Positions 1 to 64,000 of a DNA stretch of 64,000 bases are shown here, one piece after another (the first letter of the stretch is position 1; every line of letters begins with the position of its first letter). The position numbers were made by a program, and so were the translations under genes. The notes below the pieces were generated by a model, which ran no database searches, was not told the DNA's origin, and saw nothing but the letters and a program-made list of their open reading frames with translations. Origin of the DNA: Streptomyces sp. MUM 178J. GTDB lineage: Bacteria; Actinomycetota; Actinomycetes; Streptomycetales; Streptomycetaceae. Where the stretch lies: NCBI RefSeq assembly GCF_022414575.1, contig NZ_JADWYQ010000012.1, forward strand, positions 62,001 through 126,000, given 5' to 3'.

Positions 1-50
1 TTCACGACGACCTTCCCGTTTCCGGCGCCGGCGTCGCTCCTTTTGTTCAT
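1..50 (-). CDS. 5' end of an unidentified protein, cut by the window edge
   Basis: Reading leftward, an ATG at 50 opens a frame of 16 complete codons (MNKRSDAGAGNGKVVV) that runs off the window. A strong ribosome binding site (GGAGGACGG) lies directly upstream of the ATG, which is the main reason to believe it. The visible stretch is too short to assign a family. Confidence 0.45.
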   Translation of the reverse strand, partial: MNKRSDAGAGNGKVVV

Positions 51-400
51 CCGTCCTCCCTCGCCCCGTTCCGGATCGCGGCCGGCCTCAGAGCGCCGGC
101 GAGTTCCCGACCTGCTCCGTCCGTCCTACCCGGTCCGTGGCTGACGTGGCGGCTTCGCGCGGTATGCGGACGCGGACACCCCGCGTGACCACGTAGGTCT
201 CCGAGGTCTGCATGAACGGAATGCGCCCTGCCCGCAATGTCATTGTCGCGCGTGCGCGCGGTCGAGTCCCGGCCCCTCGTCGGTCCGCGAGCTGGGCCAC
301 CCGCCCGTGCGCGCGGGCCGAGTCCGGCCCGCGTCTCCTGGCTGGCCGCCGCGCGGGCGGTTGCCGGGACGGATGACCGCGCCTCACCGGGGCGCTGCGG
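51..400. other. Non-coding stretch
   Basis: No credible gene is visible here. It separates the 3' end of the secreted esterase from the start of the partial leftward gene. The only structure seen is a GC-rich hairpin at 312-333. Confidence 0.5.
312..333 (-). terminator. Possible terminator of the esterase gene
   Basis: An 8-bp perfect stem (CGCGGGCC with GGCCCGCG) closes a 6-base loop 68 bases past the esterase stop codon. There is no T-tract, as is usual in Streptomyces, so this is only a candidate. Confidence 0.4.
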
Positions 401-1435
401 CTACCGGCGCGGGCGGCGGCCCAAGGCGGTCAGCAGCATCGGCAGTGCGTGCCGCAGTTCGCGGTACCCGTACGTCCCGCTGTGGGTCCCGGAATAGATG
501 TGCGTGGTCACCGGCGCTCGCAGATCCCTGAGTCGACTGTTCAGCAGCCGGGTCTCCTGCGCGCAGACGGCTTCGGTGAGGGAGACGACGTCATCGTCCG
601 CCAGCGCTACCCATTTCTCGGTGCCCGGGATGTGCGGATCGGGGTCCTCGCCATCGAGAGGTCCCGGGGTTCCGTCGCCGCAGGCGAGGTAGACGGGCGT
701 GTGGCGCAGGCCCTTGGCGTGGCGGAACGGGTCCCAGTCCAGCCATGCCTTCCACTGCTGCCACGGATCCCCGAAGATCGCGTAGCCGTCCACTCCCACG
801 AACTTCGCGCCGGACAGCCACATCTCCGGATGCCGGATCGGGTGCACCGGGGCCCCGAACGCGGCCACTGCGCCGAACAGTCCGGGAGTCCGGGCGGCGA
901 TCCCCAGAGCACCGAAGCCGCCCTGCGACTCGCCGGCCGCCGCTCTGCGCGACCCGGCGCCGTAGTCTCGCTCCACCAGGGGCATGACCTCGCGGAGAAA
1001 GTATGTGCGCACCCGGGGCGGGCCCTGCCGGCCGTGGTTCCACCAGTCGGTCCAGAACCCGAACAGCGGCATACCGGGCATGACGACCAGGACATCGTGC
1101 AGCTCCGCGAGTTCCTGAACGCGGAACATCGTCGTCCATGTGGTGTGGTCGCCGTCGCCGCCGGCCAGCAGATAGAGGGTGGGCCAGCGGTCGTGGGGTC
1201 TGCGACGGTCCCAGCCGCGGGGGGTGAGAAGGGCCACACGGCCGGGACCGCCCAGAGCCGGGGAGTCGATGGTCAGCTCGATGAGCCGCTCGTCCAGGCG
1301 TTGTTGTGCAAGGACCCGACTCGTGGCCTCGGCGGGGGCCGCGCCCGCCAGTGAGTGTCCGCCGGCGGTCAGCAGCGCCGCACCGGTGAGCACCGTGCGG
1401 CGTCGTACGTACGGGTGTGGCATACCCGTATCCAT
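401..1435 (-). CDS. Tat-exported alpha/beta-hydrolase esterase (esterase D / antigen 85 fold)
   Basis: A 344-residue putative secreted serine esterase of the PF00756-type family, which contains both S-formylglutathione hydrolases and mycolyltransferase-like enzymes. The start at 1435 puts a twin-arginine signal (RRRTVLTGAALLTAGG, residues 11-26) near the N-terminus; a longer upstream frame has no such signal. The nucleophile elbow GESQGG places the catalytic serine near residue 170, and a histidine in YSGTHSGTYGYRELRHALP near the C-terminus fits the triad. It is divergent from the formate-dehydrogenase-like gene, with a 36-bp operator between them. It may belong to that regulon, but its substrate cannot be read from sequence. 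A role in S-formyl-thiol hydrolysis is possible but sits poorly with export. Confidence 0.8.
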   Translation of the reverse strand: MDTGMPHPYVRRRTVLTGAALLTAGGHSLAGAAPAEATSRVLAQQRLDERLIELTIDSPALGGPGRVALLTPRGWDRRRPHDRWPTLYLLAGGDGDHTTWTTMFRVQELAELHDVLVVMPGMPLFGFWTDWWNHGRQGPPRVRTYFLREVMPLVERDYGAGSRRAAAGESQGGFGALGIAARTPGLFGAVAAFGAPVHPIRHPEMWLSGAKFVGVDGYAIFGDPWQQWKAWLDWDPFRHAKGLRHTPVYLACGDGTPGPLDGEDPDPHIPGTEKWVALADDDVVSLTEAVCAQETRLLNSRLRDLRAPVTTHIYSGTHSGTYGYRELRHALPMLLTALGRRPRR

Positions 1436-1643
1436 CGGCCAAGGGGCCACGGGCCTTGAGCGTCTGTCCACAGCGGGCCGGACAGGCCGGGCGCGAGCCC
1501 GGTGCCGCAAGGGTCCGGAGCCTGACCGGAACAGGCTGCGCGACCGCATTGCACCTGGACCGCCAGCAGCTGCCTCCTCCTCGCCGAAGGGCACGCAGGC
1601 CGTTCCCTTGACAGAAGGTCGGCAGCCGGGCTTTCGTAGGTCC

Positions 1644-1679
1644 GTTGCGCATAGCGATACTGTTTTTGTAATTCGCAAC
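1644..1679. promoter_or_regulatory. 36-bp tandem IclR-type operator, copy 1
   Basis: Two 17-base half-sites, two bases apart, in head-to-head orientation. Left half: GTTGCGCATAGCGATAC. Right half read on the other strand: GTTGCGAATTACAAAAA. It lies 40 bases before the formate-dehydrogenase-like start and 208 bases before the divergent esterase. The same 36-bp architecture recurs nine more times in the first 25 kb. Confidence 0.75.
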
Positions 1680-1719
1680 GAGTGCTCTGATTTTCCTACA
1701 CTGCGGAGTAGCGCTGCCG

Positions 1720-4020
1720 ATGACTCGTAAGCCACCTGCCGAGGACCCCGGCGACGCCCGTCTGCGGGTCGGCCCGCCGAAGGAGTACGCCGCCGGCATT
1801 CCCGCGGTCACCTCCTCGCTGCGGCATGCCGGCGAGCAGATGGGGGTCCGCCGCAGTCTGCTCACTCTGCTCCGGGTGAATCAGAAGGAGGGCTTCGACT
1901 GTCCGGGCTGCGCCTGGCCCGAGCCGGACCACCGGCACAAGGCGGAGTTCTGCGAGAACGGGGCCAAGGCCGTGGCCGAGGAGGCCACCGTACGCCTGGT
2001 CACCCCGGACTTCTTCGCCGAGCACACCCTGGAGGAACTGCTCCCCCGCAGCGACTACTGGCTCGGGCAGCAGGGACGTCTCACCCACCCCATGTACCGG
2101 CCGGCCGGTGCCGACCGGTACCGGCCGATCTCCTGGGACGACGCGTTCGCCGTGATCGCGCGCGAACTCGCCGAGCTCGATCACCCCGACCAAGCCGCCT
2201 TCTACACCTCCGGGCGGGCCAGCAACGAGGCCGCGTTCGCCTATCAGCTCTTCGTCCGGATGTTCGGCACCAACAACCTGCCGGACTGCTCCAACATGTG
2301 CCACGAATCCAGTGGCTCGGCCCTGGTCGAGACGATCGGCATCGGCAAGGGCAGCGTCAGCCTCGAGGACCTCTACGAGGCCGACCTGATCCTCGTCGTC
2401 GGCCAGAACCCCGGCACCAACCACCCCCGCATGCTCTCCGCGCTGGAGGAGGCCAAGCGGCGCGGCGCCCGCGTCATCGCGGTCAACCCCCTGCTCGAGG
2501 CCGGCCTGCTCCGGTTCAAGAACCCCCAGAAGCCCTCCGGCGTCATCGGCGGCGGCACCCAGCTCGCCGACCGATTCCTGCAGATCAGGCTCGGGGGCGA
2601 TCAGGCACTGTTCCAGGCCTTCAACCGGCTGCTGCTGGAGGCGGAGGACGACGATCCCGGCGCCGTCCTCGACACCTCCTTCATCACCGCGCACACGCAC
2701 GGCTTCGAGGAGTTCGCCGAGCAGGCCCGCAAGACCTCCTGGGCGGACATCCTGGAGGCCACCGGGCTGTCCGAGACCGAGATCAGGGCCGCGTTCCGGG
2801 AGATCCTCGCCGCCGAGAAGACCGTCGTCTGCTGGGCGATGGGCCTCACCCAGCACCGTCACTCCGTCCCGACCATCAGGGACGTCGTCAACTTCCTTCT
2901 CCTGCGCGGCAACATCGGCCGCCCCGGCGCGGGGCTCTGCCCGGTGCGCGGCCACTCCAACGTGCAGGGCGACCGGACCATGGGCGTCTACGAGAAGCCG
3001 AGCGAGGACTTCCTCGACGCGCTCGGCGCCGAGTTCGGCTTCGCACCGCCCCGCCCTCACGGTCACGACGCGGTCGAGACCATCCGCGCCATGCGGGACG
3101 GCGAGGTGAAGGTCTTCGTGGGACTGGGCGGCAACTTCGTCGCCGCCGCCCCGGACACCGAGGTGACGGAACAGGCGCTGCGCAACTGCCGGCTCACCGT
3201 GCAGATCTCCACCAAGCTCAACCGTTCCCACGTGGTCACCGGGGAAGAGGCGATCATCCTGCCCTGCCTGGGCCGCACCGAGGCCGATCTGAGGCCCTCG
3301 GGGCCCCAGTCGGTGACGGTGGAGGACTCTATGGGCATGGTTCACCTGTCGCGAGGACGGCTCGCCCCTGCCTCCGATCACCTCCTCAGCGAGGTGGCGA
3401 TCATCTGCGGCATGGCCCGGGCTGCGCTCGGGGCCCGCGAACCCCGTGTGCCCTGGGACGACTTCGCGGCCGACTACGATCGTATCCGCGACCGCATCGC
3501 TCGTGTGATCCCTGGCTTCGAGGACTTCAACGACCGGGTGCGACGACCAGGCGGCTTCGCCCTGCCCCACCCGCCCCGCGACGAGCGCCGCTTCACCACC
3601 GCCACCGGCCGGGCCAACTTCACCGCGAACCCGGTGGAGTTCCCACGCGTACCGGAAGGCCGCCTGCTGCTGCAGACCCTGCGCTCGCACGACCAGTACA
3701 ACACCACCATCTACGGACTGGACGACCGCTATCGCGGCATCCGCCGGGGACGCCGCGTGCTGTTCGTGCACCGGGACGACCTCGCCGCCCGCGGCCTGGC
3801 CGACGGCGACCTCGTCGACATCGTCAGCGAGTACGAGGACGGAGTGGAGCGCCGAGCACCGCGCTTCCGCACCGTCGCCTTCCCGACGCCCCGTGGCTGC
3901 TGCGCGGCGTACTTCCCGGAGACCAACGTCCTGGTGCCGCTGGACTCGACAGCAAAGACCAGCAACACCCCCACGTCCAAGTCCATCGTGGTCCGGCTGG
4001 AACCGGCTGCCGGGGTGTGA
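1720..4020 (+). CDS. FdhF/YdeP-family molybdopterin oxidoreductase (formate dehydrogenase-like)
   Basis: A 766-residue molybdopterin enzyme of the FdhF/YdeP family, probably oxidising formate to CO2. The N-terminus matches the family pattern, with EQMGVRRSLLTLLRVNQKEG and then CPGC at residues 61-64. The likely molybdenum-ligand loop reads NMCHESSG near residue 197, so the ligand would be cysteine, not selenocysteine. The rest covers the usual MopB and C-terminal molydopterin-dinucleotide-binding regions at normal length. The ATG at 1720 has only a weak GGAG 11 bases upstream. Formate is expected here from PurU and from mycothiol-dependent formaldehyde oxidation, and the sulfurtransferase FdhD is encoded at the far end of the same locus. 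The substrate is inferred; YdeP-type proteins are not all proven formate dehydrogenases. Confidence 0.85.
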   Translation: MTRKPPAEDPGDARLRVGPPKEYAAGIPAVTSSLRHAGEQMGVRRSLLTLLRVNQKEGFDCPGCAWPEPDHRHKAEFCENGAKAVAEEATVRLVTPDFFAEHTLEELLPRSDYWLGQQGRLTHPMYRPAGADRYRPISWDDAFAVIARELAELDHPDQAAFYTSGRASNEAAFAYQLFVRMFGTNNLPDCSNMCHESSGSALVETIGIGKGSVSLEDLYEADLILVVGQNPGTNHPRMLSALEEAKRRGARVIAVNPLLEAGLLRFKNPQKPSGVIGGGTQLADRFLQIRLGGDQALFQAFNRLLLEAEDDDPGAVLDTSFITAHTHGFEEFAEQARKTSWADILEATGLSETEIRAAFREILAAEKTVVCWAMGLTQHRHSVPTIRDVVNFLLLRGNIGRPGAGLCPVRGHSNVQGDRTMGVYEKPSEDFLDALGAEFGFAPPRPHGHDAVETIRAMRDGEVKVFVGLGGNFVAAAPDTEVTEQALRNCRLTVQISTKLNRSHVVTGEEAIILPCLGRTEADLRPSGPQSVTVEDSMGMVHLSRGRLAPASDHLLSEVAIICGMARAALGAREPRVPWDDFAADYDRIRDRIARVIPGFEDFNDRVRRPGGFALPHPPRDERRFTTATGRANFTANPVEFPRVPEGRLLLQTLRSHDQYNTTIYGLDDRYRGIRRGRRVLFVHRDDLAARGLADGDLVDIVSEYEDGVERRAPRFRTVAFPTPRGCCAAYFPETNVLVPLDSTAKTSNTPTSKSIVVRLEPAAGV

Positions 4021-4029
4021 ACAGAGGAA

Positions 4030-4069
4030 GGTCCGGGTGGCCGGCATGAAGACGCCGGCCACCCGGACC
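4030..4069 (+). terminator. Strong hairpin terminator after the formate-dehydrogenase-like gene
   Basis: A perfect 16-bp stem (GGTCCGGGTGGCCGGC at 4030-4045 with its complement at 4054-4069) around an 8-base loop, starting nine bases after the stop codon. Confidence 0.85.
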
Positions 4070-4090
4070 CGTTCTGTTGCCACCGGCGGC

Positions 4091-4186
4091 CGGGTGCCGC
4101 GCTTCGGCGCCGGCGCGGGCATCACCTGGGGCTCGGACCCCGGGCGCGAGTGGGACGAGACCGAACTCAAGGCGTCCCGGCTGCTC
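4091..4186 (+). pseudogene. C-terminal relic of a pabB-like chorismate-binding enzyme
   Basis: Translated rightward from 4100, the sequence reads RFGAGAGITWGSDPGREW and continues DETELKASRLL. This is the typical C-terminal signature of actinobacterial aminodeoxychorismate synthase component I (GITWxSDPxxEW then KAxRLL). Nothing of the rest of the gene precedes it. It ends abruptly at about 4186, where a piece of the opposite end of the same type of gene begins on the other strand. The family assignment is from memory of the family. Confidence 0.6.
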
Positions 4187-4258
4187 CAGGGCCGCGGGGT
4201 CGCTGGTGACGTCCCGCAGGTCGGTGGCGACGAGTTCACCGAAGCGGGCGAGAGCGGG
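4187..4258 (-). pseudogene. N-terminal relic of a pabB-like enzyme, inverted against its own C-terminus
   Basis: Read leftward, codons 4252 to 4187 give LARFGELVATDLRDVTSDPA followed by AL, which resembles the N-terminus of Streptomyces chorismate-binding (PabB-like) proteins. It abuts the C-terminal relic on the opposite strand with no gap, so the two ends of one gene type meet tail-to-head in inverted orientation. All central coding sequence is missing. Confidence 0.5.
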
Positions 4259-4356
4259 CGGGTGGTGCGCCCCGCGCACACCGCGATGGGCCGTGCGTCG
4301 AGTGGAGCGGGAACCAAGCACGCGCTTCCCCTTTCGGAACGTAGCGCGTCAAAGGC

Positions 4357-4391
4357 GTGAGCCTCCTGGAACGGTGCTCCAGGAGGCTCAC
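4357..4391 (-). terminator. Terminator of the BCCT transporter gene
   Basis: A perfect 14-bp stem (GTGAGCCTCCTGGA with TCCAGGAGGCTCAC) around a 7-base loop, 16 bases beyond the leftward stop codon at 4407. Confidence 0.85.
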
Positions 4392-4406
4392 TGAGTCGGA
4401 TTCTGG

Positions 4407-6131
<1,725 letters not shown>

Positions 6132-6207
6132 GCTCTTGTTCCTTCTGTCGTCGGGCTCTGGCATGGTCGGTGGGACTGCCGCGCGCTGCGGGGACACAGG
6201 GTGCAGT

Positions 6208-6243
6208 GTTGCGCAATGAGAAATAGTTCGCTGTTGGCGCAAC
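6208..6243. promoter_or_regulatory. 36-bp tandem operator, copy 2
   Basis: Half-sites GTTGCGCAATGAGAAAT and, on the other strand, GTTGCGCCAACAGCGAA, two bases apart. It is 77 bases upstream of the BCCT start. Confidence 0.7.
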
Positions 6244-6612
6244 AGGGAACACGTCCTGTGTCTTGCCGTCAAGCCCCTTCGGCCGGTCGCTGGGCTCTCG
6301 ACCGGCATCGGAATCGAGCTGTGACCCATGAGGCGACGGATGGCCTGCTGGTTGGCGGCCGCGGTGGCGGTGTGCGGGGCGCCGGGCGCCGCCTCTGTGT
6401 CGGTGAGGCCGGTCGGGCCGCGGCCGGCGAGCGCCCATTCCGGTCTGGAGGTCTGGACGCGGAGCCGGCCGTCAGGTTCGTGCCGCCGGGCCCGGCGCGG
6501 CCGAGGCTGGGCTGGCTCCCCGGTGAGGACGGCGCCTTCCGTTCGCGATCGCCTCGCACCCTGCGGTGGGCGGTGAATCCCTTGACCCCTGGTCGGCGCT
6601 CCAGGATGCTGT
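6244..6612. other. Intergenic stretch between two operators
   Basis: This divergent intergenic region is about 370 bases long and GC-rich. I see no gene with a start signal in it. One leftward frame contains the short string RRLMGHSSI, reminiscent of integrase C-termini, but nothing around it supports a gene. Confidence 0.4.
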
Positions 6613-6648
6613 GTTGCGGAACATGAGATATGTGCCGTAATAAGCAAC
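6613..6648. promoter_or_regulatory. 36-bp tandem operator, copy 3
   Basis: Half-sites GTTGCGGAACATGAGAT and, on the other strand, GTTGCTTATTACGGCAC, two bases apart. The outer arms GTGTTGC and GCAACAC make a longer inverted repeat. It ends 35 bases before the mscR start. Confidence 0.75.
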
Positions 6649-6683
6649 ACCTGTTTCAGATCTCGTATAACCGAGGAGTGGCC

Positions 6684-7769
6684 ATGACGCACCAGGTCCG
6701 TGCCGTCGTCGCGCGGGGCAAGGGCGCCCCCGTCAGCCTGGAAACGATCATCGTGCCCGACCCGGGTCCGGGTGAGGCGCTGGTGAAGATCGAGGCCTGC
6801 GGGGTCTGCCACACCGATCTGCACTATCGCGAGGGCGGCATCAACGACGACTTCCCCTTCCTGCTGGGCCATGAGGCCGCGGGCATCGTGGAGTCGGTGG
6901 GGGAGGGGGTCACCGACGTCGCGCCCGGCGACTTCGTGATCCTAAACTGGCGTGCGGTGTGCGGCCAGTGTCGTGCCTGTCAGCGCGGAGAGCCCTGGTA
7001 CTGCTTCAGCACCCACAATGCCAAGCAGAAGATGACCTTGCTGGACGGCGCCGAGCTCTCGCCGGCGCTGGGCATCGGAGCGTTCGCGGAGAAGACGCTC
7101 GTCGCGGCCGGGCAGTGCACCAAGGTCGACCCGACCGCGTCGGCGGCCGCCGCCGGTCTGCTCGGGTGCGGCGTGATGGCGGGCATCGGCGCGGCCATCA
7201 ACACCGGCAGCGTCGGCCGCGGTGACTCCGTCGCCGTCATCGGCTGTGGCGGGGTCGGGGCCGCGGCGATCGCCGGGGCGAACCTGGCGGGCGCGGCCAA
7301 GGTCATCGCGGTCGACATCGACGACCGCAAGCTGGAGACCGCCAGGAATCTGGGCGCGACCCACACCGTCAACTCCAAGGACGCCGACGCCGTCGAGGCG
7401 ATCCGCGAGCTGACCGGCGGCTTCGGCGCCGACGTCGTCATCGAGGCGGTCGGCCGCCCCGAGACATACGAGCAGGCCTTCTACGCCCGCGACCTCGCCG
7501 GCACGGTCGTCCTGGTCGGAGTGCCGACCCCGGAGATGAAGCTGGAGCTGCCGCTGCTGGACGTCTTCGGCCGGGGTGGCTCCCTGAAGTCATCCTGGTA
7601 CGGCGACTGCCTGCCGTCGCGCGACTTCCCGATGCTCATCGACCTCTATCTCCAGGGCCGGCTGGACCTGGACGCCTTCGTCACCGAGACCATCGCGCTG
7701 GACGAGGTCGAGAAGGCCTTCGAACGGATGCACCACGGCGATGTGCTGCGCTCGGTGGTGGTCCTCTGA
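6684..7769 (+). CDS. mscR: S-(hydroxymethyl)mycothiol dehydrogenase
   Basis: A 361-residue class III zinc alcohol dehydrogenase that oxidises the formaldehyde-mycothiol adduct with NAD to S-formylmycothiol. The catalytic zinc motif CGVCHTDLH is at residues 39-47 and GHEAAG follows. The structural zinc lobe [15 protein letters not shown] and the nucleotide fold [12 protein letters not shown] are present. The ATG at 6684 follows GAGGAG by five bases; an earlier ATG at 6630 has none. It overlaps the next gene by one base (TGATG), so the two are translationally coupled. The operator just upstream and the neighbouring Rieske oxygenase suggest it removes formaldehyde released by N-demethylation. 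Confidence 0.92.
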
Positions 7770-8398
7770 TGGCCGCCCGTATCGAGCACCTCGTCACCTC
7801 GGGCACGTTCTCGCTGGACGGCGGCACCTGGGACGTCGACAACAACGTGTGGATCGTCGGCGACGACTTTGAGGCGATCGTCATCGATGCCGCGCATGAC
7901 GCCGGGGCGATCGCCAGGGCCGTCGGCGGGCGCACCCTCAGGGCCATCGTGTGCACGCACGCGCACAACGACCACATCGACGCCGCGCCCGAACTCGCGG
8001 CGCGCACGGGTGCCCCGGTCCTCCTCCACCCGGACGACCTGCCGCTGTGGAAGCAGACCCATCCCGACAAGGAGCCGGACGCCGAATTGACCGACGGCCA
8101 GGGCATCACGGTGGCCGGCGTCGAGCTGACGGTGCTGCACACGCCCGGCCACGCCCCCGGCGCGGTCTGTCTGTACGCGCCGGCGCTGACGGCGCTCTTC
8201 AGCGGCGACACGCTGTTTGCCGGCGGGCCGGGGGCGACGGGGAGGTCGTACAGCCACTTCCCGACCATCGTCGAGTCGATCAGGGACCGGCTGCTGACGC
8301 TGCCGGGAGACACCGTCGTGCACACCGGACACGGGGAGACGACCACCGTCGCCACCGAGGCCCCGCACCTCCAGGAGTGGATCGACCGCGGTTTCTGA
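7769..8398 (+). CDS. Metallo-beta-lactamase-fold hydrolase, probable S-formylmycothiol hydrolase
   Basis: A 209-residue MBL-fold enzyme with the metal-binding motif THAHNDHID (residues 63-71) and the downstream histidines in HTPGHAPG and HTGHGE, plus the bridging aspartate in FSGDTLF. It is a glyoxalase-II-like size. The start overlaps the mscR stop. In mycobacteria a similar MBL gene also follows mscR, so hydrolysis of S-formylmycothiol to formate is the likely role, although this is inferred from context and not seen in the sequence. Confidence 0.85.
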   Translation: MAARIEHLVTSGTFSLDGGTWDVDNNVWIVGDDFEAIVIDAAHDAGAIARAVGGRTLRAIVCTHAHNDHIDAAPELAARTGAPVLLHPDDLPLWKQTHPDKEPDAELTDGQGITVAGVELTVLHTPGHAPGAVCLYAPALTALFSGDTLFAGGPGATGRSYSHFPTIVESIRDRLLTLPGDTVVHTGHGETTTVATEAPHLQEWIDRGF

Positions 8399-8467
8399 CG
8401 CCCACAGGAGACCCTCACACGCCCGCCCTCGGCTCGCGGCCATCGCGAGCCGATGTGGCGGGCTGTT

Positions 8468-8503
8468 GTTGTCCTATGCGAATTAGGTTCTGCATGGCGC
8501 AAC
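8468..8503. promoter_or_regulatory. 36-bp tandem operator, copy 4 (distal site of the ferredoxin promoter)
   Basis: Half-sites GTTGTCCTATGCGAATT and, on the other strand, GTTGCGCCATGCAGAAC, two bases apart. It lies 66 bases upstream of copy 5, so this promoter has two full operators. Confidence 0.6.
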
Positions 8504-8569
8504 GCAAGGAATGGCTCACGGCGCCCTCTGAACGCCTTGACACGGGGTTCCGGGCAACCTCAAACTGGC

Positions 8570-8605
8570 GTTGCGCTTACCGCAATCAGTTTCGTTATAC
8601 GCACC
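8570..8605. promoter_or_regulatory. 36-bp tandem operator, copy 5 (proximal site)
   Basis: Half-sites GTTGCGCTTACCGCAAT and, on the other strand, GGTGCGTATAACGAAAC, two bases apart. It ends nine bases before the ferredoxin start and touches its ribosome binding site, so a bound protein would block initiation. Confidence 0.75.
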
Positions 8606-8614
8606 GAGGTGGTC

Positions 8615-8977
8615 ATGATGATTCCCGCGTGTCCTCTGGCGGATCTGCCGCGAGGAGAGGCCTTCCGGCTCGAGACCGACCCGGCGGTCACGGTGTTCCA
8701 CACCGAGGACGGCGAGCTCTTCGCCATCGACGACACGTGCACCCACCAGGACGCTTCGCTCGCCGACGGCTGGGTGGAGGACTGCTGGGTGGAATGCCCG
8801 CTGCACGCCTCGAAGTTCAACCTCAAGACCGGTGAGGTCGACGCCCCGCCGGCCAAGCTTCCGGTCCGGACCCACGAGGTCGTCGTCGAGAACGGCATGG
8901 TCTACGTCAAGCTGTCCACGGCCGCCCCCAACCTGCCGCACTGCGCCGTGCGCAAGCTCGCCGGGATCTCCGCGTGA
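8615..8977 (+). CDS. Rieske [2Fe-2S] ferredoxin of an oxygenase system
   Basis: A 120-residue Rieske-type ferredoxin passing electrons from a flavoprotein reductase to the terminal oxygenase. The cluster ligands are C42 and H44 in CTHQD and C61 and H64 in CPLHASKFN. The length suits bacterial dioxygenase ferredoxins. GAGG upstream serves either of two adjacent ATGs (8615 or 8618); the second has the better spacing. The stop overlaps the reductase GTG start by four bases, so the electron-transfer pair is coupled. The terminal oxygenase is encoded from its own promoter 1.3 kb downstream. Confidence 0.9.
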   Translation: MMIPACPLADLPRGEAFRLETDPAVTVFHTEDGELFAIDDTCTHQDASLADGWVEDCWVECPLHASKFNLKTGEVDAPPAKLPVRTHEVVVENGMVYVKLSTAAPNLPHCAVRKLAGISA

Positions 8978-10137
8978 GGACGGTGGCCGTGGTGGGCGCC
9001 TCGCTGGCCGGACTGTCGGCCGCGCGCTCACTGCGGAAGCAGGGCTACGACGGGCGGCTGGTGGTCATCGGAGACGAGCTCCACCGCCCGTACGACCGGC
9101 CCCCGCTGTCCAAGGAGTTCCTGGCCGGCGCCGTCGGCGAAGCCGACCTCGCGCTGGAGATGGACGACGAGGACCTGCAGGCGGAGTGGCTGCTCGGCGC
9201 CCGCGCCACCGGACTCGACCCCACCCACCGCGCCGTCCGCCTCGACGACGGCCGGGAGGTCCGCGCCGACGGCGTCGTCATCGCGACCGGCGCCGCCCCG
9301 CGCACCCTGCCCGGCTCCGAGGGCCTGGCCGGAGTGCACGTCGTGCGCACCCTGGACGACGCCTGCGGGCTACGGGACGAACTGGCCCGCGGCGGACGGC
9401 TGGTGGTGATCGGCGGCGGATTCATCGGCGCCGAGGTCGCCTCCACCGCCTACGCCCTCGGGCTCGATGTGACGGTGGTCGAGGCGGCCCCGACGCCGCT
9501 CGCCGGACCGCTCGGCGAGACCATGGGCGCCGTGGTCTCCGCCCTCCACGCCGACCACGGCGTACGGCTGGAGTGCGGCGTGGGCGTCAAGGGGCTGAGC
9601 GGGGAGACCCGGGTGGACGCCGCTCTGCTGGAGGACGGCCGCAGCATCCCCGCCGACATCGTCGTGGTCGGCGTGGGCGCACGCCCCTGCGTCGAGTGGC
9701 TGGAGGGATCCGGCATCGAGCTCGACAACGGCGTCAAGTGCGGTGCGGACGGCCGCACCAGCCTGGCCGGTGTGGTCGCGGTCGGTGACTGCGCCAACTG
9801 GTACGACCCTCGTACGGGCGCCCATCGCCGCGTGGAACACTGGACCGGTGCGCGCGAGCGCCCCGACGCCGCGATCGCCACGCTGCTGGCGGGCGGCGCC
9901 GTGGAACCGGGTGTGCCCCGGCCGCCGTACTTCTGGTCGGACCAGTACGGCGTGAAGATCCAGTTCGTCGGCCATGCGGCCGGCGCCGACAGCGTGACGA
10001 TCGAGGAAGGCTCCGCGGACGACCGCAACGTCCTCGCCGTCTACCGGCGTGCCGGTGAGCCCGTCGCCGCACTCGGAATGAACCAGCCGCGGCTGTTCAC
10101 CCGCTGGCGCAAGCAGCTCGCCCGCCCCACATCTTGA
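8974..10137 (+). CDS. FAD-dependent NAD(P)H-ferredoxin reductase, copy 1
   Basis: A 387-residue flavoprotein of the BphA4/putidaredoxin reductase type. It has an N-terminal FAD fold (VVGASLAGLSAARSLRKQGYDG), a central NAD fold (VVIGGGFIGAEVASTAYALGL) and the FAD-aspartate segment VVAVGDCANW. The C-terminal dimer domain carries PYFWSDQYGVKIQ. It starts with GTG inside the ferredoxin stop. It should reduce the Rieske ferredoxin next to it. A close paralogue is encoded at 25096-26277 without a ferredoxin partner. Confidence 0.9.
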   Translation: MRTVAVVGASLAGLSAARSLRKQGYDGRLVVIGDELHRPYDRPPLSKEFLAGAVGEADLALEMDDEDLQAEWLLGARATGLDPTHRAVRLDDGREVRADGVVIATGAAPRTLPGSEGLAGVHVVRTLDDACGLRDELARGGRLVVIGGGFIGAEVASTAYALGLDVTVVEAAPTPLAGPLGETMGAVVSALHADHGVRLECGVGVKGLSGETRVDAALLEDGRSIPADIVVVGVGARPCVEWLEGSGIELDNGVKCGADGRTSLAGVVAVGDCANWYDPRTGAHRRVEHWTGARERPDAAIATLLAGGAVEPGVPRPPYFWSDQYGVKIQFVGHAAGADSVTIEEGSADDRNVLAVYRRAGEPVAALGMNQPRLFTRWRKQLARPTS

Positions 10138-10165
10138 CACCGCCCTTGAGGCAGCCGATGCTGCG

Positions 10166-10201
10166 GTTGCACATGGCGCGCAGTATTGCCTTATACGCAA
10201 C
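10166..10201. promoter_or_regulatory. 36-bp tandem operator, copy 6
   Basis: Half-sites GTTGCACATGGCGCGCA and, on the other strand, GTTGCGTATAAGGCAAT, two bases apart. It lies between the reductase stop and the oxygenase start (65 bases upstream of the GTG), so the oxygenase has its own regulated promoter. Confidence 0.75.
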
Positions 10202-10266
10202 GCCACCGGAGTCGTTCTTCCCGGCGCGTGAATGACCCCACCACGACGTTCTCCGAGGAGTGCACC

Positions 10267-11397
10267 GTGACCTCGACCAGCCTGCCGGACAGCCTGATCG
10301 CCACCCTCCCCGGCTCCTTCTACACCGATCCCGGGATCTTCGCCCAGGAGCAGGAGCACATTTTTGAGTCCATGTGGTTCTGCGTCGCGCGCTCGTCGGA
10401 CCTGGCGAAGCCCGGCGCCTTCCGGACCGTCGATGTCGGTCGCGAGAGCATCCTCGTCACGCGGGCCCGCGACAACTCGATCCGCGCCTACTTCAACATC
10501 TGCCGACACCGCGGCGCCAGGCTCTGCATGGAGGAGACCGGCGAGGTCAAGCGGGGTTTCCAGTGCCCGTACCACGCCTGGACCTACGGCTTGGACGGCA
10601 AGCTCGTCGCGGCGCCCAACCTCACCAAGATGCCCGACATCGGCCGCAACGAGTACGGCCTGGTCGGCGTGGCCACCCGCGAATGGCTCGGCTATGTCTG
10701 GGTGTGCCTTGCGGAGAACCCCCCTCCCTTCGAGGAGGCCGTCATCGGCGACGTTGTCGCGCGGCTGGGCGACGCCGAGTCGATCGAGCGCTACGGCATC
10801 GAGAACCTCTCGGTCGGCAAGCGGATCGTCTACGACGTGAAGGCAAACTGGAAGCTCATCATCGAGAACTTCATGGAGTGCTACCACTGCGCCACGATCC
10901 ACCCCGAACTCACCGAGGTGCTGCCGGAGTTCGCGGACGGCTTCGCCGCCCAGTACTACGTCGGCCACGGCGCCGAGTTCGGCGAGGAGGTCCAGGGCTT
11001 CACCGTCGACGGCTCCGAGGGTCTGGACCGCATTCCGGGTGTCGCCGAGGATCAGGACCGCCGCTACTACGCCATCACCGTCCGGCCGCAGGTCTTCATC
11101 AACCTCGTGCCCGACCACGTCATCTACCACCGCATGTTCCCGATGGCCGAGGACCGCACGATCGTGGAGTGCGACTGGCTGTACCTGCCGCACGTTGTGG
11201 ACAGCGGCAAGGACGTCAGCCGGTCCGTGGAGCTCTTCCACCGGGTCAACCAGCAGGACTTCGACGCCTGCGAGCGCACCCAGCCCGCGATGAACTCCCG
11301 GATGTACGCCAAGGGCGGTGTCCTGGTGCCCAGCGAGCACCACATCGGCGCCTTCCACGACTGGGTGCACGAGCGACTGGGCACCCACCAGCAGTAG
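10267..11397 (+). CDS. Rieske non-haem iron oxygenase alpha subunit, glycine-betaine demethylase type
   Basis: A 376-residue ring-hydroxylating-type oxygenase. Rieske ligands are C79/H81 (NICRHRG) and C100/H103 (CPYHAWTYG). The mononuclear iron site follows in NFMECYHCATIHPEL. The sequence fits the GbcA / stachydrine-demethylase branch of the family, which acts on quaternary amines and not on aromatics. The expected reaction is glycine betaine plus O2 to dimethylglycine plus formaldehyde. The GTG at 10267 follows GAGGAG by six bases and is preferred to an ATG at 10186 that has no such site. BCCT importer, dimethylglycine dehydrogenase and formaldehyde dehydrogenase neighbours support the substrate. 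Proline betaine or carnitine cannot be excluded. Confidence 0.85.
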   Translation: MTSTSLPDSLIATLPGSFYTDPGIFAQEQEHIFESMWFCVARSSDLAKPGAFRTVDVGRESILVTRARDNSIRAYFNICRHRGARLCMEETGEVKRGFQCPYHAWTYGLDGKLVAAPNLTKMPDIGRNEYGLVGVATREWLGYVWVCLAENPPPFEEAVIGDVVARLGDAESIERYGIENLSVGKRIVYDVKANWKLIIENFMECYHCATIHPELTEVLPEFADGFAAQYYVGHGAEFGEEVQGFTVDGSEGLDRIPGVAEDQDRRYYAITVRPQVFINLVPDHVIYHRMFPMAEDRTIVECDWLYLPHVVDSGKDVSRSVELFHRVNQQDFDACERTQPAMNSRMYAKGGVLVPSEHHIGAFHDWVHERLGTHQQ

Positions 11398-11410
11398 GCG
11401 AGGAGGGCGG

Positions 11411-12208
11411 TCAGCCCAGGTAACCTATCCGATGGCTGATCTCCTCCGCGCCCTTGACGAGCACCGGAGCGAGCTCGTGCAGGCGCTCCTCGGTGAGCCG
11501 GTACGAAGGCCCGGACGCGCTCACCGCCGCGACGATCTCTCCGTCTCGATTGCGGATGGGGGCGGCGATGGCGTGCAGACCGAGCTCCAGTTCCTCCATG
11601 GCCCAGGCGTAGCCACGCTCCCGGATCTCGGTGAGGTTCCTCTCGAGCTTCGTCTTCGCGGTGATGGTGTGCGAGGTGACCTTCTTCATCCCGGACTGGG
11701 CCATCAGCGCGGCACGCTCCTTGGCGGGCAGATGGGCCAGCAGGACCTTGCCGCTCGAGGTGGCGTGCAACGGGGTCAGCTGGCCGACCCAGTTCTGGGC
11801 GGTGATGGCTCCCGGGCCGCGCACCTGGTAGAGGTTGACCGCGTAGTGCTCCCGCAGTACGGCGATGTTGACAGTCTCGCCGATCTCCTCGGCGAGGTCC
11901 TCGCAGACCGGGCGGCCCTGCTGGGTGATGTCGATGCGCGCCGTGGCCGCACCGGCCAGGCGCACGATGCCGAAGCCCAGCCGGTACTTGCCGCGCTCGC
12001 CCGCCTGCTCGACCAGGCCGCGCGACTCCAGGGCGCCGAGCAGGCGGAACGCGGTGGACTTGTGAACATCAATCTCGCCCGCCACCTCGCTGACGCCCGC
12101 CTCGCCGCGGTGGGCCAGGATCTCCAGGACGCTGATGGCTCGGTCCACCGACTGTACTCCGCCGGTGTGAGAATTTGAGGTTTCGGTTTCAAGGTTGTAG
12201 TTGCTCAC
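11411..12208 (-). CDS. IclR-family regulator, copy 1
   Basis: A 265-residue regulator: winged helix-turn-helix at about residues 18-85 (VDRAISVLEILAHRGEAGVS, recognition helix VHKSTAFRLLGALE), then the IclR effector domain to the end (HATSSGKVLLAHLPAKERAA; ISHRIGYLG at the terminus). It is convergent with the oxygenase, 13 bases from its stop. It is a close duplicate of the regulator at 22927-23724 with the same recognition helix. The 36-bp operator at 12200-12235 overlaps its start codon, so autorepression is likely. The effector is probably a pathway intermediate such as betaine, dimethylglycine or sarcosine. Confidence 0.9.
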   Translation of the reverse strand: MSNYNLETETSNSHTGGVQSVDRAISVLEILAHRGEAGVSEVAGEIDVHKSTAFRLLGALESRGLVEQAGERGKYRLGFGIVRLAGAATARIDITQQGRPVCEDLAEEIGETVNIAVLREHYAVNLYQVRGPGAITAQNWVGQLTPLHATSSGKVLLAHLPAKERAALMAQSGMKKVTSHTITAKTKLERNLTEIRERGYAWAMEELELGLHAIAAPIRNRDGEIVAAVSASGPSYRLTEERLHELAPVLVKGAEEISHRIGYLG

Positions 12209-12235
12209 AACGCAACTATACCCACAGTAAACAAC
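12200..12235. promoter_or_regulatory. 36-bp tandem operator, copy 7, over the start of iclR copy 1
   Basis: The half-site GTTGCTCACAACGCAAC is nearly a perfect palindrome; the second half, on the other strand, is GTTGTTTACTGTGGGTA. It covers the start codon of the regulator. Confidence 0.7.
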
Positions 12236-12274
12236 GCTACTGCAAGTGACGACAATGAAATGGCGTCCTCGAAA

Positions 12275-12310
12275 GTTGCGCCTTCCGCAACTTGGTGCGT
12301 ATGACGCTAC
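12275..12310. promoter_or_regulatory. 36-bp tandem operator, copy 8, with a perfect palindromic half
   Basis: The first half GTTGCGCCTTCCGCAAC sits in a perfect 8-bp inverted repeat (AAGTTGCG / CGCAACTT, 12273-12293). The second half is GGTGCGTATGACGCTAC at 12294-12310. It now points at a gene relic. Confidence 0.75.
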
Positions 12311-12319
12311 TGCGGCCAG

Positions 12320-12440
12320 TATGTCGGTGCGGCCTGCATGGCGGTCCTCGGTCTCACCCTCACCGCCTGCGGCGGTGCGAAGGCCGGTGCGGCTCCCCGG
12401 AGGCCGGCGGCTCGAGCAGCTCCGACCCGTCGGTCACTGT
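12320..12440 (+). pseudogene. Relic of a lipoprotein (solute-binding-like) gene
   Basis: From 12323 the frame reads VGAACMAVLGLTLTACGGAK, a lipoprotein signal with lipobox LTAC. After a frameshift the serine-rich linker GGSSSSDPSVTVK follows, and then directly a terminator hairpin. A mature domain is absent, so the gene seems to have lost its interior. The operator immediately upstream suggests it once belonged to the regulon, possibly as a substrate-binding protein. That role is a guess from the signal and linker only. Confidence 0.55.
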
Positions 12441-12443
12441 GAA

Positions 12444-12481
12444 AGGGCCTGGCAGGCTGCGGCGACGGCCTGCCGGGCCCT
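12444..12481 (+). terminator. Terminator left behind by the lipoprotein relic
   Basis: AGGGCC plus GGCAGGC pairs with GCCTGCC plus GGGCCCT around a 10-base loop with one mismatch, followed by TCTTGTGTG. It lies three bases after the relic and no intact gene precedes it. Confidence 0.75.
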
Positions 12482-12564
12482 CTTGTGTGTCGGGCTGTTT
12501 TCCGATGTCATGGCCGCGGCTCGGGTAGCACAGGACGCGGATCAGCACTCTGACCACCGACGGG

Positions 12565-12587
12565 CTGATATATTTGAGGTATGTCAG
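12565..12587. promoter_or_regulatory. Possible GntR autoregulatory site
   Basis: CTGATATA and TATGTCAG form an imperfect inverted repeat at the upstream edge of the GntR gene. The left arm matches the AACTGATATAC motif found twice between the dehydrogenase and folD genes. Confidence 0.45.
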
Positions 12588-12640
12588 AGTCGAAGGTGCT
12601 GATGTCACCAGTCCCGCGTGAAGGAAGAGGCGGCCGAAAG

Positions 12641-13312
12641 ATGACCAGCCCCGAGGCCTCCCCTGTGACCGACGCGGCGCCGATGTCATTGGCCGACCAG
12701 GCCTACGAGCGCCTTCGGGATCGATTGGTCATGCTCGACATCCGGCCCGGCGAGCCGATCAACGACAACCAGCTTGCCGCGGAGGTCGGCGTTGGACGCA
12801 CACCCGTTCGCGAGGCACTCAAGCGGCTCGAGACCGACCATCTCGTGGTGTCCTACCCTCGCCGGGGCACATTCGCCACCGCCATCGACGTGACCGAGCT
12901 CGGCGCGATCTCCGACATCCGCGAGCAGCTCATGCCGTTCGCGGCCCGGCGGGCCGCCGTCCACGCAGGTGACGCCATGCGCGACGCGCTGCGAGCCAAG
13001 GCCGACGAGGTGAGGAGCCTTGAGAGCCCCCGCGGTGATCGCACCGCGATGATGCGGACGGACATGGCGCTGCACCGGCTCATCTACAAGGCGGCCGGCA
13101 ACCCACACCTCGAGGACGTGCTGATCCGCTACGACAACCTGGCCACCCGAATCTGGTGCCTGGTCATCGATCGGCTTCCCGACCTTGCACACCACATCGT
13201 CGAGCACGCGGACCTGCTCGACGCCGTCGCCGACGGCGACGTCGACCGCGCCGAGCACCTCACCCGTGAGCACATCGCCGGCTTTGCCCGTGAGATCCGC
13301 GGCGTGCTCTGA
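12641..13312 (+). CDS. GntR-family regulator with FCD domain
   Basis: A 223-residue FadR-subfamily repressor. The GntR winged helix spans about residues 16-80 (LADQAYERLRDRLVMLDIRP; VGRTPVREALKRLE). The all-helical FCD ligand domain follows, with its metal-binding histidine and aspartate pattern (DMALHRLIYKAAGNPHLED, HADLLDAV, HLTREHIAGF). ATG 12641 has GGAAGAGG ten bases upstream; ATG 12581 is an alternative that could be used leaderless. It is convergent with the dehydrogenase-Etf operon, and copies of its presumed site lie in front of that operon, so it is the likely repressor of dimethylglycine/sarcosine oxidation. Confidence 0.85.
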   Translation: MTSPEASPVTDAAPMSLADQAYERLRDRLVMLDIRPGEPINDNQLAAEVGVGRTPVREALKRLETDHLVVSYPRRGTFATAIDVTELGAISDIREQLMPFAARRAAVHAGDAMRDALRAKADEVRSLESPRGDRTAMMRTDMALHRLIYKAAGNPHLEDVLIRYDNLATRIWCLVIDRLPDLAHHIVEHADLLDAVADGDVDRAEHLTREHIAGFAREIRGVL

Positions 13313-13337
13313 CCGTCCGCACGCTCGCCGACCGGCT

Positions 13338-13371
13338 GTGCCCCCATGCCAGGAATCCGGCATGGGGGCAC
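13338..13371. terminator. Bidirectional terminator between convergent genes
   Basis: A perfect 13-bp stem (GTGCCCCCATGCC with GGCATGGGGGCAC) around an 8-base loop, midway between the GntR stop and the stop of the Fe-S protein gene. Confidence 0.85.
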
Positions 13372-13396
13372 GCGAATTCTGGTCGGGCCGGAGCGA

Positions 13397-13920
13397 TCAG
13401 AGGTCGAAGAGGCCCTTCGGCTTCTCCGGGGCTTCGCGCTGCTCCGGTGCGGCCTCGGCCTTCGGTTCGGGCCGGGCCACCGGCTCCGCCGCCGACTGAG
13501 CACCGGGGGCGGCTGGCTCCTCCTCGACGTCGAAGAGGGAGCCTGACGGCGTGGGCGTTGCGGTGGTCGCGGGCGCCGGCGCCTCGTCGGCCGGGACGTC
13601 GAAGAGCGAGCCGCCCGTGGCGGCTGGTGCGGGGGGCGTCTGGGTGGCGGGCGTGTCGAATAGTGAGCTGCTGGACGGTGTGGCTTCGGTGGGTGCCTCG
13701 TCGAAGAGCGAGACGCTTGTGGTGGCTGGCGCGGGGGGCGGCTCGGCAGCGGGTGCGTCGAACAGTGAGCCGCCGGAGGCCGGCTTCGCGGGCGCCTGTG
13801 CGGGAGTCTCATCGAACAGTGAGGCGTTTGTGGTGGCTGGAGTGGTCGGTTCGGCTGTGGGTTGGTCGAACAGTGAGCCGCCGGAGGTCGGCCTTGCGGG
13901 CGCTTCGTCGAACAGCGACG
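13397..13920 (-). repeat. Coding repeats: nine SLFD-type motifs in a disordered tail
   Basis: The tail of the Fe-S protein repeats a short block, for example TSLFDEAPA, GSLFDQPTAEP, ASLFDETPA, GSLFDAPAAEP, VSLFDEAPT, SSLFDTPA, GSLFDVPADEAP and GSLFDVEEEP, and ends in KGLFDL. Spacers are 10-25 residues rich in Pro, Ala and Thr. The DNA repeats are visible as recurring GTCGAA(C/G)AG(T/C)GAG on the plus strand. Confidence 0.85.
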
Positions 13921-16177
13921 TCCGGGTGGCGCCGGTGGCATGGGAGGCGGCGGGCTCGGCAGGAGCGGCGACAGGGGTGGCCGGGGCGGCCGCGGTGGGA
14001 GCACCGGCGGGTGCCTTCTCGGCCTCGGTCGCGGTCTCACCGGCCTTGACCGAGGCGAGCAGCATCTGCGCGACGTCGAGGACCTCGACCTCCTCGCGGG
14101 CCTCGGACTTGGCCTGGAGCGCCGTGACTCCGTCGGAGAGCATCACCCGGCAGAAGGGGCAGCCGACCACGATCTGGTCGGCACCGGTGCCGACGGCCTC
14201 TGCGCTGCGGTTCATGTTGATCCGCTCGCCGAGGCTCTCCTCCATCCACATCCGGGCGCCGCCCGCCCCACAGCAGAAGGACCGCTCCGAGTTGCGCTCC
14301 ATCTCGACGTACGAAGAGCCCGGCAGCGCCGACAGCAGCTCGCGCGGCGGGCTGTAGACCTGGTTGTGCCGGCCGAGGTAGCACGGGTCGTGATAAGTGA
14401 TCGACCGCGTGTTCGTGCCGGGATCGGGGGCGACCGGCTTCAGCCTGCCCTCACGCACCAGCCGGTTGAGCAGCTGCGTGTGGTGGACGACCTCGAGCTC
14501 GATACCGAACTCCTTGTATTCGTTCTTCAGCGTGTTGAAGCAGTGGGCGCAGGTCGCGACCACCTTCTTGACCTTGAACTCCTTGAAGGTCTCGACGTTC
14601 TCCTGGGCCAGGGCCTGGTAGACGAACTCGTTGCCGGCGCGGCGGGCCGAGTCGCCGGTGCAGGTCTCGTTGTTGCCGAGTACGCCGAAGGAAACGCCGG
14701 CCATGTGGAGCAGCTCGGCGACCGCGCGGGTGGTCTTCTTGGCCCGGTCCTCGTAGGCGCCGGCGCAGCCGACCCAGAACAGCCAGTCGACCGACTCCAG
14801 CGACTCCAGGTCCTTGCCGACCTCCTTGACCTCGAACGGCAGGCCCTTGGCCCAGTCCATGCGCGCGCTCGCCGCCATGTTCCAGGGGTTGCCCCTGGTC
14901 TCAAGGCCCTTGAAGACCTGGTTGAGCTCGGCGGGGAAGTTCGACTCGATCAGTACCTGGTAGCGGCGCATGTCGACGATGTGATCGACGTGCTCGATGT
15001 CGACCGGGCATTGCTCGACGCAGGCGCCGCACATGGTGCACGACCAGAGCACATCCGCGTCGACGACGAAGTCGGCGCCCTCGGGGTTGTAGGACTCCCC
15101 GCCCGCGTCGCCCTTGCCGATCAGCGCCCGGTCGGCGTGTCCGGCCAGGCCGGCGGCCTTGAGATAGCTGTGCTCGCGCAGGCCCTTCATCAGCAGCTTC
15201 GGCGAGAGCGGCTTCTGGGTGTTCCAGGCCGGGCACTGCGACTGGCAGCGACCGCACTCGGTGCAGGTGGTGAAGTCGAGGAGGCCCTTCCAGGAGAAGT
15301 TCTCGATCGCGCCGACGCCGAGCGGGGCGTCCTCGTCGAGGTCGTCGAGGTCTTCCAGGGTGATCGCCATGCCGCCGACAGCGAGCGGCTTGACCGCGCC
15401 CAGCGCCGTACGGCCCGAGGACTCACGCTTGAACCAGATGTTGAACCAGGCGGTGAACCGGTGCCAGGCGACACCCATGGTCAGGTTGCGGCCGATGACG
15501 ATCAGCCAGACCATCGCCAGCGCGATCTTGAAGAACGCGATGAAGTAGACGAGGTTCTCGTTGGCGCTCTGGCCGGCCGGGTAGAGCGCCTCACCGAGCC
15601 AGGCCGAGAGGGGGAAGTGCGCGCGGGTCGCGTGCTCATCGTCGGCAAGGCGGTACTCCGCGCCCCGGATGAACAGGATCGCCGCACCCTCCAGCAGGGC
15701 CAGGTACTCGACGAAGTAGGCCTGCCAGAACGTCGAGCCGAAGAACCGGCTCTTACGGCCCTCGCTGCGCGGGTGGTGCTTCTGCCGGTAGACGATCAGC
15801 CAGACGATGCCGACCGTGCTCAGCGCGCCGATGAACTCGCTGAACCACTCGAAGGGATACCAGTGGCCCACGACCGGCCACGCCCACTCAGGGGCGAAGA
15901 GCTGGACGTAGGCGCCCACCACCGCGGTGCTCAGGAAGAGGAACGCCGCGAACACGAACCAGTGCATGATGCCGACCCAGGTCCACTGGAGCATCCGGGT
16001 GTGCAGCACGGTCTCCTTGAGCATGGTGACCGTACGAGCGACCGGGTCGCCGGTGCGGCTCGGGCTCGCGGGCTGGCCCGTCCGGATCACCCGGAGCATG
16101 CTCCGGACAGCGGGGACCAGGACGAACAGGGCGGCCAGCGTGAGCGCCAGCGACGCCACCATGGCGAAGATCTGCAT
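13397..16177 (-). CDS. Membrane-bound Fe-S oxidoreductase (DgcB/HdrD-like) with a repetitive C-terminal tail
   Basis: A 926-residue protein. Several membrane segments occupy about residues 1-270, as in NarI-like plus heterodisulfide-reductase fusions. Two [4Fe-4S] ferredoxin motifs follow (CTECGRCQSQCP near 303, CTMCGACVEQCPVD near 385). Two cysteine-rich CCG-type domains come next (VGCAGAYEDRAKK; FCCGAGGARMW near 630). It probably takes electrons from EtfBA into the quinone pool, as DgcB does for dimethylglycine dehydrogenase in Pseudomonas. The start at 16177 follows GAGGAG. It is the last gene of the dehydrogenase-etfB-etfA set. The last 175 residues are a Pro/Ala-rich tail with nine SLFD-type motifs that is not part of the enzyme fold. 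Confidence 0.85.
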   Translation of the reverse strand: MQIFAMVASLALTLAALFVLVPAVRSMLRVIRTGQPASPSRTGDPVARTVTMLKETVLHTRMLQWTWVGIMHWFVFAAFLFLSTAVVGAYVQLFAPEWAWPVVGHWYPFEWFSEFIGALSTVGIVWLIVYRQKHHPRSEGRKSRFFGSTFWQAYFVEYLALLEGAAILFIRGAEYRLADDEHATRAHFPLSAWLGEALYPAGQSANENLVYFIAFFKIALAMVWLIVIGRNLTMGVAWHRFTAWFNIWFKRESSGRTALGAVKPLAVGGMAITLEDLDDLDEDAPLGVGAIENFSWKGLLDFTTCTECGRCQSQCPAWNTQKPLSPKLLMKGLREHSYLKAAGLAGHADRALIGKGDAGGESYNPEGADFVVDADVLWSCTMCGACVEQCPVDIEHVDHIVDMRRYQVLIESNFPAELNQVFKGLETRGNPWNMAASARMDWAKGLPFEVKEVGKDLESLESVDWLFWVGCAGAYEDRAKKTTRAVAELLHMAGVSFGVLGNNETCTGDSARRAGNEFVYQALAQENVETFKEFKVKKVVATCAHCFNTLKNEYKEFGIELEVVHHTQLLNRLVREGRLKPVAPDPGTNTRSITYHDPCYLGRHNQVYSPPRELLSALPGSSYVEMERNSERSFCCGAGGARMWMEESLGERINMNRSAEAVGTGADQIVVGCPFCRVMLSDGVTALQAKSEAREEVEVLDVAQMLLASVKAGETATEAEKAPAGAPTAAAPATPVAAPAEPAASHATGATRTSLFDEAPARPTSGGSLFDQPTAEPTTPATTNASLFDETPAQAPAKPASGGSLFDAPAAEPPPAPATTSVSLFDEAPTEATPSSSSLFDTPATQTPPAPAATGGSLFDVPADEAPAPATTATPTPSGSLFDVEEEPAAPGAQSAAEPVARPEPKAEAAPEQREAPEKPKGLFDL

Positions 16178-16417
16178 CAAGGGCTCCTCAGGGACGGTCT
16201 TCTGGCCGGGGGAGTGGCGGAGCCTTGTGCGCCGGCCGGCAAAGCTGCATATGGGTGCGGATCCGTGGGTGCGGATCCGGCCTTCCCACGGTGGAGGGAG
16301 TGGAGGAGGCTGCGGCATCCCCTGCGGGCGCCGCAGCCTCGCTCCAGGGCGGTGAGCTGCCTCGCGGGGTCAGAGCCCGTCTGCGGGTGAGTCACTCAGC
16401 AGCCGTCACTCACGGCT

Positions 16418-17407
16418 TCACCCGCTCACCCCGCGGGACTTGAGCTCTTCGATGACCGCGGGGAGGACTTCGTGCATGTCGCCCACGACCGAGTAGTTCG
16501 CCTTGGTCATCATCGGAGCCTCGGGATCGGTGTTGATCGCGAGGATCGTCTTCGACGACGCGCAGCCGGCCCAGTGCTGGATGGCGCCGGAGATCCCGCA
16601 CGGGATATACAGGTCCGGGCTGATCCGGGAGCCGGTCTGGCCGACCTGCTCGTGGTGGGGCCGCCAGCCCAGCGAGGTGACCACCCGGGACACCCCGACC
16701 GTGCCGCCGAGCAGTGCGGCGAGCTCGGTGACCGCGCCGAAGCCGTCCGCACCACCAGCCCCGCGCCCGGCGCCCACGACGACCTTGGCGGACTTCAGCG
16801 AGTCGGAGTGGTCGACGTCCTTGGCGCCGGTCGACACGACCCGCGCCACGAGGTCGGACTCGGCCACCTCCGGGGTCACCTCCACCCAAGCGGCGGGTGA
16901 CGCGCCCTCAACCGGCGACACGGACCACGAGTGGCCCGCGACGGAGAAGACCGCGGGCCGTTGGTCCAGCTTCATCTCCTCCAGTGCCGCCCCGCCGACC
17001 ACCTGCCGGGTCACCACGAACGGCGCCAGGCCGTGGAATGCGGTCGCGTTGGCGGCCATGGGCACGTCGAGCCGGGCGGCCAGATGCGCCAGCACCTCGT
17101 TGCCCCGCGGTGAACCCGCGGCGGTGACCACGACCGAGCGGGTGGACTCGCGGATCGCCTGCAGTGCCGCGGCCCAGGCGGCCCCGGCGTACGACGCGAA
17201 CGCTTCGCCCACCGCGTGGTGGACCTCGGCCGCGCCGTGCGTGCCGAGTTCGGCCGCCAGCGCGTCACGGTTCTCGACCGCGCCCACCACGACCGCGCGG
17301 ATGGCGATGCCGCCGCCCTCGGCCGCCAGCGACCGGGCGAAGGCGAGCGTCTCCAGCGAGATCTCGCTCGCGGCGCCGTTCTCGGTCTCGATCAGCACCA
17401 GAATCAT
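16418..17407 (-). CDS. etfA: Electron transfer flavoprotein, alpha subunit
   Basis: A 329-residue EtfA. The C-terminal FAD-binding domain is clear: VVGAGRGAGG, then GWRPHHEQVGQTGSRISPDL, YIPCGISGAIQH and INTDPEAPM. The N-terminal half is the usual alpha/beta domain. It overlaps etfB by four bases (ATGA), so the two subunits are made together. A 240-base gap separates it from the membrane Fe-S protein downstream, in which I see no gene. It should accept electrons from the dimethylglycine/sarcosine dehydrogenase and hand them to that Fe-S protein. Confidence 0.93.
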   Translation of the reverse strand: MILVLIETENGAASEISLETLAFARSLAAEGGGIAIRAVVVGAVENRDALAAELGTHGAAEVHHAVGEAFASYAGAAWAAALQAIRESTRSVVVTAAGSPRGNEVLAHLAARLDVPMAANATAFHGLAPFVVTRQVVGGAALEEMKLDQRPAVFSVAGHSWSVSPVEGASPAAWVEVTPEVAESDLVARVVSTGAKDVDHSDSLKSAKVVVGAGRGAGGADGFGAVTELAALLGGTVGVSRVVTSLGWRPHHEQVGQTGSRISPDLYIPCGISGAIQHWAGCASSKTILAINTDPEAPMMTKANYSVVGDMHEVLPAVIEELKSRGVSG

Positions 17408-18174
17408 CGGGTCACCCCCAGCTTTGCGAACAGGTCGGCGACCGCGCCGGCCGCCTCCGGGCCCTCGCCCAGCACCTCGACCGTCGACGGCGCGGGCGGG
17501 GGCAGCAGCAGCCGCACCCGGCTGGCTCCGGCGGGCTCGGCCGACAGGGCCCGGGTCTCGATCTCGACCTTCTTGGCTGCCATCCGGCCCTTCAGCGTCG
17601 GATAGCGCGGCTCCACCCCGCCCTCCAGCAGGGTGGCGACCGCGGGCAGCGGCAGCGAGTAGGTCTCCTCGCCGTCGGGGCCGTCGCCCCGTGCGGTCAG
17701 GTGGCCGTCGGCCACCTCGACCGTCGACACGCCGTTGACCACCGGCCGGCCGAGCGCGTGGGCCAGCCGGATGCCCACCTGGAAGTCGCCGCTGTCGGCG
17801 GCGTCGTTGCCGAGCAGGATCAGGTCGTACGTCGTGCCCGAGGCGTCCTTCTCGCGCACGACGTGGGCGATCTCCCGGGCCACGTCGGCCGGTCCCAGCC
17901 CGGTCGGCTCCGCCTCCACCAGTACGGCGGCGTGGCAGCCGAGTGCCAGCGTGTCCCGCAGTTGCTCGGTGGCCTCGGACGGGCCGACGGTCAGCAGCGT
18001 GACCGTACCGCCGGTCGCCTCGGCGGTCCGGACCGCCAGCTCGACCGCACAGCTCTCGTGGTTGCTCACGGTGAAGCCGACGTACCTCCCGTCGACACCC
18101 TGCTGGTCGTCGGTGAGCAGGACCTCACCGGAGGAGTCAGGGACCCGCTTGATGCAGACCAATACGTTCGTCAT
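17404..18174 (-). CDS. etfB: Electron transfer flavoprotein, beta subunit
   Basis: A 256-residue EtfB starting MTNVLVCIKRVPDSSGEV. The nucleotide-binding segment is LLGNDAADSGDFQVGIRLAH, and the recognition-loop region ends in RYPTLKGRMAAKKVEIE, all typical of the family. It starts 49 bases after the dehydrogenase stop and overlaps etfA. The dedicated Etf pair beside a Gcv-T-type dehydrogenase indicates a dehydrogenase, not an O2-using oxidase, route for the methyl group. Confidence 0.93.
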   Translation of the reverse strand: MTNVLVCIKRVPDSSGEVLLTDDQQGVDGRYVGFTVSNHESCAVELAVRTAEATGGTVTLLTVGPSEATEQLRDTLALGCHAAVLVEAEPTGLGPADVAREIAHVVREKDASGTTYDLILLGNDAADSGDFQVGIRLAHALGRPVVNGVSTVEVADGHLTARGDGPDGEETYSLPLPAVATLLEGGVEPRYPTLKGRMAAKKVEIETRALSAEPAGASRVRLLLPPPAPSTVEVLGEGPEAAGAVADLFAKLGVTR

Positions 18175-18223
18175 CGTTCACCTCTTGTGGTCTCGACAGG
18201 CCCGACCGCTGACACCACCGCCA

Positions 18224-20728
18224 TCAGCGGATCCGCTCGTTGTCCGGGTCGAAGGGGGGCGTGGCGTCGTTGGTGAGCACGGTCACGGGGTAGAGCTCCT
18301 CCATGTAGGAGACCGCGAGTTCGTTGCCGACCCGCGCCTGCTCGGGCGGCAGGTAAGCCATCAGCAGGTGCTTGCCCAGCGAGGGGGCCGAGCCGGCGGC
18401 GGTGACATAGGGGTGGTGCCCGTGCCCGTCGACGAGCGCCTCGCCGGAGCGGGTGAGGATCGGCTCGCCGCCGAGCATGTACCGCTTCACCCCGGACGCC
18501 GACGTGTGGTCGTCGACGGCCAGCGTGCACAGCACTGCCGCGGGCTCCCCCGCGCGCTGGTCGAGGTAGGCCTCCTTGCCGATGAAGTCGGCGCCCTTCA
18601 CCTTCGGCCGCTGCATGCCCGCCTCGACGATGGTGCGCTCGGCGTCGAGTTCGTGGCCGAAGGCCCGGTAGCCCTTCTCGATCCGCGCGGTGGTCACGTA
18701 GACGCCGATCCCGACCGGGCGGGCGCCGTACGGCGCGCCCGCCGCGAGCAGCTTGTCCCACACTGCCGCGGCCTGGTCGAAGGAGACGTACAGCTCCCAG
18801 CCGAGCTCGCCGACGTAGGAGATCCGGGAGGCCAGCACGGGAATGCCGTCGAGGTCGATCTCGCGGCAGTTGAGGAACTTGAAGCCCTCGTGGGACACGT
18901 CCGCGTCGGTGAGCTGCGACAGGATGTCGCGGGCCCGAGGGCCCCACAGCCCGATCGTGGAGATCCGGTCGGTGAGGTCCTCGATGAACGCGTCGTCGCC
19001 GAGCTGGTCGGCGAACCACTTCTTGTCCGCCATGCCGTGCGCGCCGCCGGTGACGACCCGGAATTGGTCCTCTCCCAGGCGCATGACGGTGAGGTCGGAG
19101 ACGAACCCGCCCTTGCGGTCGAGCACCGGGGTGTAGATCACCTTGCCGACCGGCACGTCGCACTGCGCGACGCAGGTGCGCTGGACGGCGTCCAACGCGC
19201 CGGGACCGGTGATGTCGAACATCGCGAAGGCGGTCAGGTCGATGACGCCCGCAGCCTCGCGCATCCGCAGGTGCTCGGCGTTGGTGATCGGACTCCACCA
19301 GCGCGCGTCCCACTCGTGCTCGCGCGGCAACACGTGGTCGCCGTACACCTCAAGGAGGTCGGCGTTGGACTCGTACCACTGCGGCCGCTCCCAGCCGACC
19401 GCCTCGAAGAAGACCGCACCGAGCTTCTTCTCCGACTCGTGCATCGGGGAGAGCCGCTGCCCGCGGTCGGACTCGTACTGCTCGGCGGGGTGGACGATCC
19501 CGTAGGTCTTGATGAACGACTCGGTGGTGCGCAGCCGGGTGTGCTCGCGACGCAACTGGTGGGGGTAGAAACGCGCGATGTCGCTGTGCGCGAGGTCGAT
19601 CTCGCTGTGGCCCTGGACCATCCACTCCGCGACCGCGCGTCCGACGCCCGGGCCCTCCTTGATCCACACCGCGGCCGCCGTCCACAGCCCCTTCACCTGG
19701 CTCTCACCGAGGATCGGGTTGCCGTCGCAGGTCAGCGACAGCAGGCCGTTGATCGCATACCGCATTTCCGCGCCCTCGGCGCCCAGCAACTCGGGCATCA
19801 GCTCGTAGGCCTGCTCAAGCTGCGGGTCGAAGTCTTCGGAGGTGAACGGCATCTCGGTGGGGCTGAGCTTGGACTGCTCGATGCTCGGGATGTCCTCCGG
19901 CTCGTGCAGGATCGCCCGGTGGGCGTAGGACCCCACCTCCATGTCCGCGCCGTGCTGGCGCTCGTAGCAGAAGGTGTCCATGTCCCGGACGATCGGGAAG
20001 TTGATCTCGCCGGGCAGCCCGGACAGCTGCGGGCAGGGGCCTACGGAGATCATCTGGTGAACGGCGGGGGTCAGCGGGATGCTGACGCCGGCCATGTCGC
20101 CGATCTTCGGGCTCCACACGCCACAGGCGATCACTACGTACTCGGCCTCGATGTCGCCCTTGTTCGTGCGCACCCGGCGGATCCGCCCGTCCTCGACGTC
20201 CAGGCCGACCACCTCGACGTTGGGCACGCTCGTCAGCGCGCCGCTCGCGATGGCGCCGTCACGCATGATCGTGCCGGCGCGCAGGGAGTCGACCACGCCG
20301 ACGCTCGGCGTCCAGAAGGCCCCGATGAACTGGTCTTCCTCGATGAACGGCACCTTCTCCTTGACAAAGGCGGGGTCGACCAGCTCCGACTCGATGCCCC
20401 AGGCCTTGGCGCTGGACATGCGGCGGCGCAGCTCCTCCATGCGCTCCTCGGTACGCGCGATCTCGAAGCCGCCGGACTCGGTGAAGACACCCAGCTCCTT
20501 GTACTGCCGCATCGAGTCCAGTGTCAGATCGGTGATCTCGCGGGAGTGGTCCACAGGAAAGATGAAGTTGGAGGCGTGACCTGTCGAGCCACCGGGGTTG
20601 GGCAGCGGGCCCTTGTCGATCTGCACGATGTCGCGCCAGCCCAGCCGGGCCAGGTGATGGACCAGGCTGTTGCCGACGATGCCGGACCCGATCACGACGC
20701 ATTTCGCCTGCGGCGGAACCTCTGCCAT
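18224..20728 (-). CDS. Dimethylglycine/sarcosine dehydrogenase (FAD oxidoreductase plus GcvT domain)
   Basis: An 834-residue two-part enzyme. Residues about 1-400 form a DAO-type FAD domain (CVVIGSGIVGNSLVHHLARL; GSTGHASNF, whose histidine is in the place of the covalent-flavin histidine of dimethylglycine oxidase). Residues about 430-834 are a GcvT-like tetrahydrofolate domain. It removes an N-methyl group and passes it to folate as 5,10-methylene-THF. AAGGAGG precedes the ATG at 20728; an ATG at 20755 lacks a site. It heads the etfB-etfA-Fe-S protein set and is divergent from folD, which consumes its folate product. Whether it takes dimethylglycine, sarcosine or both is not decided by sequence. 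Confidence 0.88.
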   Translation of the reverse strand: MAEVPPQAKCVVIGSGIVGNSLVHHLARLGWRDIVQIDKGPLPNPGGSTGHASNFIFPVDHSREITDLTLDSMRQYKELGVFTESGGFEIARTEERMEELRRRMSSAKAWGIESELVDPAFVKEKVPFIEEDQFIGAFWTPSVGVVDSLRAGTIMRDGAIASGALTSVPNVEVVGLDVEDGRIRRVRTNKGDIEAEYVVIACGVWSPKIGDMAGVSIPLTPAVHQMISVGPCPQLSGLPGEINFPIVRDMDTFCYERQHGADMEVGSYAHRAILHEPEDIPSIEQSKLSPTEMPFTSEDFDPQLEQAYELMPELLGAEGAEMRYAINGLLSLTCDGNPILGESQVKGLWTAAAVWIKEGPGVGRAVAEWMVQGHSEIDLAHSDIARFYPHQLRREHTRLRTTESFIKTYGIVHPAEQYESDRGQRLSPMHESEKKLGAVFFEAVGWERPQWYESNADLLEVYGDHVLPREHEWDARWWSPITNAEHLRMREAAGVIDLTAFAMFDITGPGALDAVQRTCVAQCDVPVGKVIYTPVLDRKGGFVSDLTVMRLGEDQFRVVTGGAHGMADKKWFADQLGDDAFIEDLTDRISTIGLWGPRARDILSQLTDADVSHEGFKFLNCREIDLDGIPVLASRISYVGELGWELYVSFDQAAAVWDKLLAAGAPYGARPVGIGVYVTTARIEKGYRAFGHELDAERTIVEAGMQRPKVKGADFIGKEAYLDQRAGEPAAVLCTLAVDDHTSASGVKRYMLGGEPILTRSGEALVDGHGHHPYVTAAGSAPSLGKHLLMAYLPPEQARVGNELAVSYMEELYPVTVLTNDATPPFDPDNERIR

Positions 20729-20750
20729 GGCTGCCTCCTTCGAGGTGACA

Positions 20751-20772
20751 CGCAACTGATATACTAGTTGCG
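20751..20772. promoter_or_regulatory. Inverted-repeat operator in the dehydrogenase promoter
   Basis: CGCAACT and AGTTGCG form a 7-bp inverted repeat enclosing GATATACT. The inner 15 bases AACTGATATACTAGT (20754-20768) recur inverted at 20891. It lies 23 bases upstream of the dehydrogenase start. Confidence 0.65.
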
Positions 20773-20890
20773 AGCACGCTATATGGCAGTGGGGTGGCGG
20801 TCAAGGGGGTCGCATTGCTCAAGCGACTTTTGCGTGCCGGCAAGGACACTCGCTGATCCTTGACAAGGTCTGATCTATCAAGCTTCAATG

Positions 20891-20905
20891 ACTCGTATAT
20901 CAGTT
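20891..20905. promoter_or_regulatory. Second copy of the AACTGATATAC motif, on the folD side
   Basis: Read on the minus strand it is AACTGATATACGAGT, 14 of 15 identical to the copy at 20754-20768. The two copies face each other in the 265-base divergent promoter region. Confidence 0.65.
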
Positions 20906-20993
20906 AGATGTCAGTGATCGGGTGTTCTACGCCCACCCGATCGGCATCCGTGGCCAAGGCACAGGACCGACTTGAAGCGAAAGGAGCACGCCG

Positions 20994-21854
20994 GTGAACG
21001 CACAGATGCTCGACGGCAAGGCGACCGCCGCCGAGATCCGCCGGGAACTCGCGCAGCGCGTGGCCAAGTTGAGCGCCACCGTCGGCCGCCCGCCGGGTCT
21101 GGGCACCGTCCTGGTCGGCGACGACCCGGGCAGCCACGCCTACGTGGCCGGAAAGCACCGCGACTGCGCCCAGGTCGGCATCGCGTCCATCCGCCGGGAC
21201 CTGCCCGCCGACGCCTCCCAGCAGCAGGTCGAGGAGACGATCGACGAGCTCAACGCCGATCCGGCCTGCACCGGCTACATCGTCCAGCTCCCGCTGCCGC
21301 GCCACCTGGACGCGGGCGCCGTACTGGAACGCATGGACCCGGCCAAGGACGCCGACGGCCTGCACCCCGTCAACCTCGGCCGGCTCACCCTCGGCGTCGA
21401 GGCCCCGCTGCCGTGCACCCCGCGCGGCATCGTCGAACTGCTCCGCCGCCACGACGTGCCCCTCGCCGGAGCGCGGGTGTGCGTGATCGGCCGAGGCATC
21501 ACCGTCGGCCGCCCCATCGGACTTCTGCTCACCCGCCGCTCCGAGAACTCCACCGTGACCTTGTGCCACACCGGCACCAAGGGCCTGGCCTGGCATGTGC
21601 GCGAGGCCGACATCGTCATCGCGGCCGCCGGCTCACCCGGGCTGGTCACCAAGGACTTGCTGCGCCCGGGCGCAGCGGTTCTGGACGTCGGCATCACCCG
21701 TACCGACCAGGGTCTGGTCGGTGACATCCACCCGGACGCCGCCCAGGTCGCCGGATGGCTCGCGCCCATGCCCGGCGGAGTGGGCCCCATGACCCGGGCG
21801 ATGTTGCTCGCCAACGTCGTCGAGGCCGCGGAGAGGAACGTTGGCGCCGCATGA
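20994..21854 (+). CDS. folD: Methylenetetrahydrofolate dehydrogenase / cyclohydrolase
   Basis: A 286-residue FolD converting 5,10-methylene-THF to 10-formyl-THF. Family motifs include YVAGKHRDC (catalytic lysine), the segment [24 protein letters not shown], the cofactor loop GRGITVGRP and the C-terminal [12 protein letters not shown]. It starts at a GTG, seven bases after AAGGAG. It is divergent from the dehydrogenase whose folate product it uses, with shared control sites, so it is probably a dedicated pathway copy additional to a housekeeping folD. Confidence 0.93.
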
Positions 21855-21950
21855 ACACTCCAGTCCCCAAGTACCCGCGGTATCCGCACCTTTCAGCAGG
21901 CCTTTCAGAAGACGGAGACGTCCGATGAGCCCCCGCACCCCGGTGCCGGC

Positions 21951-22013
21951 CTCCCCGACCACCCCGACTGGCTGTGGCGCACACCCGAGCCCAAGCGGTC
22001 GTACCACGCAGTG
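21951..22013 (+). pseudogene. N-terminal relic of sarcosine oxidase beta subunit
   Basis: Immediately before folP, and in its frame, the translation is LPDHPDWLWRTPEPKRSYHA then V. This closely matches the N-terminus of heterotetrameric sarcosine oxidase beta (pattern HPDFLWRNPEPKxSYDVVIVG). The following FAD-binding GGGGHG is missing and folP begins instead. A plausible original ATG (21924) is out of frame. It looks like a deletion that joined the soxB start to folP. Confidence 0.65.
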
Positions 22014-22916
22014 ATCACCACCCCTGCCCACCCGGGAACGCCCGAACTCCACCCGCACGGGCTGCCGCGGCCCGGCCGGACACTGGTCATGGGCGTCGTG
22101 AACGTCACCCCGGACTCGTTCTCCGACGGCGGGCTGTCGTTCGCCGCGGACGCTGCCGTCGCGCACGGGCTCGCGCTGCTCGAACAGGGAGCGGACATCG
22201 TGGACGTCGGCGGTGAGTCGACCCGTCCCGGCGCGGCCCGCCCGCCCGTCGAGGAGGAGCTGCGCCGCGTCCTGCCCGTCGTCCGGGAACTCGCCGCGGC
22301 AGGCGCGATCGTCAGTGTCGACACCATGCGGGCAGAGGTCGCCGCCCGCGCGCTGGACGCGGGTGCCCGGCTGGTCAACGACGTCTCGGGGGGTCTCGCA
22401 GACCCTGTGATGCTGCCGTTGGCAGCCGGGGCGGGCACGCCGTACGTGATGATGCACTGGCGTGGGCACTCCGCCGGCATGCAGGCGAACGCCCGCTACG
22501 ACGACGTCGTCAGCGATGTGCTCGACGAGCTCCGCCTGAGGATCGAGGCCGCGCTGGAGGCGGGGATCCGGCCCGGCTGCCTGATCGTCGACCCCGGCCT
22601 CGGCTTCGCCAAGGCGCCCGAGCACAACTGGGAGTTGCTGGGTCGCCTCGGGGAGGTCCGTGCCCTGGGCCACCCCGTTCTCGTGGGCGCGTCACGCAAG
22701 TCGTTCCTGGGCCAGCTGCTGGCGGACCGGACGACGGGACAGCCGCGTCCGGCGCGACAGCGTGATGCCGCGACCGCCGCCGTGTCCGTTCTCGCCGCGG
22801 CGCAGGGCGTGTGGTGCCTGCGGGTGCACGATGTCGCCTCGACGCTCGACGCGGTACGGGTGACGGCACGCTGGGGCGTGGAGGCGGCGGCGTCGGCGTC
22901 GTCGCCGCCGGGCTGA
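22011..22916 (+). CDS. folP: Dihydropteroate synthase
   Basis: A 301-residue dihydropteroate synthase, joining pterin diphosphate and p-aminobenzoate. Motifs seen: MGVVNVTPDSFSDGG, VDVGGESTRPGA, SVDTMRAEVA, LVNDVSGG, PGLGFAKAPEHNW and GASRKSFLG. All substrate-binding loops are intact. The GTG start at 22011 is uncertain because the frame runs upstream into the sarcosine oxidase relic, and no good ribosome binding site is visible. It lies 156 bases after folD and is presumably co-transcribed. It is away from the usual fol cluster, so it may be a second copy that supplies folate during methyl-group oxidation. Confidence 0.9.
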   Translation: MITTPAHPGTPELHPHGLPRPGRTLVMGVVNVTPDSFSDGGLSFAADAAVAHGLALLEQGADIVDVGGESTRPGAARPPVEEELRRVLPVVRELAAAGAIVSVDTMRAEVAARALDAGARLVNDVSGGLADPVMLPLAAGAGTPYVMMHWRGHSAGMQANARYDDVVSDVLDELRLRIEAALEAGIRPGCLIVDPGLGFAKAPEHNWELLGRLGEVRALGHPVLVGASRKSFLGQLLADRTTGQPRPARQRDAATAAVSVLAAAQGVWCLRVHDVASTLDAVRVTARWGVEAAASASSPPG

Positions 22917-22933
22917 GGGCCCCGGCTCAGCCC
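22910..22933. terminator. Short hairpin over the convergent stops of folP and iclR copy 2
   Basis: GGGCTGAG and CTCAGCCC form an 8-bp stem with an 8-base loop that includes both stop regions. It is a compact bidirectional terminator candidate. Confidence 0.55.
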
Positions 22934-23724
22934 AGATAGCCCATCCGGCGGCTGACCTCCTCCGCACCCCTGATCAGCGCGGGCCCGAGTCCGTGGATGC
23001 GCTCCTCGGTGAAGCGGTACGTGGGGCCGGAGGCACTGAGGGCGGCGATGACGTCGCCGTCTCGGGAGCGGATCGGGGCCGCCATGGCGTGCAGTCCGAT
23101 CTCGAGTTCCTCCAGCGCCACCGCGTACCCGCGCTCCCGCGCCTCGGCGAGGTTCTTCTCCAGCTTCGTCCTGGCGATCAGGGTGTGCGGCGTGAGCTTC
23201 TGCGTCCCCGACGCCGCGAGCACGTCGGTGCGCTCCTCCTCCGGCAGGTGGGCCAGCAGGATCTTGCCGCTCGACGTGGCGTGCACCGGCGTGAGCTTCC
23301 CGATCCAGTTGTGCGTGCCCACCGCGCCCGGGCCGCGTACCTGGTAGAGGTTGACCGCGTAGTGCTCCTGCAGGACCGCGATGTTGACCGTCTCGCCGAT
23401 CTCCTCGCTGAGCCGCTCGCACACCGGCCGGCTCTGCTGGGTGATGTCGAGACGACCGGTGACCGCGCCGGCGAGGCGCACGATCCCGAAGCCGAGCCGG
23501 TACTTGCCCCGCTCGGCCGTCTGCTCGACCAGACCGCGCGCCTCCAGCGCCCCGAGCAGACGGAACGCGGTCGACTTGTGGACGTCGAGCTCCGCGGCCA
23601 CCTCGCTGACACCCGCCTCGCCGCGCTGGGCCAGGATCTCCAGGACGCTCACGGCACGGTCGACGGACTGCACCCCGCTCGGCGCGGGGCCTGCTGTTTC
23701 GCCATCTGCAATGTGGTTGCCCAT
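22927..23724 (-). CDS. IclR-family regulator, copy 2
   Basis: A 265-residue IclR regulator nearly collinear with copy 1 at 11411-12208. The winged helix (VDRAVSVLEILAQRGEAGVS) and recognition helix VHKSTAFRLLGALE are shared. The effector domain has HATSSGKILLAHLPEEERTD and differs modestly from copy 1. It ends SRRMGYLG. Its start codon lies inside a single 17-bp half-site (23716-23732), so it probably represses itself. With both copies recognising the same DNA, they may respond to different ligands or form mixed oligomers. Confidence 0.9.
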   Translation of the reverse strand: MGNHIADGETAGPAPSGVQSVDRAVSVLEILAQRGEAGVSEVAAELDVHKSTAFRLLGALEARGLVEQTAERGKYRLGFGIVRLAGAVTGRLDITQQSRPVCERLSEEIGETVNIAVLQEHYAVNLYQVRGPGAVGTHNWIGKLTPVHATSSGKILLAHLPEEERTDVLAASGTQKLTPHTLIARTKLEKNLAEARERGYAVALEELEIGLHAMAAPIRSRDGDVIAALSASGPTYRFTEERIHGLGPALIRGAEEVSRRMGYLG

Positions 23725-23732
23725 AGCGCAAC
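23716..23732. promoter_or_regulatory. Single 17-bp half-operator over the start of iclR copy 2
   Basis: GTTGCCCATAGCGCAAC, with only one mismatch to a palindrome of GTTGCG and CGCAAC. No second half is found two bases to either side. Confidence 0.65.
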
Positions 23733-23844
23733 TGTACGCGATCGTGGTGTGCGGCGAGGGGTGTCACGGTGACTGGACAGGGTGCCAGTCGGGCACTTGG
23801 GAGCGGCTGTGTCTGCGTCTTCGCACAGTAAGGTCGGCCGTTCG

Positions 23845-24717
23845 TCAGCGGAAGACCACTGTGCAGTTCCCGTTCACGAGTACACGGTTCTGGCTGTGCC
23901 ACTCCACGGCACGGGCGAGTACCTGGGCCTCGACGTCGCGGCCGATGGTGACCAGCTCGTCAGGGGCGCGCGAGTGGTCCACGCGCACAACGTCCTGCTC
24001 GATGATCGGGCCTTCGTCGAGGTCGGGCGTGACGTAGTGCGCCGTGGCCCCGACGAGCTTCACCCCGCGCCGGTGTGCCTGGACGTACGGCCGGGCCCCC
24101 TTGAAGCTCGGCAGGAAGGAGTGGTGGATGTTGATGGCCCGGCCGTCGAGCTGCTTGCACAGGTCGTCGGAGAGGATCTGCATATAGCGGGCCAGTACCA
24201 CCAGGTCGATGTTCAGCTCGTCCACGAGCTCCAGCAGCCGTGCCTCGGCCTCCGCCTTGGTCTCCTTGGTCACCGGGATGTGGTGGAAGGGGATGCCGTA
24301 GCTCTGCGCCAGTGCCTCGAATTGGCGGTGGTTGGAGACGATCGCGGGGATCTCGATGTTGAGCGCGCCTGTGGACTTGCGGAAGAGCAGGTCGTTCAGG
24401 CAGTGGCCGAACTTCGACACCATGATCAGTGTGCGCGTCGGGGTCGAGGCGTCGTGCAGTTGCCAGTTGATCCCGTACGTCTGGCTGACCGGGCCGAAAC
24501 CAGTGCGCAGGTCCTGCAGCGAGACGCCGGGATCCGAGACGTCGAAGTGCATCCGCATGAAGAAGCGGTCCTGCAGTCGGTCGTCGAACTGCCGACTCTC
24601 CAGGATGTTGCCGGAGTGGTCCACGAGAAAGCTGGTCACGGCGTGGACGAGGCCGGCCTGGTCGGGGCACGACAGGGTGAGGACGAACTCGCTGCCGGGC
24701 TGCGGTCGAGGAGACAT
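23845..24717 (-). CDS. purU: Formyltetrahydrofolate deformylase
   Basis: A 290-residue PurU hydrolysing 10-formyl-THF to THF and formate. An N-terminal ACT domain (residues about 8-85, FVLTLSCPDQAGLVHAVTSF) is followed by the formyltransferase fold with RYMQILS, INIHHSFLPSFKGARPYVQA and the catalytic aspartate segment ATAHYVTPDLDEGPIIEQD. The ATG at 24717 follows GGAGG by five bases. With the dehydrogenase and FolD it completes methyl group to formate, which releases free THF. A 36-bp operator lies 20 bases upstream. Confidence 0.93.
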   Translation of the reverse strand: MSPRPQPGSEFVLTLSCPDQAGLVHAVTSFLVDHSGNILESRQFDDRLQDRFFMRMHFDVSDPGVSLQDLRTGFGPVSQTYGINWQLHDASTPTRTLIMVSKFGHCLNDLLFRKSTGALNIEIPAIVSNHRQFEALAQSYGIPFHHIPVTKETKAEAEARLLELVDELNIDLVVLARYMQILSDDLCKQLDGRAINIHHSFLPSFKGARPYVQAHRRGVKLVGATAHYVTPDLDEGPIIEQDVVRVDHSRAPDELVTIGRDVEAQVLARAVEWHSQNRVLVNGNCTVVFR

Positions 24718-24736
24718 GCCATCCTCCGTCGTCACT

Positions 24737-24772
24737 GGTGCGTATTGCGAAACATAATGAGCGATACGCAAC
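24737..24772. promoter_or_regulatory. 36-bp tandem operator, copy 9, purU promoter
   Basis: On the minus strand the first half is GTTGCGTATCGCTCATT; on the plus strand the other half is GGTGCGTATTGCGAAAC; they are two bases apart. It ends 20 bases before the purU start. Confidence 0.75.
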
Positions 24773-24955
24773 ATGCTCCACTGCGGACGACCGGGCGGTC
24801 AAGAGGTGATGTGCAGCGGGCCGGCGCGCCTTTCGGCGGGCTGAGGGGTTCGCTCGACCGGCGACGACGGCTTGGACGTGCTTGCGGCCCTCACTGCGCT
24901 TTTGGGGTGAGCCGGCGCCGTGACCGTGGGCGCCCGGACTCCCCGGTCTGCGAAT

Positions 24956-24972
24956 GTTGCGAATCGCGCAAC
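24956..24972. promoter_or_regulatory. Single perfect half-operator between purU and reductase copy 2
   Basis: GTTGCGAATCGCGCAAC, extended to a perfect 21-bp palindrome (24954-24974, arms ATGTTGCG and CGCAACAT). It is 140 bases upstream of the reductase and is the most symmetrical copy in the window. Confidence 0.7.
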
Positions 24973-25039
24973 ATCGAGCATCATAAGAAGTTGATATGCG
25001 CCGCCTCCCTTGACATCGCCCGCGCCGCGTGGAAAGCAT

Positions 25040-25075
25040 GTTGCGTATAGCGATTGAAGTTGTGTTATGCGAGAC
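25040..25075. promoter_or_regulatory. 36-bp tandem operator, copy 10, reductase copy 2 promoter
   Basis: Half-sites GTTGCGTATAGCGATTG and, on the other strand, the weaker GTCTCGCATAACACAAC, two bases apart. It ends 20 bases before the reductase ATG. Confidence 0.7.
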
Positions 25076-25095
25076 ACTCTCCATCTGGAGCCGGC

Positions 25096-26277
25096 ATGAG
25101 GAGCATCACCGTCGTCGGAGCGTCGCTGGCAGGCCTGAGCACGGTCCGCGCGCTGCGCGCAGAGGGCTACGACGGCGAGATCGTCGTCGTGGGGGAGGAG
25201 CGCCACACCCCCTACGATCGACCCCCGCTGTCCAAGGACTTCCTCAAGGGCGACATCGACGCCGACGCGCTCAAGCTGGGCGACGCGGACGAGTACGAGG
25301 TCCTGGACGCGCACTGGCTGCTCGGCGAGCGCGCGGTGCGGCTCGACCCCGTCGCCCGCACCGTCACCCTGGCCTCCGGACGGCATGTGCGCACCGACGG
25401 CGTCGTCGTCGCGACCGGCGCCACCCCCCGCACCCTCCCCGGCGCGGACGGCCTGGCCGGTGTCCACACCCTGCGCACCCTGGACGACGCCCAGGCCCTG
25501 CGTGCCGAACTGCTGGACGGCCTGCCCCGGGTCGTCGTCATCGGCGCAGGGCCCATCGGCGCCGAGGTGGCGTCCACCGCACACCGGCTCGGCCTGCACG
25601 TCACCGTCGTCGAGGCGCTCGACGTACCCCTGGAGCGCCAGCTCGGGCGCGAGATGGGGCTGGTGTGCTCCTCGCTCCACAGCGATCACGGGGTCCGGCT
25701 GCTGTGCGGAACCGGCGCGGCGGAACTCGTCGGCGAGGGCCGGGTCACGGGCGTACGGCTGGCGGACGGACGCCTGCTGCCCGCCGACATCGTCGTGGTC
25801 GGGGTGGGCGTCCGGCCCAACACCGGCTGGCTCGCCGGCTCCGGGGTGCGGGTGGACGACGGCGTGGTCTGCGACGCCGGCTGCTCGACCGGTGTCCCGG
25901 GTGTGGTCGCCGTCGGCGACGTCGCCCGCTGCCCCAACCCGTTCACCGGACGGCACGCCCGCATCGAGCACTGGAGCAACGCCATCGAGCAGGCGAAGAC
26001 CGCCGCCCGCACACTGCTGACCGGTGTCTCGGCCGCCGCCCCGCTCACCGCGCCGTACTTCTGGTCCGACCAGTACCAGGTGCGCATCCAGGTCGCCGGA
26101 CACGTCGCCCCCGGCGCCGAGCCCGAGGTCGTCGAGGGAGACATCGACAGCCGCACCTTCACCGCCGTCTACCGGCGCGAGGGCGCCCCCGTCGCCGTCC
26201 TCTCCCTCAACCAGCCGAAGTTCTTCAACCGCCTCCGCCGCACCCTCGCCCCCGCCGCCACGGCCGTCGTGTCATGA
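25096..26277 (+). CDS. FAD-dependent NAD(P)H-ferredoxin reductase, copy 2
   Basis: A 393-residue paralogue of the reductase at 8974-10137 with the same layout: FAD fold (VVGASLAGLSTVRALRAEGYDG), NAD fold (VVVIGAGPIGAEVASTAHRLGL), VVAVGDVARCPNPFTG and PYFWSDQYQVRIQ near the end. ATG 25096 has GGAG five bases upstream. It has its own operator but no ferredoxin gene. Either it serves the same Rieske ferredoxin as a second electron entry, or its own partner was lost. It is followed at 22 bases by glyA. Confidence 0.88.
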   Translation: MRSITVVGASLAGLSTVRALRAEGYDGEIVVVGEERHTPYDRPPLSKDFLKGDIDADALKLGDADEYEVLDAHWLLGERAVRLDPVARTVTLASGRHVRTDGVVVATGATPRTLPGADGLAGVHTLRTLDDAQALRAELLDGLPRVVVIGAGPIGAEVASTAHRLGLHVTVVEALDVPLERQLGREMGLVCSSLHSDHGVRLLCGTGAAELVGEGRVTGVRLADGRLLPADIVVVGVGVRPNTGWLAGSGVRVDDGVVCDAGCSTGVPGVVAVGDVARCPNPFTGRHARIEHWSNAIEQAKTAARTLLTGVSAAAPLTAPYFWSDQYQVRIQVAGHVAPGAEPEVVEGDIDSRTFTAVYRREGAPVAVLSLNQPKFFNRLRRTLAPAATAVVS

Positions 26278-26299
26278 GTTCCGGTGAAGGAGACCGCCG

Positions 26300-27559
26300 A
26301 TGACCCTCTTCAACCAGCCCCTGCACGAGCTCGACCCCGAGGTCGCCGCCGCGGTCGACGCCGAGTTGGAGCGTCAGCAGTCGACCCTGGAGATGATCGC
26401 CTCCGAGAACTTCGCGCCGGTCGCGGTGTTGGAGGCGCAGGGTTCGGTCCTGACGAACAAGTACGCCGAGGGCTATCCGGGCCGTCGTTACTACGGCGGC
26501 TGTGAGCACGTCGACGTCGCCGAGCAGATCGCCATCGACCGGATCAAGGAGTTGTTCGGCGCGGAGTACGCCAACGTCCAGCCCCACTCCGGCGCCTCGG
26601 CCAATCAGGCCGCCCTGTTCGCCCTCGCCCAGCCCGGCGACACCATCCTCGGCCTGGACCTGGCCCACGGCGGCCACCTCACCCACGGCATGAAGATCAA
26701 CTTCTCGGGCAAGCAGTTCAACGTGGTCCCGTACCACGTGGACTCCGAGACGGGTCTGGTCGACATGGCGGAGCTGGAGCGTCTCGCCAAGGAGCACCGG
26801 CCGAAGGTGATCATCGCCGGGTGGTCGGCGTACCCGCGGCAGCTCGACTTCGCGGAGTTCCGGCGGATCGCCGACGAGGTCGGGGCGTACCTGTGGGTCG
26901 ACATGGCGCACTTCGCAGGGCTGGTCGCGGCGGGACTGCACCCGAACCCGGTCGAGTACGCGGACGTCGTCACCTCCACCACCCACAAGACCCTGGGCGG
27001 GCCTCGCGGCGGCATCATCCTCGCGAAGAAGGACTTTGCGAAGAAGCTGAACTCGTCCGTCTTCCCGGGCTTCCAGGGCGGCCCGCTGGAGCATGTGATC
27101 GCGGCCAAGGCGGTGTCGTTCAAGGTGGCCGCGTCGCAGGAGTTCAAGGAGCGCCAGCGCCGTACGGTCGAGGGCGCCAGGATCCTCGCCGAGCGACTGA
27201 CGGCGGCCGATGCCCGTGAGGCGGGCGTGAATGTGCTGTCCGGCGGCACGGACGTGCACCTGATCCTGGTCGACCTGCGGCACTCGGAGCTGGACGGCCA
27301 GCAGGCCGAGGACCGGCTGCACGAGGTCGGCATCACGGTCAACCGGAACGCCGTCCCGGACGACCCGCGCCCGCCGATGGTGACGTCGGGCCTGCGCATC
27401 GGCACCCCGGCCCTGGCCACCCGCGGCTTCACGGCCGAGGACTTCACCGAGGTCGCCGACGTCATCGCCGAGACGCTGAAACCGTCGCACGACGCGGAGG
27501 CCCTGAAAGCCCGGGTGAAGGCCCTGGCCGACAAGCACCCCCTGTACCCCGGCCTGTAA
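26300..27559 (+). CDS. glyA: Serine hydroxymethyltransferase
   Basis: A 419-residue PLP enzyme joining glycine and 5,10-methylene-THF into serine. The PLP lysine is K230 in [15 protein letters not shown]. Other family segments are [29 protein letters not shown] and [21 protein letters not shown] precedes the ATG. It is likely a pathway-dedicated copy: glycine left after demethylation and the folate methyl group are combined here, and the product goes to SdaA next door. Confidence 0.94.
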
Positions 27560-27575
27560 ACCGACACCCTCCCGC

Positions 27576-27607
27576 AGGGGCGTTCCCGCGACCTTCGGCA
27601 CGCCCCT
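27576..27607 (+). terminator. Weak hairpin between glyA and sdaA
   Basis: AGGGGCGT pairs with ACGCCCCT across a 16-base loop, 17 bases after the glyA stop. It may attenuate rather than stop transcription, since sdaA follows closely. Confidence 0.35.
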
Positions 27608-27627
27608 CCCATCCCATGGAGCATGGC

Positions 27628-29010
<1,383 letters not shown>

Positions 29011-29028
29011 GCAGGGAAGCGACACGGC

Positions 29029-29922
29029 ATGGGACGAGTTACCGAGCGCCGGCGCGTGCTGCGGATCCGGGACGGCGCAGTGAGCACCCGCCCGGACACA
29101 CTGGTTGCGGAGGAGCCGCTGGAGATCCGGCTCGGCGGCAAGCCGCTAGCGATCACCATGCGGACGCCGGGGGACGACTTCGCGCTCGCCGCCGGATTCC
29201 TGGTGAGCGAGGGCGTCGTGGGCCGGGCCGAGGACGTGGCGAACATCGTGTACTGCGCGGGCGCGACGCAGGGCGGCTCGAACACGTACAACGTCGTCGA
29301 CGTGCAACTCGCCCCCGGCGTACCGCTGCCCGACATCACGCTCGAACGGAATGTGTACATGACGTCGTCGTGCGGCCTGTGCGGGAAGGCGAGCCTGGAC
29401 GCCGTACGGACCACCGCACGGTGGCCGATCGCCGACACGCCCCCGATCCGGGCCACCCCGGAGCTGCTTGCCGCCCTGCCCGACCAACTCCGGGCCGTGC
29501 AGCGGGTGTTCGACCGCACCGGTGGTCTGCATGCCGCCGGGTTGTTCTCGCCCGAGGGCGAGCTGCTGGACCTGCGCGAGGACGTCGGCCGGCACAACGC
29601 CGTCGACAAGCTGATCGGCCGAGCGCTGCGGAACGGCCGACTGCCGCTGTCCCAGACCATCCTGCTCGTGTCCGGGCGGGCGTCCTTCGAGCTGGCGCAG
29701 AAGGCGGTCATGGCGGGCATCCCGCTGCTGGCCGCGGTCTCGGCGCCGTCCTCCCTCGCCGTGGACCTGGCGGCGGAGAGCGGGCTCACGCTCGTCGGCT
29801 TCCTGCGCGGCGGCTCCATGAACGTGTACGCGGGCGAGCAGCGCATCGACCTGCGCGCCGGGGCCATGGCCGGAGGGCCGCTTTGGACAGGCCACCTCAT
29901 GAAAGCGCGAGGTCAGGCGTAA
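29029..29922 (+). CDS. fdhD: Formate dehydrogenase accessory sulfurtransferase FdhD
   Basis: A 297-residue FdhD that sulfurates the molybdenum cofactor of formate dehydrogenases. The active-site loop SSCGLCGKASL holds the conserved C-x2-C pair; LREDVGRHNAVDKLIG and VSGRASFELAQKA are further family signatures. It starts 18 bases after sdaA, so it is likely in the same transcript. Its client is probably the FdhF/YdeP-type enzyme at 1720-4020. The 3' end overlaps the convergent IclR-like gene by 10 bases. Confidence 0.93.
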   Translation: MGRVTERRRVLRIRDGAVSTRPDTLVAEEPLEIRLGGKPLAITMRTPGDDFALAAGFLVSEGVVGRAEDVANIVYCAGATQGGSNTYNVVDVQLAPGVPLPDITLERNVYMTSSCGLCGKASLDAVRTTARWPIADTPPIRATPELLAALPDQLRAVQRVFDRTGGLHAAGLFSPEGELLDLREDVGRHNAVDKLIGRALRNGRLPLSQTILLVSGRASFELAQKAVMAGIPLLAAVSAPSSLAVDLAAESGLTLVGFLRGGSMNVYAGEQRIDLRAGAMAGGPLWTGHLMKARGQA

Positions 29923-30776
29923 GTCTCCATGTCGGTGGCCAGGGCCCGGGTGATGGCACGGGCCACGGCGACCACGGCGGGGATGTGCGCCGCCGGCTGG
30001 ATGGTCTCGGACGGGGTGACGACCGAGACGGCGGCGATGGTGGTGTCGTGCCGGTCGAGGATGGGGGCGGCCACCCCGGTCATCTCGGTGTCCCATTGGC
30101 GGCGGGAGAAGACCGCGTACCGGTCACGGCGGATGGTTGCAAGCTTGGCGCGCAGCGCCTCGCCGGTGGGGTGTGAGTCGTCCTCCTCGGTCGGCCCGTC
30201 GCCGGCGAGGAAGTCTTCTTGCACCTCGGTGGGGGCAAAGGCGAGCAGGGCCAGTCCGGGTGCAGTGGCGTTGAGCGGGAGGTGGCCGCCGACGCGGTAC
30301 ATGATGCGTTTCGCGTTGTGGGCGGACAGCCGCTCGACCAGGACGCCCGCCAGGCCTTCGCGCACCACCAGCTGGACGTGTTGGCGGGTGGCGTGGTGGA
30401 GGTCGTGCAGGTGGGGCAGGGCGGTGGCGCGCAGGCCGTGGCCGCGTGGGGCGAGGGTGGCCAGCTCCAGCAGGCGTAAGCCGATGGTGTAGTGGCCGGC
30501 GTCGGTGCGCTCCAGCGCGCCGTGGTCGACCAGTTGGCGGGCCAGGCGCAGCGCGGTGGCCTTGGGCAAGCCGGCCCGGGCGGCCAGGGCGGTCAATGAC
30601 AGCACGCGTGTGTCCGGCCCGAAACTGGCGAGCAGGCGAAAGGCCCGGTCCAGCAGGGGTTCGCCGCGGGCCGGGCGGTGTCCGCGCACGCGCGAGCTTG
30701 CCTGGTTGGTGCCGCTGCTGCCGTTGTGGTCGTTCACGCTTGGGCTCCGCGGATCGAGCTGGGTGGGTCCACTCAA
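29913..30776 (-). CDS. IclR-family regulator, distinct from the paired copies
   Basis: A 287-residue IclR-type protein. The winged helix is near residues 40-100 (LDRAFRLLASFGPDTRVLSL, recognition helix LPKATALRLARQLVD), followed by an IclR effector domain (APGLALLAFAPTEVQ; RRQWDTEMTGVAAPI). Its recognition helix differs from VHKSTAFRLLGALE, so it should not bind the 36-bp operators. It has a 35-residue N-terminal extension of low complexity, so a later start is possible. It closes the catabolic locus and its own target is not evident. Confidence 0.85.
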   Translation of the reverse strand: MSGPTQLDPRSPSVNDHNGSSGTNQASSRVRGHRPARGEPLLDRAFRLLASFGPDTRVLSLTALAARAGLPKATALRLARQLVDHGALERTDAGHYTIGLRLLELATLAPRGHGLRATALPHLHDLHHATRQHVQLVVREGLAGVLVERLSAHNAKRIMYRVGGHLPLNATAPGLALLAFAPTEVQEDFLAGDGPTEEDDSHPTGEALRAKLATIRRDRYAVFSRRQWDTEMTGVAAPILDRHDTTIAAVSVVTPSETIQPAAHIPAVVAVARAITRALATDMETYA

Positions 30777-30916
30777 TGAAACCAGGGGTTCCGGGCCGCC
30801 GCCGGACCGGCAAGTATCTCCCGGGTCGGCCCTCCCTCAGGGGCCGGCGCCTCGCTTCTCGGCTTGAGGTTGGGAAGGGCCCATGCCTTTGCCCAGGACG
30901 CAGGCGGCGGCACGGC

Positions 30917-31006
30917 CGTGTCGACGCCCTCGCGGTCGCGCAGTGCAAGCGGATCTTCTCCGAGAAGATCAGCGCGCGGGTCAAGGTACGGCGGGACGAG
31001 CACTTT
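30917..31006 (+). pseudogene. Fragment of a resolvase-type recombinase
   Basis: From 30920 the frame reads VDALAVAQCKRIFSEKISAR then VKVRRDEH. This resembles the segment of serine recombinases after the first helix (LDAL-x-AAGCERIF-x-EKISARVKVRPE). Neither the catalytic serine region nor the C-terminal part is present. It lies just left of the NRPS cluster and may mark an old insertion boundary. Confidence 0.5.
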
Positions 31007-31090
31007 CGATCCGTGTGCATTCAGCCTGAAATTTCGACCAGAAATTGAAAGCAAAGAACTGCGGTGAGTATGCGATTACATGAAGGGGCG

Positions 31091-32134
31091 ATGGAGTATC
31101 CTCCGAAACGTCCTGCTGTTCCGACGTTCAGCGTCATATCCGGAGCCCAGGTCAAGAGGGTACTGGCCGACCGAGAAGATGTGATTGTCGAGCTTATTTC
31201 TGCTACGTACCGATTACATCATGCCGGGGAGACCGTTAATCCTCCCTCCCATTTTCTCCGCTTCCCCGACCGGCCTGACGCGCGGATCATCGCGCTCCCC
31301 GCCGCTGTTGGGGGAGAGGCTGGTGCGGACGGCATCAAGTGGATCTCCAGCTTCCCGGGCAATGTTCAACACGGGATTCCGCGTGCCTCCGCCGTGCTGG
31401 TGCTCAATGACCCGAAAACCGGATATCCGTACGCCTGTCTGGAGAGTTCCGTAATCAGCGCGGTGCGTACTGCCGCGTCGGCGGCGCTCGCTGCGGACTG
31501 GCTCAGCCGGGACAGGGGCCGTGCTAAGCGCGTCGGCTTCATTGGAGCGGGATTGATCGCGCGCTACATCCATACTTACCTCGCAGGCACCGGCTGGGAA
31601 TTCGACAGCGTCGGCATCCACGATGTGTCCGCCGAGCACGGTGCGGGATTCCGGGATTATCTACAAGGTGCGGGAGGCGCTGGGGAATTCGTTCTCCATG
31701 ATAGTGCGGAAAGCCTGATCAGGTCCTCTGACCTGCTGGTGTTCGCGACGGTCGCCGGCTCCCCGTACATCCACCCCTCCGAGTGGTTCTCGCACAACCC
31801 ACTGGTGCTGAACGTCTCGCTGCGCGACCTGTCTCCGGAAATCATCCTCGGCTCGGCAAATTTCCTGGATGACATCGAGCACTGCCTCAAGGCGGATACC
31901 TCCCCGCATCTGGCCGAACAGCAGACGGGTAACCGGGAATTCGTCACCGGTACCCTGGCCGATGTCATGCACGGCGCCGTGCGAGTTCCCGAAAATCGAC
32001 CGGTGATCTTCTCGCCATTCGGTCTGGGGGTGCTGGATATCGCGGTCGGTAAGTACGTCTGGGACGAACTGCACAGCTCTGGGGAACTACTCGTCATCGA
32101 CGAGTTCTTCGCCGAACTGCGGCGCTATGGGTGA
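31091..32134 (+). CDS. sbnB: SbnB-type N-(2-amino-2-carboxyethyl)-L-glutamate dehydrogenase
   Basis: A 347-residue ornithine-cyclodeaminase-fold enzyme that oxidises and hydrolyses the SbnA product to L-2,3-diaminopropionate and 2-oxoglutarate. Family segments: IIALPAAVGGE, GIKWISSFPGN, LESSVISAVRTAASAALAAD and the nucleotide fold VGFIGAGLIARYIH. ATG 31091 (AGGGG just upstream) gives the family N-terminus; GTG 31064 or ATG 31070 would add up to nine residues. A leucine is encoded by TTA at 31214-31216, so translation should depend on the bldA tRNA. The gene is AT-richer than the catabolic genes to its left. It opens the NRPS cluster. Confidence 0.88.
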   Translation: MEYPPKRPAVPTFSVISGAQVKRVLADREDVIVELISATYRLHHAGETVNPPSHFLRFPDRPDARIIALPAAVGGEAGADGIKWISSFPGNVQHGIPRASAVLVLNDPKTGYPYACLESSVISAVRTAASAALAADWLSRDRGRAKRVGFIGAGLIARYIHTYLAGTGWEFDSVGIHDVSAEHGAGFRDYLQGAGGAGEFVLHDSAESLIRSSDLLVFATVAGSPYIHPSEWFSHNPLVLNVSLRDLSPEIILGSANFLDDIEHCLKADTSPHLAEQQTGNREFVTGTLADVMHGAVRVPENRPVIFSPFGLGVLDIAVGKYVWDELHSSGELLVIDEFFAELRRYG

Positions 32135-32183
32135 CGAGTGTCACGCGGAACTCAGCTCCATGAGCTGTGAAACGAGGTAAGAT

Positions 32184-33185
32184 ATGCAGATTATCGCCAG
32201 GCCGGACGAGTTCAACATCGAGAACCTGTATGTCGACCTGAGTTCCGTGGTTTCTCAATCCCTCTACCTGAAGTGCGAGGGATTCAACTTTGCCGGCTCC
32301 ATCAAGTTGAAAACCGCTGTCGAGATGGTGGACTCCGCCGAGCGCAGTGGTCTTCTGGCCAAGGATTCCATTATCGTGGAGTCGTCGTCGGGAAATCTTG
32401 GCGTGGCACTGGCTATGATAGCGGCAAGTCGCGGCTACCAGTTCGTGTGTGTGACAGACGTGCGGTGCAACACGGCGACTCGCGAGCTAATGGAAGCTTT
32501 CGGAGCTCTGGTGCACACGATTGCCGAACCGCATCCTGAGCACGGTTATCTAGGTTCCCGCCTGGAGTATGTGCAGAAGTTGTGCTCCTCCGACAGCCGT
32601 AACGTGTGGCTGAACCAATACGCCAACCCGAACAACTGGATCGCACACTACCGGCGGACCGCCCCTGCACTGTCGCGGGACTTCTCCGGGCTGGACGTGT
32701 TGTTCATCGGAGCGGGCACCACGGGCACCCTGATGGGCTGCGCCCAGTACTTTCGGCGGAACCGGCCCGATGTGACCATCGTGGCCGTCGACTCGGCGGG
32801 GTCGGTCTCCTTCGGCGGTCCGGGCGGCCCCCGGATGATCCCGGGGCTGGGGGCAGGCGTACGGCCCCAGTTGCTGGACGAATCCCTGGTGGATGACGTG
32901 GTCCTCGTGCCGGAGTACGAGACTGTCCGCACGTGCCACCAGCTGGCCTCACATGGCTACCTGTTCGGTGGTTCAACCGGCACGGTGGTGACCGGCGCCG
33001 TGCAGTGGCTGGCTGAGAACCGTCCGCATCGGAACTCCACGGCAGTCGCCATCTCCCCGGATCTCGGGGAACGCTATCTCGACTCGGTCTACGAGCCCGA
33101 CTGGGTTCAGCGGAACTACGGCCTGGACGTGCGGTCTCGGACCACGCACGGCAGGCCCCTCACGGCCTCCGGCGCCGTGGAGTGA
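32184..33185 (+). CDS. sbnA: SbnA-type O-phosphoserine/glutamate condensing PLP enzyme
   Basis: A 333-residue cysteine-synthase-fold enzyme that condenses O-phospho-L-serine with L-glutamate as the first step to 2,3-diaminopropionate. The probable PLP lysine is K41 in FAGSIKLKTAVEM. The PLP-phosphate and substrate loops are ESSSGNLGVALA and GAGTTGTLMG. GAGGTAAGAT precedes the ATG. It lies 49 bases after sbnB, and its stop overlaps the GTG start of the NRPS, so amino acid supply and assembly are coupled. Confidence 0.9.
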   Translation: MQIIARPDEFNIENLYVDLSSVVSQSLYLKCEGFNFAGSIKLKTAVEMVDSAERSGLLAKDSIIVESSSGNLGVALAMIAASRGYQFVCVTDVRCNTATRELMEAFGALVHTIAEPHPEHGYLGSRLEYVQKLCSSDSRNVWLNQYANPNNWIAHYRRTAPALSRDFSGLDVLFIGAGTTGTLMGCAQYFRRNRPDVTIVAVDSAGSVSFGGPGGPRMIPGLGAGVRPQLLDESLVDDVVLVPEYETVRTCHQLASHGYLFGGSTGTVVTGAVQWLAENRPHRNSTAVAISPDLGERYLDSVYEPDWVQRNYGLDVRSRTTHGRPLTASGAVE

Positions 33186-35161
33186 CGGCGTCACAGGGTC
33201 CGGCTCCAGAGATTCCCGTTCCGTGGCTGTATGCCCAGGTTCACCACGCAGACGAGAAAGGCAGACCCGAGATGCCGAACGTACCCATGGGGCCGCCATG
33301 GCCGCCCCATGGCCTGCATGAACTCATCGCCGCGCAGGCAGCCCGCACTCCGCGCCGGATGGCGGTGCGCTGCGGCGAACGGTCGATGACCTACGGCGAA
33401 CTGCTGGGCGCCGTCTCGGCGGTGGCGGACAGGCTGAAGCGGCACGGCGTCGGCCCGGGGCACCGGGTCGCTGTGAGCATCGACCGCTCAACCGACCTGC
33501 CTGTGGCCCTTCTTGGAGTGCTCGTGGCAGGGGCCGCTTTCGTGCCGATCGATCCGGCCTATCCCGTGGAGCGGCAGGAGTACATGCTGCGCGCCAGCGG
33601 GGCGCGGATCACCCTCACCGTCGGCAGGCTGGTCGGCAAACTGGTCGGCCGTGATGCGGAGGGCGTGCTCCTGGTAGACGGCTCGGATTTTGGCACATCC
33701 CGGCCCGAGGCGGACACGCTGGCCGCCCAGCACGCCGGACGGGACGGCCTGGCCTACCTGATGTACACGTCCGGGTCCACCGGGCGGCCCAAGGCGGTCG
33801 CCGTGGACCACCGTTGCCTGGTCAAGGGTGTGCTGTCCATGGTGCCCGTGGTCGGCCCGGAACCTGATGACGTCTGGCTTTCCCTCACATCCCCCTCCTT
33901 CGACCCCGTACTCGTGGATCTGTTCCTTCCTCTGGTATCCGGTGCGTCCGTGGTCATCGCCGAGGACGATCAGGTCCTGGACGGCCAGGCGCTGCGCGGA
34001 CTAATGGCCCGCTGGGAAGCGACGGTGCTCCAGGCCACGCCCGTGACCTGGAGCATGCTGCTCGAAGCCGGGTGGAGCGGCGGCCTGCGCGTGGCCCTGT
34101 GCGGGGGCGAGCCGATGTCCCCGTTCCTGGCGGCCCGCCTGTGCGCACGGGCACGCCAGGTATGGAACATCTACGGGCCGACCGAGACCACCATCTGGTC
34201 GACTGCCCATGCGGTCACCCCCGGCCACCGTGGAGTCGTCCCGGTGGGCAGGCCGCTACCGGACACCACGCTGCACCTCCTGGACGAGCAACGCAGGCCG
34301 GTCGCCCCGGGTGAGCGCGGAGAGGTCTGGATCGGCGGCGGCGGAGTCACGCGCGGCTATGCCGGGGAGCCACGACTCACGGCCGAGCGTTTTGTGGCCG
34401 ATCCGTTCAGCTCATCCGGCGGCCGGCTCTACCGGACCGGCGACATGGGCAGGTTGAACGCGGAGGGCGAACTGGAGTTGCTGGGACGCGCCGACCATCA
34501 GATCAAGATCCGCGGCCACCGCGTGGAACCCGGCGAGATCGAGAGTCGGCTGGCTGAAGTGCCGTCGGTCGCGGAGGCCGTGGTGGTGCCGCGCAAGGCC
34601 GGTGAGAGCCTGCGTCTGATCGCCTATGTCCGTCCCAAGAAGGGTTCCCTCCTGGACGAGGCGCAACTTCGAGCGCACGCGGAGTTGCGGCTTCCCCGGC
34701 ACATGCTGCCCGCCGTGTACCTGACCGTCGGCGAGTGGCCCCGTACGCCCAACGGCAAGGTCGACCGGCGCGCTCTGGCGGAGCTGAGGGTTCCGGAGCC
34801 TTCCCGCCATCCCGTGGCCCCGGCGCACACACAGGAATCCGCCGCCGGACCGTCCGGCAGCGGCGCGCACGAGGTGGTTGATGCGCTGGCCGCCATCTGG
34901 CAGGACGTGCTGGGTGCCTCACCGCCCACCACGAAAGCGGACTTCTTCGCACTGGGCGGCACGTCGCTGGACGTCATGCGCATGGTCAAGGAGATCCGCG
35001 CCCGCTTCGGCGTCCGGCTGAACGCCGTGCAGCTCATGCGCGTGGCGAAGCTGGACGCCCAGTCGGAACTGGTGGCAGACACCCTCGCGGCTGCGGAATC
35101 CGGCCGCTCGCAGTCGCAGGCAACCCTAAAAGAAGTGGTCACGCATGCAGAACACCGCTGA
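33182..35161 (+). CDS. NRPS loading protein, adenylation-thiolation (A-T)
   Basis: A 659-residue initiation module. Core A motifs run in order: YLMYTSGSTGRPKAVAVDH near 191, FDPVLVDLF near 240, NIYGPTET near 329, YRTGDMG near 417, the lysine-bearing NGKVDR near 523. The carrier serine is S595 in FFALGGTSLDV. There is no condensation domain, so it starts the chain. By eye the pocket residues read D-P-V-Q-L-G-I-W; the aspartate that holds the alpha-amine is present, which argues against beta-alanine. I do not recognise the substrate. GTG 33182 is used here; ATG 33272 is an alternative. It overlaps the next NRPS by 17 bases. Confidence 0.9.
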   Translation: MTASQGPAPEIPVPWLYAQVHHADEKGRPEMPNVPMGPPWPPHGLHELIAAQAARTPRRMAVRCGERSMTYGELLGAVSAVADRLKRHGVGPGHRVAVSIDRSTDLPVALLGVLVAGAAFVPIDPAYPVERQEYMLRASGARITLTVGRLVGKLVGRDAEGVLLVDGSDFGTSRPEADTLAAQHAGRDGLAYLMYTSGSTGRPKAVAVDHRCLVKGVLSMVPVVGPEPDDVWLSLTSPSFDPVLVDLFLPLVSGASVVIAEDDQVLDGQALRGLMARWEATVLQATPVTWSMLLEAGWSGGLRVALCGGEPMSPFLAARLCARARQVWNIYGPTETTIWSTAHAVTPGHRGVVPVGRPLPDTTLHLLDEQRRPVAPGERGEVWIGGGGVTRGYAGEPRLTAERFVADPFSSSGGRLYRTGDMGRLNAEGELELLGRADHQIKIRGHRVEPGEIESRLAEVPSVAEAVVVPRKAGESLRLIAYVRPKKGSLLDEAQLRAHAELRLPRHMLPAVYLTVGEWPRTPNGKVDRRALAELRVPEPSRHPVAPAHTQESAAGPSGSGAHEVVDALAAIWQDVLGASPPTTKADFFALGGTSLDVMRMVKEIRARFGVRLNAVQLMRVAKLDAQSELVADTLAAAESGRSQSQATLKEVVTHAEHR

Positions 35162-38100
35162 ACTCAGCCCTCTTCCGACCATCATGCGACCGGTGTGGAC
35201 GGCAAGCAGGCTGACGCAGGATCTGCCCGTCTACACCGAGTCCGAGTGCTTCCGACTGACCGGACCGCTGGACAAACACGCCCTGCTGCGGGCCCTGGAC
35301 ACGCTCTATGCACGGCATCCATTACTGCGCACCGTGGTCACAACGGACGAGGAGGACCGGCCACTGGTTCGTGTCCTGCCGCCCAGCGCGTTCCCCCGCG
35401 TGGAGCTGGATCTGCGCGAGCATCCGCGCGAGCAGGCTCTCCGGCTGGGCGAACAAGCCGTCGCCGAGGCGGCGCGCAGGACCTTCGATGTCAGCGATGC
35501 CCCGCTGGCCATGGCGCACTTGATTCACTGCGCCGAGGAGGAATGGCTGTTCGCCCTGGTGCTGCACCACCTGGTGTGCGACGGGGACAGCTTCCGGGTG
35601 CTGTTCGAGGAACTGAGCGCCCTGTACACCCGTGCACCTCTTCCCGCGGCACACCCCGATCCCCTCGGGGCGCTGCGGTCTCTGAGGGACGAGGTCGACG
35701 AGACGCAGGTACGTGCTGACCTCGACTACTGGCAGGGCCGACTGGGCGGCATCACGGACCGGTCGCCGTTCCCGTCCGACCGCGTGGCGGGGCCGCTGGC
35801 TGGACATCTGGGGGCCAGGTGCCGGGTGCCGCTGGACGACGACTGGTTCGACCGGATGCGGGCCGCGGCTGCCGCGTCGCGCGTCTCGCCGTTCGCCGTC
35901 GCCGCCACGGCCCTGTCGGTCGTCCTGTCCCGGTTCGCCCGCTCCAGCGACGTGCTGATCGGCAGCACCATGAACATGCGCTCGGCAGCGGATGCAAACG
36001 ACGTGGTCGGCTACTTCATGAAGACCATCCCGCTGCGTTTCACCGTGGACGAGTCCGCTCTGTCCGGTGAGTTGCTGCGTTCGACCCACGCGACCCTGCT
36101 CGACGCGATGGAGCACACCGGCGTCGAGTTCGACGAGATCCTGGGCCGGCTGAACCGTCTGGGAGACGGGCGCGCCGACTCGGAGTTCCAGGCTGCCCTG
36201 GAACTCCACTACGAGCCGGGCGACCTGAGCCTGCCGGGGGTGTCCGCCGTTCGGCTGCCCATCGACCCAGGCACGGCGAAGTACGACTTCACCTTCCATC
36301 TCGGTGCCTCCCGCGGCGCCGAGAGCTACCTGGAGTACCGCACGGAGCTGTACGACGCGGCGACGGCGCGCGCGCTGGCCGCGGCGTTCCGCACACTGCT
36401 GGCCGGGCTGTGCGCCGATCAGTCGTCACCGGTGGAGCGCCTCCCGATCCTTGAATCGGCCGACGAGGCGCCTCCTCACCGAGAGCAGACCGGCCAGGAC
36501 CCTGCCCTCCAGGACCTCGTCCCCCTTCCTGGGGCCGTTCGCGCGCGGGCCGCGCTGCACCCGGACCGGCCGGCGGTGGTCCTCGGCGAAGAGGCCTTGA
36601 GTTATGCGGGATTCGTGCGTCGCGCAGATCTGGTGGGGCGGGCACTGGCCGCGCAGGGGGTCGGCCCGGGAGATGTCGTCGGCGTTGCGGTCGGTCGGTC
36701 CATCGCCCAGACCTGTGCGTTGTTCGGCGTCTGGTCGGCCGGGGCCGTCTGCGCCGCGCTCGACCCCGCCCTGCCGGCCGACCGGCTCAAGCTGATGGTG
36801 GAGGCGGCCGGCATACAGTTCGTGCTGGTGGACGCCGAAAGCGAGGTGTCACCGGCGTTCTCGGACGTGCACCGGGTGCCCGTGCACGCCGTGGCCGACG
36901 AGGTGGGCGGCACGGTGCAGGCCCGCAACCGCGCCGTGCCCGCGCCGACGGCACAACCCGGCCTGGAGGACATCGCCTATCTCATCTTCACCTCCGGGAC
37001 CAGCGGCCCGCCGAAGCCCGTCGCGATACGCCACCTCAGCCTGGCGGCGTTCGGCCGGGCGATGGGTCGACTGGCCTTCGACGCCCTGCCGGAGCCCTCC
37101 CGGGTAGCGGTCAACGCCCCGTTCTCGTTCGACGCGTCGTGGCAGGGCACCGGGCTGCTGCACGCGGGGCACACCCTCTACCCGGTGCCGGACAAGATCC
37201 GTGCGAATCCCGATGCCATGGTCGCCTTTCTGCGCGACAACGCCATCGACGTGCTGGACGGGACCCCAACCCACGTGGGAGCGCTGGTGGACGCGGGGCT
37301 GCTGGACAACCATGCGCACGTGCCGGGGACCGTGGTGGTCGGCGGCGAGGCGCTGCCCGCCGAACTGTGGCGGCGTCTGGCCACGGCCGACACACGGGCG
37401 TTCAACGTCTACGGGCCGACGGAGTTCACGGTGAACGCCACCGGCTGCCGTATCGACGACGCCGACGCCCGGCCGGTCATCGGCCGACCGCTCGCCGGGG
37501 TGACCGCACAGGTCATGGACGCGCTGATGCGGCAGGTCCCGGACGGATTCCCGGGTGAGCTGCACCTGTCCGGACCGCAGATATCGGTCGGCTACATCGG
37601 TCGACCGGACCTGACTGCTGAACGCTTCCGCCGGGCTCCGAATGGGACGCGGGGGTACGCGACCGGAGACGTTGTCCGTCGGCGGAGCGACGGCACCCTC
37701 GAGTTCATCGGGCGAAGCGACGACCAGGTCAAGCTGCGGGGCTATCGCGTTGAACCGGCGGAGATCACCGCGGTGCTGCGCGAGGCGCCGGGCGTGACGG
37801 ACGCCGCGATCGTGGTCCTGCGCCCCGGCACCCCCACGGCCGCGCTGCACGCGGCCCTCGTACTGTCCGACCCGGCCCGCGACCCGGCGCAGGTCAGTGC
37901 GTTCGCGGCTGGCCGCCTGCCCGCGTACATGGTGCCCGTGTCGTTCTCGGCCGTGCCGCGCCTACCGCGGAAGGCCTCGGGAAAGGTCGACGTCGCTGCG
38001 CTCGCCTCCCTCGCCGGGAACGGGCGTGAACCGGCGCCGCGCGTCGACGGCGCCGATCCGCTCCAGCGACGTATGGCATCCCTGTGGGCCCGGCTCTTGC

Positions 38101-39149
38101 GCCGCGAGGCCGTCTCGGGCGGCGACGACTTCTTCTCGCTCGGGGGGAACTCACTGCTCGTCAGTCGGCTCGTGCGGGAGATCAAGAAGGAGTTCGGGGT
38201 CAGACTGCCACTGAGGACCGTGTTCGGCAGCCGGACGCTCACGGCGATGTCCGAGGCACTGCGGGCCGAGCTGTCGACCGACGCGTCCCCGGCCGATGCC
38301 GACGAGGCCGGCCGAGGACTGGCGGTGCCGCTCGCCGAGGGAGCCGGCGCCACCAGCGACGAGCCCGCGCTGGTCCTGTTCCACCCGCTCGGCGGATCGT
38401 TGTACCCGTACCAGCCGCTGCTCCGCCTGTTGCCGGCGACGACGACCGTGTGGGGGATCCGTTCACCGTCGGTCGCCGGCACCGGCTCAGAACCGGCCGA
38501 TGTGGCAACTCTGGTGGAGCAGTACACCGAGGATGTCGTCCGGCGGATCCCCGCGCGGCGACTCGTGTTGTTCGGCTGGTCGCTCGGTGGCCTCATCGCC
38601 CTCGCGGTGGCTGCCGAGTTGGAGGCGCGCGGTGTCGACGTCGACTTCGCCGAGGTGTGGGACTGCGGCGTCGGCGCCGAGGAACCCCTCGGCGACCGGG
38701 AGTCGCTCCGGATGGCCCTGCGGGCGGCCTACGGTCCCGAAGCCCTCCAGCGCCACGCATCGCTGGTCTCCCAGGTCCTGACGGTGGCGGACGGCGAGAC
38801 GCTCGACGACGCGTCGCTGCGGTCCGTTCAGCAGCGCACCCGCGCACTCGGCAGCGAGGCGGACAACGTCGCACTGCCTCGGCACTTCCGGGTGATCCGG
38901 CAACAGACGGAACTTTTCCGTAACTGGATGCCCACATCGCTGCGAGTGCCGCTGCACGCCGTCTACTCCGCACCCAGCCTGCGCGACGGGAGCGTCGCAC
39001 GCACCGACTGGCAACGCTTCACCTCCGGTCCCTGGACCGAGGACGTGGTCGAGGCCGACCACTACGACATGGTGCGGCCCCCGCACATCAACGCGTCGGC
39101 ACGCGGGCTACTCGCCCGCCTCCCCGCCGGCTACCCCCGGAGCAGGTGA
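35145..39149 (+). CDS. NRPS elongation/termination protein, C-A-T-TE
   Basis: A 1334-residue protein. The condensation domain (about 10-430) has an intact HHLVCDG at 141-147. The adenylation domain (about 450-960) has LIFTSGTSGPPK near 613. The carrier serine is S1003 in FFSLGGNSLLV. The thioesterase (about 1090-1334) has S1146 in GWSLGG and H1306 in DHYDM. The pocket residues read by eye as D-A-Q-D-V-G-V-V-N, close to the published glutamine code DAQDLGVVDK. It would add one glutamine-like residue to the loaded unit and release a dipeptide. A TTA codon at 35322-35324 suggests bldA control. Its last codons overlap the methyltransferase start. Confidence 0.92.
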   Translation: MQNTAELSPLPTIMRPVWTASRLTQDLPVYTESECFRLTGPLDKHALLRALDTLYARHPLLRTVVTTDEEDRPLVRVLPPSAFPRVELDLREHPREQALRLGEQAVAEAARRTFDVSDAPLAMAHLIHCAEEEWLFALVLHHLVCDGDSFRVLFEELSALYTRAPLPAAHPDPLGALRSLRDEVDETQVRADLDYWQGRLGGITDRSPFPSDRVAGPLAGHLGARCRVPLDDDWFDRMRAAAAASRVSPFAVAATALSVVLSRFARSSDVLIGSTMNMRSAADANDVVGYFMKTIPLRFTVDESALSGELLRSTHATLLDAMEHTGVEFDEILGRLNRLGDGRADSEFQAALELHYEPGDLSLPGVSAVRLPIDPGTAKYDFTFHLGASRGAESYLEYRTELYDAATARALAAAFRTLLAGLCADQSSPVERLPILESADEAPPHREQTGQDPALQDLVPLPGAVRARAALHPDRPAVVLGEEALSYAGFVRRADLVGRALAAQGVGPGDVVGVAVGRSIAQTCALFGVWSAGAVCAALDPALPADRLKLMVEAAGIQFVLVDAESEVSPAFSDVHRVPVHAVADEVGGTVQARNRAVPAPTAQPGLEDIAYLIFTSGTSGPPKPVAIRHLSLAAFGRAMGRLAFDALPEPSRVAVNAPFSFDASWQGTGLLHAGHTLYPVPDKIRANPDAMVAFLRDNAIDVLDGTPTHVGALVDAGLLDNHAHVPGTVVVGGEALPAELWRRLATADTRAFNVYGPTEFTVNATGCRIDDADARPVIGRPLAGVTAQVMDALMRQVPDGFPGELHLSGPQISVGYIGRPDLTAERFRRAPNGTRGYATGDVVRRRSDGTLEFIGRSDDQVKLRGYRVEPAEITAVLREAPGVTDAAIVVLRPGTPTAALHAALVLSDPARDPAQVSAFAAGRLPAYMVPVSFSAVPRLPRKASGKVDVAALASLAGNGREPAPRVDGADPLQRRMASLWARLLRREAVSGGDDFFSLGGNSLLVSRLVREIKKEFGVRLPLRTVFGSRTLTAMSEALRAELSTDASPADADEAGRGLAVPLAEGAGATSDEPALVLFHPLGGSLYPYQPLLRLLPATTTVWGIRSPSVAGTGSEPADVATLVEQYTEDVVRRIPARRLVLFGWSLGGLIALAVAAELEARGVDVDFAEVWDCGVGAEEPLGDRESLRMALRAAYGPEALQRHASLVSQVLTVADGETLDDASLRSVQQRTRALGSEADNVALPRHFRVIRQQTELFRNWMPTSLRVPLHAVYSAPSLRDGSVARTDWQRFTSGPWTEDVVEADHYDMVRPPHINASARGLLARLPAGYPRSR

Positions 39150-40156
39150 TCACCATGGATTCCGACGACGTCACACGCCTCTACGAGAACTTCCCCTATC
39201 CCTCGCCCACGGCCGATTCCGGCCCGATCGAGGACGTCGCGAACGGCCTGGGCTTCCTGATCCAGGACGAGGACCTGACCGGATGGCGGGTGCTGGACGT
39301 CGGCTGCGGTACCGGCCACCGGCTGCTGGGGATGGCACTGCGCTACCCCGAAGCGCGCTTCACCGGGGTGGACGCCTCGGCTGCCTCACTGGTTGTCGCC
39401 CGGGAGGCAGCGAAGCGGCACGGGGCTCACAACATCGAGTACGTCGGGGGCACGCTGCCACGGCTCAGCCTTCCCTGCGACTTCGACCTCGTGGTCTGCA
39501 CGGGTCTGGTGCACCATCTGCCCGACCCGGAGGCCGGGATCCGCTGGCTCAGCGAACGACTGTCCCCCAACGGCCTGTTGTATCTGTGGCTGTATCACTT
39601 GCTCGGTGAGCACGACCGGTTGCTCGACCGCGAACTGGTCCGGTTGCTGCGCCCGAGCGATTCGCGGGAGCCGGGCCTGGAGACCGTCAAGGCGCTCGGG
39701 CTGGCACTGTCCGACGAACGGTATGGATCCCACTCGGGCACGAGCGTGGCCTCCGACGAGGTGCGCGACGTGGCCGAGGCGGACGCCTATCTCAATCCGA
39801 TCGTGCACGCGTACCGCTTCGGCGACGTGGCCGGTCTGTGCCAGGGGCTGGAACTGGAATGGCTGGCGGCCTTCAGCGTAAACAACGACAGGGGCAGCAA
39901 GTTCATCGATCTCGCGGGCTTCGAGGACGACCCGTACCTGTGCGTCCAGGGTCCGGAACTGGTGCCGCCGACCCTGCGGGAGCGGTTCGCCGGGCTGGAC
40001 AGGGCAGACCAGCTGGCCGCGATCGAACTGGTCCTGCGACCCACCGGCTTCAGCGTGGCGGCCGGGCGCGGTAAGGCGCTCGACCTGTGTATGCCCGCGC
40101 TCCGTGGCAACGTCTTCGCCACTCCGGCCCAGCGCCGTTTGACCAGCCCCTGCTGA
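39146..40156 (+). CDS. SAM-dependent class I methyltransferase
   Basis: A 336-residue methyltransferase with the SAM-binding loop VLDVGCGTGHRLLG (near residue 48), the acidic strand TGVDAS and the post-II segment CTGLVHHLPDPEAG. The N-terminal YENFPYPSP is shared by a subset of small-molecule methyltransferases, and the C-terminal 130 residues have no motif I recognise. It overlaps the NRPS stop (ATGA), so it probably methylates the peptide or a precursor. The acceptor atom is unknown. Confidence 0.85.
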   Translation: MITMDSDDVTRLYENFPYPSPTADSGPIEDVANGLGFLIQDEDLTGWRVLDVGCGTGHRLLGMALRYPEARFTGVDASAASLVVAREAAKRHGAHNIEYVGGTLPRLSLPCDFDLVVCTGLVHHLPDPEAGIRWLSERLSPNGLLYLWLYHLLGEHDRLLDRELVRLLRPSDSREPGLETVKALGLALSDERYGSHSGTSVASDEVRDVAEADAYLNPIVHAYRFGDVAGLCQGLELEWLAAFSVNNDRGSKFIDLAGFEDDPYLCVQGPELVPPTLRERFAGLDRADQLAAIELVLRPTGFSVAAGRGKALDLCMPALRGNVFATPAQRRLTSPC

Positions 40157-40206
40157 CTGACCGCCGGACCCGAAGTACCCCAAGCCCAGCGAATGAGGAG
40201 ACGAAT

Positions 40207-41172
40207 GTGGAGCGCTTCACTCCTGTACGGCATCTGCTGTCGCTGAACGATGTCACCGACGAAGAGCTGTATGCCATTGTCGACCGGTCGCACGCGTACG
40301 CACGCGGCATGGTCCCCATGAACCGCCCACTGGCCGACCGGGTGGTGGCAACCTACTTCCGCACCACGTCCACCCGCACCCGCACCGCGTTCTCCGTCGG
40401 CGCCCTGCGCCTCGGCGCGCGACTGGTGGCCTACGGCCCCGGAGACCTCCAGGAGAACACCGGGGAGGAGGCGGGTGACACCGGACGGATCCTCGGTCTC
40501 ATGCTCGACGCCCTGGTCGCCCGCACCTCGGCCAGTGCCGCCGAACTGCGTGCTCTCGCGTCCTGGGACACCATGTCCGTGGTCAACGCGATGACCGAGG
40601 ACGAGCACCCCACGCAAGCGGTCACCGACCTGTCGGCAATGCTCACGGCATTTGGCCGGCTGGGAGGCCTGCGCGTGCTCTACGTGGGGGAGGGCAACAA
40701 CACCGCCGCGGCCCTGAGTCTCGCCCTGCCGCGCTACCACGGCACGGAGCTCCATGTACGGACGCCGCCCGGTTACGGTCTGCCGCAGTCCGCCCTGCAC
40801 CGGGCGAGCGAGTACGCCTCGTCGCACCAGGCACTGATCGAGGAACGACATGACATGGAGGACCTGCCGGGCGCCGTCGATGTCGTCTACACGACGCGGT
40901 GGCAGACCACCGGTACCGTCAAGCACGACCCTGACTGGATGACCGCGTTCACGCCGTTCCGCGTGGACGAGGCCCTGATGAAGCGCTATCCGTCGGCCAC
41001 CTTCATGCACGACCTGCCCGCGCATCGCGGCCAGGAGGTGGACGCCGACGTCCTCGACGGAGAGCGCAGTATCGCCTTTCAACAGGCCGCGCACAAGCTC
41101 TACGGCGCCATGGGCGTTCTGGAGTGGTGCCTGGCCGGCCTGCCGCAGGCGAGCCCGACCGCAACCCGATGA
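40207..41172 (+). CDS. Ornithine-carbamoyltransferase-like enzyme of the NRPS cluster
   Basis: A 321-residue carbamoyltransferase. The carbamoyl-phosphate motif STRTRTAF and [11 protein letters not shown] are intact. The amino-acid-side motif, HCLP in ornithine transcarbamylases, reads HDLPAHRG here, so the cysteine is an aspartate; this argues for a different acceptor. Homologues in viomycin/capreomycin clusters carbamoylate diaminopropionate-derived residues. The GTG start follows GAGGAG by six bases; no ATG fits. Its stop overlaps a possible upstream start of panD. The likely product is 3-ureido-2-aminopropionate or the same group on the peptide. This is inference from the cluster, not from the fold alone. 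Confidence 0.87.
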
Positions 41173-41186
41173 CAAAGAAGGACGCC

Positions 41187-41609
41187 ATGTATGTGACCAT
41201 GCTCAAATCCAAAATCCACCGGGCCACCGTGACCCAGGCCGACCTGCACTACGTGGGATCGCTGACCCTCGATGAAGACCTCATGGCCAAGGCCGGGTTG
41301 TTGCCTGGCGAAAAAGTCGACGTCGTCGACATCAACAACGGCAACCGTCTGTCGACCTACCTGATCAAGGGTCCCAGGAACTCCGGGGTGGTCGGTGTCA
41401 ACGGGGCTGCTGCCCGACTCATCGGCGTCGGAGACTTGGTGATCATCATCGCCTACCGGCTTGTTCCGGAGGCCACGGCAACCGAGGGAACACCACGCGT
41501 GGTGTTCGTGGACGAGCACAACCGGGTCACGTCACTCGGCCAGGACCCGGCGGAGCCGGGTGAGCTGCCCGGTACGCTGCGCGGCGACGTGACGCACCCC
41601 GTCGTGTGA
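41187..41609 (+). CDS. panD: Aspartate 1-decarboxylase
   Basis: A 140-residue pyruvoyl enzyme making beta-alanine from aspartate. The self-cleavage pair is G24-S25 in [10 protein letters not shown], exactly at the family position when ATG 41187 is used. K9, Y22 and the later RLSTYLIKG and NGAAARL segments are also conserved. An ATG at 41169 overlapping the previous stop is an alternative but shifts the numbering. It is probably a second copy beside the housekeeping panD, giving beta-alanine either to the NRPS product or to pantetheine supply. Confidence 0.92.
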
Positions 41610-41944
41610 GTGAGCGATGCGGGTTGTGGTCCAGTTCTGCCGTATGACGGCTGGCCTAGCGATTCCTTCGCGGCCCGCGCGACCCTACTACGGCAGAGCG
41701 AAAAGCCGGGTTTGCCCACGAACGGCTTCCGGTCGCCGGAGGCCCGCTGTATCAAGTTCGCCACCTCGACGGAGGCGTGGGCAGCACCGACCAGCGACTC
41801 CTCACCACCGCACTGCGGACTGAGCCCACGGTTTCGGCGGACCACGATGCCCTGGACGCGCGCCCCGGCCGTCGCGGAGTACGCGAAGCCTGCTCACCCG
41901 CGTCGCCCTCGCTGAGCGGTCCAAGGCGAACAAGAGCAGGCGAG
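41610..41944. other. Decayed stretch after panD
   Basis: No intact gene. One rightward frame (about 41700-41900) reads protein-like, including FAHERLPVAGGPLYQVRHLD and a following GGVGSTDQRLLT, but I do not recognise it and it has no start. It precedes the carbamoyltransferase relic, so this may be the rest of a decayed duplication. Confidence 0.3.
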
Positions 41945-42037
41945 TAACGGACCGCCTTCCAGCAGGCGGCGCACACGCTGCATGGCGCGATGCCCGTGCT
42001 GGTGTGGTGCCTCTGCCCGCCGCGACCTGCGACGTCC
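41945..42037 (+). pseudogene. Relic of a second carbamoyltransferase C-terminus
   Basis: From 41954 the translation is AFQQAAHTLHGAMPVLVWCL. The functional enzyme ends [20 protein letters not shown], so 16 of 20 residues match, with an in-frame stop just before. It lies 870 bases downstream of the corresponding part of the intact gene, beyond panD. This points to a tandem duplication of the carbamoyltransferase, followed by loss of one copy. Confidence 0.75.
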
Positions 42038-42075
42038 CTCCCATTCCCCTCTCCGCACCAGGAGCGTTTCCCCCC

Positions 42076-42705
42076 ATGCCCGATCAGTCCTTGCCCCGGT
42101 GGCAATACAGCCATGACATCGAAGCCATCGTCGAGACGTTGAGCGAGGCGTTTTTCCACGACCCCGTCATGGAATGGATTTTCCCCCAAGAGATTTCCCA
42201 CCGGCGTCGAGCGCTCGACAGCTTCTACGCGATATCGATAGAGCACTTCCTGCGTCACGGGGGCCATGCCTGGGCCACGCCGGAGCACGAGGCGGTCCTC
42301 GTGTGGACTCCACCCGGCGAGCCAAATCTGTCAAAGGCCGACACGGAAGCCTACAATCGCCGACTAGAACACGCTCTCGGCGGGGAGTACAAAAGAGTCG
42401 AAGCGTTCCTGAAGGCATTGGAGCAACAGGCGCCCCAGGAACTTCCGGACGGGTATGTCCACGTCATGTTTGCCGCCCGGCATCCTGAAAAATCCACCTC
42501 AGCGGATTGGCAAACACTCATGCACGCCCTGCGAGAGATGGTGTTCCGCGAAAGCCTGGACGTCTATGCCGAATCCTCCAGCCTGCAGAATTTGCGGATC
42601 TGGAAACGGCTGGGATTCCAGCGCATCGGTCAGGAGATCCACCTCCCGGACGGGGGGCCCGACATCTATCCCATATTCGGGAACGTCAACGGTCGGATCA
42701 AATGA
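42076..42705 (+). CDS. GNAT-family N-acetyltransferase
   Basis: A 209-residue acetyltransferase. The N-terminal SHDIEAIVETLSEAFFHDPV and MEWIFP pattern and the C-terminal YAESSSLQNLRIWKRLGFQR are typical of GNAT proteins with motif B. Motif A is weak (VHVMFAARHPEKS), and the usual Q/RxxGxG/A loop is not obvious, so acetyl-CoA binding needs checking. Its base composition is more AT-rich than its neighbours. AGGAG lies 11 bases before ATG 42076. In the NRPS context it may acetylate the product for self-protection or tailoring. Confidence 0.72.
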   Translation: MPDQSLPRWQYSHDIEAIVETLSEAFFHDPVMEWIFPQEISHRRRALDSFYAISIEHFLRHGGHAWATPEHEAVLVWTPPGEPNLSKADTEAYNRRLEHALGGEYKRVEAFLKALEQQAPQELPDGYVHVMFAARHPEKSTSADWQTLMHALREMVFRESLDVYAESSSLQNLRIWKRLGFQRIGQEIHLPDGGPDIYPIFGNVNGRIK

Positions 42706-42725
42706 GTGGTGTGCGGCCATGAGAA

Positions 42726-42744
42726 CCCTTGGGATCCCAAAGGG
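42726..42744 (+). terminator. Hairpin at the end of the NRPS cluster
   Basis: CCCTTGGG and CCCAAAGGG pair with one bulged A around a 2-base loop, 20 bases after the acetyltransferase stop. Confidence 0.45.
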
Positions 42745-42759
42745 CCACGGAATCCACGG

Positions 42760-43581
42760 CCCTGATATCTGAGGGGCCTCACATTTTCCGGACGGACGTG
42801 TGACCGTGAGCCTTTTCCGCACCCCGCGGGCGGGGTCTTCAGGTGCCGGGGTGGTGGTGCTGAGCAGCCCCCCGGCGTCACGGACGAGGCCCACCAACTC
42901 CGCAGCCTCCTCCGGCGAGGTGGTCACGAGGTTGAGCACGACGTCGAACTGCTGCCCGCCGGCGGCCCGAGTGACGGGGGGCGGTGTAGTCGATGACCTG
43001 GTCGGCCCCGTACCCGCGGACTCGGTCGGCGCTGCGCGCGCTCGCGGTGGCGGTGACGCGAGCCCCGGCCTGGTGGGCGAGCTGGACGGCGTAGCCGCCG
43101 ACCGCGCCACCGGCCCCGTTGACCAGGATCGTCTGCCCGGCCTTCACGTCGGTGTACTCGAACAGGGCCAGCCAGGCCGTCAGCCCGACCGAGGCCAGGG
43201 CTGCGGCATGGCCAGCTCGACCGTCTTCGGGGCGGCGGCCAGCGCCTGCGCAGGCGCGAGCACGTACTCGGCAGCTGCGCCGGGCGCGTTCATCGGCAGG
43301 AACGCTACGACTGCGGCGCCCACGCTCCAGCCCTCGACTCCCTCACCCAGTTCTGCGACGGTTCCGGCGACGTCAATCCCCGGCACGTGCGGGAAGTGGT
43401 GTGGGAACGCCTGCTGCAGGTAACCGGCGCGGATCGCGGCGTCGACCGGGTTGAACGAGGTGCCGGTCACCTTTACCAGCACCTCCCCGGTGCCCGGGGC
43501 CGGCCTGTCGATCTCCTCGATTCGCATCCCGCCGTGCTGGAGGTCGCTGTGGTCGGCATCCCAGGGCTGATGCGTTCTCAC
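42760..43581 (-). pseudogene. Frameshifted NADP-dependent quinone oxidoreductase / alcohol dehydrogenase
   Basis: Leftward, three pieces in different frames make up one MDR-family protein. The N-terminal GroES-like part is at 43581-43180 (EEIDRPAPGTGEVLVKVTGT, FNPVDAAIRAGYLQ, VPGIDVAGTVAELGEGVEGW). The nucleotide fold is at about 43160-42980 (AGQTILVNGAGGAVGGYAVQ, GADQVIDY). The C-terminal part is at about 42975-42770 (FDVVLNLVTTSPEEAAELV). At least two frameshifts separate them. It is not functional as read. Confidence 0.8.
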
Positions 43582-43667
43582 GTGGCGAGATGAAGGGTTT
43601 CGCCGGGTTCGGTGAGACGGGGGTCAGGCTGAGCACCCCGGTCGAGGCGAACCGGGGCCTGTCACGG

Positions 43668-44483
43668 CTACGCCCCGTCGGGCAGTTCACTGCTGTCGAA
43701 ATAGACCACCAGCGTCTGCTCCGGCTGTTCGGCCAGGTGAAAAGCGGCGTACACATAATCGATCGCTCCCCGTTGCGGATGCCGTAGCCGTTTCCGACCG
43801 CTCTGCCGGGCCTGCACCTCGTACTGGGGCCACCAGTTCCGCACCTCCGGGCTGCCCTCGTTCAGCTCCTCGATCAGTTGGGTGTACCGCGGGTCGCCGG
43901 AATGGCGTGCGGCTAGCGTCCGAAGTCGGGCGAGCAGGCTGCGTGCCTCGGGTTCCCAGTCGAGCAGAACCTCCCGGGCCACCGGTTCGAGAAACACCCA
44001 GCGGACGAAGTTGGGCGGCCGGTCCGCCTCGGTGATGAGCTTCGGGAAAAGTTCGCCGGCCGCCTCGTTGTGCCTGAGGACGTCGTAGTTGCCCCCGATG
44101 ATGTACGCCGGGTGCGGCTGGAGCAACAGAGGGACGGCCCCCGCCTCGGCCGTCGGCGGCTTGAGTTCCCCGGCTTGGACCGCAGGCGCGTGACCGGCAA
44201 GCTGGAGGAGGTGATCGCGCTCGTAGCTGTCGAGCCGCAGCGCCGCGGCGAGGGCGTTCAGGACTTGTTCGGAGGCGCGGATCTCCCGCCCCTGCTCCAG
44301 GTACGTGTACCAGGTGGCGCTGATCCCGGCCAGCAGTGCCAGTTCCTCTCGGCGAAGTCCCGGAGTCCGGCGGCGGCCGGTCTGGGGCAGGCCCACCTCG
44401 TCGGGGGTGAGGCGCTCTCTCCGGCTGCGCAGAAACGCACTCAGTTGACGGCGTTGGTCGCGTTGGTCCGGCCGCGTGGGCAT
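43668..44483 (-). CDS. XRE-family regulator with MmyB-like ligand domain
   Basis: A 271-residue regulator. The helix-turn-helix occupies about residues 12-80 (RRQLSAFLRSRRERLTPDEV; RTPGLRREELALLAGISATW, YTYLEQGREIRASEQVL). The C-terminal 180 residues match the MmyB-like domain that follows this helix in many actinobacteria (GGNYDVLRHNEAAGELFPKL; WWPQYEVQARQSGRKRLRHP). ATG 44483 has AAGG eight bases upstream. It is divergent from an SDR gene 216 bases away, which it presumably controls; this pairing is common in Streptomyces. Confidence 0.88.
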   Translation of the reverse strand: MPTRPDQRDQRRQLSAFLRSRRERLTPDEVGLPQTGRRRTPGLRREELALLAGISATWYTYLEQGREIRASEQVLNALAAALRLDSYERDHLLQLAGHAPAVQAGELKPPTAEAGAVPLLLQPHPAYIIGGNYDVLRHNEAAGELFPKLITEADRPPNFVRWVFLEPVAREVLLDWEPEARSLLARLRTLAARHSGDPRYTQLIEELNEGSPEVRNWWPQYEVQARQSGRKRLRHPQRGAIDYVYAAFHLAEQPEQTLVVYFDSSELPDGA

Positions 44484-44699
44484 GACGGGCACCTTCAGTT
44501 CCAGAATAAGTACGGTCTGGATACCAGGCTAATCTCCGGAAGACTGGTGTGCGAGCACAAGGTCACGGCACTGCCGATGGCCTCACACAGTCACACCGGC
44601 AACCGGCCGTCCCGTGCGCAACAGCGTCCTGACGCTCCACCAGGACCTGCTGCCGCTCAGTGCCCGGCCCCGGGTGCCAAGAACGGAGAGGACGACTTC

Positions 44700-45437
44700 A
44701 TGTCCGGAATCAAGAGCAAAGTGGTGGCGATCACGGGAGCCAGCAGCGGCATTGGCGAGGCGACCGCGCTGCTGCTCGCCGAACGCGGTGCGCGACTCGT
44801 CCTCGGCGCGCGCCGGTCCGAGCGCCTGGCGGATCTGGTGGCCCGGATCGAGAAGGCGGGTGGCGCAGCCGTACAGATCCGCACCGACGTGACCCGGCGG
44901 GACGACCTGCACGCTCTGGTCGCGCTGGCCGGTGAGCGATTCGGCCGACTCGACGTACTCGTCAGCAACGCTGGAGTCGGCACGATCTCGCCTCTCGACG
45001 ATCTGCGCGTCGAAGAGTGGGACCACATGGTCGACGTCAACGTGAAGGGCGTGCTGCACGGAATCGGCGCCGCGCTGCCGGTCTTCCGGGCACAGGGCGC
45101 CGGGCACTTCATCACCACCGCCTCCACAGCCGCGTTTCGCATCGTGCCGACCATGGCGGTCTACGCCGGCACCAAGTTCGCGATCCGGGCCATCTGCGAA
45201 GGACTGCGCCAGGAAGCTGGCGACTCCCTACGGGTGACCACCGTCTCACCCGGTCCAACGGTGACCGATTTCGCCGAGGCGTCAACCAACAGCCAAGTCA
45301 GAGCAGAGATCACGAGGATGCGGGACCACATCGCAATCCCGCCCGACGCAATCGCCCGGGCCATCGCTTTCGCAATCGAACAGCCTGCCGCGGTCGACGT
45401 GAACGAGATTGTCGTGCGGCCCACCGCCCAGAGCTGA
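44700..45437 (+). CDS. Short-chain dehydrogenase/reductase
   Basis: A 245-residue classical SDR: cofactor loop TGASSGIG (residues 12-19), NAG in VSNAGVGTI, catalytic tyrosine and lysine in YAGTKFAIRA, and the C-terminal SPGPTVTDF. The arginine after the second strand (GARRSERL) suggests NADPH. GAGAGGA lies eight bases before the ATG. Its partner regulator is divergent. The substrate is unknown. Confidence 0.9.
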   Translation: MSGIKSKVVAITGASSGIGEATALLLAERGARLVLGARRSERLADLVARIEKAGGAAVQIRTDVTRRDDLHALVALAGERFGRLDVLVSNAGVGTISPLDDLRVEEWDHMVDVNVKGVLHGIGAALPVFRAQGAGHFITTASTAAFRIVPTMAVYAGTKFAIRAICEGLRQEAGDSLRVTTVSPGPTVTDFAEASTNSQVRAEITRMRDHIAIPPDAIARAIAFAIEQPAAVDVNEIVVRPTAQS

Positions 45438-45597
45438 CCTCCCCCGCCCTTCCGGTGCGGACACCGCACCCACGGGACTGCTCCACGGGTCACATGGCGA
45501 CACAGGCCCGTCGGCCAGTGAGTGGCATATCTGAGGCTGATCCCTTGAAGTGGACACCCTGGCAATGGATCTTGGTGGTCCAGGAAGGGATGTCCGG

Positions 45598-46013
45598 GTG
45601 GGATGCCAGTCCCCGTACCCGGAGGAGTTCCGGCGGGACGCCGCCGCGCTTAATCGCGCGGGCGGCGGCAAGCGCACGTGCGCGGCCGTGGCCGCGGAGC
45701 TCGGGGTCACCGGGGAGACACTGCGCACGTGGGTCCGCAAGGACAACGGGGCGAACGTGCCGGCCGTCCTGGGCGGGGGCGGCCTGGAGAGTCAGGCCGA
45801 GGAGCTGGCCCGGCTGCGGGCCGAGAACGCCAGGCTTGTGAAGGCCGAGAAGGAGTGGCAACTGGAGCGCGAGATCCTGCGCCGGGCGACCGCCTATTTC
45901 GCCAGGGAGGTGAAGTGAGGCCCCGCCGCTGGGACTTCATCTTCGAGAACTGCGCCGACTTCGGCGTCAAGCGGCTGTGCCGGGTCCTGGGGGATGCCTC
46001 ACTCGCCGCATGA
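45598..46013 (+). mobile_element. Truncated IS3-family element (orfA plus the start of orfB)
   Basis: OrfA is nearly complete at 45598-45918 (106 residues, GTG start): the helix-turn-helix YPEEFRRDAAALNRAGGGKR and LGVTGETLRTWVRKD, and the leucine-zipper-like LARLRAENARLVKAEKEWQL with EREILRRATAYFA. OrfB starts at 45915 in the next frame and reads WDFIFENCADFGVKRLCRVL, but stops at 46013 before any DDE residue. Left and right inverted repeats are not evident. It is an inactive remnant. Confidence 0.82.
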
Positions 46014-46029
46014 AACCCGGTGTCCACTC

Positions 46030-46129
46030 CCGGGGTTCAACCTCAGAGCAGAGGACCTCCTCCGCCGAGGACAAGGCCGTGTTCGCCCAGATCCCCGACG
46101 ACGAGATCAACGCGCTCTTCGGCGACTAG
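46030..46129 (+). pseudogene. C-terminal fragment of an unidentified protein
   Basis: After the IS3 remnant a frame ends in SSAEDKAVFAQIPDDEINAL, then FGD and a stop at 46127-46129. It reads like a genuine protein end with no start of its own. I do not recognise the family. Confidence 0.35.
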
Positions 46130-46163
46130 CCGCCCCACGACCGCATAGCCCTGTGTCGTCCTC

Positions 46164-47444
46164 TCACACCGGGGTGCCCGCGGTGCGGTGCCGGCGCCCC
46201 TGGGCGGAGCATGGAGCCCCGCCGCCGTGGACGGCGGCGCGGACACCGGTGAGGGTGTAGGCCAGGGCTGCGGCGGCCACGATCGCGAGCAGAGCGAGGC
46301 CGGCGGCGTACGTTCCGTACTCGCCGTACAGCGCGCCCATCACCAGCGGTGGCAAGAAGCCGCCCAGGCCGCCTGCGGCGCCGACCACGCCGGTGACAGA
46401 GCCGACCTGGCTGGCCGGGGTCAGCAGGGCCACCAGGGCGAAGGTCGCTCCGCTGCCGGCGCCGAGCGCGGCGGCCATGGTGAGGAAGGCGATGGTGCCC
46501 ACCGGTGCCAGGGGCGGGGTGAACGACTGCACGACAGCTCCGGCGACGACCACGGCCAGCGATCCGGCCAGGACCCGGACCGGGCCCAGCCGGTCGGACA
46601 GCCAGCCGCCGACCGGGCGCATCGCCACCGCGAGCAGTACGAATCCGGCCATCCGGTTCGCGGCGTCCGCCTGGGTCAGGCCGTATCCGCTTTTGAGGTA
46701 GGTGGGCAGGTAGACGGAGAAGGCCACGTAGCCGCCGAAGGCCACCGCGTACAAGGCGGACGCCTGCCAGGTGATACCCAGCCGCGCGGTCGCGGCCAGC
46801 CGGCGGACCAGCGACTCGGTGGGTACGGTGCGGCCGGGCGCGTCGCGCAGCAGCAGAGCAGCCACGACGGCGTACGCGGCGAGCACCGCGGCGGTGATGA
46901 GGAACGGGGTGGCCGTGCTGTTCGCGTCGACCAGCTTCACGGTGGTCAGGGCGCTGATGGCGGTGCCGCCCATTCCGGCACCGAAGACACCGATCGCGAG
47001 GCCCCGCCGTTCCGGGGGAAACCAGGCATTGACGAACGGTACGCCGACGGCGAAGGTGGTGCCGCCGATGCCGAGGAAGAATCCGCCGAGGAGGAGGGCG
47101 GCGAGGGAGGAGTGGCCTGCCAGGCCGAGGTAGAGCACCGGCACGGTGGTGGCCGCCGACACGATCGGGAACATCGCCCGTCCACCGAACCGGTCCGTCA
47201 GCGCCCCCACCGGGATGCGGCCCAGGGAGCCGACGACGACCGGCACCGCCACCAGCAGCGACTGCTCGAACGACGACAGGTCGAGGCCGTCCTTGAACCG
47301 CGGGCCCAAGGGGCTCAGCAGCGCCCACGCCCAGAAGTTCACGGCGAAACCGACCGTGGCCAGAGCCAGCATCAGCCACGCCTGGCGGGTCACCGGAGCA
47401 CCCGACGGTGAGCTGTCACCCTTCGACTTCACCTGCTGGACCAT
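46164..47444 (-). CDS. narK: NarK-type nitrate/nitrite transporter (MFS)
   Basis: A 426-residue major facilitator protein with about twelve membrane segments. The nitrate/nitrite porter signature is seen in the glycine-rich LLGGFFLGIGGTTFAVGVPF and in GLAIGVFGAGMGGTAI. The first-half MFS loop is GALTDRFGGR and the second is GGWLSDRLGPVR. The start at 47444 follows AAGGGAC and leaves a soluble 20-residue N-terminus. It is divergent from narGHJI across a 1-kb gap and presumably imports nitrate or exchanges it for nitrite. Confidence 0.9.
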   Translation of the reverse strand: MVQQVKSKGDSSPSGAPVTRQAWLMLALATVGFAVNFWAWALLSPLGPRFKDGLDLSSFEQSLLVAVPVVVGSLGRIPVGALTDRFGGRAMFPIVSAATTVPVLYLGLAGHSSLAALLLGGFFLGIGGTTFAVGVPFVNAWFPPERRGLAIGVFGAGMGGTAISALTTVKLVDANSTATPFLITAAVLAAYAVVAALLLRDAPGRTVPTESLVRRLAATARLGITWQASALYAVAFGGYVAFSVYLPTYLKSGYGLTQADAANRMAGFVLLAVAMRPVGGWLSDRLGPVRVLAGSLAVVVAGAVVQSFTPPLAPVGTIAFLTMAAALGAGSGATFALVALLTPASQVGSVTGVVGAAGGLGGFLPPLVMGALYGEYGTYAAGLALLAIVAAAALAYTLTGVRAAVHGGGAPCSAQGRRHRTAGTPV

Positions 47445-47601
47445 GTCGTCCGTCCCTTTCGTACGCCAAGGTGGTACGGAGCCACCGGGATTGCATGCAC
47501 CGGCAGGCACCTCGCCCGCCCGACGGCGTTCCGCAATCACTCTCCGCATCCGGACTCGCTGACGGCATGGGCCATCAGTCCCTGCCAGGGGCCTGACGGG
47601 C

Positions 47602-47625
47602 CCCGGGGCCGGGCCCGGCCCCGGG
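47602..47625. repeat. Perfect 24-bp palindrome of G and C only
   Basis: The left arm CCCGGGGCCGGG is followed without spacer by its exact reverse complement. It lies 158 bases upstream of narK and 45 bases before the PNPOx-like relic. With no loop it is more likely a protein site or an extruding cruciform than a terminator. Confidence 0.6.
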
Positions 47626-47669
47626 CAACCCAGACGGCCGAACACCGCCTCCGCTTCGGGTGAGGGACG

Positions 47670-47896
47670 ATGGACTCATCGTCCGGACAGACGGCTTTCG
47701 CGCACTCGACCGGCAGAGTGCCTGCGGCTGCCGGCCAAGGACCGGTGGGCCGTGTGGTGTACGCCCGACAGGCACTGTCCGCGGTCCTCCCCGTCAGCGT
47801 CCGCCTGGACGCAGACGCCTCCGTGCTGATGCGCAGCTCGCCGGTGTCGGATCTCGTGCGGGCCGTCGACGCCGTCGTGGTCGCCTTGATCTCTCC
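47670..47896 (+). pseudogene. N-terminal relic of a pyridoxamine-5'-phosphate-oxidase-like protein
   Basis: The frame from ATG 47670 contains VGRVVYARQALSAVLPVSVR, then LDADASVLMRSS and LVRAVDAVVVA. This is the start of the FMN-binding split barrel in small actinobacterial PNPOx-like proteins, which are frequent in hypoxia/stress islands. After about 47896 the similarity ends and the frame runs without family features straight into narG. Most of the protein is missing. Confidence 0.6.
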
Positions 47897-48488
47897 GGTC
47901 CGTCAGCCTTGTGCCGCTGGCACGTTGGGAACGAGGGCCGGCTGTGCCGACCTCGTGGGACACGCGGCCGCATCCGGCGGCCGGGCAGACACGGAACGGG
48001 CGGCGCCGCGTGGCAGGTCCCAGCCCGTTGCGGGCCGGGCACCGAGGCGGGTGGGAGACAGTGCCCGGGGCGGACTGCGCAGGGGCGCCGCCATACGGCG
48101 ACGGGCTCGGCCACCGCCAACAGACCGAGAACCTGCTCGTCGGCTGCGCTCCAAAGGAGTCCCGCTTCTTCTGCCAAGGCGCCCGCACCAAGGGCATCCA
48201 GCCGACGCAGACCATGCTGGTGGCGGTGTTGACCGCGCTCACCGTGTTCTCTGCGACGCACCCGGCGCAGGCACGGGTGCCGTCCGGGGTGCGACCCGTA
48301 TGGTCGGGCACTGTGCCCGTACCGCTGTGGCCAAGAGGTACAGCACCGAGCCGTACCTCAGCCGACCGGACCTGACACCGGGGCCACTGGTCCCTGCCGC
48401 GCGCGCCCCGTACCGGGCCGGAAGGCCATCCGGCAGGGACCGCCTGCCCCAGGTGCGCCACGGGCCGCACCATCTAGCGTTTCCGGCC
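47897..48488. other. Long leader region of narG without a recognisable gene
   Basis: About 590 bases that stay open in the narG frame but show no domain. It presumably contains the narGHJI promoter. I see no strong ribosome binding site in front of the narG ATG. Confidence 0.4.
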
Positions 48489-51400
48489 ATGGAGAACGAC
48501 CAGCGCGCACGGAGTCGGGCGTCAAGTGCCGGTGAGAACTGGCCACTGGCCGCCCGCAGACTGCTCACTCGCAGCGAGGTGTCCGCCGACGGGCGTGCCG
48601 TGTTCGGCGCAGCCGACGGCAGGTGGGAGGGCTTCTACCGGGACCGGTGGGCTCATGACAAGGTCGTGCGCTCCACGCACGGCGTGAACTGCACCGGTTC
48701 CTGTTCGTGGATGGTGTACGTCAAGGACGGCATCATCACCTGGGAGCACCAGGCCACCGACTACCCGTCGATCGGCGCGGACTGCCCCGAGTACGAGCCG
48801 CGCGGCTGCCCGCGCGGGGCGTCGTTCTCCTGGTACACGTACTCGCCCAGCCGGATCCGCTACCCGTACGTGCGCGGCGCGCTGCTGAAGCTGTGGCGCG
48901 AGGCCCGCGAGCGTCTCGGTGATCCGGTGGCGGCCTGGGCCGAGATCACCTCCGATCCGGCGAAGGCGCGGGCATACAAGCAGGCCCGCGGCAAGGGCGG
49001 CCTGGTGCGCGCCGACTGGGAGGAGGTGAGCGAGCTGATCGCAGCCGCCCATGTGCACACGGTCAAGGCCTACGGCCCCGACCGCGTCGCCGGCTTCTCG
49101 CCGATCCCGGCGATGTCGATGGCGTCGTTCGCGGCGGGTGCGCGCTTCATGTCGCTGATCGGTGGGACCCTGCTGTCGTTCTACGACTGGTACGCCGATC
49201 TGCCGATCGCCTCCCCGCAGGTCTTCGGCGACCAGACGGACGTTCCGGAGGCGGCGGACTGGTGGAACGCCGGCTATCTGATCATGTGGGGATCCAATAT
49301 CCCGGTCACCCGCACCCCGGACGCGCACTTCCTGACCGAGACTCGTTACAACGGCACGAAGGTCGTTGCGGTCAGCCCCGACTACGCCGACAACGTCAAG
49401 CACGCCGACGAGTGGCTGGCCCCGCACCCCGGCACGGACGGCGCGCTGGCCATGGCCATGGGGCATGTGATCCTGCGCGAGTTCCTCGTTGACCGCGAAG
49501 TCCCCTACTTCCAGGGCTACCTGCGCACGTTCACCGACGCGCCGTTCCTTGTGGCCCTGCGGGAACACGACCGCGGTCTCGTCCCGGACGGGTTTCTGAC
49601 CGCCGCCGACCTCGGACACGTCGAGGAGCACGCCGAGTCCAAGACGGTCGTCCTCGATGGCGTCACCGGCGAACCCGTCGTCCCGAACGGTTCGCTCGGC
49701 TTCCGCTGGGCGAAGGAGGAACAGGGCCGCTGGAATCTCGACCTGGGCGATGTCGTGCCCGAGTTGAGCCTGCTGGAGTCGGCCCAGGACACCGTGACCG
49801 TCGTACTGCCCCGATTCGACGAGGGGACTGCCGAGGGCGGATCGGTGATGCGGCGCGGCGTTCCGGTCCGCCGGGTCGGCGGCCGTCTGGTCACCACGGT
49901 CTTCGATCTGATGCTCGCCCAGTACGGGGTGCAGCGGCCGGGCCTTCCGGGCAGCTGGCCGTCGTCGTATGACGACGCGTCGGAGCCCTGCACCCCTGCC
50001 TGGCAGGAGACGATCACCTCGGTGCCGGCCGGGCAGGCGGCCCGGATCGCCCGGGAGTTCGCCCGCAACGCGGAGCGGACACGCGGCCGGTCGATGATCG
50101 CGCTGGGCGCCGGTACCAACCACTGGTTCCACTCCGACACCATCTACCGCGCGTTCCTGGCGCTGCTGACGATGACCGGCTGCCAGGGCGTCAACGGGGG
50201 CGGCTGGGCGCACTACGTCGGCCAGGAGAAGGTCCGGCCGGTCACCGGGCAGCAGCACCTGTCGTTCGCCTTCGACTGGCAGCGGCCCACCCGGCACATG
50301 GCGGGCACCTCCTACTGGTACCTGAACTCCGACCAGTGGCGCTACGAGGCGTTCGGGCCCGACGAGCTGGCCTCCCCTCTCGGCAAGGGGCGGTTTGCGG
50401 GCAAGGGGTTCGCCGACTGCCTGGCGCAGGCCGTGCGACTGGGCTGGACGCCCGGTCACCCGGGCTTCAACCGCAACCCGCTCGATCTGACGGACGAGGC
50501 GGCGGCCCGGGGCAGGCAAGTGTCCGAGCACGTAGTCGAGGAGCTCAAGTCGGGGCGGCTGCGGTTCGCCGTCGAGGATCCGGACGATCCGGCCAGCTTC
50601 CCGCGCGTGCTGACCGTGTGGCGGGCGAACCTGCTGGGCTCGTCCGGCAAGGGCAACGAGTACTTCCTGCGCCACCTGCTGGGCGCCGATGCGGCCGTGC
50701 GTTCCGAGGAGACTGCGACCGAGCACCGGCCGAAGGACGTGGTGTGGCGGGAGGAGGCTCCCGAGGGCAAGCTCGATCTGCTGGTCACCGTGGACTTCCG
50801 GATGACCTCGACCGGCCTGCTCGCCGACGTCGTCCTGCCGGCCGCCACCTGGTATGAGAAGGACGATCTGTCCAGCACGGACATGCACCCTTTCGTGCAC
50901 GCGTTCACCCCGGCCATCGCACCGCCCTGGCAGGCCCGCACCGACTACGACACCTTCCTGACCATCGCCGACAAGTTCAGCGAACTTGCCGCCGAGCACC
51001 TCGGCACTCGCACCGATGTCCTCGCGGTACCGCTGCTGCACGACACCCCCGACGAACTCGCCCAACCGGGCGGGGTCGTGCGGGACTGGAAGGCGGGCGA
51101 GTGCGAACCGGTCCCCGGGCGGACCATGCCGAAACTCGTCGTCATCGAACGGGACTACGCCGTCATCGGGCAGAAGATGCGCGCCGTGGGCCCTCTGCTG
51201 GACACCCTGGGCACCACCACCAAGGGCGTCACCGTTCACCCGAACCAGGAGATCGACGACCTTAGGCGCCGCAACGGCACCGTCAGGGGCGGAGTCGCCG
51301 CTGGGCGGCCCTCCCTGGCCACCGCGTCCCAGATGTGCGAGGCGATCCTCGCCCTGTCCGGCACCACCAACGGACGCCTGGCCACCGAGGGCTTCCGGGA

Positions 51401-52187
51401 GCTGGAGCGGCAGACCGGCAGTGAGGGGCTGGTGGAGCTGGCTTCCGAGCGTGAGGCGGAGCGGATCACGTTCGCCGACACCCGCACCCAGCCCCGCTCG
51501 GTGATGACGTCGTACGAGTGGTCGGGCTCGGAGACGGGTGGGCGCCGCTACTCGCCGTTCGTCATCAACACAGAGCACAAGAAGCCCTGGCACACCCTCA
51601 CCGGCCGGCAGCACTTCTTCGTCCAGCACGACTGGATGGCGGAACTGGGCGAGCAGCTCCCCGTCTACCGGCCTCCGTTGAACACACCTCGGCACTACGG
51701 GGACGAGCACCTGCGTGACGGGGACCGGGCCGAGGTCACCGTCCGCTATCTGACCCCGCACTCGAAGTGGTCCATCCACTCGAACTACCAGGACAACAAG
51801 TACATGCTCGACCTGTCCCGCGGCGGACCCGCGATCTGGATGTCCACCGCCGACGCCGAGAAGATCGGTGTCAAGGACAACGAGTGGATCGAGGCGTACA
51901 ACCGCAACGGCGTCGTCGCCGCCCGCGCCGTGGTCACCCACCGCATGCCCGAGGGCACGGTGTACATGTACCACGCCCAGGACCGCAACGTGAACGTCCC
52001 GAAGACCGAGGTCAGCGGCAAGCGAGGCGGCATCCACAACTCCCTGACGAGGCTGCTGCTCAAGCCCACCCACCTCGCCGGCGGCTACGCCCAGTTCACC
52101 TACGCCTTCAACTACTACGGACCGACCGGCAACCAGCGTGACGAGGTCACCGTCATCCGCCGTCGCAGCCAGGATGTGGAGTACTGA
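48489..52187 (+). CDS. narG: Respiratory nitrate reductase alpha subunit
   Basis: A 1232-residue membrane-associated NarG, reducing nitrate to nitrite at a molybdenum bis-MGD centre. The N-terminal FS0 cluster has the histidine-type pattern H-x3-C-x3-C in THGVNCTGSCSW, with the fourth cysteine in EPRGCPRGASFSWYTYSPSR. The region with the molybdenum aspartate reads SFYDWYADLP. The length matches Streptomyces NarG only if ATG 48489 is used, although the frame is open for 270 more codons upstream. No strong ribosome site is visible. The stop is separated from narH by one base. Confidence 0.93.
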   Translation: MENDQRARSRASSAGENWPLAARRLLTRSEVSADGRAVFGAADGRWEGFYRDRWAHDKVVRSTHGVNCTGSCSWMVYVKDGIITWEHQATDYPSIGADCPEYEPRGCPRGASFSWYTYSPSRIRYPYVRGALLKLWREARERLGDPVAAWAEITSDPAKARAYKQARGKGGLVRADWEEVSELIAAAHVHTVKAYGPDRVAGFSPIPAMSMASFAAGARFMSLIGGTLLSFYDWYADLPIASPQVFGDQTDVPEAADWWNAGYLIMWGSNIPVTRTPDAHFLTETRYNGTKVVAVSPDYADNVKHADEWLAPHPGTDGALAMAMGHVILREFLVDREVPYFQGYLRTFTDAPFLVALREHDRGLVPDGFLTAADLGHVEEHAESKTVVLDGVTGEPVVPNGSLGFRWAKEEQGRWNLDLGDVVPELSLLESAQDTVTVVLPRFDEGTAEGGSVMRRGVPVRRVGGRLVTTVFDLMLAQYGVQRPGLPGSWPSSYDDASEPCTPAWQETITSVPAGQAARIAREFARNAERTRGRSMIALGAGTNHWFHSDTIYRAFLALLTMTGCQGVNGGGWAHYVGQEKVRPVTGQQHLSFAFDWQRPTRHMAGTSYWYLNSDQWRYEAFGPDELASPLGKGRFAGKGFADCLAQAVRLGWTPGHPGFNRNPLDLTDEAAARGRQVSEHVVEELKSGRLRFAVEDPDDPASFPRVLTVWRANLLGSSGKGNEYFLRHLLGADAAVRSEETATEHRPKDVVWREEAPEGKLDLLVTVDFRMTSTGLLADVVLPAATWYEKDDLSSTDMHPFVHAFTPAIAPPWQARTDYDTFLTIADKFSELAAEHLGTRTDVLAVPLLHDTPDELAQPGGVVRDWKAGECEPVPGRTMPKLVVIERDYAVIGQKMRAVGPLLDTLGTTTKGVTVHPNQEIDDLRRRNGTVRGGVAAGRPSLATASQMCEAILALSGTTNGRLATEGFRELERQTGSEGLVELASEREAERITFADTRTQPRSVMTSYEWSGSETGGRRYSPFVINTEHKKPWHTLTGRQHFFVQHDWMAELGEQLPVYRPPLNTPRHYGDEHLRDGDRAEVTVRYLTPHSKWSIHSNYQDNKYMLDLSRGGPAIWMSTADAEKIGVKDNEWIEAYNRNGVVAARAVVTHRMPEGTVYMYHAQDRNVNVPKTEVSGKRGGIHNSLTRLLLKPTHLAGGYAQFTYAFNYYGPTGNQRDEVTVIRRRSQDVEY

Positions 52188-52188
52188 C

Positions 52189-53733
52189 ATGCGCGTCATG
52201 GCCCAGGTCGCGATGGTGATGAACCTCGACAAGTGCATCGGCTGCCACACCTGCTCGGTCACCTGCAAGCAGACGTGGACCAACCGCACCGGCGTCGAGT
52301 ACGCCTGGTTCAACAACGTCGAGACCAAGCCCGGCGTCGGCTACCCCCGCCGCTACGAGGACCAGGAGCGGTGGAAGGGCGGCTGGATGCTCGACAAGCG
52401 CGGACGTCTCGTCCTGCGCTCCGGCGGCCGGGTCAAGCGCCTGCTGTCCCTGTTCTCCAACCCCGATCTGCCGTCCATAGAGGACTACTACGAGCCGGTC
52501 ACCTACGACTACGACAACCTCGTCAACGCCCCGGCCGGCCGGGACATGCCCGTCGCCCGACCGCACTCGGTCCTCACCGGCAGGCCGACCGCCATCACCT
52601 GGGGCGCCAACTGGGAGGACGGCCTCGGCGGCGCACCCGAGCACGCCGGCGGCGACCCCAACCTCGCCGGCGAGTGGGCCCAGAAGGTCAAGTTCGAGTT
52701 CGAGCAGACCTTCCTCTTCCACCTGCCCCGGCTCTGCGAGCATTGCCTCAACCCGGCCTGCGTCTCCGCCTGCCCGTCAGGCGCGATGTACAAGCGAGTC
52801 GAGGACGGCATCGTGCTCGTCGACCAGGACCGCTGCCGCGGCTGGCGGATGTGCGTGACCGCTTGCCCGTACAAGAAGGTGTACGTCAACCACGCCACCG
52901 GCAAGGCCGAGAAGTGCACCTTCTGCTTCCCCCGCATCGAGGCCGGCCAGCCCACCATCTGCTCCGAGACCTGCGTGGGCCGACTGCGCTACCTCGGCGT
53001 GCTTCTCTACGACGCCGACCGTGTCGGCGAGGCCGCCGCCACCCCGGACGACAAGGACCTGCTCGACGCCCAGCGCGGTGTCTTCCTCGACCCGCAGGAC
53101 CCCGAAGTGCGCGCGGCAGCACGTGAGTCGGGCATCCCGGACGACTGGCTGGACGCCGCCCGCCGCTCCCCTGTCCACGACCTGGTCATACGCTACAAGG
53201 TGGCGTTGCCCCTGCATCCGGAGTACCGGACGATGCCGATGGTCTGGTACGTTCCGCCGCTTTCCCCCGTCCTGGACGCCGTCGACGCGGCGGGCGGGAA
53301 TCAGGACGACCCCGACCACGTCTTCGCGGCCGTCACGCGGCTGCGCATCCCGCTGGAGTACCTGGCGGAGCTGTTCACCGCCGGTGACAGCGATGTGGTC
53401 GGCGGGGTGTTGATGAAGCTCACCGCGCTGCGCTCCTACATGCGCGAACGCACCCTGGGCGAGGCAGGTGACGAGGCGGTGCTGCAGGCCGCCGGGCTCA
53501 GCGTGCGCGAAGCGGAGGACCTGCACCGGCTCCTTGCCGTCGCCAAGTACGCCGACCGGTACGTCGTCCCCGCCGCGCACAAGGAGGACGCCGCCGCTCT
53601 GGCCGCGACGGAGAACCGCTGCCCGGTCGAGTCACCGGGCGAGCCGTCCGAGACCGGTGCCCGGCGCGTCATGCTCGGCTTCCCCACCCTGCGCCGCCGT
53701 ACGTCCGAAGCACCCGCCGGAGGCCACCCGTGA
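52189..53733 (+). CDS. narH: Respiratory nitrate reductase beta subunit
   Basis: A 514-residue electron-transfer subunit with four Fe-S clusters. The cysteine groups are CIGCHTCSVTC near residue 16, CEHCLNPACVSACPSGA near 184, CRGWRMCVTACP near 217 (with tryptophan in place of one cysteine, as in the [3Fe-4S] cluster of NarH) and CTFCFPRIEAGQPTICSETC near 244. It links NarI haem to NarG. It starts immediately after narG and overlaps narJ by four bases. Confidence 0.94.
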   Translation: MRVMAQVAMVMNLDKCIGCHTCSVTCKQTWTNRTGVEYAWFNNVETKPGVGYPRRYEDQERWKGGWMLDKRGRLVLRSGGRVKRLLSLFSNPDLPSIEDYYEPVTYDYDNLVNAPAGRDMPVARPHSVLTGRPTAITWGANWEDGLGGAPEHAGGDPNLAGEWAQKVKFEFEQTFLFHLPRLCEHCLNPACVSACPSGAMYKRVEDGIVLVDQDRCRGWRMCVTACPYKKVYVNHATGKAEKCTFCFPRIEAGQPTICSETCVGRLRYLGVLLYDADRVGEAAATPDDKDLLDAQRGVFLDPQDPEVRAAARESGIPDDWLDAARRSPVHDLVIRYKVALPLHPEYRTMPMVWYVPPLSPVLDAVDAAGGNQDDPDHVFAAVTRLRIPLEYLAELFTAGDSDVVGGVLMKLTALRSYMRERTLGEAGDEAVLQAAGLSVREAEDLHRLLAVAKYADRYVVPAAHKEDAAALAATENRCPVESPGEPSETGARRVMLGFPTLRRRTSEAPAGGHP

Positions 53734-54548
53734 GCCCGCTGCCCGCCACCATTCCCGACCTCGTCCGCACCCGTGTCCGGGCCGCAGTGCGCCGCCCGGG
53801 CCGCGCGGCCCGCCCGGGACGTCCGACTCCGCTCACGCCGGAAGAGCCTCAGGACCGGGCGCTGATGCTGCGGCTGCTGTCGCTGCTGCTGCAGTACCCG
53901 GACGCCGAGCTCGCCGACTCCCGCCCGGTGTTGACCGCGGCCGCCGAAGTGCTGCCGTCCTCGCCCGCCACCGAGCACCTGGCCGCCTTCACCGCCTGGT
54001 TCACCGGCCAGGAGCCGGAGGCGCTGCAGCGGCACTACGTCGAGATGTTCGACCTGCGTCGCAAGAGCAGCCTCTACCTCACCTACTACCTGCACGGCGA
54101 CACCCGCCGCCGCGGAATGGCCCTGCTCACCCTTGCACAGCGCTACCGCGCCACCGGATGGGACACCGACGGCGGCGAACTCCCCGACCACCTCCCGGTC
54201 GTCCTGGAGTTCGCCGCACTCACAGGCCCGCGGTCCGGTGAGGCACCGCTGCGCCGGCACCGACGCGGCCTGGAACTGATCCACCACGCTCTGACCGACG
54301 CCGACTCCCCCTACCGGCACGTCCTGGCCGCGCTGCTCACCCTGCTGCCACCGCCTACCGAGGCGGACCGCGCGGCGGTAGCCCAACTCGTCGCCGAGGG
54401 CCCACCGAACGAGGAGGTCGGCCTCGACCCCTACGGGGCCTATGGAGACGGTGAGTTCGCCCCGCCGGGCACCTTCGTGCCGCCGGCTCCCGCTCCGCCG
54501 ACCCGGGTACCGCCCGCGCCGACCATCCGCACGGAAGGCCCCCGATGA
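53730..54548 (+). CDS. narJ: Nitrate reductase molybdenum cofactor assembly chaperone
   Basis: A 272-residue NarJ/TorD-family chaperone that holds NarG for cofactor insertion and membrane docking. Helical family segments include LLSLLLQYPDAELADSRPVL, HYVEMFDLRRKSSLYLTYYL and the short HGDTRRRGMALL. A proline-rich C-terminal tail of about 35 residues is not part of the fold. It overlaps narH and narI by four bases at each side. Confidence 0.93.
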   Translation: MSPLPATIPDLVRTRVRAAVRRPGRAARPGRPTPLTPEEPQDRALMLRLLSLLLQYPDAELADSRPVLTAAAEVLPSSPATEHLAAFTAWFTGQEPEALQRHYVEMFDLRRKSSLYLTYYLHGDTRRRGMALLTLAQRYRATGWDTDGGELPDHLPVVLEFAALTGPRSGEAPLRRHRRGLELIHHALTDADSPYRHVLAALLTLLPPPTEADRAAVAQLVAEGPPNEEVGLDPYGAYGDGEFAPPGTFVPPAPAPPTRVPPAPTIRTEGPR

Positions 54549-55327
54549 ACGCCGCGTTCTCCCCGTCGGCCGCCTCTCCGGCGAGCGGTGCCGATCTGCT
54601 TCTGTGGGTTGCCGTTCCCTACATCTGCCTCGCCGTGTTCGCCGTCGGACATGTCTGGCGCTATCGGCAGGACCAGTTCGGCTGGACCTCCCGTACCACC
54701 CAGCTCCTCGAACACCGCTGGCTGCGCTGGGGCAGCCCACTGTTCCACATCGGCGCCTTCATGGTGATCGCCGGCCATGTCGTGGGCCTGGCCGTTCCCG
54801 ACTCGTGGACCGGGGCCGTGGGCATCACCGAGCACGCGTACCACACCACGGCCGTCTGGGCGGGTTCGGTGGCGGGCGTCGCCATGGTCGCCGGCCTGGG
54901 CATGCTGTGCGCCCGCCGACTGCTGACCCGCCGGATCCGCCTCGGCACCGACCGCAGCGACAAGCTTCTCTTCCCCCTGCTGTCCGCCACTGTCCTGCTG
55001 GGCATCACGGCCACGGCCGCTCACAATGTCTTCGGCCCCGGCTACGACTACCGCGAAACCGTCTCCGTCTGGTTCCGCGGCCTGTTCGTCCTCCGGCCGC
55101 AACCGGAGGCCATCGCCGGGGCTCCGCTGCTGTTCCAGCTGCACGCCCTGACCGCCTGCCTGCTCTTCGCGGCCTGGCCCTTCACCCGGCTGGTACATGT
55201 GTGGAGTGCCCCGATCGGATACCTCGCCCGCCCGTACCTGGTCTACCGTCGGCGAGCCGCACCGGCGCCGGCCCGTCCGACCGGGGACCGGCCCCGACCG
55301 GCCCCCGGCTCCCGGCGAGCGGCATGA
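54545..55327 (+). CDS. narI: Respiratory nitrate reductase gamma subunit (cytochrome b)
   Basis: A 260-residue membrane cytochrome with five hydrophobic segments. Haem-ligand histidines lie in LFHIGAFMVIAGHVVGLAVP, EHAYHT and QLHALTACLLFAAWPFTRLV followed by HVWS. It oxidises menaquinol and passes electrons to NarH. It overlaps narJ by four bases. The last 25 residues are proline- and arginine-rich. Confidence 0.93.
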   Translation: MNAAFSPSAASPASGADLLLWVAVPYICLAVFAVGHVWRYRQDQFGWTSRTTQLLEHRWLRWGSPLFHIGAFMVIAGHVVGLAVPDSWTGAVGITEHAYHTTAVWAGSVAGVAMVAGLGMLCARRLLTRRIRLGTDRSDKLLFPLLSATVLLGITATAAHNVFGPGYDYRETVSVWFRGLFVLRPQPEAIAGAPLLFQLHALTACLLFAAWPFTRLVHVWSAPIGYLARPYLVYRRRAAPAPARPTGDRPRPAPGSRRAA

Positions 55328-55370
55328 GCCGCGGATCCGCACTCGCGCCGGACGCCACCCGTCGTCGGCC

Positions 55371-55393
55371 GCGAGAACCTCAGTGGTTCTCGC
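55371..55393 (+). terminator. Terminator of narGHJI
   Basis: A perfect 9-bp stem (GCGAGAACC with GGTTCTCGC) around a 5-base loop, 43 bases after the narI stop. Confidence 0.7.
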
Positions 55394-55464
55394 CGAACTG
55401 CGCTGTGCCTTGGCCAGGACCGACAGGCCGTAGAGGTCGCAGGGGTCGGACCGGCGTGAGGCCG

Positions 55465-55483
55465 GCAGCGTCAATGACGCTGC
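55465..55483. terminator. Hairpin between narI and the RheA-like gene
   Basis: GCAGCGTC and GACGCTGC pair across a 3-base loop, 24 bases beyond the stop of the leftward repressor gene, for which it may be the terminator. Confidence 0.5.
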
Positions 55484-55507
55484 GTGGTGACCGGGTCGGC
55501 GGAGGAG

Positions 55508-56137
55508 TCATGTCGAGCGCGTGAGGGTGTCGACCTGGGCGGCGAGATCAGGGTGGGCGGCCGTCAGGTGGGGGCGGGTGGCGGCCAGGGGGCCCAGGAG
55601 GGCGGCGGGGTCGTCGCAGGCGAGGGCCGCGTGGAGCTGCCCGACAGCGGCGCGGACGGCGACCGGGAGATCGGTGAGAGCCGTGATCTGACCGGCCAGG
55701 CGCCGCAGGTCGGCCGCGTTGCGGCGGGCCCGGCTGGCGGCCACGCGGTCGGCGGCGCGGCGTTCGCGCGTGGCCGTCACGCGTTGCTCGCCGGTGGTTC
55801 CGGCGGGGCCGGGACGGCCGCGCAGGTAGCGGCGCTCGGCGGCCTGGCGGCTGGCCACGCCGAGAGGGAGAGCGAGGTCGGCCCAGCTGGCGCCGGCGTC
55901 GCGGGCCGTTTCGATCAGGCCGGTCTCCCATACGGCGAGCTGCTCACGCACCTGCCGCAGCAGCATCAGGGAGGCCAGCGCCTGCTCCGGGCTGGCTGCC
56001 CCCGCGTCGTCGGCATCCTCGCGCTGAGCGTCGCGTACGGCCTTGTTGATGGCCTCCAGGGCCGCTGCGGCGGCGAGGAAGGAGGCCGGGCCGTGGACGT
56101 CGGCGCCGGACGAGGGCGGCTGATTGATCGGGGTCAC
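55508..56137 (-). CDS. rheA: RheA-like repressor of hsp18/hsp20
   Basis: A 209-residue protein in the position and orientation of the Streptomyces hsp18 repressor RheA. The middle contains a probable helix-turn-helix ([36 protein letters not shown]), and the C-terminal part is helical and alanine-rich. The GTG at 56137 has GAGAGG five bases upstream; the frame is open further up but without a start signal. The divergent hsp20 gene and the TGTCATC-5N-GATGACA operator between them match the described RheA system, in which the repressor itself senses heat. Identity with RheA is by context and recollection. Confidence 0.75.
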
Positions 56138-56181
56138 GGACACCTCTCTCGGGTTGTCACCGCATCGATGACAACCATGTT

Positions 56182-56200
56182 TGTCATCCATTGGATGACA
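56182..56200. promoter_or_regulatory. Perfect RheA-type operator
   Basis: TGTCATCCATTGGATGACA is a perfect 9-bp inverted repeat with one central base. It contains TGTCATC-5N-GATGACA, the site reported for RheA. A further GATGACAA at 56167-56174 pairs with TTGTCATC at 56181-56188, so there are three half-sites in a row between rheA and hsp20. Confidence 0.85.
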
Positions 56201-56266
56201 TGTTACAACGGTGTCAGTGAGGCGCATTGGCAGCTACTGCCTGAACCTGCTGGAGGTGTTTTCACA

Positions 56267-56698
56267 ATGTTGATGCGCACCGACCCCTTCCGTGAGCTGG
56301 ACCGGCTGGCCCAGCAGCTGATGGGCCCGGGCACCTGGTCGAAGCCGTCGGCGATGCCGATGGACGCCTACCGCGAGGGCGACGACTACGTGGTGGCCTT
56401 CGACCTTCCCGGCGTCAGCCCGGACGCGATCGACATCGACGTCGAGCGGAACATGCTCACTGTCAAGGCCGAGCGGCGGCCGGCGGCGAAGGCCGACGAC
56501 GTGCAGATGGAACTGTCCGAGCGGCCGCTGGGCGTCTTCTCCCGCCAGATCGTGCTCGCCGACACGCTCGACACCGAGCACATCCAGGCCGACTACGACG
56601 CGGGTGTGCTGACCCTGCGCATCCCGATCGCCGAGCGTGCCAAGCCTCGCAAGATCTCCATCGGCGTCGGCTCCGGCCGCAAGGAGATCTCCGGCTGA
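56267..56698 (+). CDS. Small heat shock protein, Hsp20/Hsp18 family
   Basis: A 143-residue alpha-crystallin-type chaperone that holds unfolded proteins. The alpha-crystallin domain spans about residues 36-125: [35 protein letters not shown] and the G-V-L-type signature [10 protein letters not shown]. The N-terminus ([19 protein letters not shown]) is typical of the actinobacterial type. GGAGG lies ten bases before the ATG. It is controlled with rheA from the shared operator region. Confidence 0.94.
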
Positions 56699-56818
56699 CA
56701 CCTGCCGGACAGGTGCGGAGGACGGGCACCAGCTCTCCCTCCCATCCCGCCCTCCGCACCCCGCCCTATCCCGCCCTCCGTACCCGCGCCGTCCGAAGAA
56801 GAAGGGGCGGCGGCTGGG

Positions 56819-57004
56819 ATGACTCTGCGACGCGAAGCCTTCCTCGACCAGGTGCAGGAACGTGGTGAGTACAGCACGGTGGAGGAAGCCGAGCGGGCGG
56901 CCCGCGTGGCGCTCGCCCTGCTCGGTGCGCACCTGGTCGGCGAGGTGTGCGCCCGGCTCGCCACGCGGCTGCCGGAGGAGTTCGCCCTGATCCTGCCCGT
57001 GTGA
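56819..57004 (+). CDS. Short DUF2267-like protein, probably truncated
   Basis: A 61-residue frame reading TLRREAFLDQVQERGEYSTV, then EEAERAARVALALLG and ARLATRLPEEF. This matches the first half of DUF2267 proteins, which are normally about twice as long. The sequence ends LILPV and a stop where the second repeat would begin. It may be a shortened gene or a relic. DUF2267 proteins often accompany hsp20 and stress genes in Streptomyces. Confidence 0.6.
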   Translation: MTLRREAFLDQVQERGEYSTVEEAERAARVALALLGAHLVGEVCARLATRLPEEFALILPV

Positions 57005-57089
57005 CGCAGACGACCGGCTGCCGGGAAAAGGGGGGCCACATCTCAGGTCGTCACCGGACGCCCCCCTCCCGGCACACCGGGACGAAAGA

Positions 57090-57475
57090 ATGTTCAACTT
57101 GGACCGCATGCAGAAGGAAAGGCCCGTGCACCTCGTCGGGATCGGCGGATGCAACACGAGTGCGCTGGCCGGCGCGCTTCACCAGCGCGGCTACACGGTC
57201 ACGGGCTTCGACATCGCGAACGGCCCCAACGTGCGGGCACTCACGCAGGCGGGGATCCAGGTGTCCATCGGACACGCCAGTTCCAACCTGTCCGACAGCA
57301 CCCAGCTCGTCGTCGCGTCCCTCGTCGCGGTGGGCCGTACGAACCCGTAGGTCCTCCAGGGCGAGGAGTGGGGGTGAGGACGGTCGACCGGGCGGAACTG
57401 CCGGCCGCCATCATGGCGCAGCACTCCGAGTCCATCGCCGTCTCGGGTGCCTTCCAACTTCTTCTCGGTCGCTGA
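57090..57475 (+). pseudogene. Relic of a MurC-like ligase N-terminus
   Basis: From ATG 57090 the frame gives RPVHLVGIGGCNTSALAGAL, HQRGYTVTGFD and VSIGHASSNLSDSTQLVVAS, ending VGRTNP and a stop. This is the Rossmann-type first domain of UDP-N-acetylmuramate-alanine ligases. Past the stop, another frame continues the pattern with RAELPAAIMAQHSESIAVSG up to a stop at 57475, just before the ATP-binding loop would occur. One frameshift and loss of the central and C-terminal domains make it non-functional. Confidence 0.65.
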
Positions 57476-57776
57476 ACCGGCGGATCGACCCGACGGCGGT
57501 CCGGTATGCGTCACGGGTCGTTCGTCACTGACGCAAGAGAGCCGCCGGGTCCGAGGAAACCTCCCAGCCGTTCGGGCTGGAGATGAAGGAGCGGACATGC
57601 GGGCGTGGGGGGCCGAGTGCGCCCCGGCGGCTCCGTTCGCCTGCTCACCGCTCTCTTTGTGGTCGAACCGGCGGGCGGCTGTGGGGATGTGCAGGTCGAG
57701 ACGTTACGCCCCCCTTGCCTGGACACCTTTCTTGTGGTGTGCAGCTTTTCGTCGGACCTGAAGGCGGAGGCGGGGT

Positions 57777-57860
57777 CGCTTGGCTGTACTCGACTTTACA
57801 TATTGTCTTATTTGTTTCTCGTTCCCTTGTAGTGCCATCCGGTGATGCGGATAACTAGGT
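57777..57860. promoter_or_regulatory. AT-rich segment upstream of the lasso peptide cluster
   Basis: A sharp drop in GC content (runs such as TTTACATATTGTCTTATTTG) in an otherwise very GC-rich window. TTGTAG (57827-57832) and ATAACT (57851-57856), 18 bases apart, could be -35 and -10 elements of the lasso operon, 120 bases before the precursor gene. The segment 57476-57776 before it shows no gene. Confidence 0.4.
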
Positions 57861-57978
57861 GCGGCGTCCGCTTCTGCCTCGGGTTCCCGACGAGCCCTGG
57901 GCAGGCTGTCAGCGCATCGGATGTGCCGTGCGCCGTCGGCCAGGGAAGCAGTCGTGATTCCTGACTTGAGGAGAGGTC

Positions 57979-58089
57979 ATGAAGAAGGCCTACGAAGCGC
58001 CGACGCTCGTCCGGCTCGGGACGTTCCGGAAGAAGACCGGGCTCCTGCAGAGCTCCGGCAACGACCGGCTGATCCTGAGCAAGAACTGA
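57979..58089 (+). CDS. Lasso peptide precursor, citrulassin family
   Basis: A 36-residue precursor. The leader MKKAYEAPTLVRLGTFRKKT plus G is followed by the core LLQSSGNDRLILSKN (15 residues). The leader has the Y-x2-P-x-L-x2-LG motif recognised by the B1 protein and threonine at the penultimate position. The ring would join Leu1 to Asp8. The pattern closely matches citrulassin A (LLGLAGNDRLVLSKN as I recall it), including Arg9, which is citrullinated in citrulassins. GAGGAGAGG precedes the ATG. The cyclase gene follows at 26 bases. Confidence 0.93.
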   Translation: MKKAYEAPTLVRLGTFRKKTGLLQSSGNDRLILSKN

Positions 58090-58115
58090 CGACCGACGGT
58101 TCCTGACCTGACGTC

Positions 58116-59954
58116 ATGACTGAACTGCACGCGAGTGCGGGGACGGGCCCCGGCGACGCGCACTTCGCGGTCTTCACCGATCGCGAGGACGCGGCCGCCG
58201 TGGCCCGCTCCTTCGCCCACCCAGGCACACGCGTCCTCAAACACCCCTCCGGCAGGCCCTGGCTGGTGGGGAAGTGGGACGAGGCGGAGGCCGTCACGGC
58301 GTACGCCGGCAGCGCGGCCCTCGCCATCATCGGCTGCTGCCCGATCGATGCCGCCGCATTGGAGCGCCACGCCGCGCGGTTGCGCGATCTGGCGGAACTG
58401 GACGTGCTGGCTCGTTCCCTGCCCGGCAGCTTCCACCTCGTTGCCGCGTTGGACGGCGGCCTCAGGGTGCAGGGAACGGCGTCCGGGCTCCGGTTGGTCT
58501 TCCACGCCGCCGTGGACGGCATACGGGTGGCCGCCACCCGCGCCGACATACTCGCCGACACGCTCGGTGCCGCCCCCGACGAGCAACGACTGGCGGTGCG
58601 GCTGCTGTGGCCGGTCTCCTATCCGCTGTTCGAGACATCGCTCTGGCGCGAGGTCACTGCTGTTCCTCCGCAGGACGCACTGATTGTCGGAGCAGACGGG
58701 CGCAGTGCGCGTCACTCGCGCTGGTGGACGCCACCGGAGCCGGTCCGCACCCTTGCCGACGGCGCTCCGTTGGTCCGCGAGGCCCTGACCGAGGCGGTTG
58801 ATGCCCGCACCCGCCAAGGCGGTGTGGTCAGCTGCGACCTTTCCGGCGGCCTGGACTCCACCTCCATCTGCTTCCTGGCCGACCGCTCCACCGCCAAGGT
58901 GGTGGCGAGCACGTGGCCGGGGCGCGATCCCGCTGACACCGACCTGTACTGGGCCGAGCAGGCCGCGAAGCGCCTGCCGGACGTCGAGCACGTGGTGTGG
59001 GACGCCGACGCCTCGCCGCTGGTGTACGACGATCTGCTCGGCATCGACGACCTGCTGGACGAACCCACCATCGGGGTCATGGACCGCTCACGAGTCCTGC
59101 ACCATCTGCCGGGCATGGCCGCGCGGGGCAGCCGGCTGCATCTGACGGGCATCGGCGGCGACCACGTGGCCTGGTGCTCCGAGGCGTACTACCACCGGCT
59201 GCTGCGTACCCGGCCGCTGTTCGCGCTGCGGCAGCTGCGCGGTTTCCGGGCCCTGTGGCAGTGGCCCCTCGGCGCCATGGTCCGCGCGCTGGCCGACTCC
59301 CGCCCGTACGGGAGGTGGCTCGCCGACACCGCCGGTCACCTGCGAGACCCGGCCCCCGCCACCGTCAGCACCAGTCTCGGCTGGGGCATGCCCCCACGCC
59401 TCTTCGACTGGGTGACCCCCGAGGCCGAACGCATGGCCAAGCGGGCGCTGCGGGAGGCGGGTGCAACGGCCATGCCGCTGCACCCGGACCGCGGAATGCA
59501 CGCTGACCTGGAGCAGATCCGCTCCTGCACCCGCATCATTCGCCAGTGGGACCGCATGGCCGCCAAGGCGGGCGTGCCGATGGCCTCGCCGTTCCTCGAC
59601 GACCGCGTGATCGAGGCGTCCCTCGCCGTGCGGCCCAGCGAACGCGTGTCCCCCTGGCAGTACAAGCCGCTCCTGACCGCGGCGATGCGGGGCATCGTGC
59701 CCGAGGCGTGCCTGCGGCGTGCCAACAAGGCCGCCGCCTCCATGGACGCGGCAGAGGGACTGCGTCGGCACCGCGCCGACCTGCTGGCGCTGTGGGAGAA
59801 CTCCCGGCTGGAACAACTCGGCCTGGTCGACGGGAACGCGCTGCGCCAGCTCGCCCAGCGCCCCTCCGCCCCTGGTCTGCGCGACGCCATCCTCTACTCC
59901 ACCATCGCCTCCGAAGTATGGCTTCGCGGCCTGTCCCCCGCCCGCACCAGCTAG
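58116..59954 (+). CDS. Lasso peptide macrolactam synthetase (asparagine synthase-like, C protein)
   Basis: A 612-residue ATP-dependent cyclase. The PP-loop SGGLDS is at residues 243-248, and the second ATP/magnesium region reads LTGIGGDHVAWC. The N-terminal part resembles the glutaminase domain of asparagine synthetase without its catalytic cysteine, as usual for lasso cyclases. It adenylates the core Asp8 side chain and joins it to Leu1. It follows the precursor and is followed at 32 bases by the B1 gene. Confidence 0.93.
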   Translation: MTELHASAGTGPGDAHFAVFTDREDAAAVARSFAHPGTRVLKHPSGRPWLVGKWDEAEAVTAYAGSAALAIIGCCPIDAAALERHAARLRDLAELDVLARSLPGSFHLVAALDGGLRVQGTASGLRLVFHAAVDGIRVAATRADILADTLGAAPDEQRLAVRLLWPVSYPLFETSLWREVTAVPPQDALIVGADGRSARHSRWWTPPEPVRTLADGAPLVREALTEAVDARTRQGGVVSCDLSGGLDSTSICFLADRSTAKVVASTWPGRDPADTDLYWAEQAAKRLPDVEHVVWDADASPLVYDDLLGIDDLLDEPTIGVMDRSRVLHHLPGMAARGSRLHLTGIGGDHVAWCSEAYYHRLLRTRPLFALRQLRGFRALWQWPLGAMVRALADSRPYGRWLADTAGHLRDPAPATVSTSLGWGMPPRLFDWVTPEAERMAKRALREAGATAMPLHPDRGMHADLEQIRSCTRIIRQWDRMAAKAGVPMASPFLDDRVIEASLAVRPSERVSPWQYKPLLTAAMRGIVPEACLRRANKAAASMDAAEGLRRHRADLLALWENSRLEQLGLVDGNALRQLAQRPSAPGLRDAILYSTIASEVWLRGLSPARTS

Positions 59955-59986
59955 GGCAAGTCACCGGAGAAAGGCAGTCACCCACC

Positions 59987-60241
59987 ATGGCATTGCGGTT
60001 CGGCCCCGATGTCTCCACCGCGGAGACCGACTACGGCACCGTCCTGCTGGACCAGCGCAGCGGAGACTACTGGGAGCTCAACCCCACCGGCACCCTGGTG
60101 GTGCAGACCCTCCTCGACGGCGGCGACGAAGCCTCGGCTGTCGACGCGATCGTCACGGAGTTCGACATCGACCGGGCCCGGGCGCAGCAGGACGTTTCCG
60201 CTCTTGTGCAGGAACTGCGGACGTCGGGGCTGGCCAGATGA
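59987..60241 (+). CDS. Lasso peptide leader-binding protein (PqqD-like, B1)
   Basis: An 84-residue RiPP recognition element that binds the leader and presents it to B2. The segment VLLDQRSGDYWELNPTGTLV then VQTLLDGGDEASAV is the PqqD-like winged helix pattern. GGAGAAAGG precedes the ATG. It overlaps the B2 gene by four bases. Confidence 0.92.
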   Translation: MALRFGPDVSTAETDYGTVLLDQRSGDYWELNPTGTLVVQTLLDGGDEASAVDAIVTEFDIDRARAQQDVSALVQELRTSGLAR

Positions 60242-60681
60242 CGACACCGAGCGCCCTGGAGCGACCGACCGGCGTTCCCCTCGTCCGGCGCCTTGCCGCT
60301 CGCCTCGTCCTGCTCCCCGCCCTCGCGCTGTCGCTGCTGCCACCGCGCCGGATCCGCGCCGTCCTCGGCGTCGTAAGCCGCGGCGCCACGCCGGCCACCG
60401 CCACACGGGCGAGGAACGCCCGGGACGCGATGTGCGCGGTCAGCCTGCTGTGCGCCGGTCCGAAGGGTTGTCTGCCCCGCTCGCTGGGCGCCGCCCTGCT
60501 GTGTCGGCTCACGGGCAGCTGGCCTACGTGGTGCACTGGGGCGAGTGTGGTGCCTCCCTTCAACGCGCACGCCTGGATCGAGGCGGAGGGCCGGCCCGTC
60601 GGCGAAGGCGTACCGGACGACTACTTCGCGCGGTTGATCGCGGTGGGGCCCGTGACGCCGAACCGGCCGCCTTCCCCATGA
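60238..60681 (+). CDS. Lasso peptide leader peptidase (B2, transglutaminase-like)
   Basis: A 147-residue protease that cuts after the leader. The catalytic cysteine is in GPKGCLPRSLG and the histidine in FNAHAWIE; the acidic partner probably lies in the segment after it. The N-terminal half is helical. It overlaps B1 and the ABC gene by four bases each, so B1, B2 and D are translated in coupling. Confidence 0.92.
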   Translation: MTTPSALERPTGVPLVRRLAARLVLLPALALSLLPPRRIRAVLGVVSRGATPATATRARNARDAMCAVSLLCAGPKGCLPRSLGAALLCRLTGSWPTWCTGASVVPPFNAHAWIEAEGRPVGEGVPDDYFARLIAVGPVTPNRPPSP

Positions 60682-62489
60682 CGGATTCCCCGGTGGGGGC
60701 GCCGGACCGCTCGACACGGGTCGCGGTGGCCACCATGTACCGTCTCACCAGCGGACACCGGGCCTCGATCATCGTGGCTACCGTGCTCACCCTCGTGGGC
60801 TCCGCCCTCGGGCTCGCCCAGCCCCTCGTCGCAAAGCAGATCGTGGACGCGAGCGGCCACGGCCAGGCCTATTGGCCACTCCTGCTCCTCTTGGCCGTTC
60901 TCTTCGTCACCGAGGCGGCCACCGGCGCCATCGGCCGCTTTGTCCTGGAGCGCATGGGGGAAAGAGTCGTACGGCAACTTCGCCACGGTCTCGTCGGAGG
61001 ACTGCTGAGGCTGGAGATGCGGGAATACGACCGCCACCGCAGCGGTGACCTGATCTCCCGCGTGACCACCGACACCACCCTGCTCAGGGAAGTGGTCTCC
61101 CAGGCCCTAGTCGACCTCGTCACAGGAGCTCTCGTCGCGGCCGGTGCGATCGGCCTGATGATGTGGATAGACCCGCTGCTGCTTGTTCTGGTCGCGCTGA
61201 CCGTGGCGACCGCCGCCGCGGTCGTGGCATCGCTGCTGAAGGGCATCCGGGCCGCGTCCGAACACATGCAGAACTCCGTCGGCGCGATCGCCGCCGACCT
61301 CGAACGCGCACTCGGCGCTCTGCCGATGGTGAGGGTGCACCGTGCCGAGGACCGCGAAGCACAGCGCATCGACGAACGCATCGAGTCCGCACACGACGCG
61401 GGTGTCCGGACCGCGAAACTCGCCTCTGTGATGAGCCCGGCCGTCGAGCTCGCCGTCCAGGGATCCTTCCTGCTCGTCCTGGTCGTCGGCGGCCTGCGCG
61501 TCACAGGCCACGCCAACTCTCTCGGCGACCTCGTCGCCTTCCTGCTGTACGCCTCCTACCTCGTGCTGCCCCTGTCGTCGGTCTTCCGCGCGGTCGGCCT
61601 GATCCAGCGCGGCATGGGCGCCTACCAGCGCATCGAACAGGCGCTGGCCCTGCCCACAGAGCCCTTACAGCCGGAGATACCGGCTGCACGGGCACACACG
61701 CCCAGGCCGGTGGCCGCGCCGAGCATCCCGATCGACGCCCCCGTCCTCACCCTGCGGGACCTCACCTTCGGCTACGACCCCGATCGGCCGGTCCTGCGCG
61801 GCGCGACCCTCACCGTGCCGCACCGGTGCCAAACGGCCCTGGTCGGCCGATCAGGTGCAGGCAAGAGCACGATCTTCGCCCTCGTAGCCCGGTTCTACGA
61901 ACCAGATTCCGGCACCCTGCTCTTCGACGGCCGGCCCGCCACCGAACTGACGCGCGCCGAGTGCCGCGAACGCATCGCCGTCGTCGACCAGAACACCCAC
62001 GTCGTCCACGGCACCCTGCGCGACAACATCACCTACGCCCTGCCCTACGCCACCGAGGCCGAAGTGCGACGCGTCGTCGAACTCGCTCAGCTCGACGACG
62101 TCGTACGCCGACTGCACGGCGGGCTGGCCGGCATGCTCGGCGAGCGCGGCAGCACTCTCTCGGGAGGCGAACGCCAGCGTGTCGCCCTCGCCCGCGCCCT
62201 GCTGGCCCGCCCGCGACTCCTGCTGCTTGACGAACCCACGTCCCACCTCGACGCCGTCAACGAAACCGCGCTCACCGCTGTGATGAAGGACATCGCCCAG
62301 GAATGTGCCGTACTGGTGATCGCACACCGGCTCTCCACCATCCAGCACGCCGACCGGATCGTCGTGCTGGACAACGGCCGCACCATCGCCGCTGGCCGGC
62401 ACGAGGAGCTGCTCACCAGCAGCGCCACCTACCGCGAACTGGCGGCCGGACAAATGCTCCGCCGCCCGCCCACTGCCGCTCTCCCGTGA
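60678..62489 (+). CDS. ABC transporter of the lasso peptide (D protein)
   Basis: A 603-residue half-transporter with six membrane segments (about 30-330) fused to an ATPase. Walker A is GRSGAGKST (lysine near 396), the signature is LSGGERQR and Walker B is LLLLDEPTSHLD. It exports the mature lasso peptide and gives immunity. A leucine at 61665-61667 is a TTA codon, so the exporter may be limited by the bldA tRNA. No peptidylarginine deiminase gene is present beside it. Confidence 0.92.
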   Translation: MTDSPVGAPDRSTRVAVATMYRLTSGHRASIIVATVLTLVGSALGLAQPLVAKQIVDASGHGQAYWPLLLLLAVLFVTEAATGAIGRFVLERMGERVVRQLRHGLVGGLLRLEMREYDRHRSGDLISRVTTDTTLLREVVSQALVDLVTGALVAAGAIGLMMWIDPLLLVLVALTVATAAAVVASLLKGIRAASEHMQNSVGAIAADLERALGALPMVRVHRAEDREAQRIDERIESAHDAGVRTAKLASVMSPAVELAVQGSFLLVLVVGGLRVTGHANSLGDLVAFLLYASYLVLPLSSVFRAVGLIQRGMGAYQRIEQALALPTEPLQPEIPAARAHTPRPVAAPSIPIDAPVLTLRDLTFGYDPDRPVLRGATLTVPHRCQTALVGRSGAGKSTIFALVARFYEPDSGTLLFDGRPATELTRAECRERIAVVDQNTHVVHGTLRDNITYALPYATEAEVRRVVELAQLDDVVRRLHGGLAGMLGERGSTLSGGERQRVALARALLARPRLLLLDEPTSHLDAVNETALTAVMKDIAQECAVLVIAHRLSTIQHADRIVVLDNGRTIAAGRHEELLTSSATYRELAAGQMLRRPPTAALP

Positions 62490-62529
62490 CGACCAGCGTC
62501 CACACCCGCACACGAAGCCTGCGCGGGTC

Positions 62530-63900
62530 TGTCCAATCAACGGCTGATCTTGGTTGTTGAGTCAGTTGCTGGTGGTGGGGGTGAGGCGTCCTTCGAAGGC
62601 GATCTGGAAGGCGTTCAGGGGTGCCTTCCAGCGCATCGTCCAGCGGCGGCGACCCTTGCCGGTCGGATCCAGCGACATGAGCGCCATGTAGACGCACTTC
62701 AACGCGGCGTTCTCCGACGGGAAGTGGCCGCGAGCCCTCACGGCCTTGCGGATGCGGGCGTTCACGCTCTCAATCGCATTTGTGCTGCAGATGACCTTGC
62801 GGATCTCGACGTCGAAGGAGAGGAAGGGCGCCATCTCGGCCCAGGCGTCGGACCACAGCTTGATCACGGCCGGATACTTGGTGCCCCACTTCTCGGAGAA
62901 CTCCAGGAACCGTTCGGTCGCGGCGGCCTCGCTCGGGGCGGTGTAGACGGGCTTGAGATCCTTCGCGACCTTGTCCCAGTCCTGCCGGGCCACGTAGCGG
63001 ATGCTGTTCCGAATCAGATGAACTATGCATGTTTGCACCACAGTTCGCGGCCAGACGGTCTCGACCGCGTCCGGCAGGCCCTTCAATCCGTCACAGACGA
63101 GCATGAGCACGTCCTCGACGCCGCGGTTGCGGAGCTCGGTGAACACGCTGAGCCAGTGCTTCGCGCCCTCGCCGCCGTCTCCGGCCCAGATCCCCAGGAT
63201 GTCCCGGGTGCCCTCCACGGTGACGGCCATGGCGAGGTAGATCGGCCGGTTGGCGACCTGGCCGTCGCGGATCTTCACGTTGATGGCGTCCACGAAGACG
63301 ACCGGGTAGACGCGGTCGAGGGGACGTGACTGCCATTCGGCCATGCCCTCCATCACCTTGTCCGTGATCGTGGTGATGGTCTGCTTGGACACGTCTGCCC
63401 CGTACACCTCGGCCAGATGAGCCGATATCTCCCCGTGGGTCAGGCCCTTCGCGGACAGCGACAGCACATCTCGTCGACGCCGGTCAGGCGCCGCTGCCGC
63501 TTCTTGACGATCTGCGGCTCGAAGGTGCCGGCCACATCCCTCGGCACCTTCACCTCGACCGGTCCGACGTCGGTCAGCACTGTCTTGGTGCGGGTGCCGT
63601 TGCGGCTGTTGCCGCTGTTCCGGCCCGCCGCGTCGTGCTTGCCGTAGCCGACATGATCGGTGATCTCGCCCTCCAGGGCGGACTCCAGCACCCGCTTCGT
63701 CAGCTGCTGCAACAGCCCGCCCTCACCAGTCAGCTGCAGCCCGTCATTGCGGGCGCGGTCGACCAGCGTCGCGATCAACTGCTCGTCCGACACCGCCTCC
63801 GCAGCCGACTCGACGACCGGCTCTTCCACGGTCTCGTGCTCGGTGATGGCCTCGCTCATCAGGCGTCTCCTTGATCATCGGATCCGCCGTTGATTAGACA
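62530..63900. mobile_element. IS256-family insertion sequence, about 1.37 kb
   Basis: Terminal inverted repeats match at 18 of 20 positions: TGTCCAATCAACGGCTGATC at 62530-62549 and, on the other strand, TGTCTAATCAACGGCGGATC at 63881-63900. The weaker match may extend five bases outward. I do not see an 8- or 9-bp target duplication at the ends. The element contains one transposase gene split by a frameshift. It sits 40 bases after the lasso transporter. Confidence 0.85.
62562..63859 (-). pseudogene. IS256-family transposase with a single-base frameshift
   Basis: The N-terminal piece (63859 to about 63466) reads MSEAITEHETVEEPVVESAA through EVKVPRDVAGTFEPQIVKKR to GVDEM. The rest (about 63467 to 62562) continues LSLSAKGLTHGEISAHLAEV. 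The DDE residues are intact: VVFVDAINVKIRDG, LMLVCDGLKGLPDA and STNAIESVNARIRK. Joining needs one extra base after GVDEM (codon ATG followed by GTG CTG TCG). Apart from this the gene is full length, so the lesion is recent or a sequencing error. Confidence 0.88.
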
Positions 63901-63905
63901 CTCCC

Positions 63906-64000
63906 ACCCCTCATAGCCGGCTGCGCAGTGAGCAGTGTTCATCCTGAAGGCGCAGGTCAAGGGTCTGGCGTGTGTGGGTGAGTCCGGGCTCGTGCTGGTG
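63906..64000. other. Window end, possible start of another gene
   Basis: A rightward frame from a GTG near 63933 reads VFILKAQVKGLACVGESGLV to the window edge without a stop. No ribosome binding site is obvious and the family is not recognised. Confidence 0.25.

Follow-up and report, generated by a model that had tools for sequence, protein, structure and literature searches.

A predicted IclR-family double operator repeated through a betaine-demethylation-like locus of Streptomyces sp. MUM 178J

The window, a 64,000-nucleotide stretch of DNA from Streptomyces sp. MUM 178J, carries a group of genes resembling a pathway for betaine use. A molybdopterin oxidoreductase of the FdhF/YdeP family (1720..4020, plus strand; TIGR01701, 999 bits, cutoff 582) probably oxidizes formate. 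A BCCT importer of the betaine/choline type is encoded on the minus strand (4407..6131; PF02028, E = 1e-190), with an assumed in-frame ATG at 6131, and its open frame continues to 6872. On the plus strand, mscR, encoding S-(hydroxymethyl)mycothiol dehydrogenase (assumed in-frame ATG at 6684; TIGR03451, 699 bits, cutoff 513), is followed by a gene for a metallo-β-lactamase-fold protein (7769-8398; PF00753), the pair occupying 6684..8398. Also on the plus strand are a Rieske ferredoxin (open frame 8453-8977; PF00355), whose inferred in-frame ATG at 8615 lies 3' of an operator, ferredoxin reductase 1 (8974-10137; PF07992) and a GbcA-like Rieske oxygenase (10267..11397; inferred GTG start at 10267, open frame from 10186). 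Further on, purU, encoding formyltetrahydrofolate deformylase (23845..24717, minus strand; TIGR00655, 351 bits, cutoff 286), has an inferred in-frame ATG at 24717 and an open frame to 24774. Reductase 2, glyA (26300), an L-serine ammonia-lyase gene (27616) and fdhD (29029) occupy 25096..29922 on the plus strand; all four run in the same direction with intergenic gaps of 18 to 56 bp and are probably one operon read from the reductase 2 promoter.

It is the gene context that suggests a GbcA-like working of the oxygenase. Against the model of the glycine betaine monooxygenase GbcA (NF058607) the protein scored 222 bits, under the curated cutoff of 670, so its substrate could be another quaternary amine. 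Its nearest solved structures are 4qup (a monooxygenase/demethylase), 3vca, 3n0q and the carnitine monooxygenase 6y8j, and at least six species carry a pair of oxygenase loci (L025/L088 and L075/L076 are examples). These features would suit a regulon for a different methylated amine (stachydrine, carnitine or choline) in which betaine is at most an intermediate, an alternative we consider unlikely although worth keeping in mind. The BCCT importer, MscR, a dimethylglycine-dehydrogenase-type enzyme, GlyA and serine ammonia-lyase, in contrast, fit a route from betaine via glycine to pyruvate.

Two proposed regulators, IclR1 (11411..12208, minus strand) and IclR2 (22927..23724, minus strand), are paralogs with 73% identity. 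Both belong to the IclR family by their domains: PF01614 (155.7 and 145.7 bits, cutoff 24) and PF09339 (53.8 and 57 bits, cutoff 22). The closest NCBIfam match of each is the BhcR model NF045644 (205.6 and 196 bits), below its curated cutoff of 350. The locus also contains a GntR-FCD gene (12581-13312), and the genome has nine further IclR homologues with 24 to 36% identity.

The initial annotation of this DNA listed ten 36-base sites and two single halves, and all twelve coordinates and sequences, as well as the genes assigned to them, were found to be exact. It held that GTTGCG and CGCAAC arms always stand 36 bases end to end. The spacing is indeed non-random, but both arms are perfect in only two of the ten sites (1644 and 6208), with up to one mismatch in 7/10 and up to two in 9/10. 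Site 12200 has three (GTTGCT...AACAAC), and its second palindrome is weak. Allowing one mismatch, seven matches occur at 36 bp compared to a mean of 0.33 at 46 other spacings (14 to 60 bp) and of 0.30 in 100 Markov-1 simulations, bearing out the claim that the spacing is above chance. The highest count among the other spacings, five, is at 17 bp; this second peak reveals that what had been described as a half-palindrome is a whole 17-bp palindrome. At all ten sites two such palindromes have their centres 19 bp apart; a site is thus two palindromes and not a single palindrome of two halves.

Since the first matrices were trained on the window, a matrix was also built from 78 sites in loci other than the window type, themselves found with the window matrix. 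With this outside-only matrix, the ten sites took ranks 1 to 10 in the window (40.8 to 26.6 bits) and 24956 took rank 11 (24.0 bits), everything else scoring 13.1 bits or less. The maximum for the reversed matrix was 6.0 bits, and the maxima of 50 Markov-1 sequences averaged 7.3 bits (highest 21.0). Chance, or simple palindrome density, is ruled out by the spacing, reversed-matrix and simulation controls. The genome contains about eleven copies of the 36-bp element, mostly just behind promoters of betaine-use-like genes.

At all seven structural-gene promoters of the window a TTGAC box lies 29 to 36 bp before the operator. The highest-ranking operator (1644..1679, 40.8 bits) precedes the ydeP/fdhF-type oxidoreductase, with TTGAC 36 bp upstream. 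Those before the BCCT gene (6208..6243, 31.9 bits) and purU (24737..24772, 37.6 bits) have TTGAC 29 and 30 bp upstream, respectively, on the minus strand. The distance is 31 bp before mscR (6613..6648, 31.5 bits), 32 bp before the oxygenase (10166..10201, 35.3 bits), 33 bp at the main operator of the Rieske ferredoxin (8570..8605, 37.2 bits) and 30 bp at that of reductase 2 (25040..25075, 34.9 bits). Among relatives, TTGAC was present within 28 to 33 bp on either side of distinct sites in 272/449, 14/14 and 27/62 cases in three sets. An operator in this position covers the end of the -10 region and the start site, as expected of a repressor.

Further elements are placed differently. An auxiliary tandem operator (8468..8503, 26.6 bits) lies upstream of the ferredoxin promoter, with TTGACA between it and the operator at 8570. 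One operator (12200..12235, 28.3 bits) covers both the iclR1 start codon and a -10-like box, and an auxiliary one (12275..12310, 30.5 bits) is 75 bp further upstream. The element at 24956..24991 (24.0 bits), previously taken for a single half, is instead a degenerate auxiliary tandem, 84 bp upstream of the reductase 2 operator, with counterparts before reductase 2 at L092:11244, at L082:14027 and in L081. The other supposed single half (23716-23732) is weak as a 36-mer (3.7 bits) and has a poor partner at 23696-23712 in a 20-bp register, the two covering the iclR2 start (23696..23732). TTGAC at the fixed distance was not found at iclR1 or at the upstream operators (the sites of relatives covered here were 389 distinct rows out of 403, with scores ≥ 18 and 160 bp of upstream sequence), which counts against control of the locus by an IclR repressor. 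Distances between operators peak at 74-76, 81-87, 101-103 and 142-145 bp, the 74-76 bp spacing being seen in 36 operator pairs of relatives. These distances are not all whole helical turns, a further point against the model, and no convincing phasing of auxiliary operators relative to main ones emerged.

The same regulator and operators might instead activate transcription, in the manner of BhcR. Three promoters have auxiliary operators upstream, and the BhcR model that best matches both proteins describes an activator of its own gene cluster in Paracoccus (PMC11323563). The main operators, however, start just past the -10 region, over the start site, at 7/7 structural promoters and in many relatives, where a bound protein would block polymerase rather than recruit it, and the -35 boxes (TTGAC) are near consensus. 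Activation is therefore improbable, and repression by an IclR-family protein is retained as the preferred reading.

Elsewhere in the genome the motif is less common than beside these genes, and on this point the scan sustains the initial annotation. In the 6.63-Mb genome no other scored place reached E 2.4, and the best one outside the locus, C38:25105, has E 4.5 (150 of 268 first-look candidates scored in both cases). When the whole genome was scanned with the ten-site model, site 24956 was not among the matches at E ≤ 10. C38:25105 was rejected as a regulon member because its tandem is of another kind, having a 21-bp register and being present with or without the IclR regulator. That register was seen in 30/30 loci (11 regulator-positive and 19 regulator-negative; best 30 of 79). 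The gene there is BhcC-like (84 bits, cutoff 690) and occurs in 79/81 Streptomyces genomes; with a near-universal gene and a 21-bp register, another regulator is likelier. Lone 17-bp palindromes (≤ 1 mismatch) were rejected as a genome-wide predictor, with 11 places compared to 23 for a backward control; five of the 11 lie in this locus.

The regulator is present in 77 of 150 Streptomyces genomes. Every one of the 59 motif-bearing genomes belongs to these 77, and none of the 73 regulator-negative genomes has the motif (Fisher P = 9e-26, kinship ignored). For the closer IclR type, the motif is present in 34/35 genomes. The matches listed for Streptomyces genomes comprise 77 distinct motif places; 74 of them have an IclR match no more than 30 kb away, and the other three are on other contigs. 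Counting against an IclR-controlled regulon, stricter filters left 18 of the 77 regulator-positive genomes without a motif match at E ≤ 0.5. Co-occurrence nevertheless links the IclR regulator strongly to the operators.

Another protein, either the GntR regulator or a different IclR protein, could be the one that binds, with IclR1 and IclR2 as bystanders. The GntR-FCD gene within the locus and the nine further IclR homologues give this some footing. Yet the tandem 17-bp GTT-11-AAC palindrome is an IclR-family pattern (PMC8222616), and operators are also found in IclR loci, L122-L128, L174 and L183 among them, where gntR had no match at E ≤ 1e-15. Palindromes also lie over the starts of iclR1 and iclR2 themselves, and the motif is missing from every regulator-negative genome. 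Binding by another protein is thus very unlikely, and IclR1 and IclR2 stay the candidates of choice.

In 80 Streptomyces oxygenase loci, distinct 17-mer pairs number 267 at register 19, six at 18 and 13 at 20, and relatives have 490 36-mer positions at ≥ 14 bits compared to 10 with the reversed matrix. By its sequence alone, the motif points to probable additional members of the regulon, such as an ABC importer in L054. In a third group of regions, with an IclR protein of 56 to 61% identity, operators are present in 7/8, beside their own red/fdx/mscR/dmgdh/gbcA cluster. The eighth, L129, has the IclR gene but no match to other pathway genes and no operator. In other families a 36-mer of ≥ 20 bits is present in 28 of 40 regions, taken from 51 matches outside the genus. 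The 12 regions without one (five from family f17, four from f4 and three from f19) count against a common system; the five from f17 have few or no pathway matches. Pairs at 18 bp occur in 4/4 f19 and 2/5 f4 regions, and in f4 regions L184, L186 and L187 pathway genes are present with neither a 36-mer of ≥ 20 bits nor an 18- or 19-bp pair. The recognition-helix residues HKST are found in 46/46 ungapped regulators from operator-bearing regions (those with a 36-mer of ≥ 20 bits, including L159, L162, L169, L172, L173 and L193) but also in 8/9 from operator-less regions, so that HKST does not discriminate.

The site geometry, the position relative to promoter-like sequences, the specificity for the locus and the co-occurrence with this IclR subfamily are what the sequences show; the element is probably bound by an IclR-family repressor. 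With good confidence, the 36-bp element is predicted to be a double operator through which IclR1 and IclR2 repress a betaine-demethylation regulon. A result against this is that the DMGDH/ETF/DgcB operon, although expected in the pathway, has no standard operator that could be found.

Binding, tetramer formation, cooperativity, repression, looping, inducer and substrate are set out here as we infer them. One dimer would occupy each 17-bp palindrome, and the 19-bp centre spacing would allow two dimers to form the tetramer usual for the IclR family. The operator, which begins some 30 bp 3' of the first base of the -35 box, would overlie the end of the -10 region and the transcription start, and as long as inducer is absent RNA polymerase would be blocked by the bound regulator. 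Repression may be tightened, possibly through looping, by the auxiliary operators that precede the promoters of ferredoxin, reductase 2 and iclR1. The inducer would be a compound of the pathway, with glycine betaine and dimethylglycine as the likeliest candidates; it would bind the IclR C-terminal domain and cause the tetramer to let go. Release would then permit import, N-demethylation, mycothiol-dependent disposal of formaldehyde, production and oxidation of formate, and conversion of glycine to serine and pyruvate.

A broader proposal, to which we give an even chance, is that this IclR regulator has governed demethylation of methylated amines (betaine) class-wide in actinobacteria since before the families split, with a register fixed by lineage (19 bp in most families examined, 18 bp in f19 and part of f4), a fixed promoter distance and auxiliary operators flanking some promoters. 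Were it so, the two paralogs present in duplicated loci might combine into mixed tetramers. How a pair of IclR dimers is placed on DNA can be tested directly with the fixed spacing of promoter and operator and with the 18/19-bp difference in register between families.

In Pseudomonas, betaine demethylation genes, including that for a GbcA-type oxygenase, belong to the GbdR regulon, and GbdR is an AraC-family activator, not an IclR protein. If the class-wide proposal is true, the IclR system would be a main actinobacterial switch for betaine catabolism, distinct from the AraC-type GbdR system. A full-text literature search gave, among the matches listed (titles and abstract openings), no operator with regulator for betaine use in Streptomyces; a concrete, testable pair is now proposed.

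Escherichia coli IclR and Paracoccus denitrificans BhcR likewise have an IclR_C effector domain and bind DNA as tetramers (PMC11323563). IclR1 retains two ligand-contacting serines (239 and 241) of the BhcR/IclR comparison but differs in that Asp212 is replaced and Trp stands in the place of Pro149. Across 46 ungapped rows, Asp212 is replaced by Ala (17), Thr (14), Ser (8), Val (5) or Cys (2), and the Trp is found in all 46. As it is shared by 8/9 rows without an operator, the pocket residues give only a hint of the ligand. TtgV of Pseudomonas putida (2xrn/2xro), also of the IclR family, forms a tetramer on DNA (PMC8222616); unlike IclR1 and IclR2 it regulates an efflux pump, and the similarity is only 64.7 bits.

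Tandem IclR-family sites with centres 18 to 22 nt apart have been described in 94 of 181 orthologous groups, the spacing being explained by tetramer binding (PMC8222616), and the 19-bp distance found here falls within that range. The group 1 GTT-11-AAC sites of Suvorova and Gelfand (2021, PMC8222616) share with the present ones the 17-bp length, the GTT/AAC ends and the centre. Their published consensus, GTTYCRYW3RYGRAAC, has Y at position 4 and R at position 14, whereas G (76%) and C (60%) predominate here in 60 clusters of sites (531 sites of ≥ 20 bits, 416 distinct). The targets here are betaine-type genes, and the word 'betaine' does not occur in the main text of that paper. The operator design is an already described IclR-family pattern, of which this is a further example, and the element belongs to a known type of switch.

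The ten 36-bp tandems and two single halves (23716 and 24956) that the initial annotation took to define a betaine-catabolism regulon all lie where it placed them, and the observation as a whole is real. The 36-bp spacing is non-random: at ≤ 1 arm mismatch it has seven matches, whereas the 46 other spacings average 0.33 and 100 Markov-1 simulations average 0.30. Only the 17-bp spacing is comparable (five matches, ≤ 1 mismatch over both arms), which reflects the fact that every 'half' forms a 17-bp palindrome of its own. The arms, described as always GTTGCG and CGCAAC, are exact in two of the ten sites, and the site at 12200 has three arm mismatches. A check matrix was built, to lessen circularity, from 78 sites in other families and in loci of a more distant Streptomyces IclR set (the third group), although the window matrix had served to locate those 78 in the first place. 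This check matrix ranked the ten sites 1 to 10 in the 64-kb window (40.8 to 26.6 bits), followed by 24956 (24.0 bits) and then by positions of no more than 13.1 bits. Rather than being a single half, 24956 therefore scores as a weak tandem, which brings the tandems in the window to eleven; there is also a poor pair with a 20-bp register at 23696/23716.

The operator is widespread in relatives. Sites of ≥ 20 bits occur in every one of the 80 Streptomyces oxygenase loci examined (the best 80 of at least 592) and total 452. Distinct 17-mer pairs in these loci have their centres 19 bp apart (register 19) in 267 cases, 18 in 6 and 20 in 13; registers 7 and 26 also appear, as overlap artefacts. For the 36-mer, 490 positions reach ≥ 14 bits, compared with 10 when the matrix is reversed. 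Sites precede mscR, fdx (Rieske ferredoxin), gbcA, iclR, purU, dmgdh-type genes, ydeP, bcct, red2 (reductase 2) and some dhps and sda copies, while mbl (45 copies), folD (13), glyA (11), fdhD (4), gntR (2) and dgcB (1) had no site assigned to them. In L054 a site lies upstream of an ABC importer (ABC_tran and BPD_transp_1 domains). Site sequences resembling this one were seen in 20 of the 80 loci, of which the annotation covered L054.

Third-group IclR proteins (56 to 61% identical) are found in compact loci carrying the same enzymes. Seven of eight third-group regions contain operators; the eighth has neither an operator nor a match to other pathway genes. A 36-mer of ≥ 20 bits is present in 28 of 40 regions from other families. 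Register 18 pairs, with none at 19, occur in 4/4 regions of family f19 and 2/5 of f4, both outside Streptomyces (L180:15499/15517, L182:10824/10842, L188:19636/19654, L191:1100/1118, L192:19032/19050 and L194:18994/19012). No operator was found in three f4 regions despite their pathway genes, nor in five regions of family f17, where pathway matches are few or absent.

Both strands of the 6.63-Mb genome were scanned with a covariance model built from the ten sites on sequence alone, and 150 of 268 first-look candidates were scored. To E 10, these yielded all ten sites and one other place (E 4.5), so among scored candidates the motif is not equally common away from these genes. The gene behind this place (contig C38, G000:C38:25105-25139) shows weak similarity to BhcC, and 79 of 81 Streptomyces genomes carry it. 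In the best 30 of the 79 loci with the BhcC-like gene the site pair always has a 21-bp register, and 19 of the 30 are from genomes lacking an IclR1 relative; on both grounds the place was rejected as a member of this regulon. The tandem there (L195 and L196; also L197-L225) often reads NNAGCGATATACGCAAT, 4 bp, then GTTGCAN5TGCAAC, and probably serves a different IclR-type regulator as its operator.

Relatives of IclR1 (E ≤ 1e-80) occur in 77 of 150 Streptomyces genomes and the motif (E ≤ 0.5) in 59. All 59 motif-positive genomes are regulator-positive, a count that ignores kinship. Of the regulator-positive genomes, 18 have no motif match at E ≤ 0.5, and one of these 18 belongs to the 35 whose IclR is of the closer type. 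Among the distinct motif places listed, 74 of 77 lie ≤ 30 kb from an IclR match on the same contig, and the other three are on other contigs than the IclR match.

Placement relative to promoter sequences is strict. Each of the seven structural-gene promoters in the window has TTGAC 29 to 36 bp upstream of the operator (ydeP 36, bcct 29, mscR 31, fdx 33, gbcA 32, purU 30 and red2 30 bp). With TTGAC as the -35 box at that distance, the operator would span roughly -4 to +32 and thus cover the start site. Among 389 gene-assigned sites in relatives, TTGAC starts 29 to 32 bp upstream in 159 and falls within 25 to 40 bp in 171 (elsewhere 1.4 per 16 bp). Within 28 to 33 bp on either side, it accompanies 272 of 449 Streptomyces sites (background 0.83 per 6-bp window), 14/14 third-group sites and 27/62 in other families. 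For fdx in relatives, TTGAC lies on the inner side of the upstream operator, about 70 bp away from it, and their iclR1 sites have no TTGAC at 29 to 32 bp. Auxiliary operators at 8468, 12275 and 24956 are upstream of promoters, 102, 75 and 84 bp, respectively, from the main operator, and comparable distances recur in relatives. At iclR1 (11411-12208) and iclR2 (22927-23724), both on the minus strand, the palindrome lies over a -10-like TATAGT/TACAGT and the start codon. Both genes apparently start (12208 and 23724) no more than about 7 bases from this box, so possibly both are transcribed without a leader and the operator covers the start codon.

Most likely, each 17-bp palindrome would be bound by one IclR dimer, and the two dimers, joined as a tetramer at the start site, would block polymerase until inducer binds. 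Over 60 site clusters the outer GTT is 94 to 98% and the inner AAC 57 to 66% conserved, a difference biased by a way of finding sites that favours outer arms; it suits two dimers with dominant outer contacts. The recognition helix HKST is present in 46/46 ungapped regulators from operator-bearing regions, but also in 8/9 others. IclR1 keeps both ligand-site Ser residues of E. coli IclR and lacks its Asp212, so glyoxylate is not an obvious ligand; a betaine-like carboxylate is our guess.

Pfam and NCBIfam assign to the locus an FdhF/YdeP oxidoreductase, BCCT importer, S-(hydroxymethyl)mycothiol dehydrogenase and its metallo-beta-lactamase-fold partner, Rieske ferredoxin, reductase 1, GbcA-like oxygenase, IclR1, GntR, an Fe-S/ETF/dimethylglycine-dehydrogenase-type operon, FolD, dihydropteroate synthase, IclR2, PurU, reductase 2, GlyA, L-serine ammonia-lyase and FdhD. 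As annotated, these together form a whole pathway, which we take to run from betaine through glycine and serine to pyruvate, with disposal of formaldehyde and formate. The oxygenase scores 222 bits, below the GbcA cutoff of 670, and its closest solved structures are 4qup (a monooxygenase/demethylase), 3vca, 3n0q and carnitine monooxygenase, so it is gene context that suggests betaine as substrate.

The dimethylglycine dehydrogenase (DMGDH) of the ETF-linked operon (13397-20755) is 59 to 61% identical to that of family f19 (L188, L191, L192 and L194), whereas the dmgdh matches of Streptomyces oxygenase loci are only 23 to 38% identical to it; the operon was perhaps acquired separately, together with the GntR gene at 12581. 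No standard operator was found for this DMGDH/ETF/DgcB operon. Outward-facing half-sites (CGCAAC-N11-GTTGCG, 20751-20773) at its promoter end may represent a variant of the operator or have arisen by chance. In L073, L077, L081, L082, L088-L090 and L092 an oxygenase copy lies beside reductase 2 and iclR2; as the window has none there, its second locus (22927-29922) may have lost it.

The initial annotation's interpretation of the sites is largely right, and further interest lies in the breadth of the operator across the class and its strict promoter placement. No such regulon is described in the titles and abstract openings listed by the literature searches, and the word betaine is absent from the main text of PMC8222616. 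For the IclR family, that paper describes a GTT-11-AAC motif class as well as tandem palindromes, the latter in 94 of 181 orthologous groups and with centres 18 to 22 nt apart (PMC8222616). The operator is therefore of a known kind, with mostly G here at position 4 where the published GTT-11-AAC class has Y.
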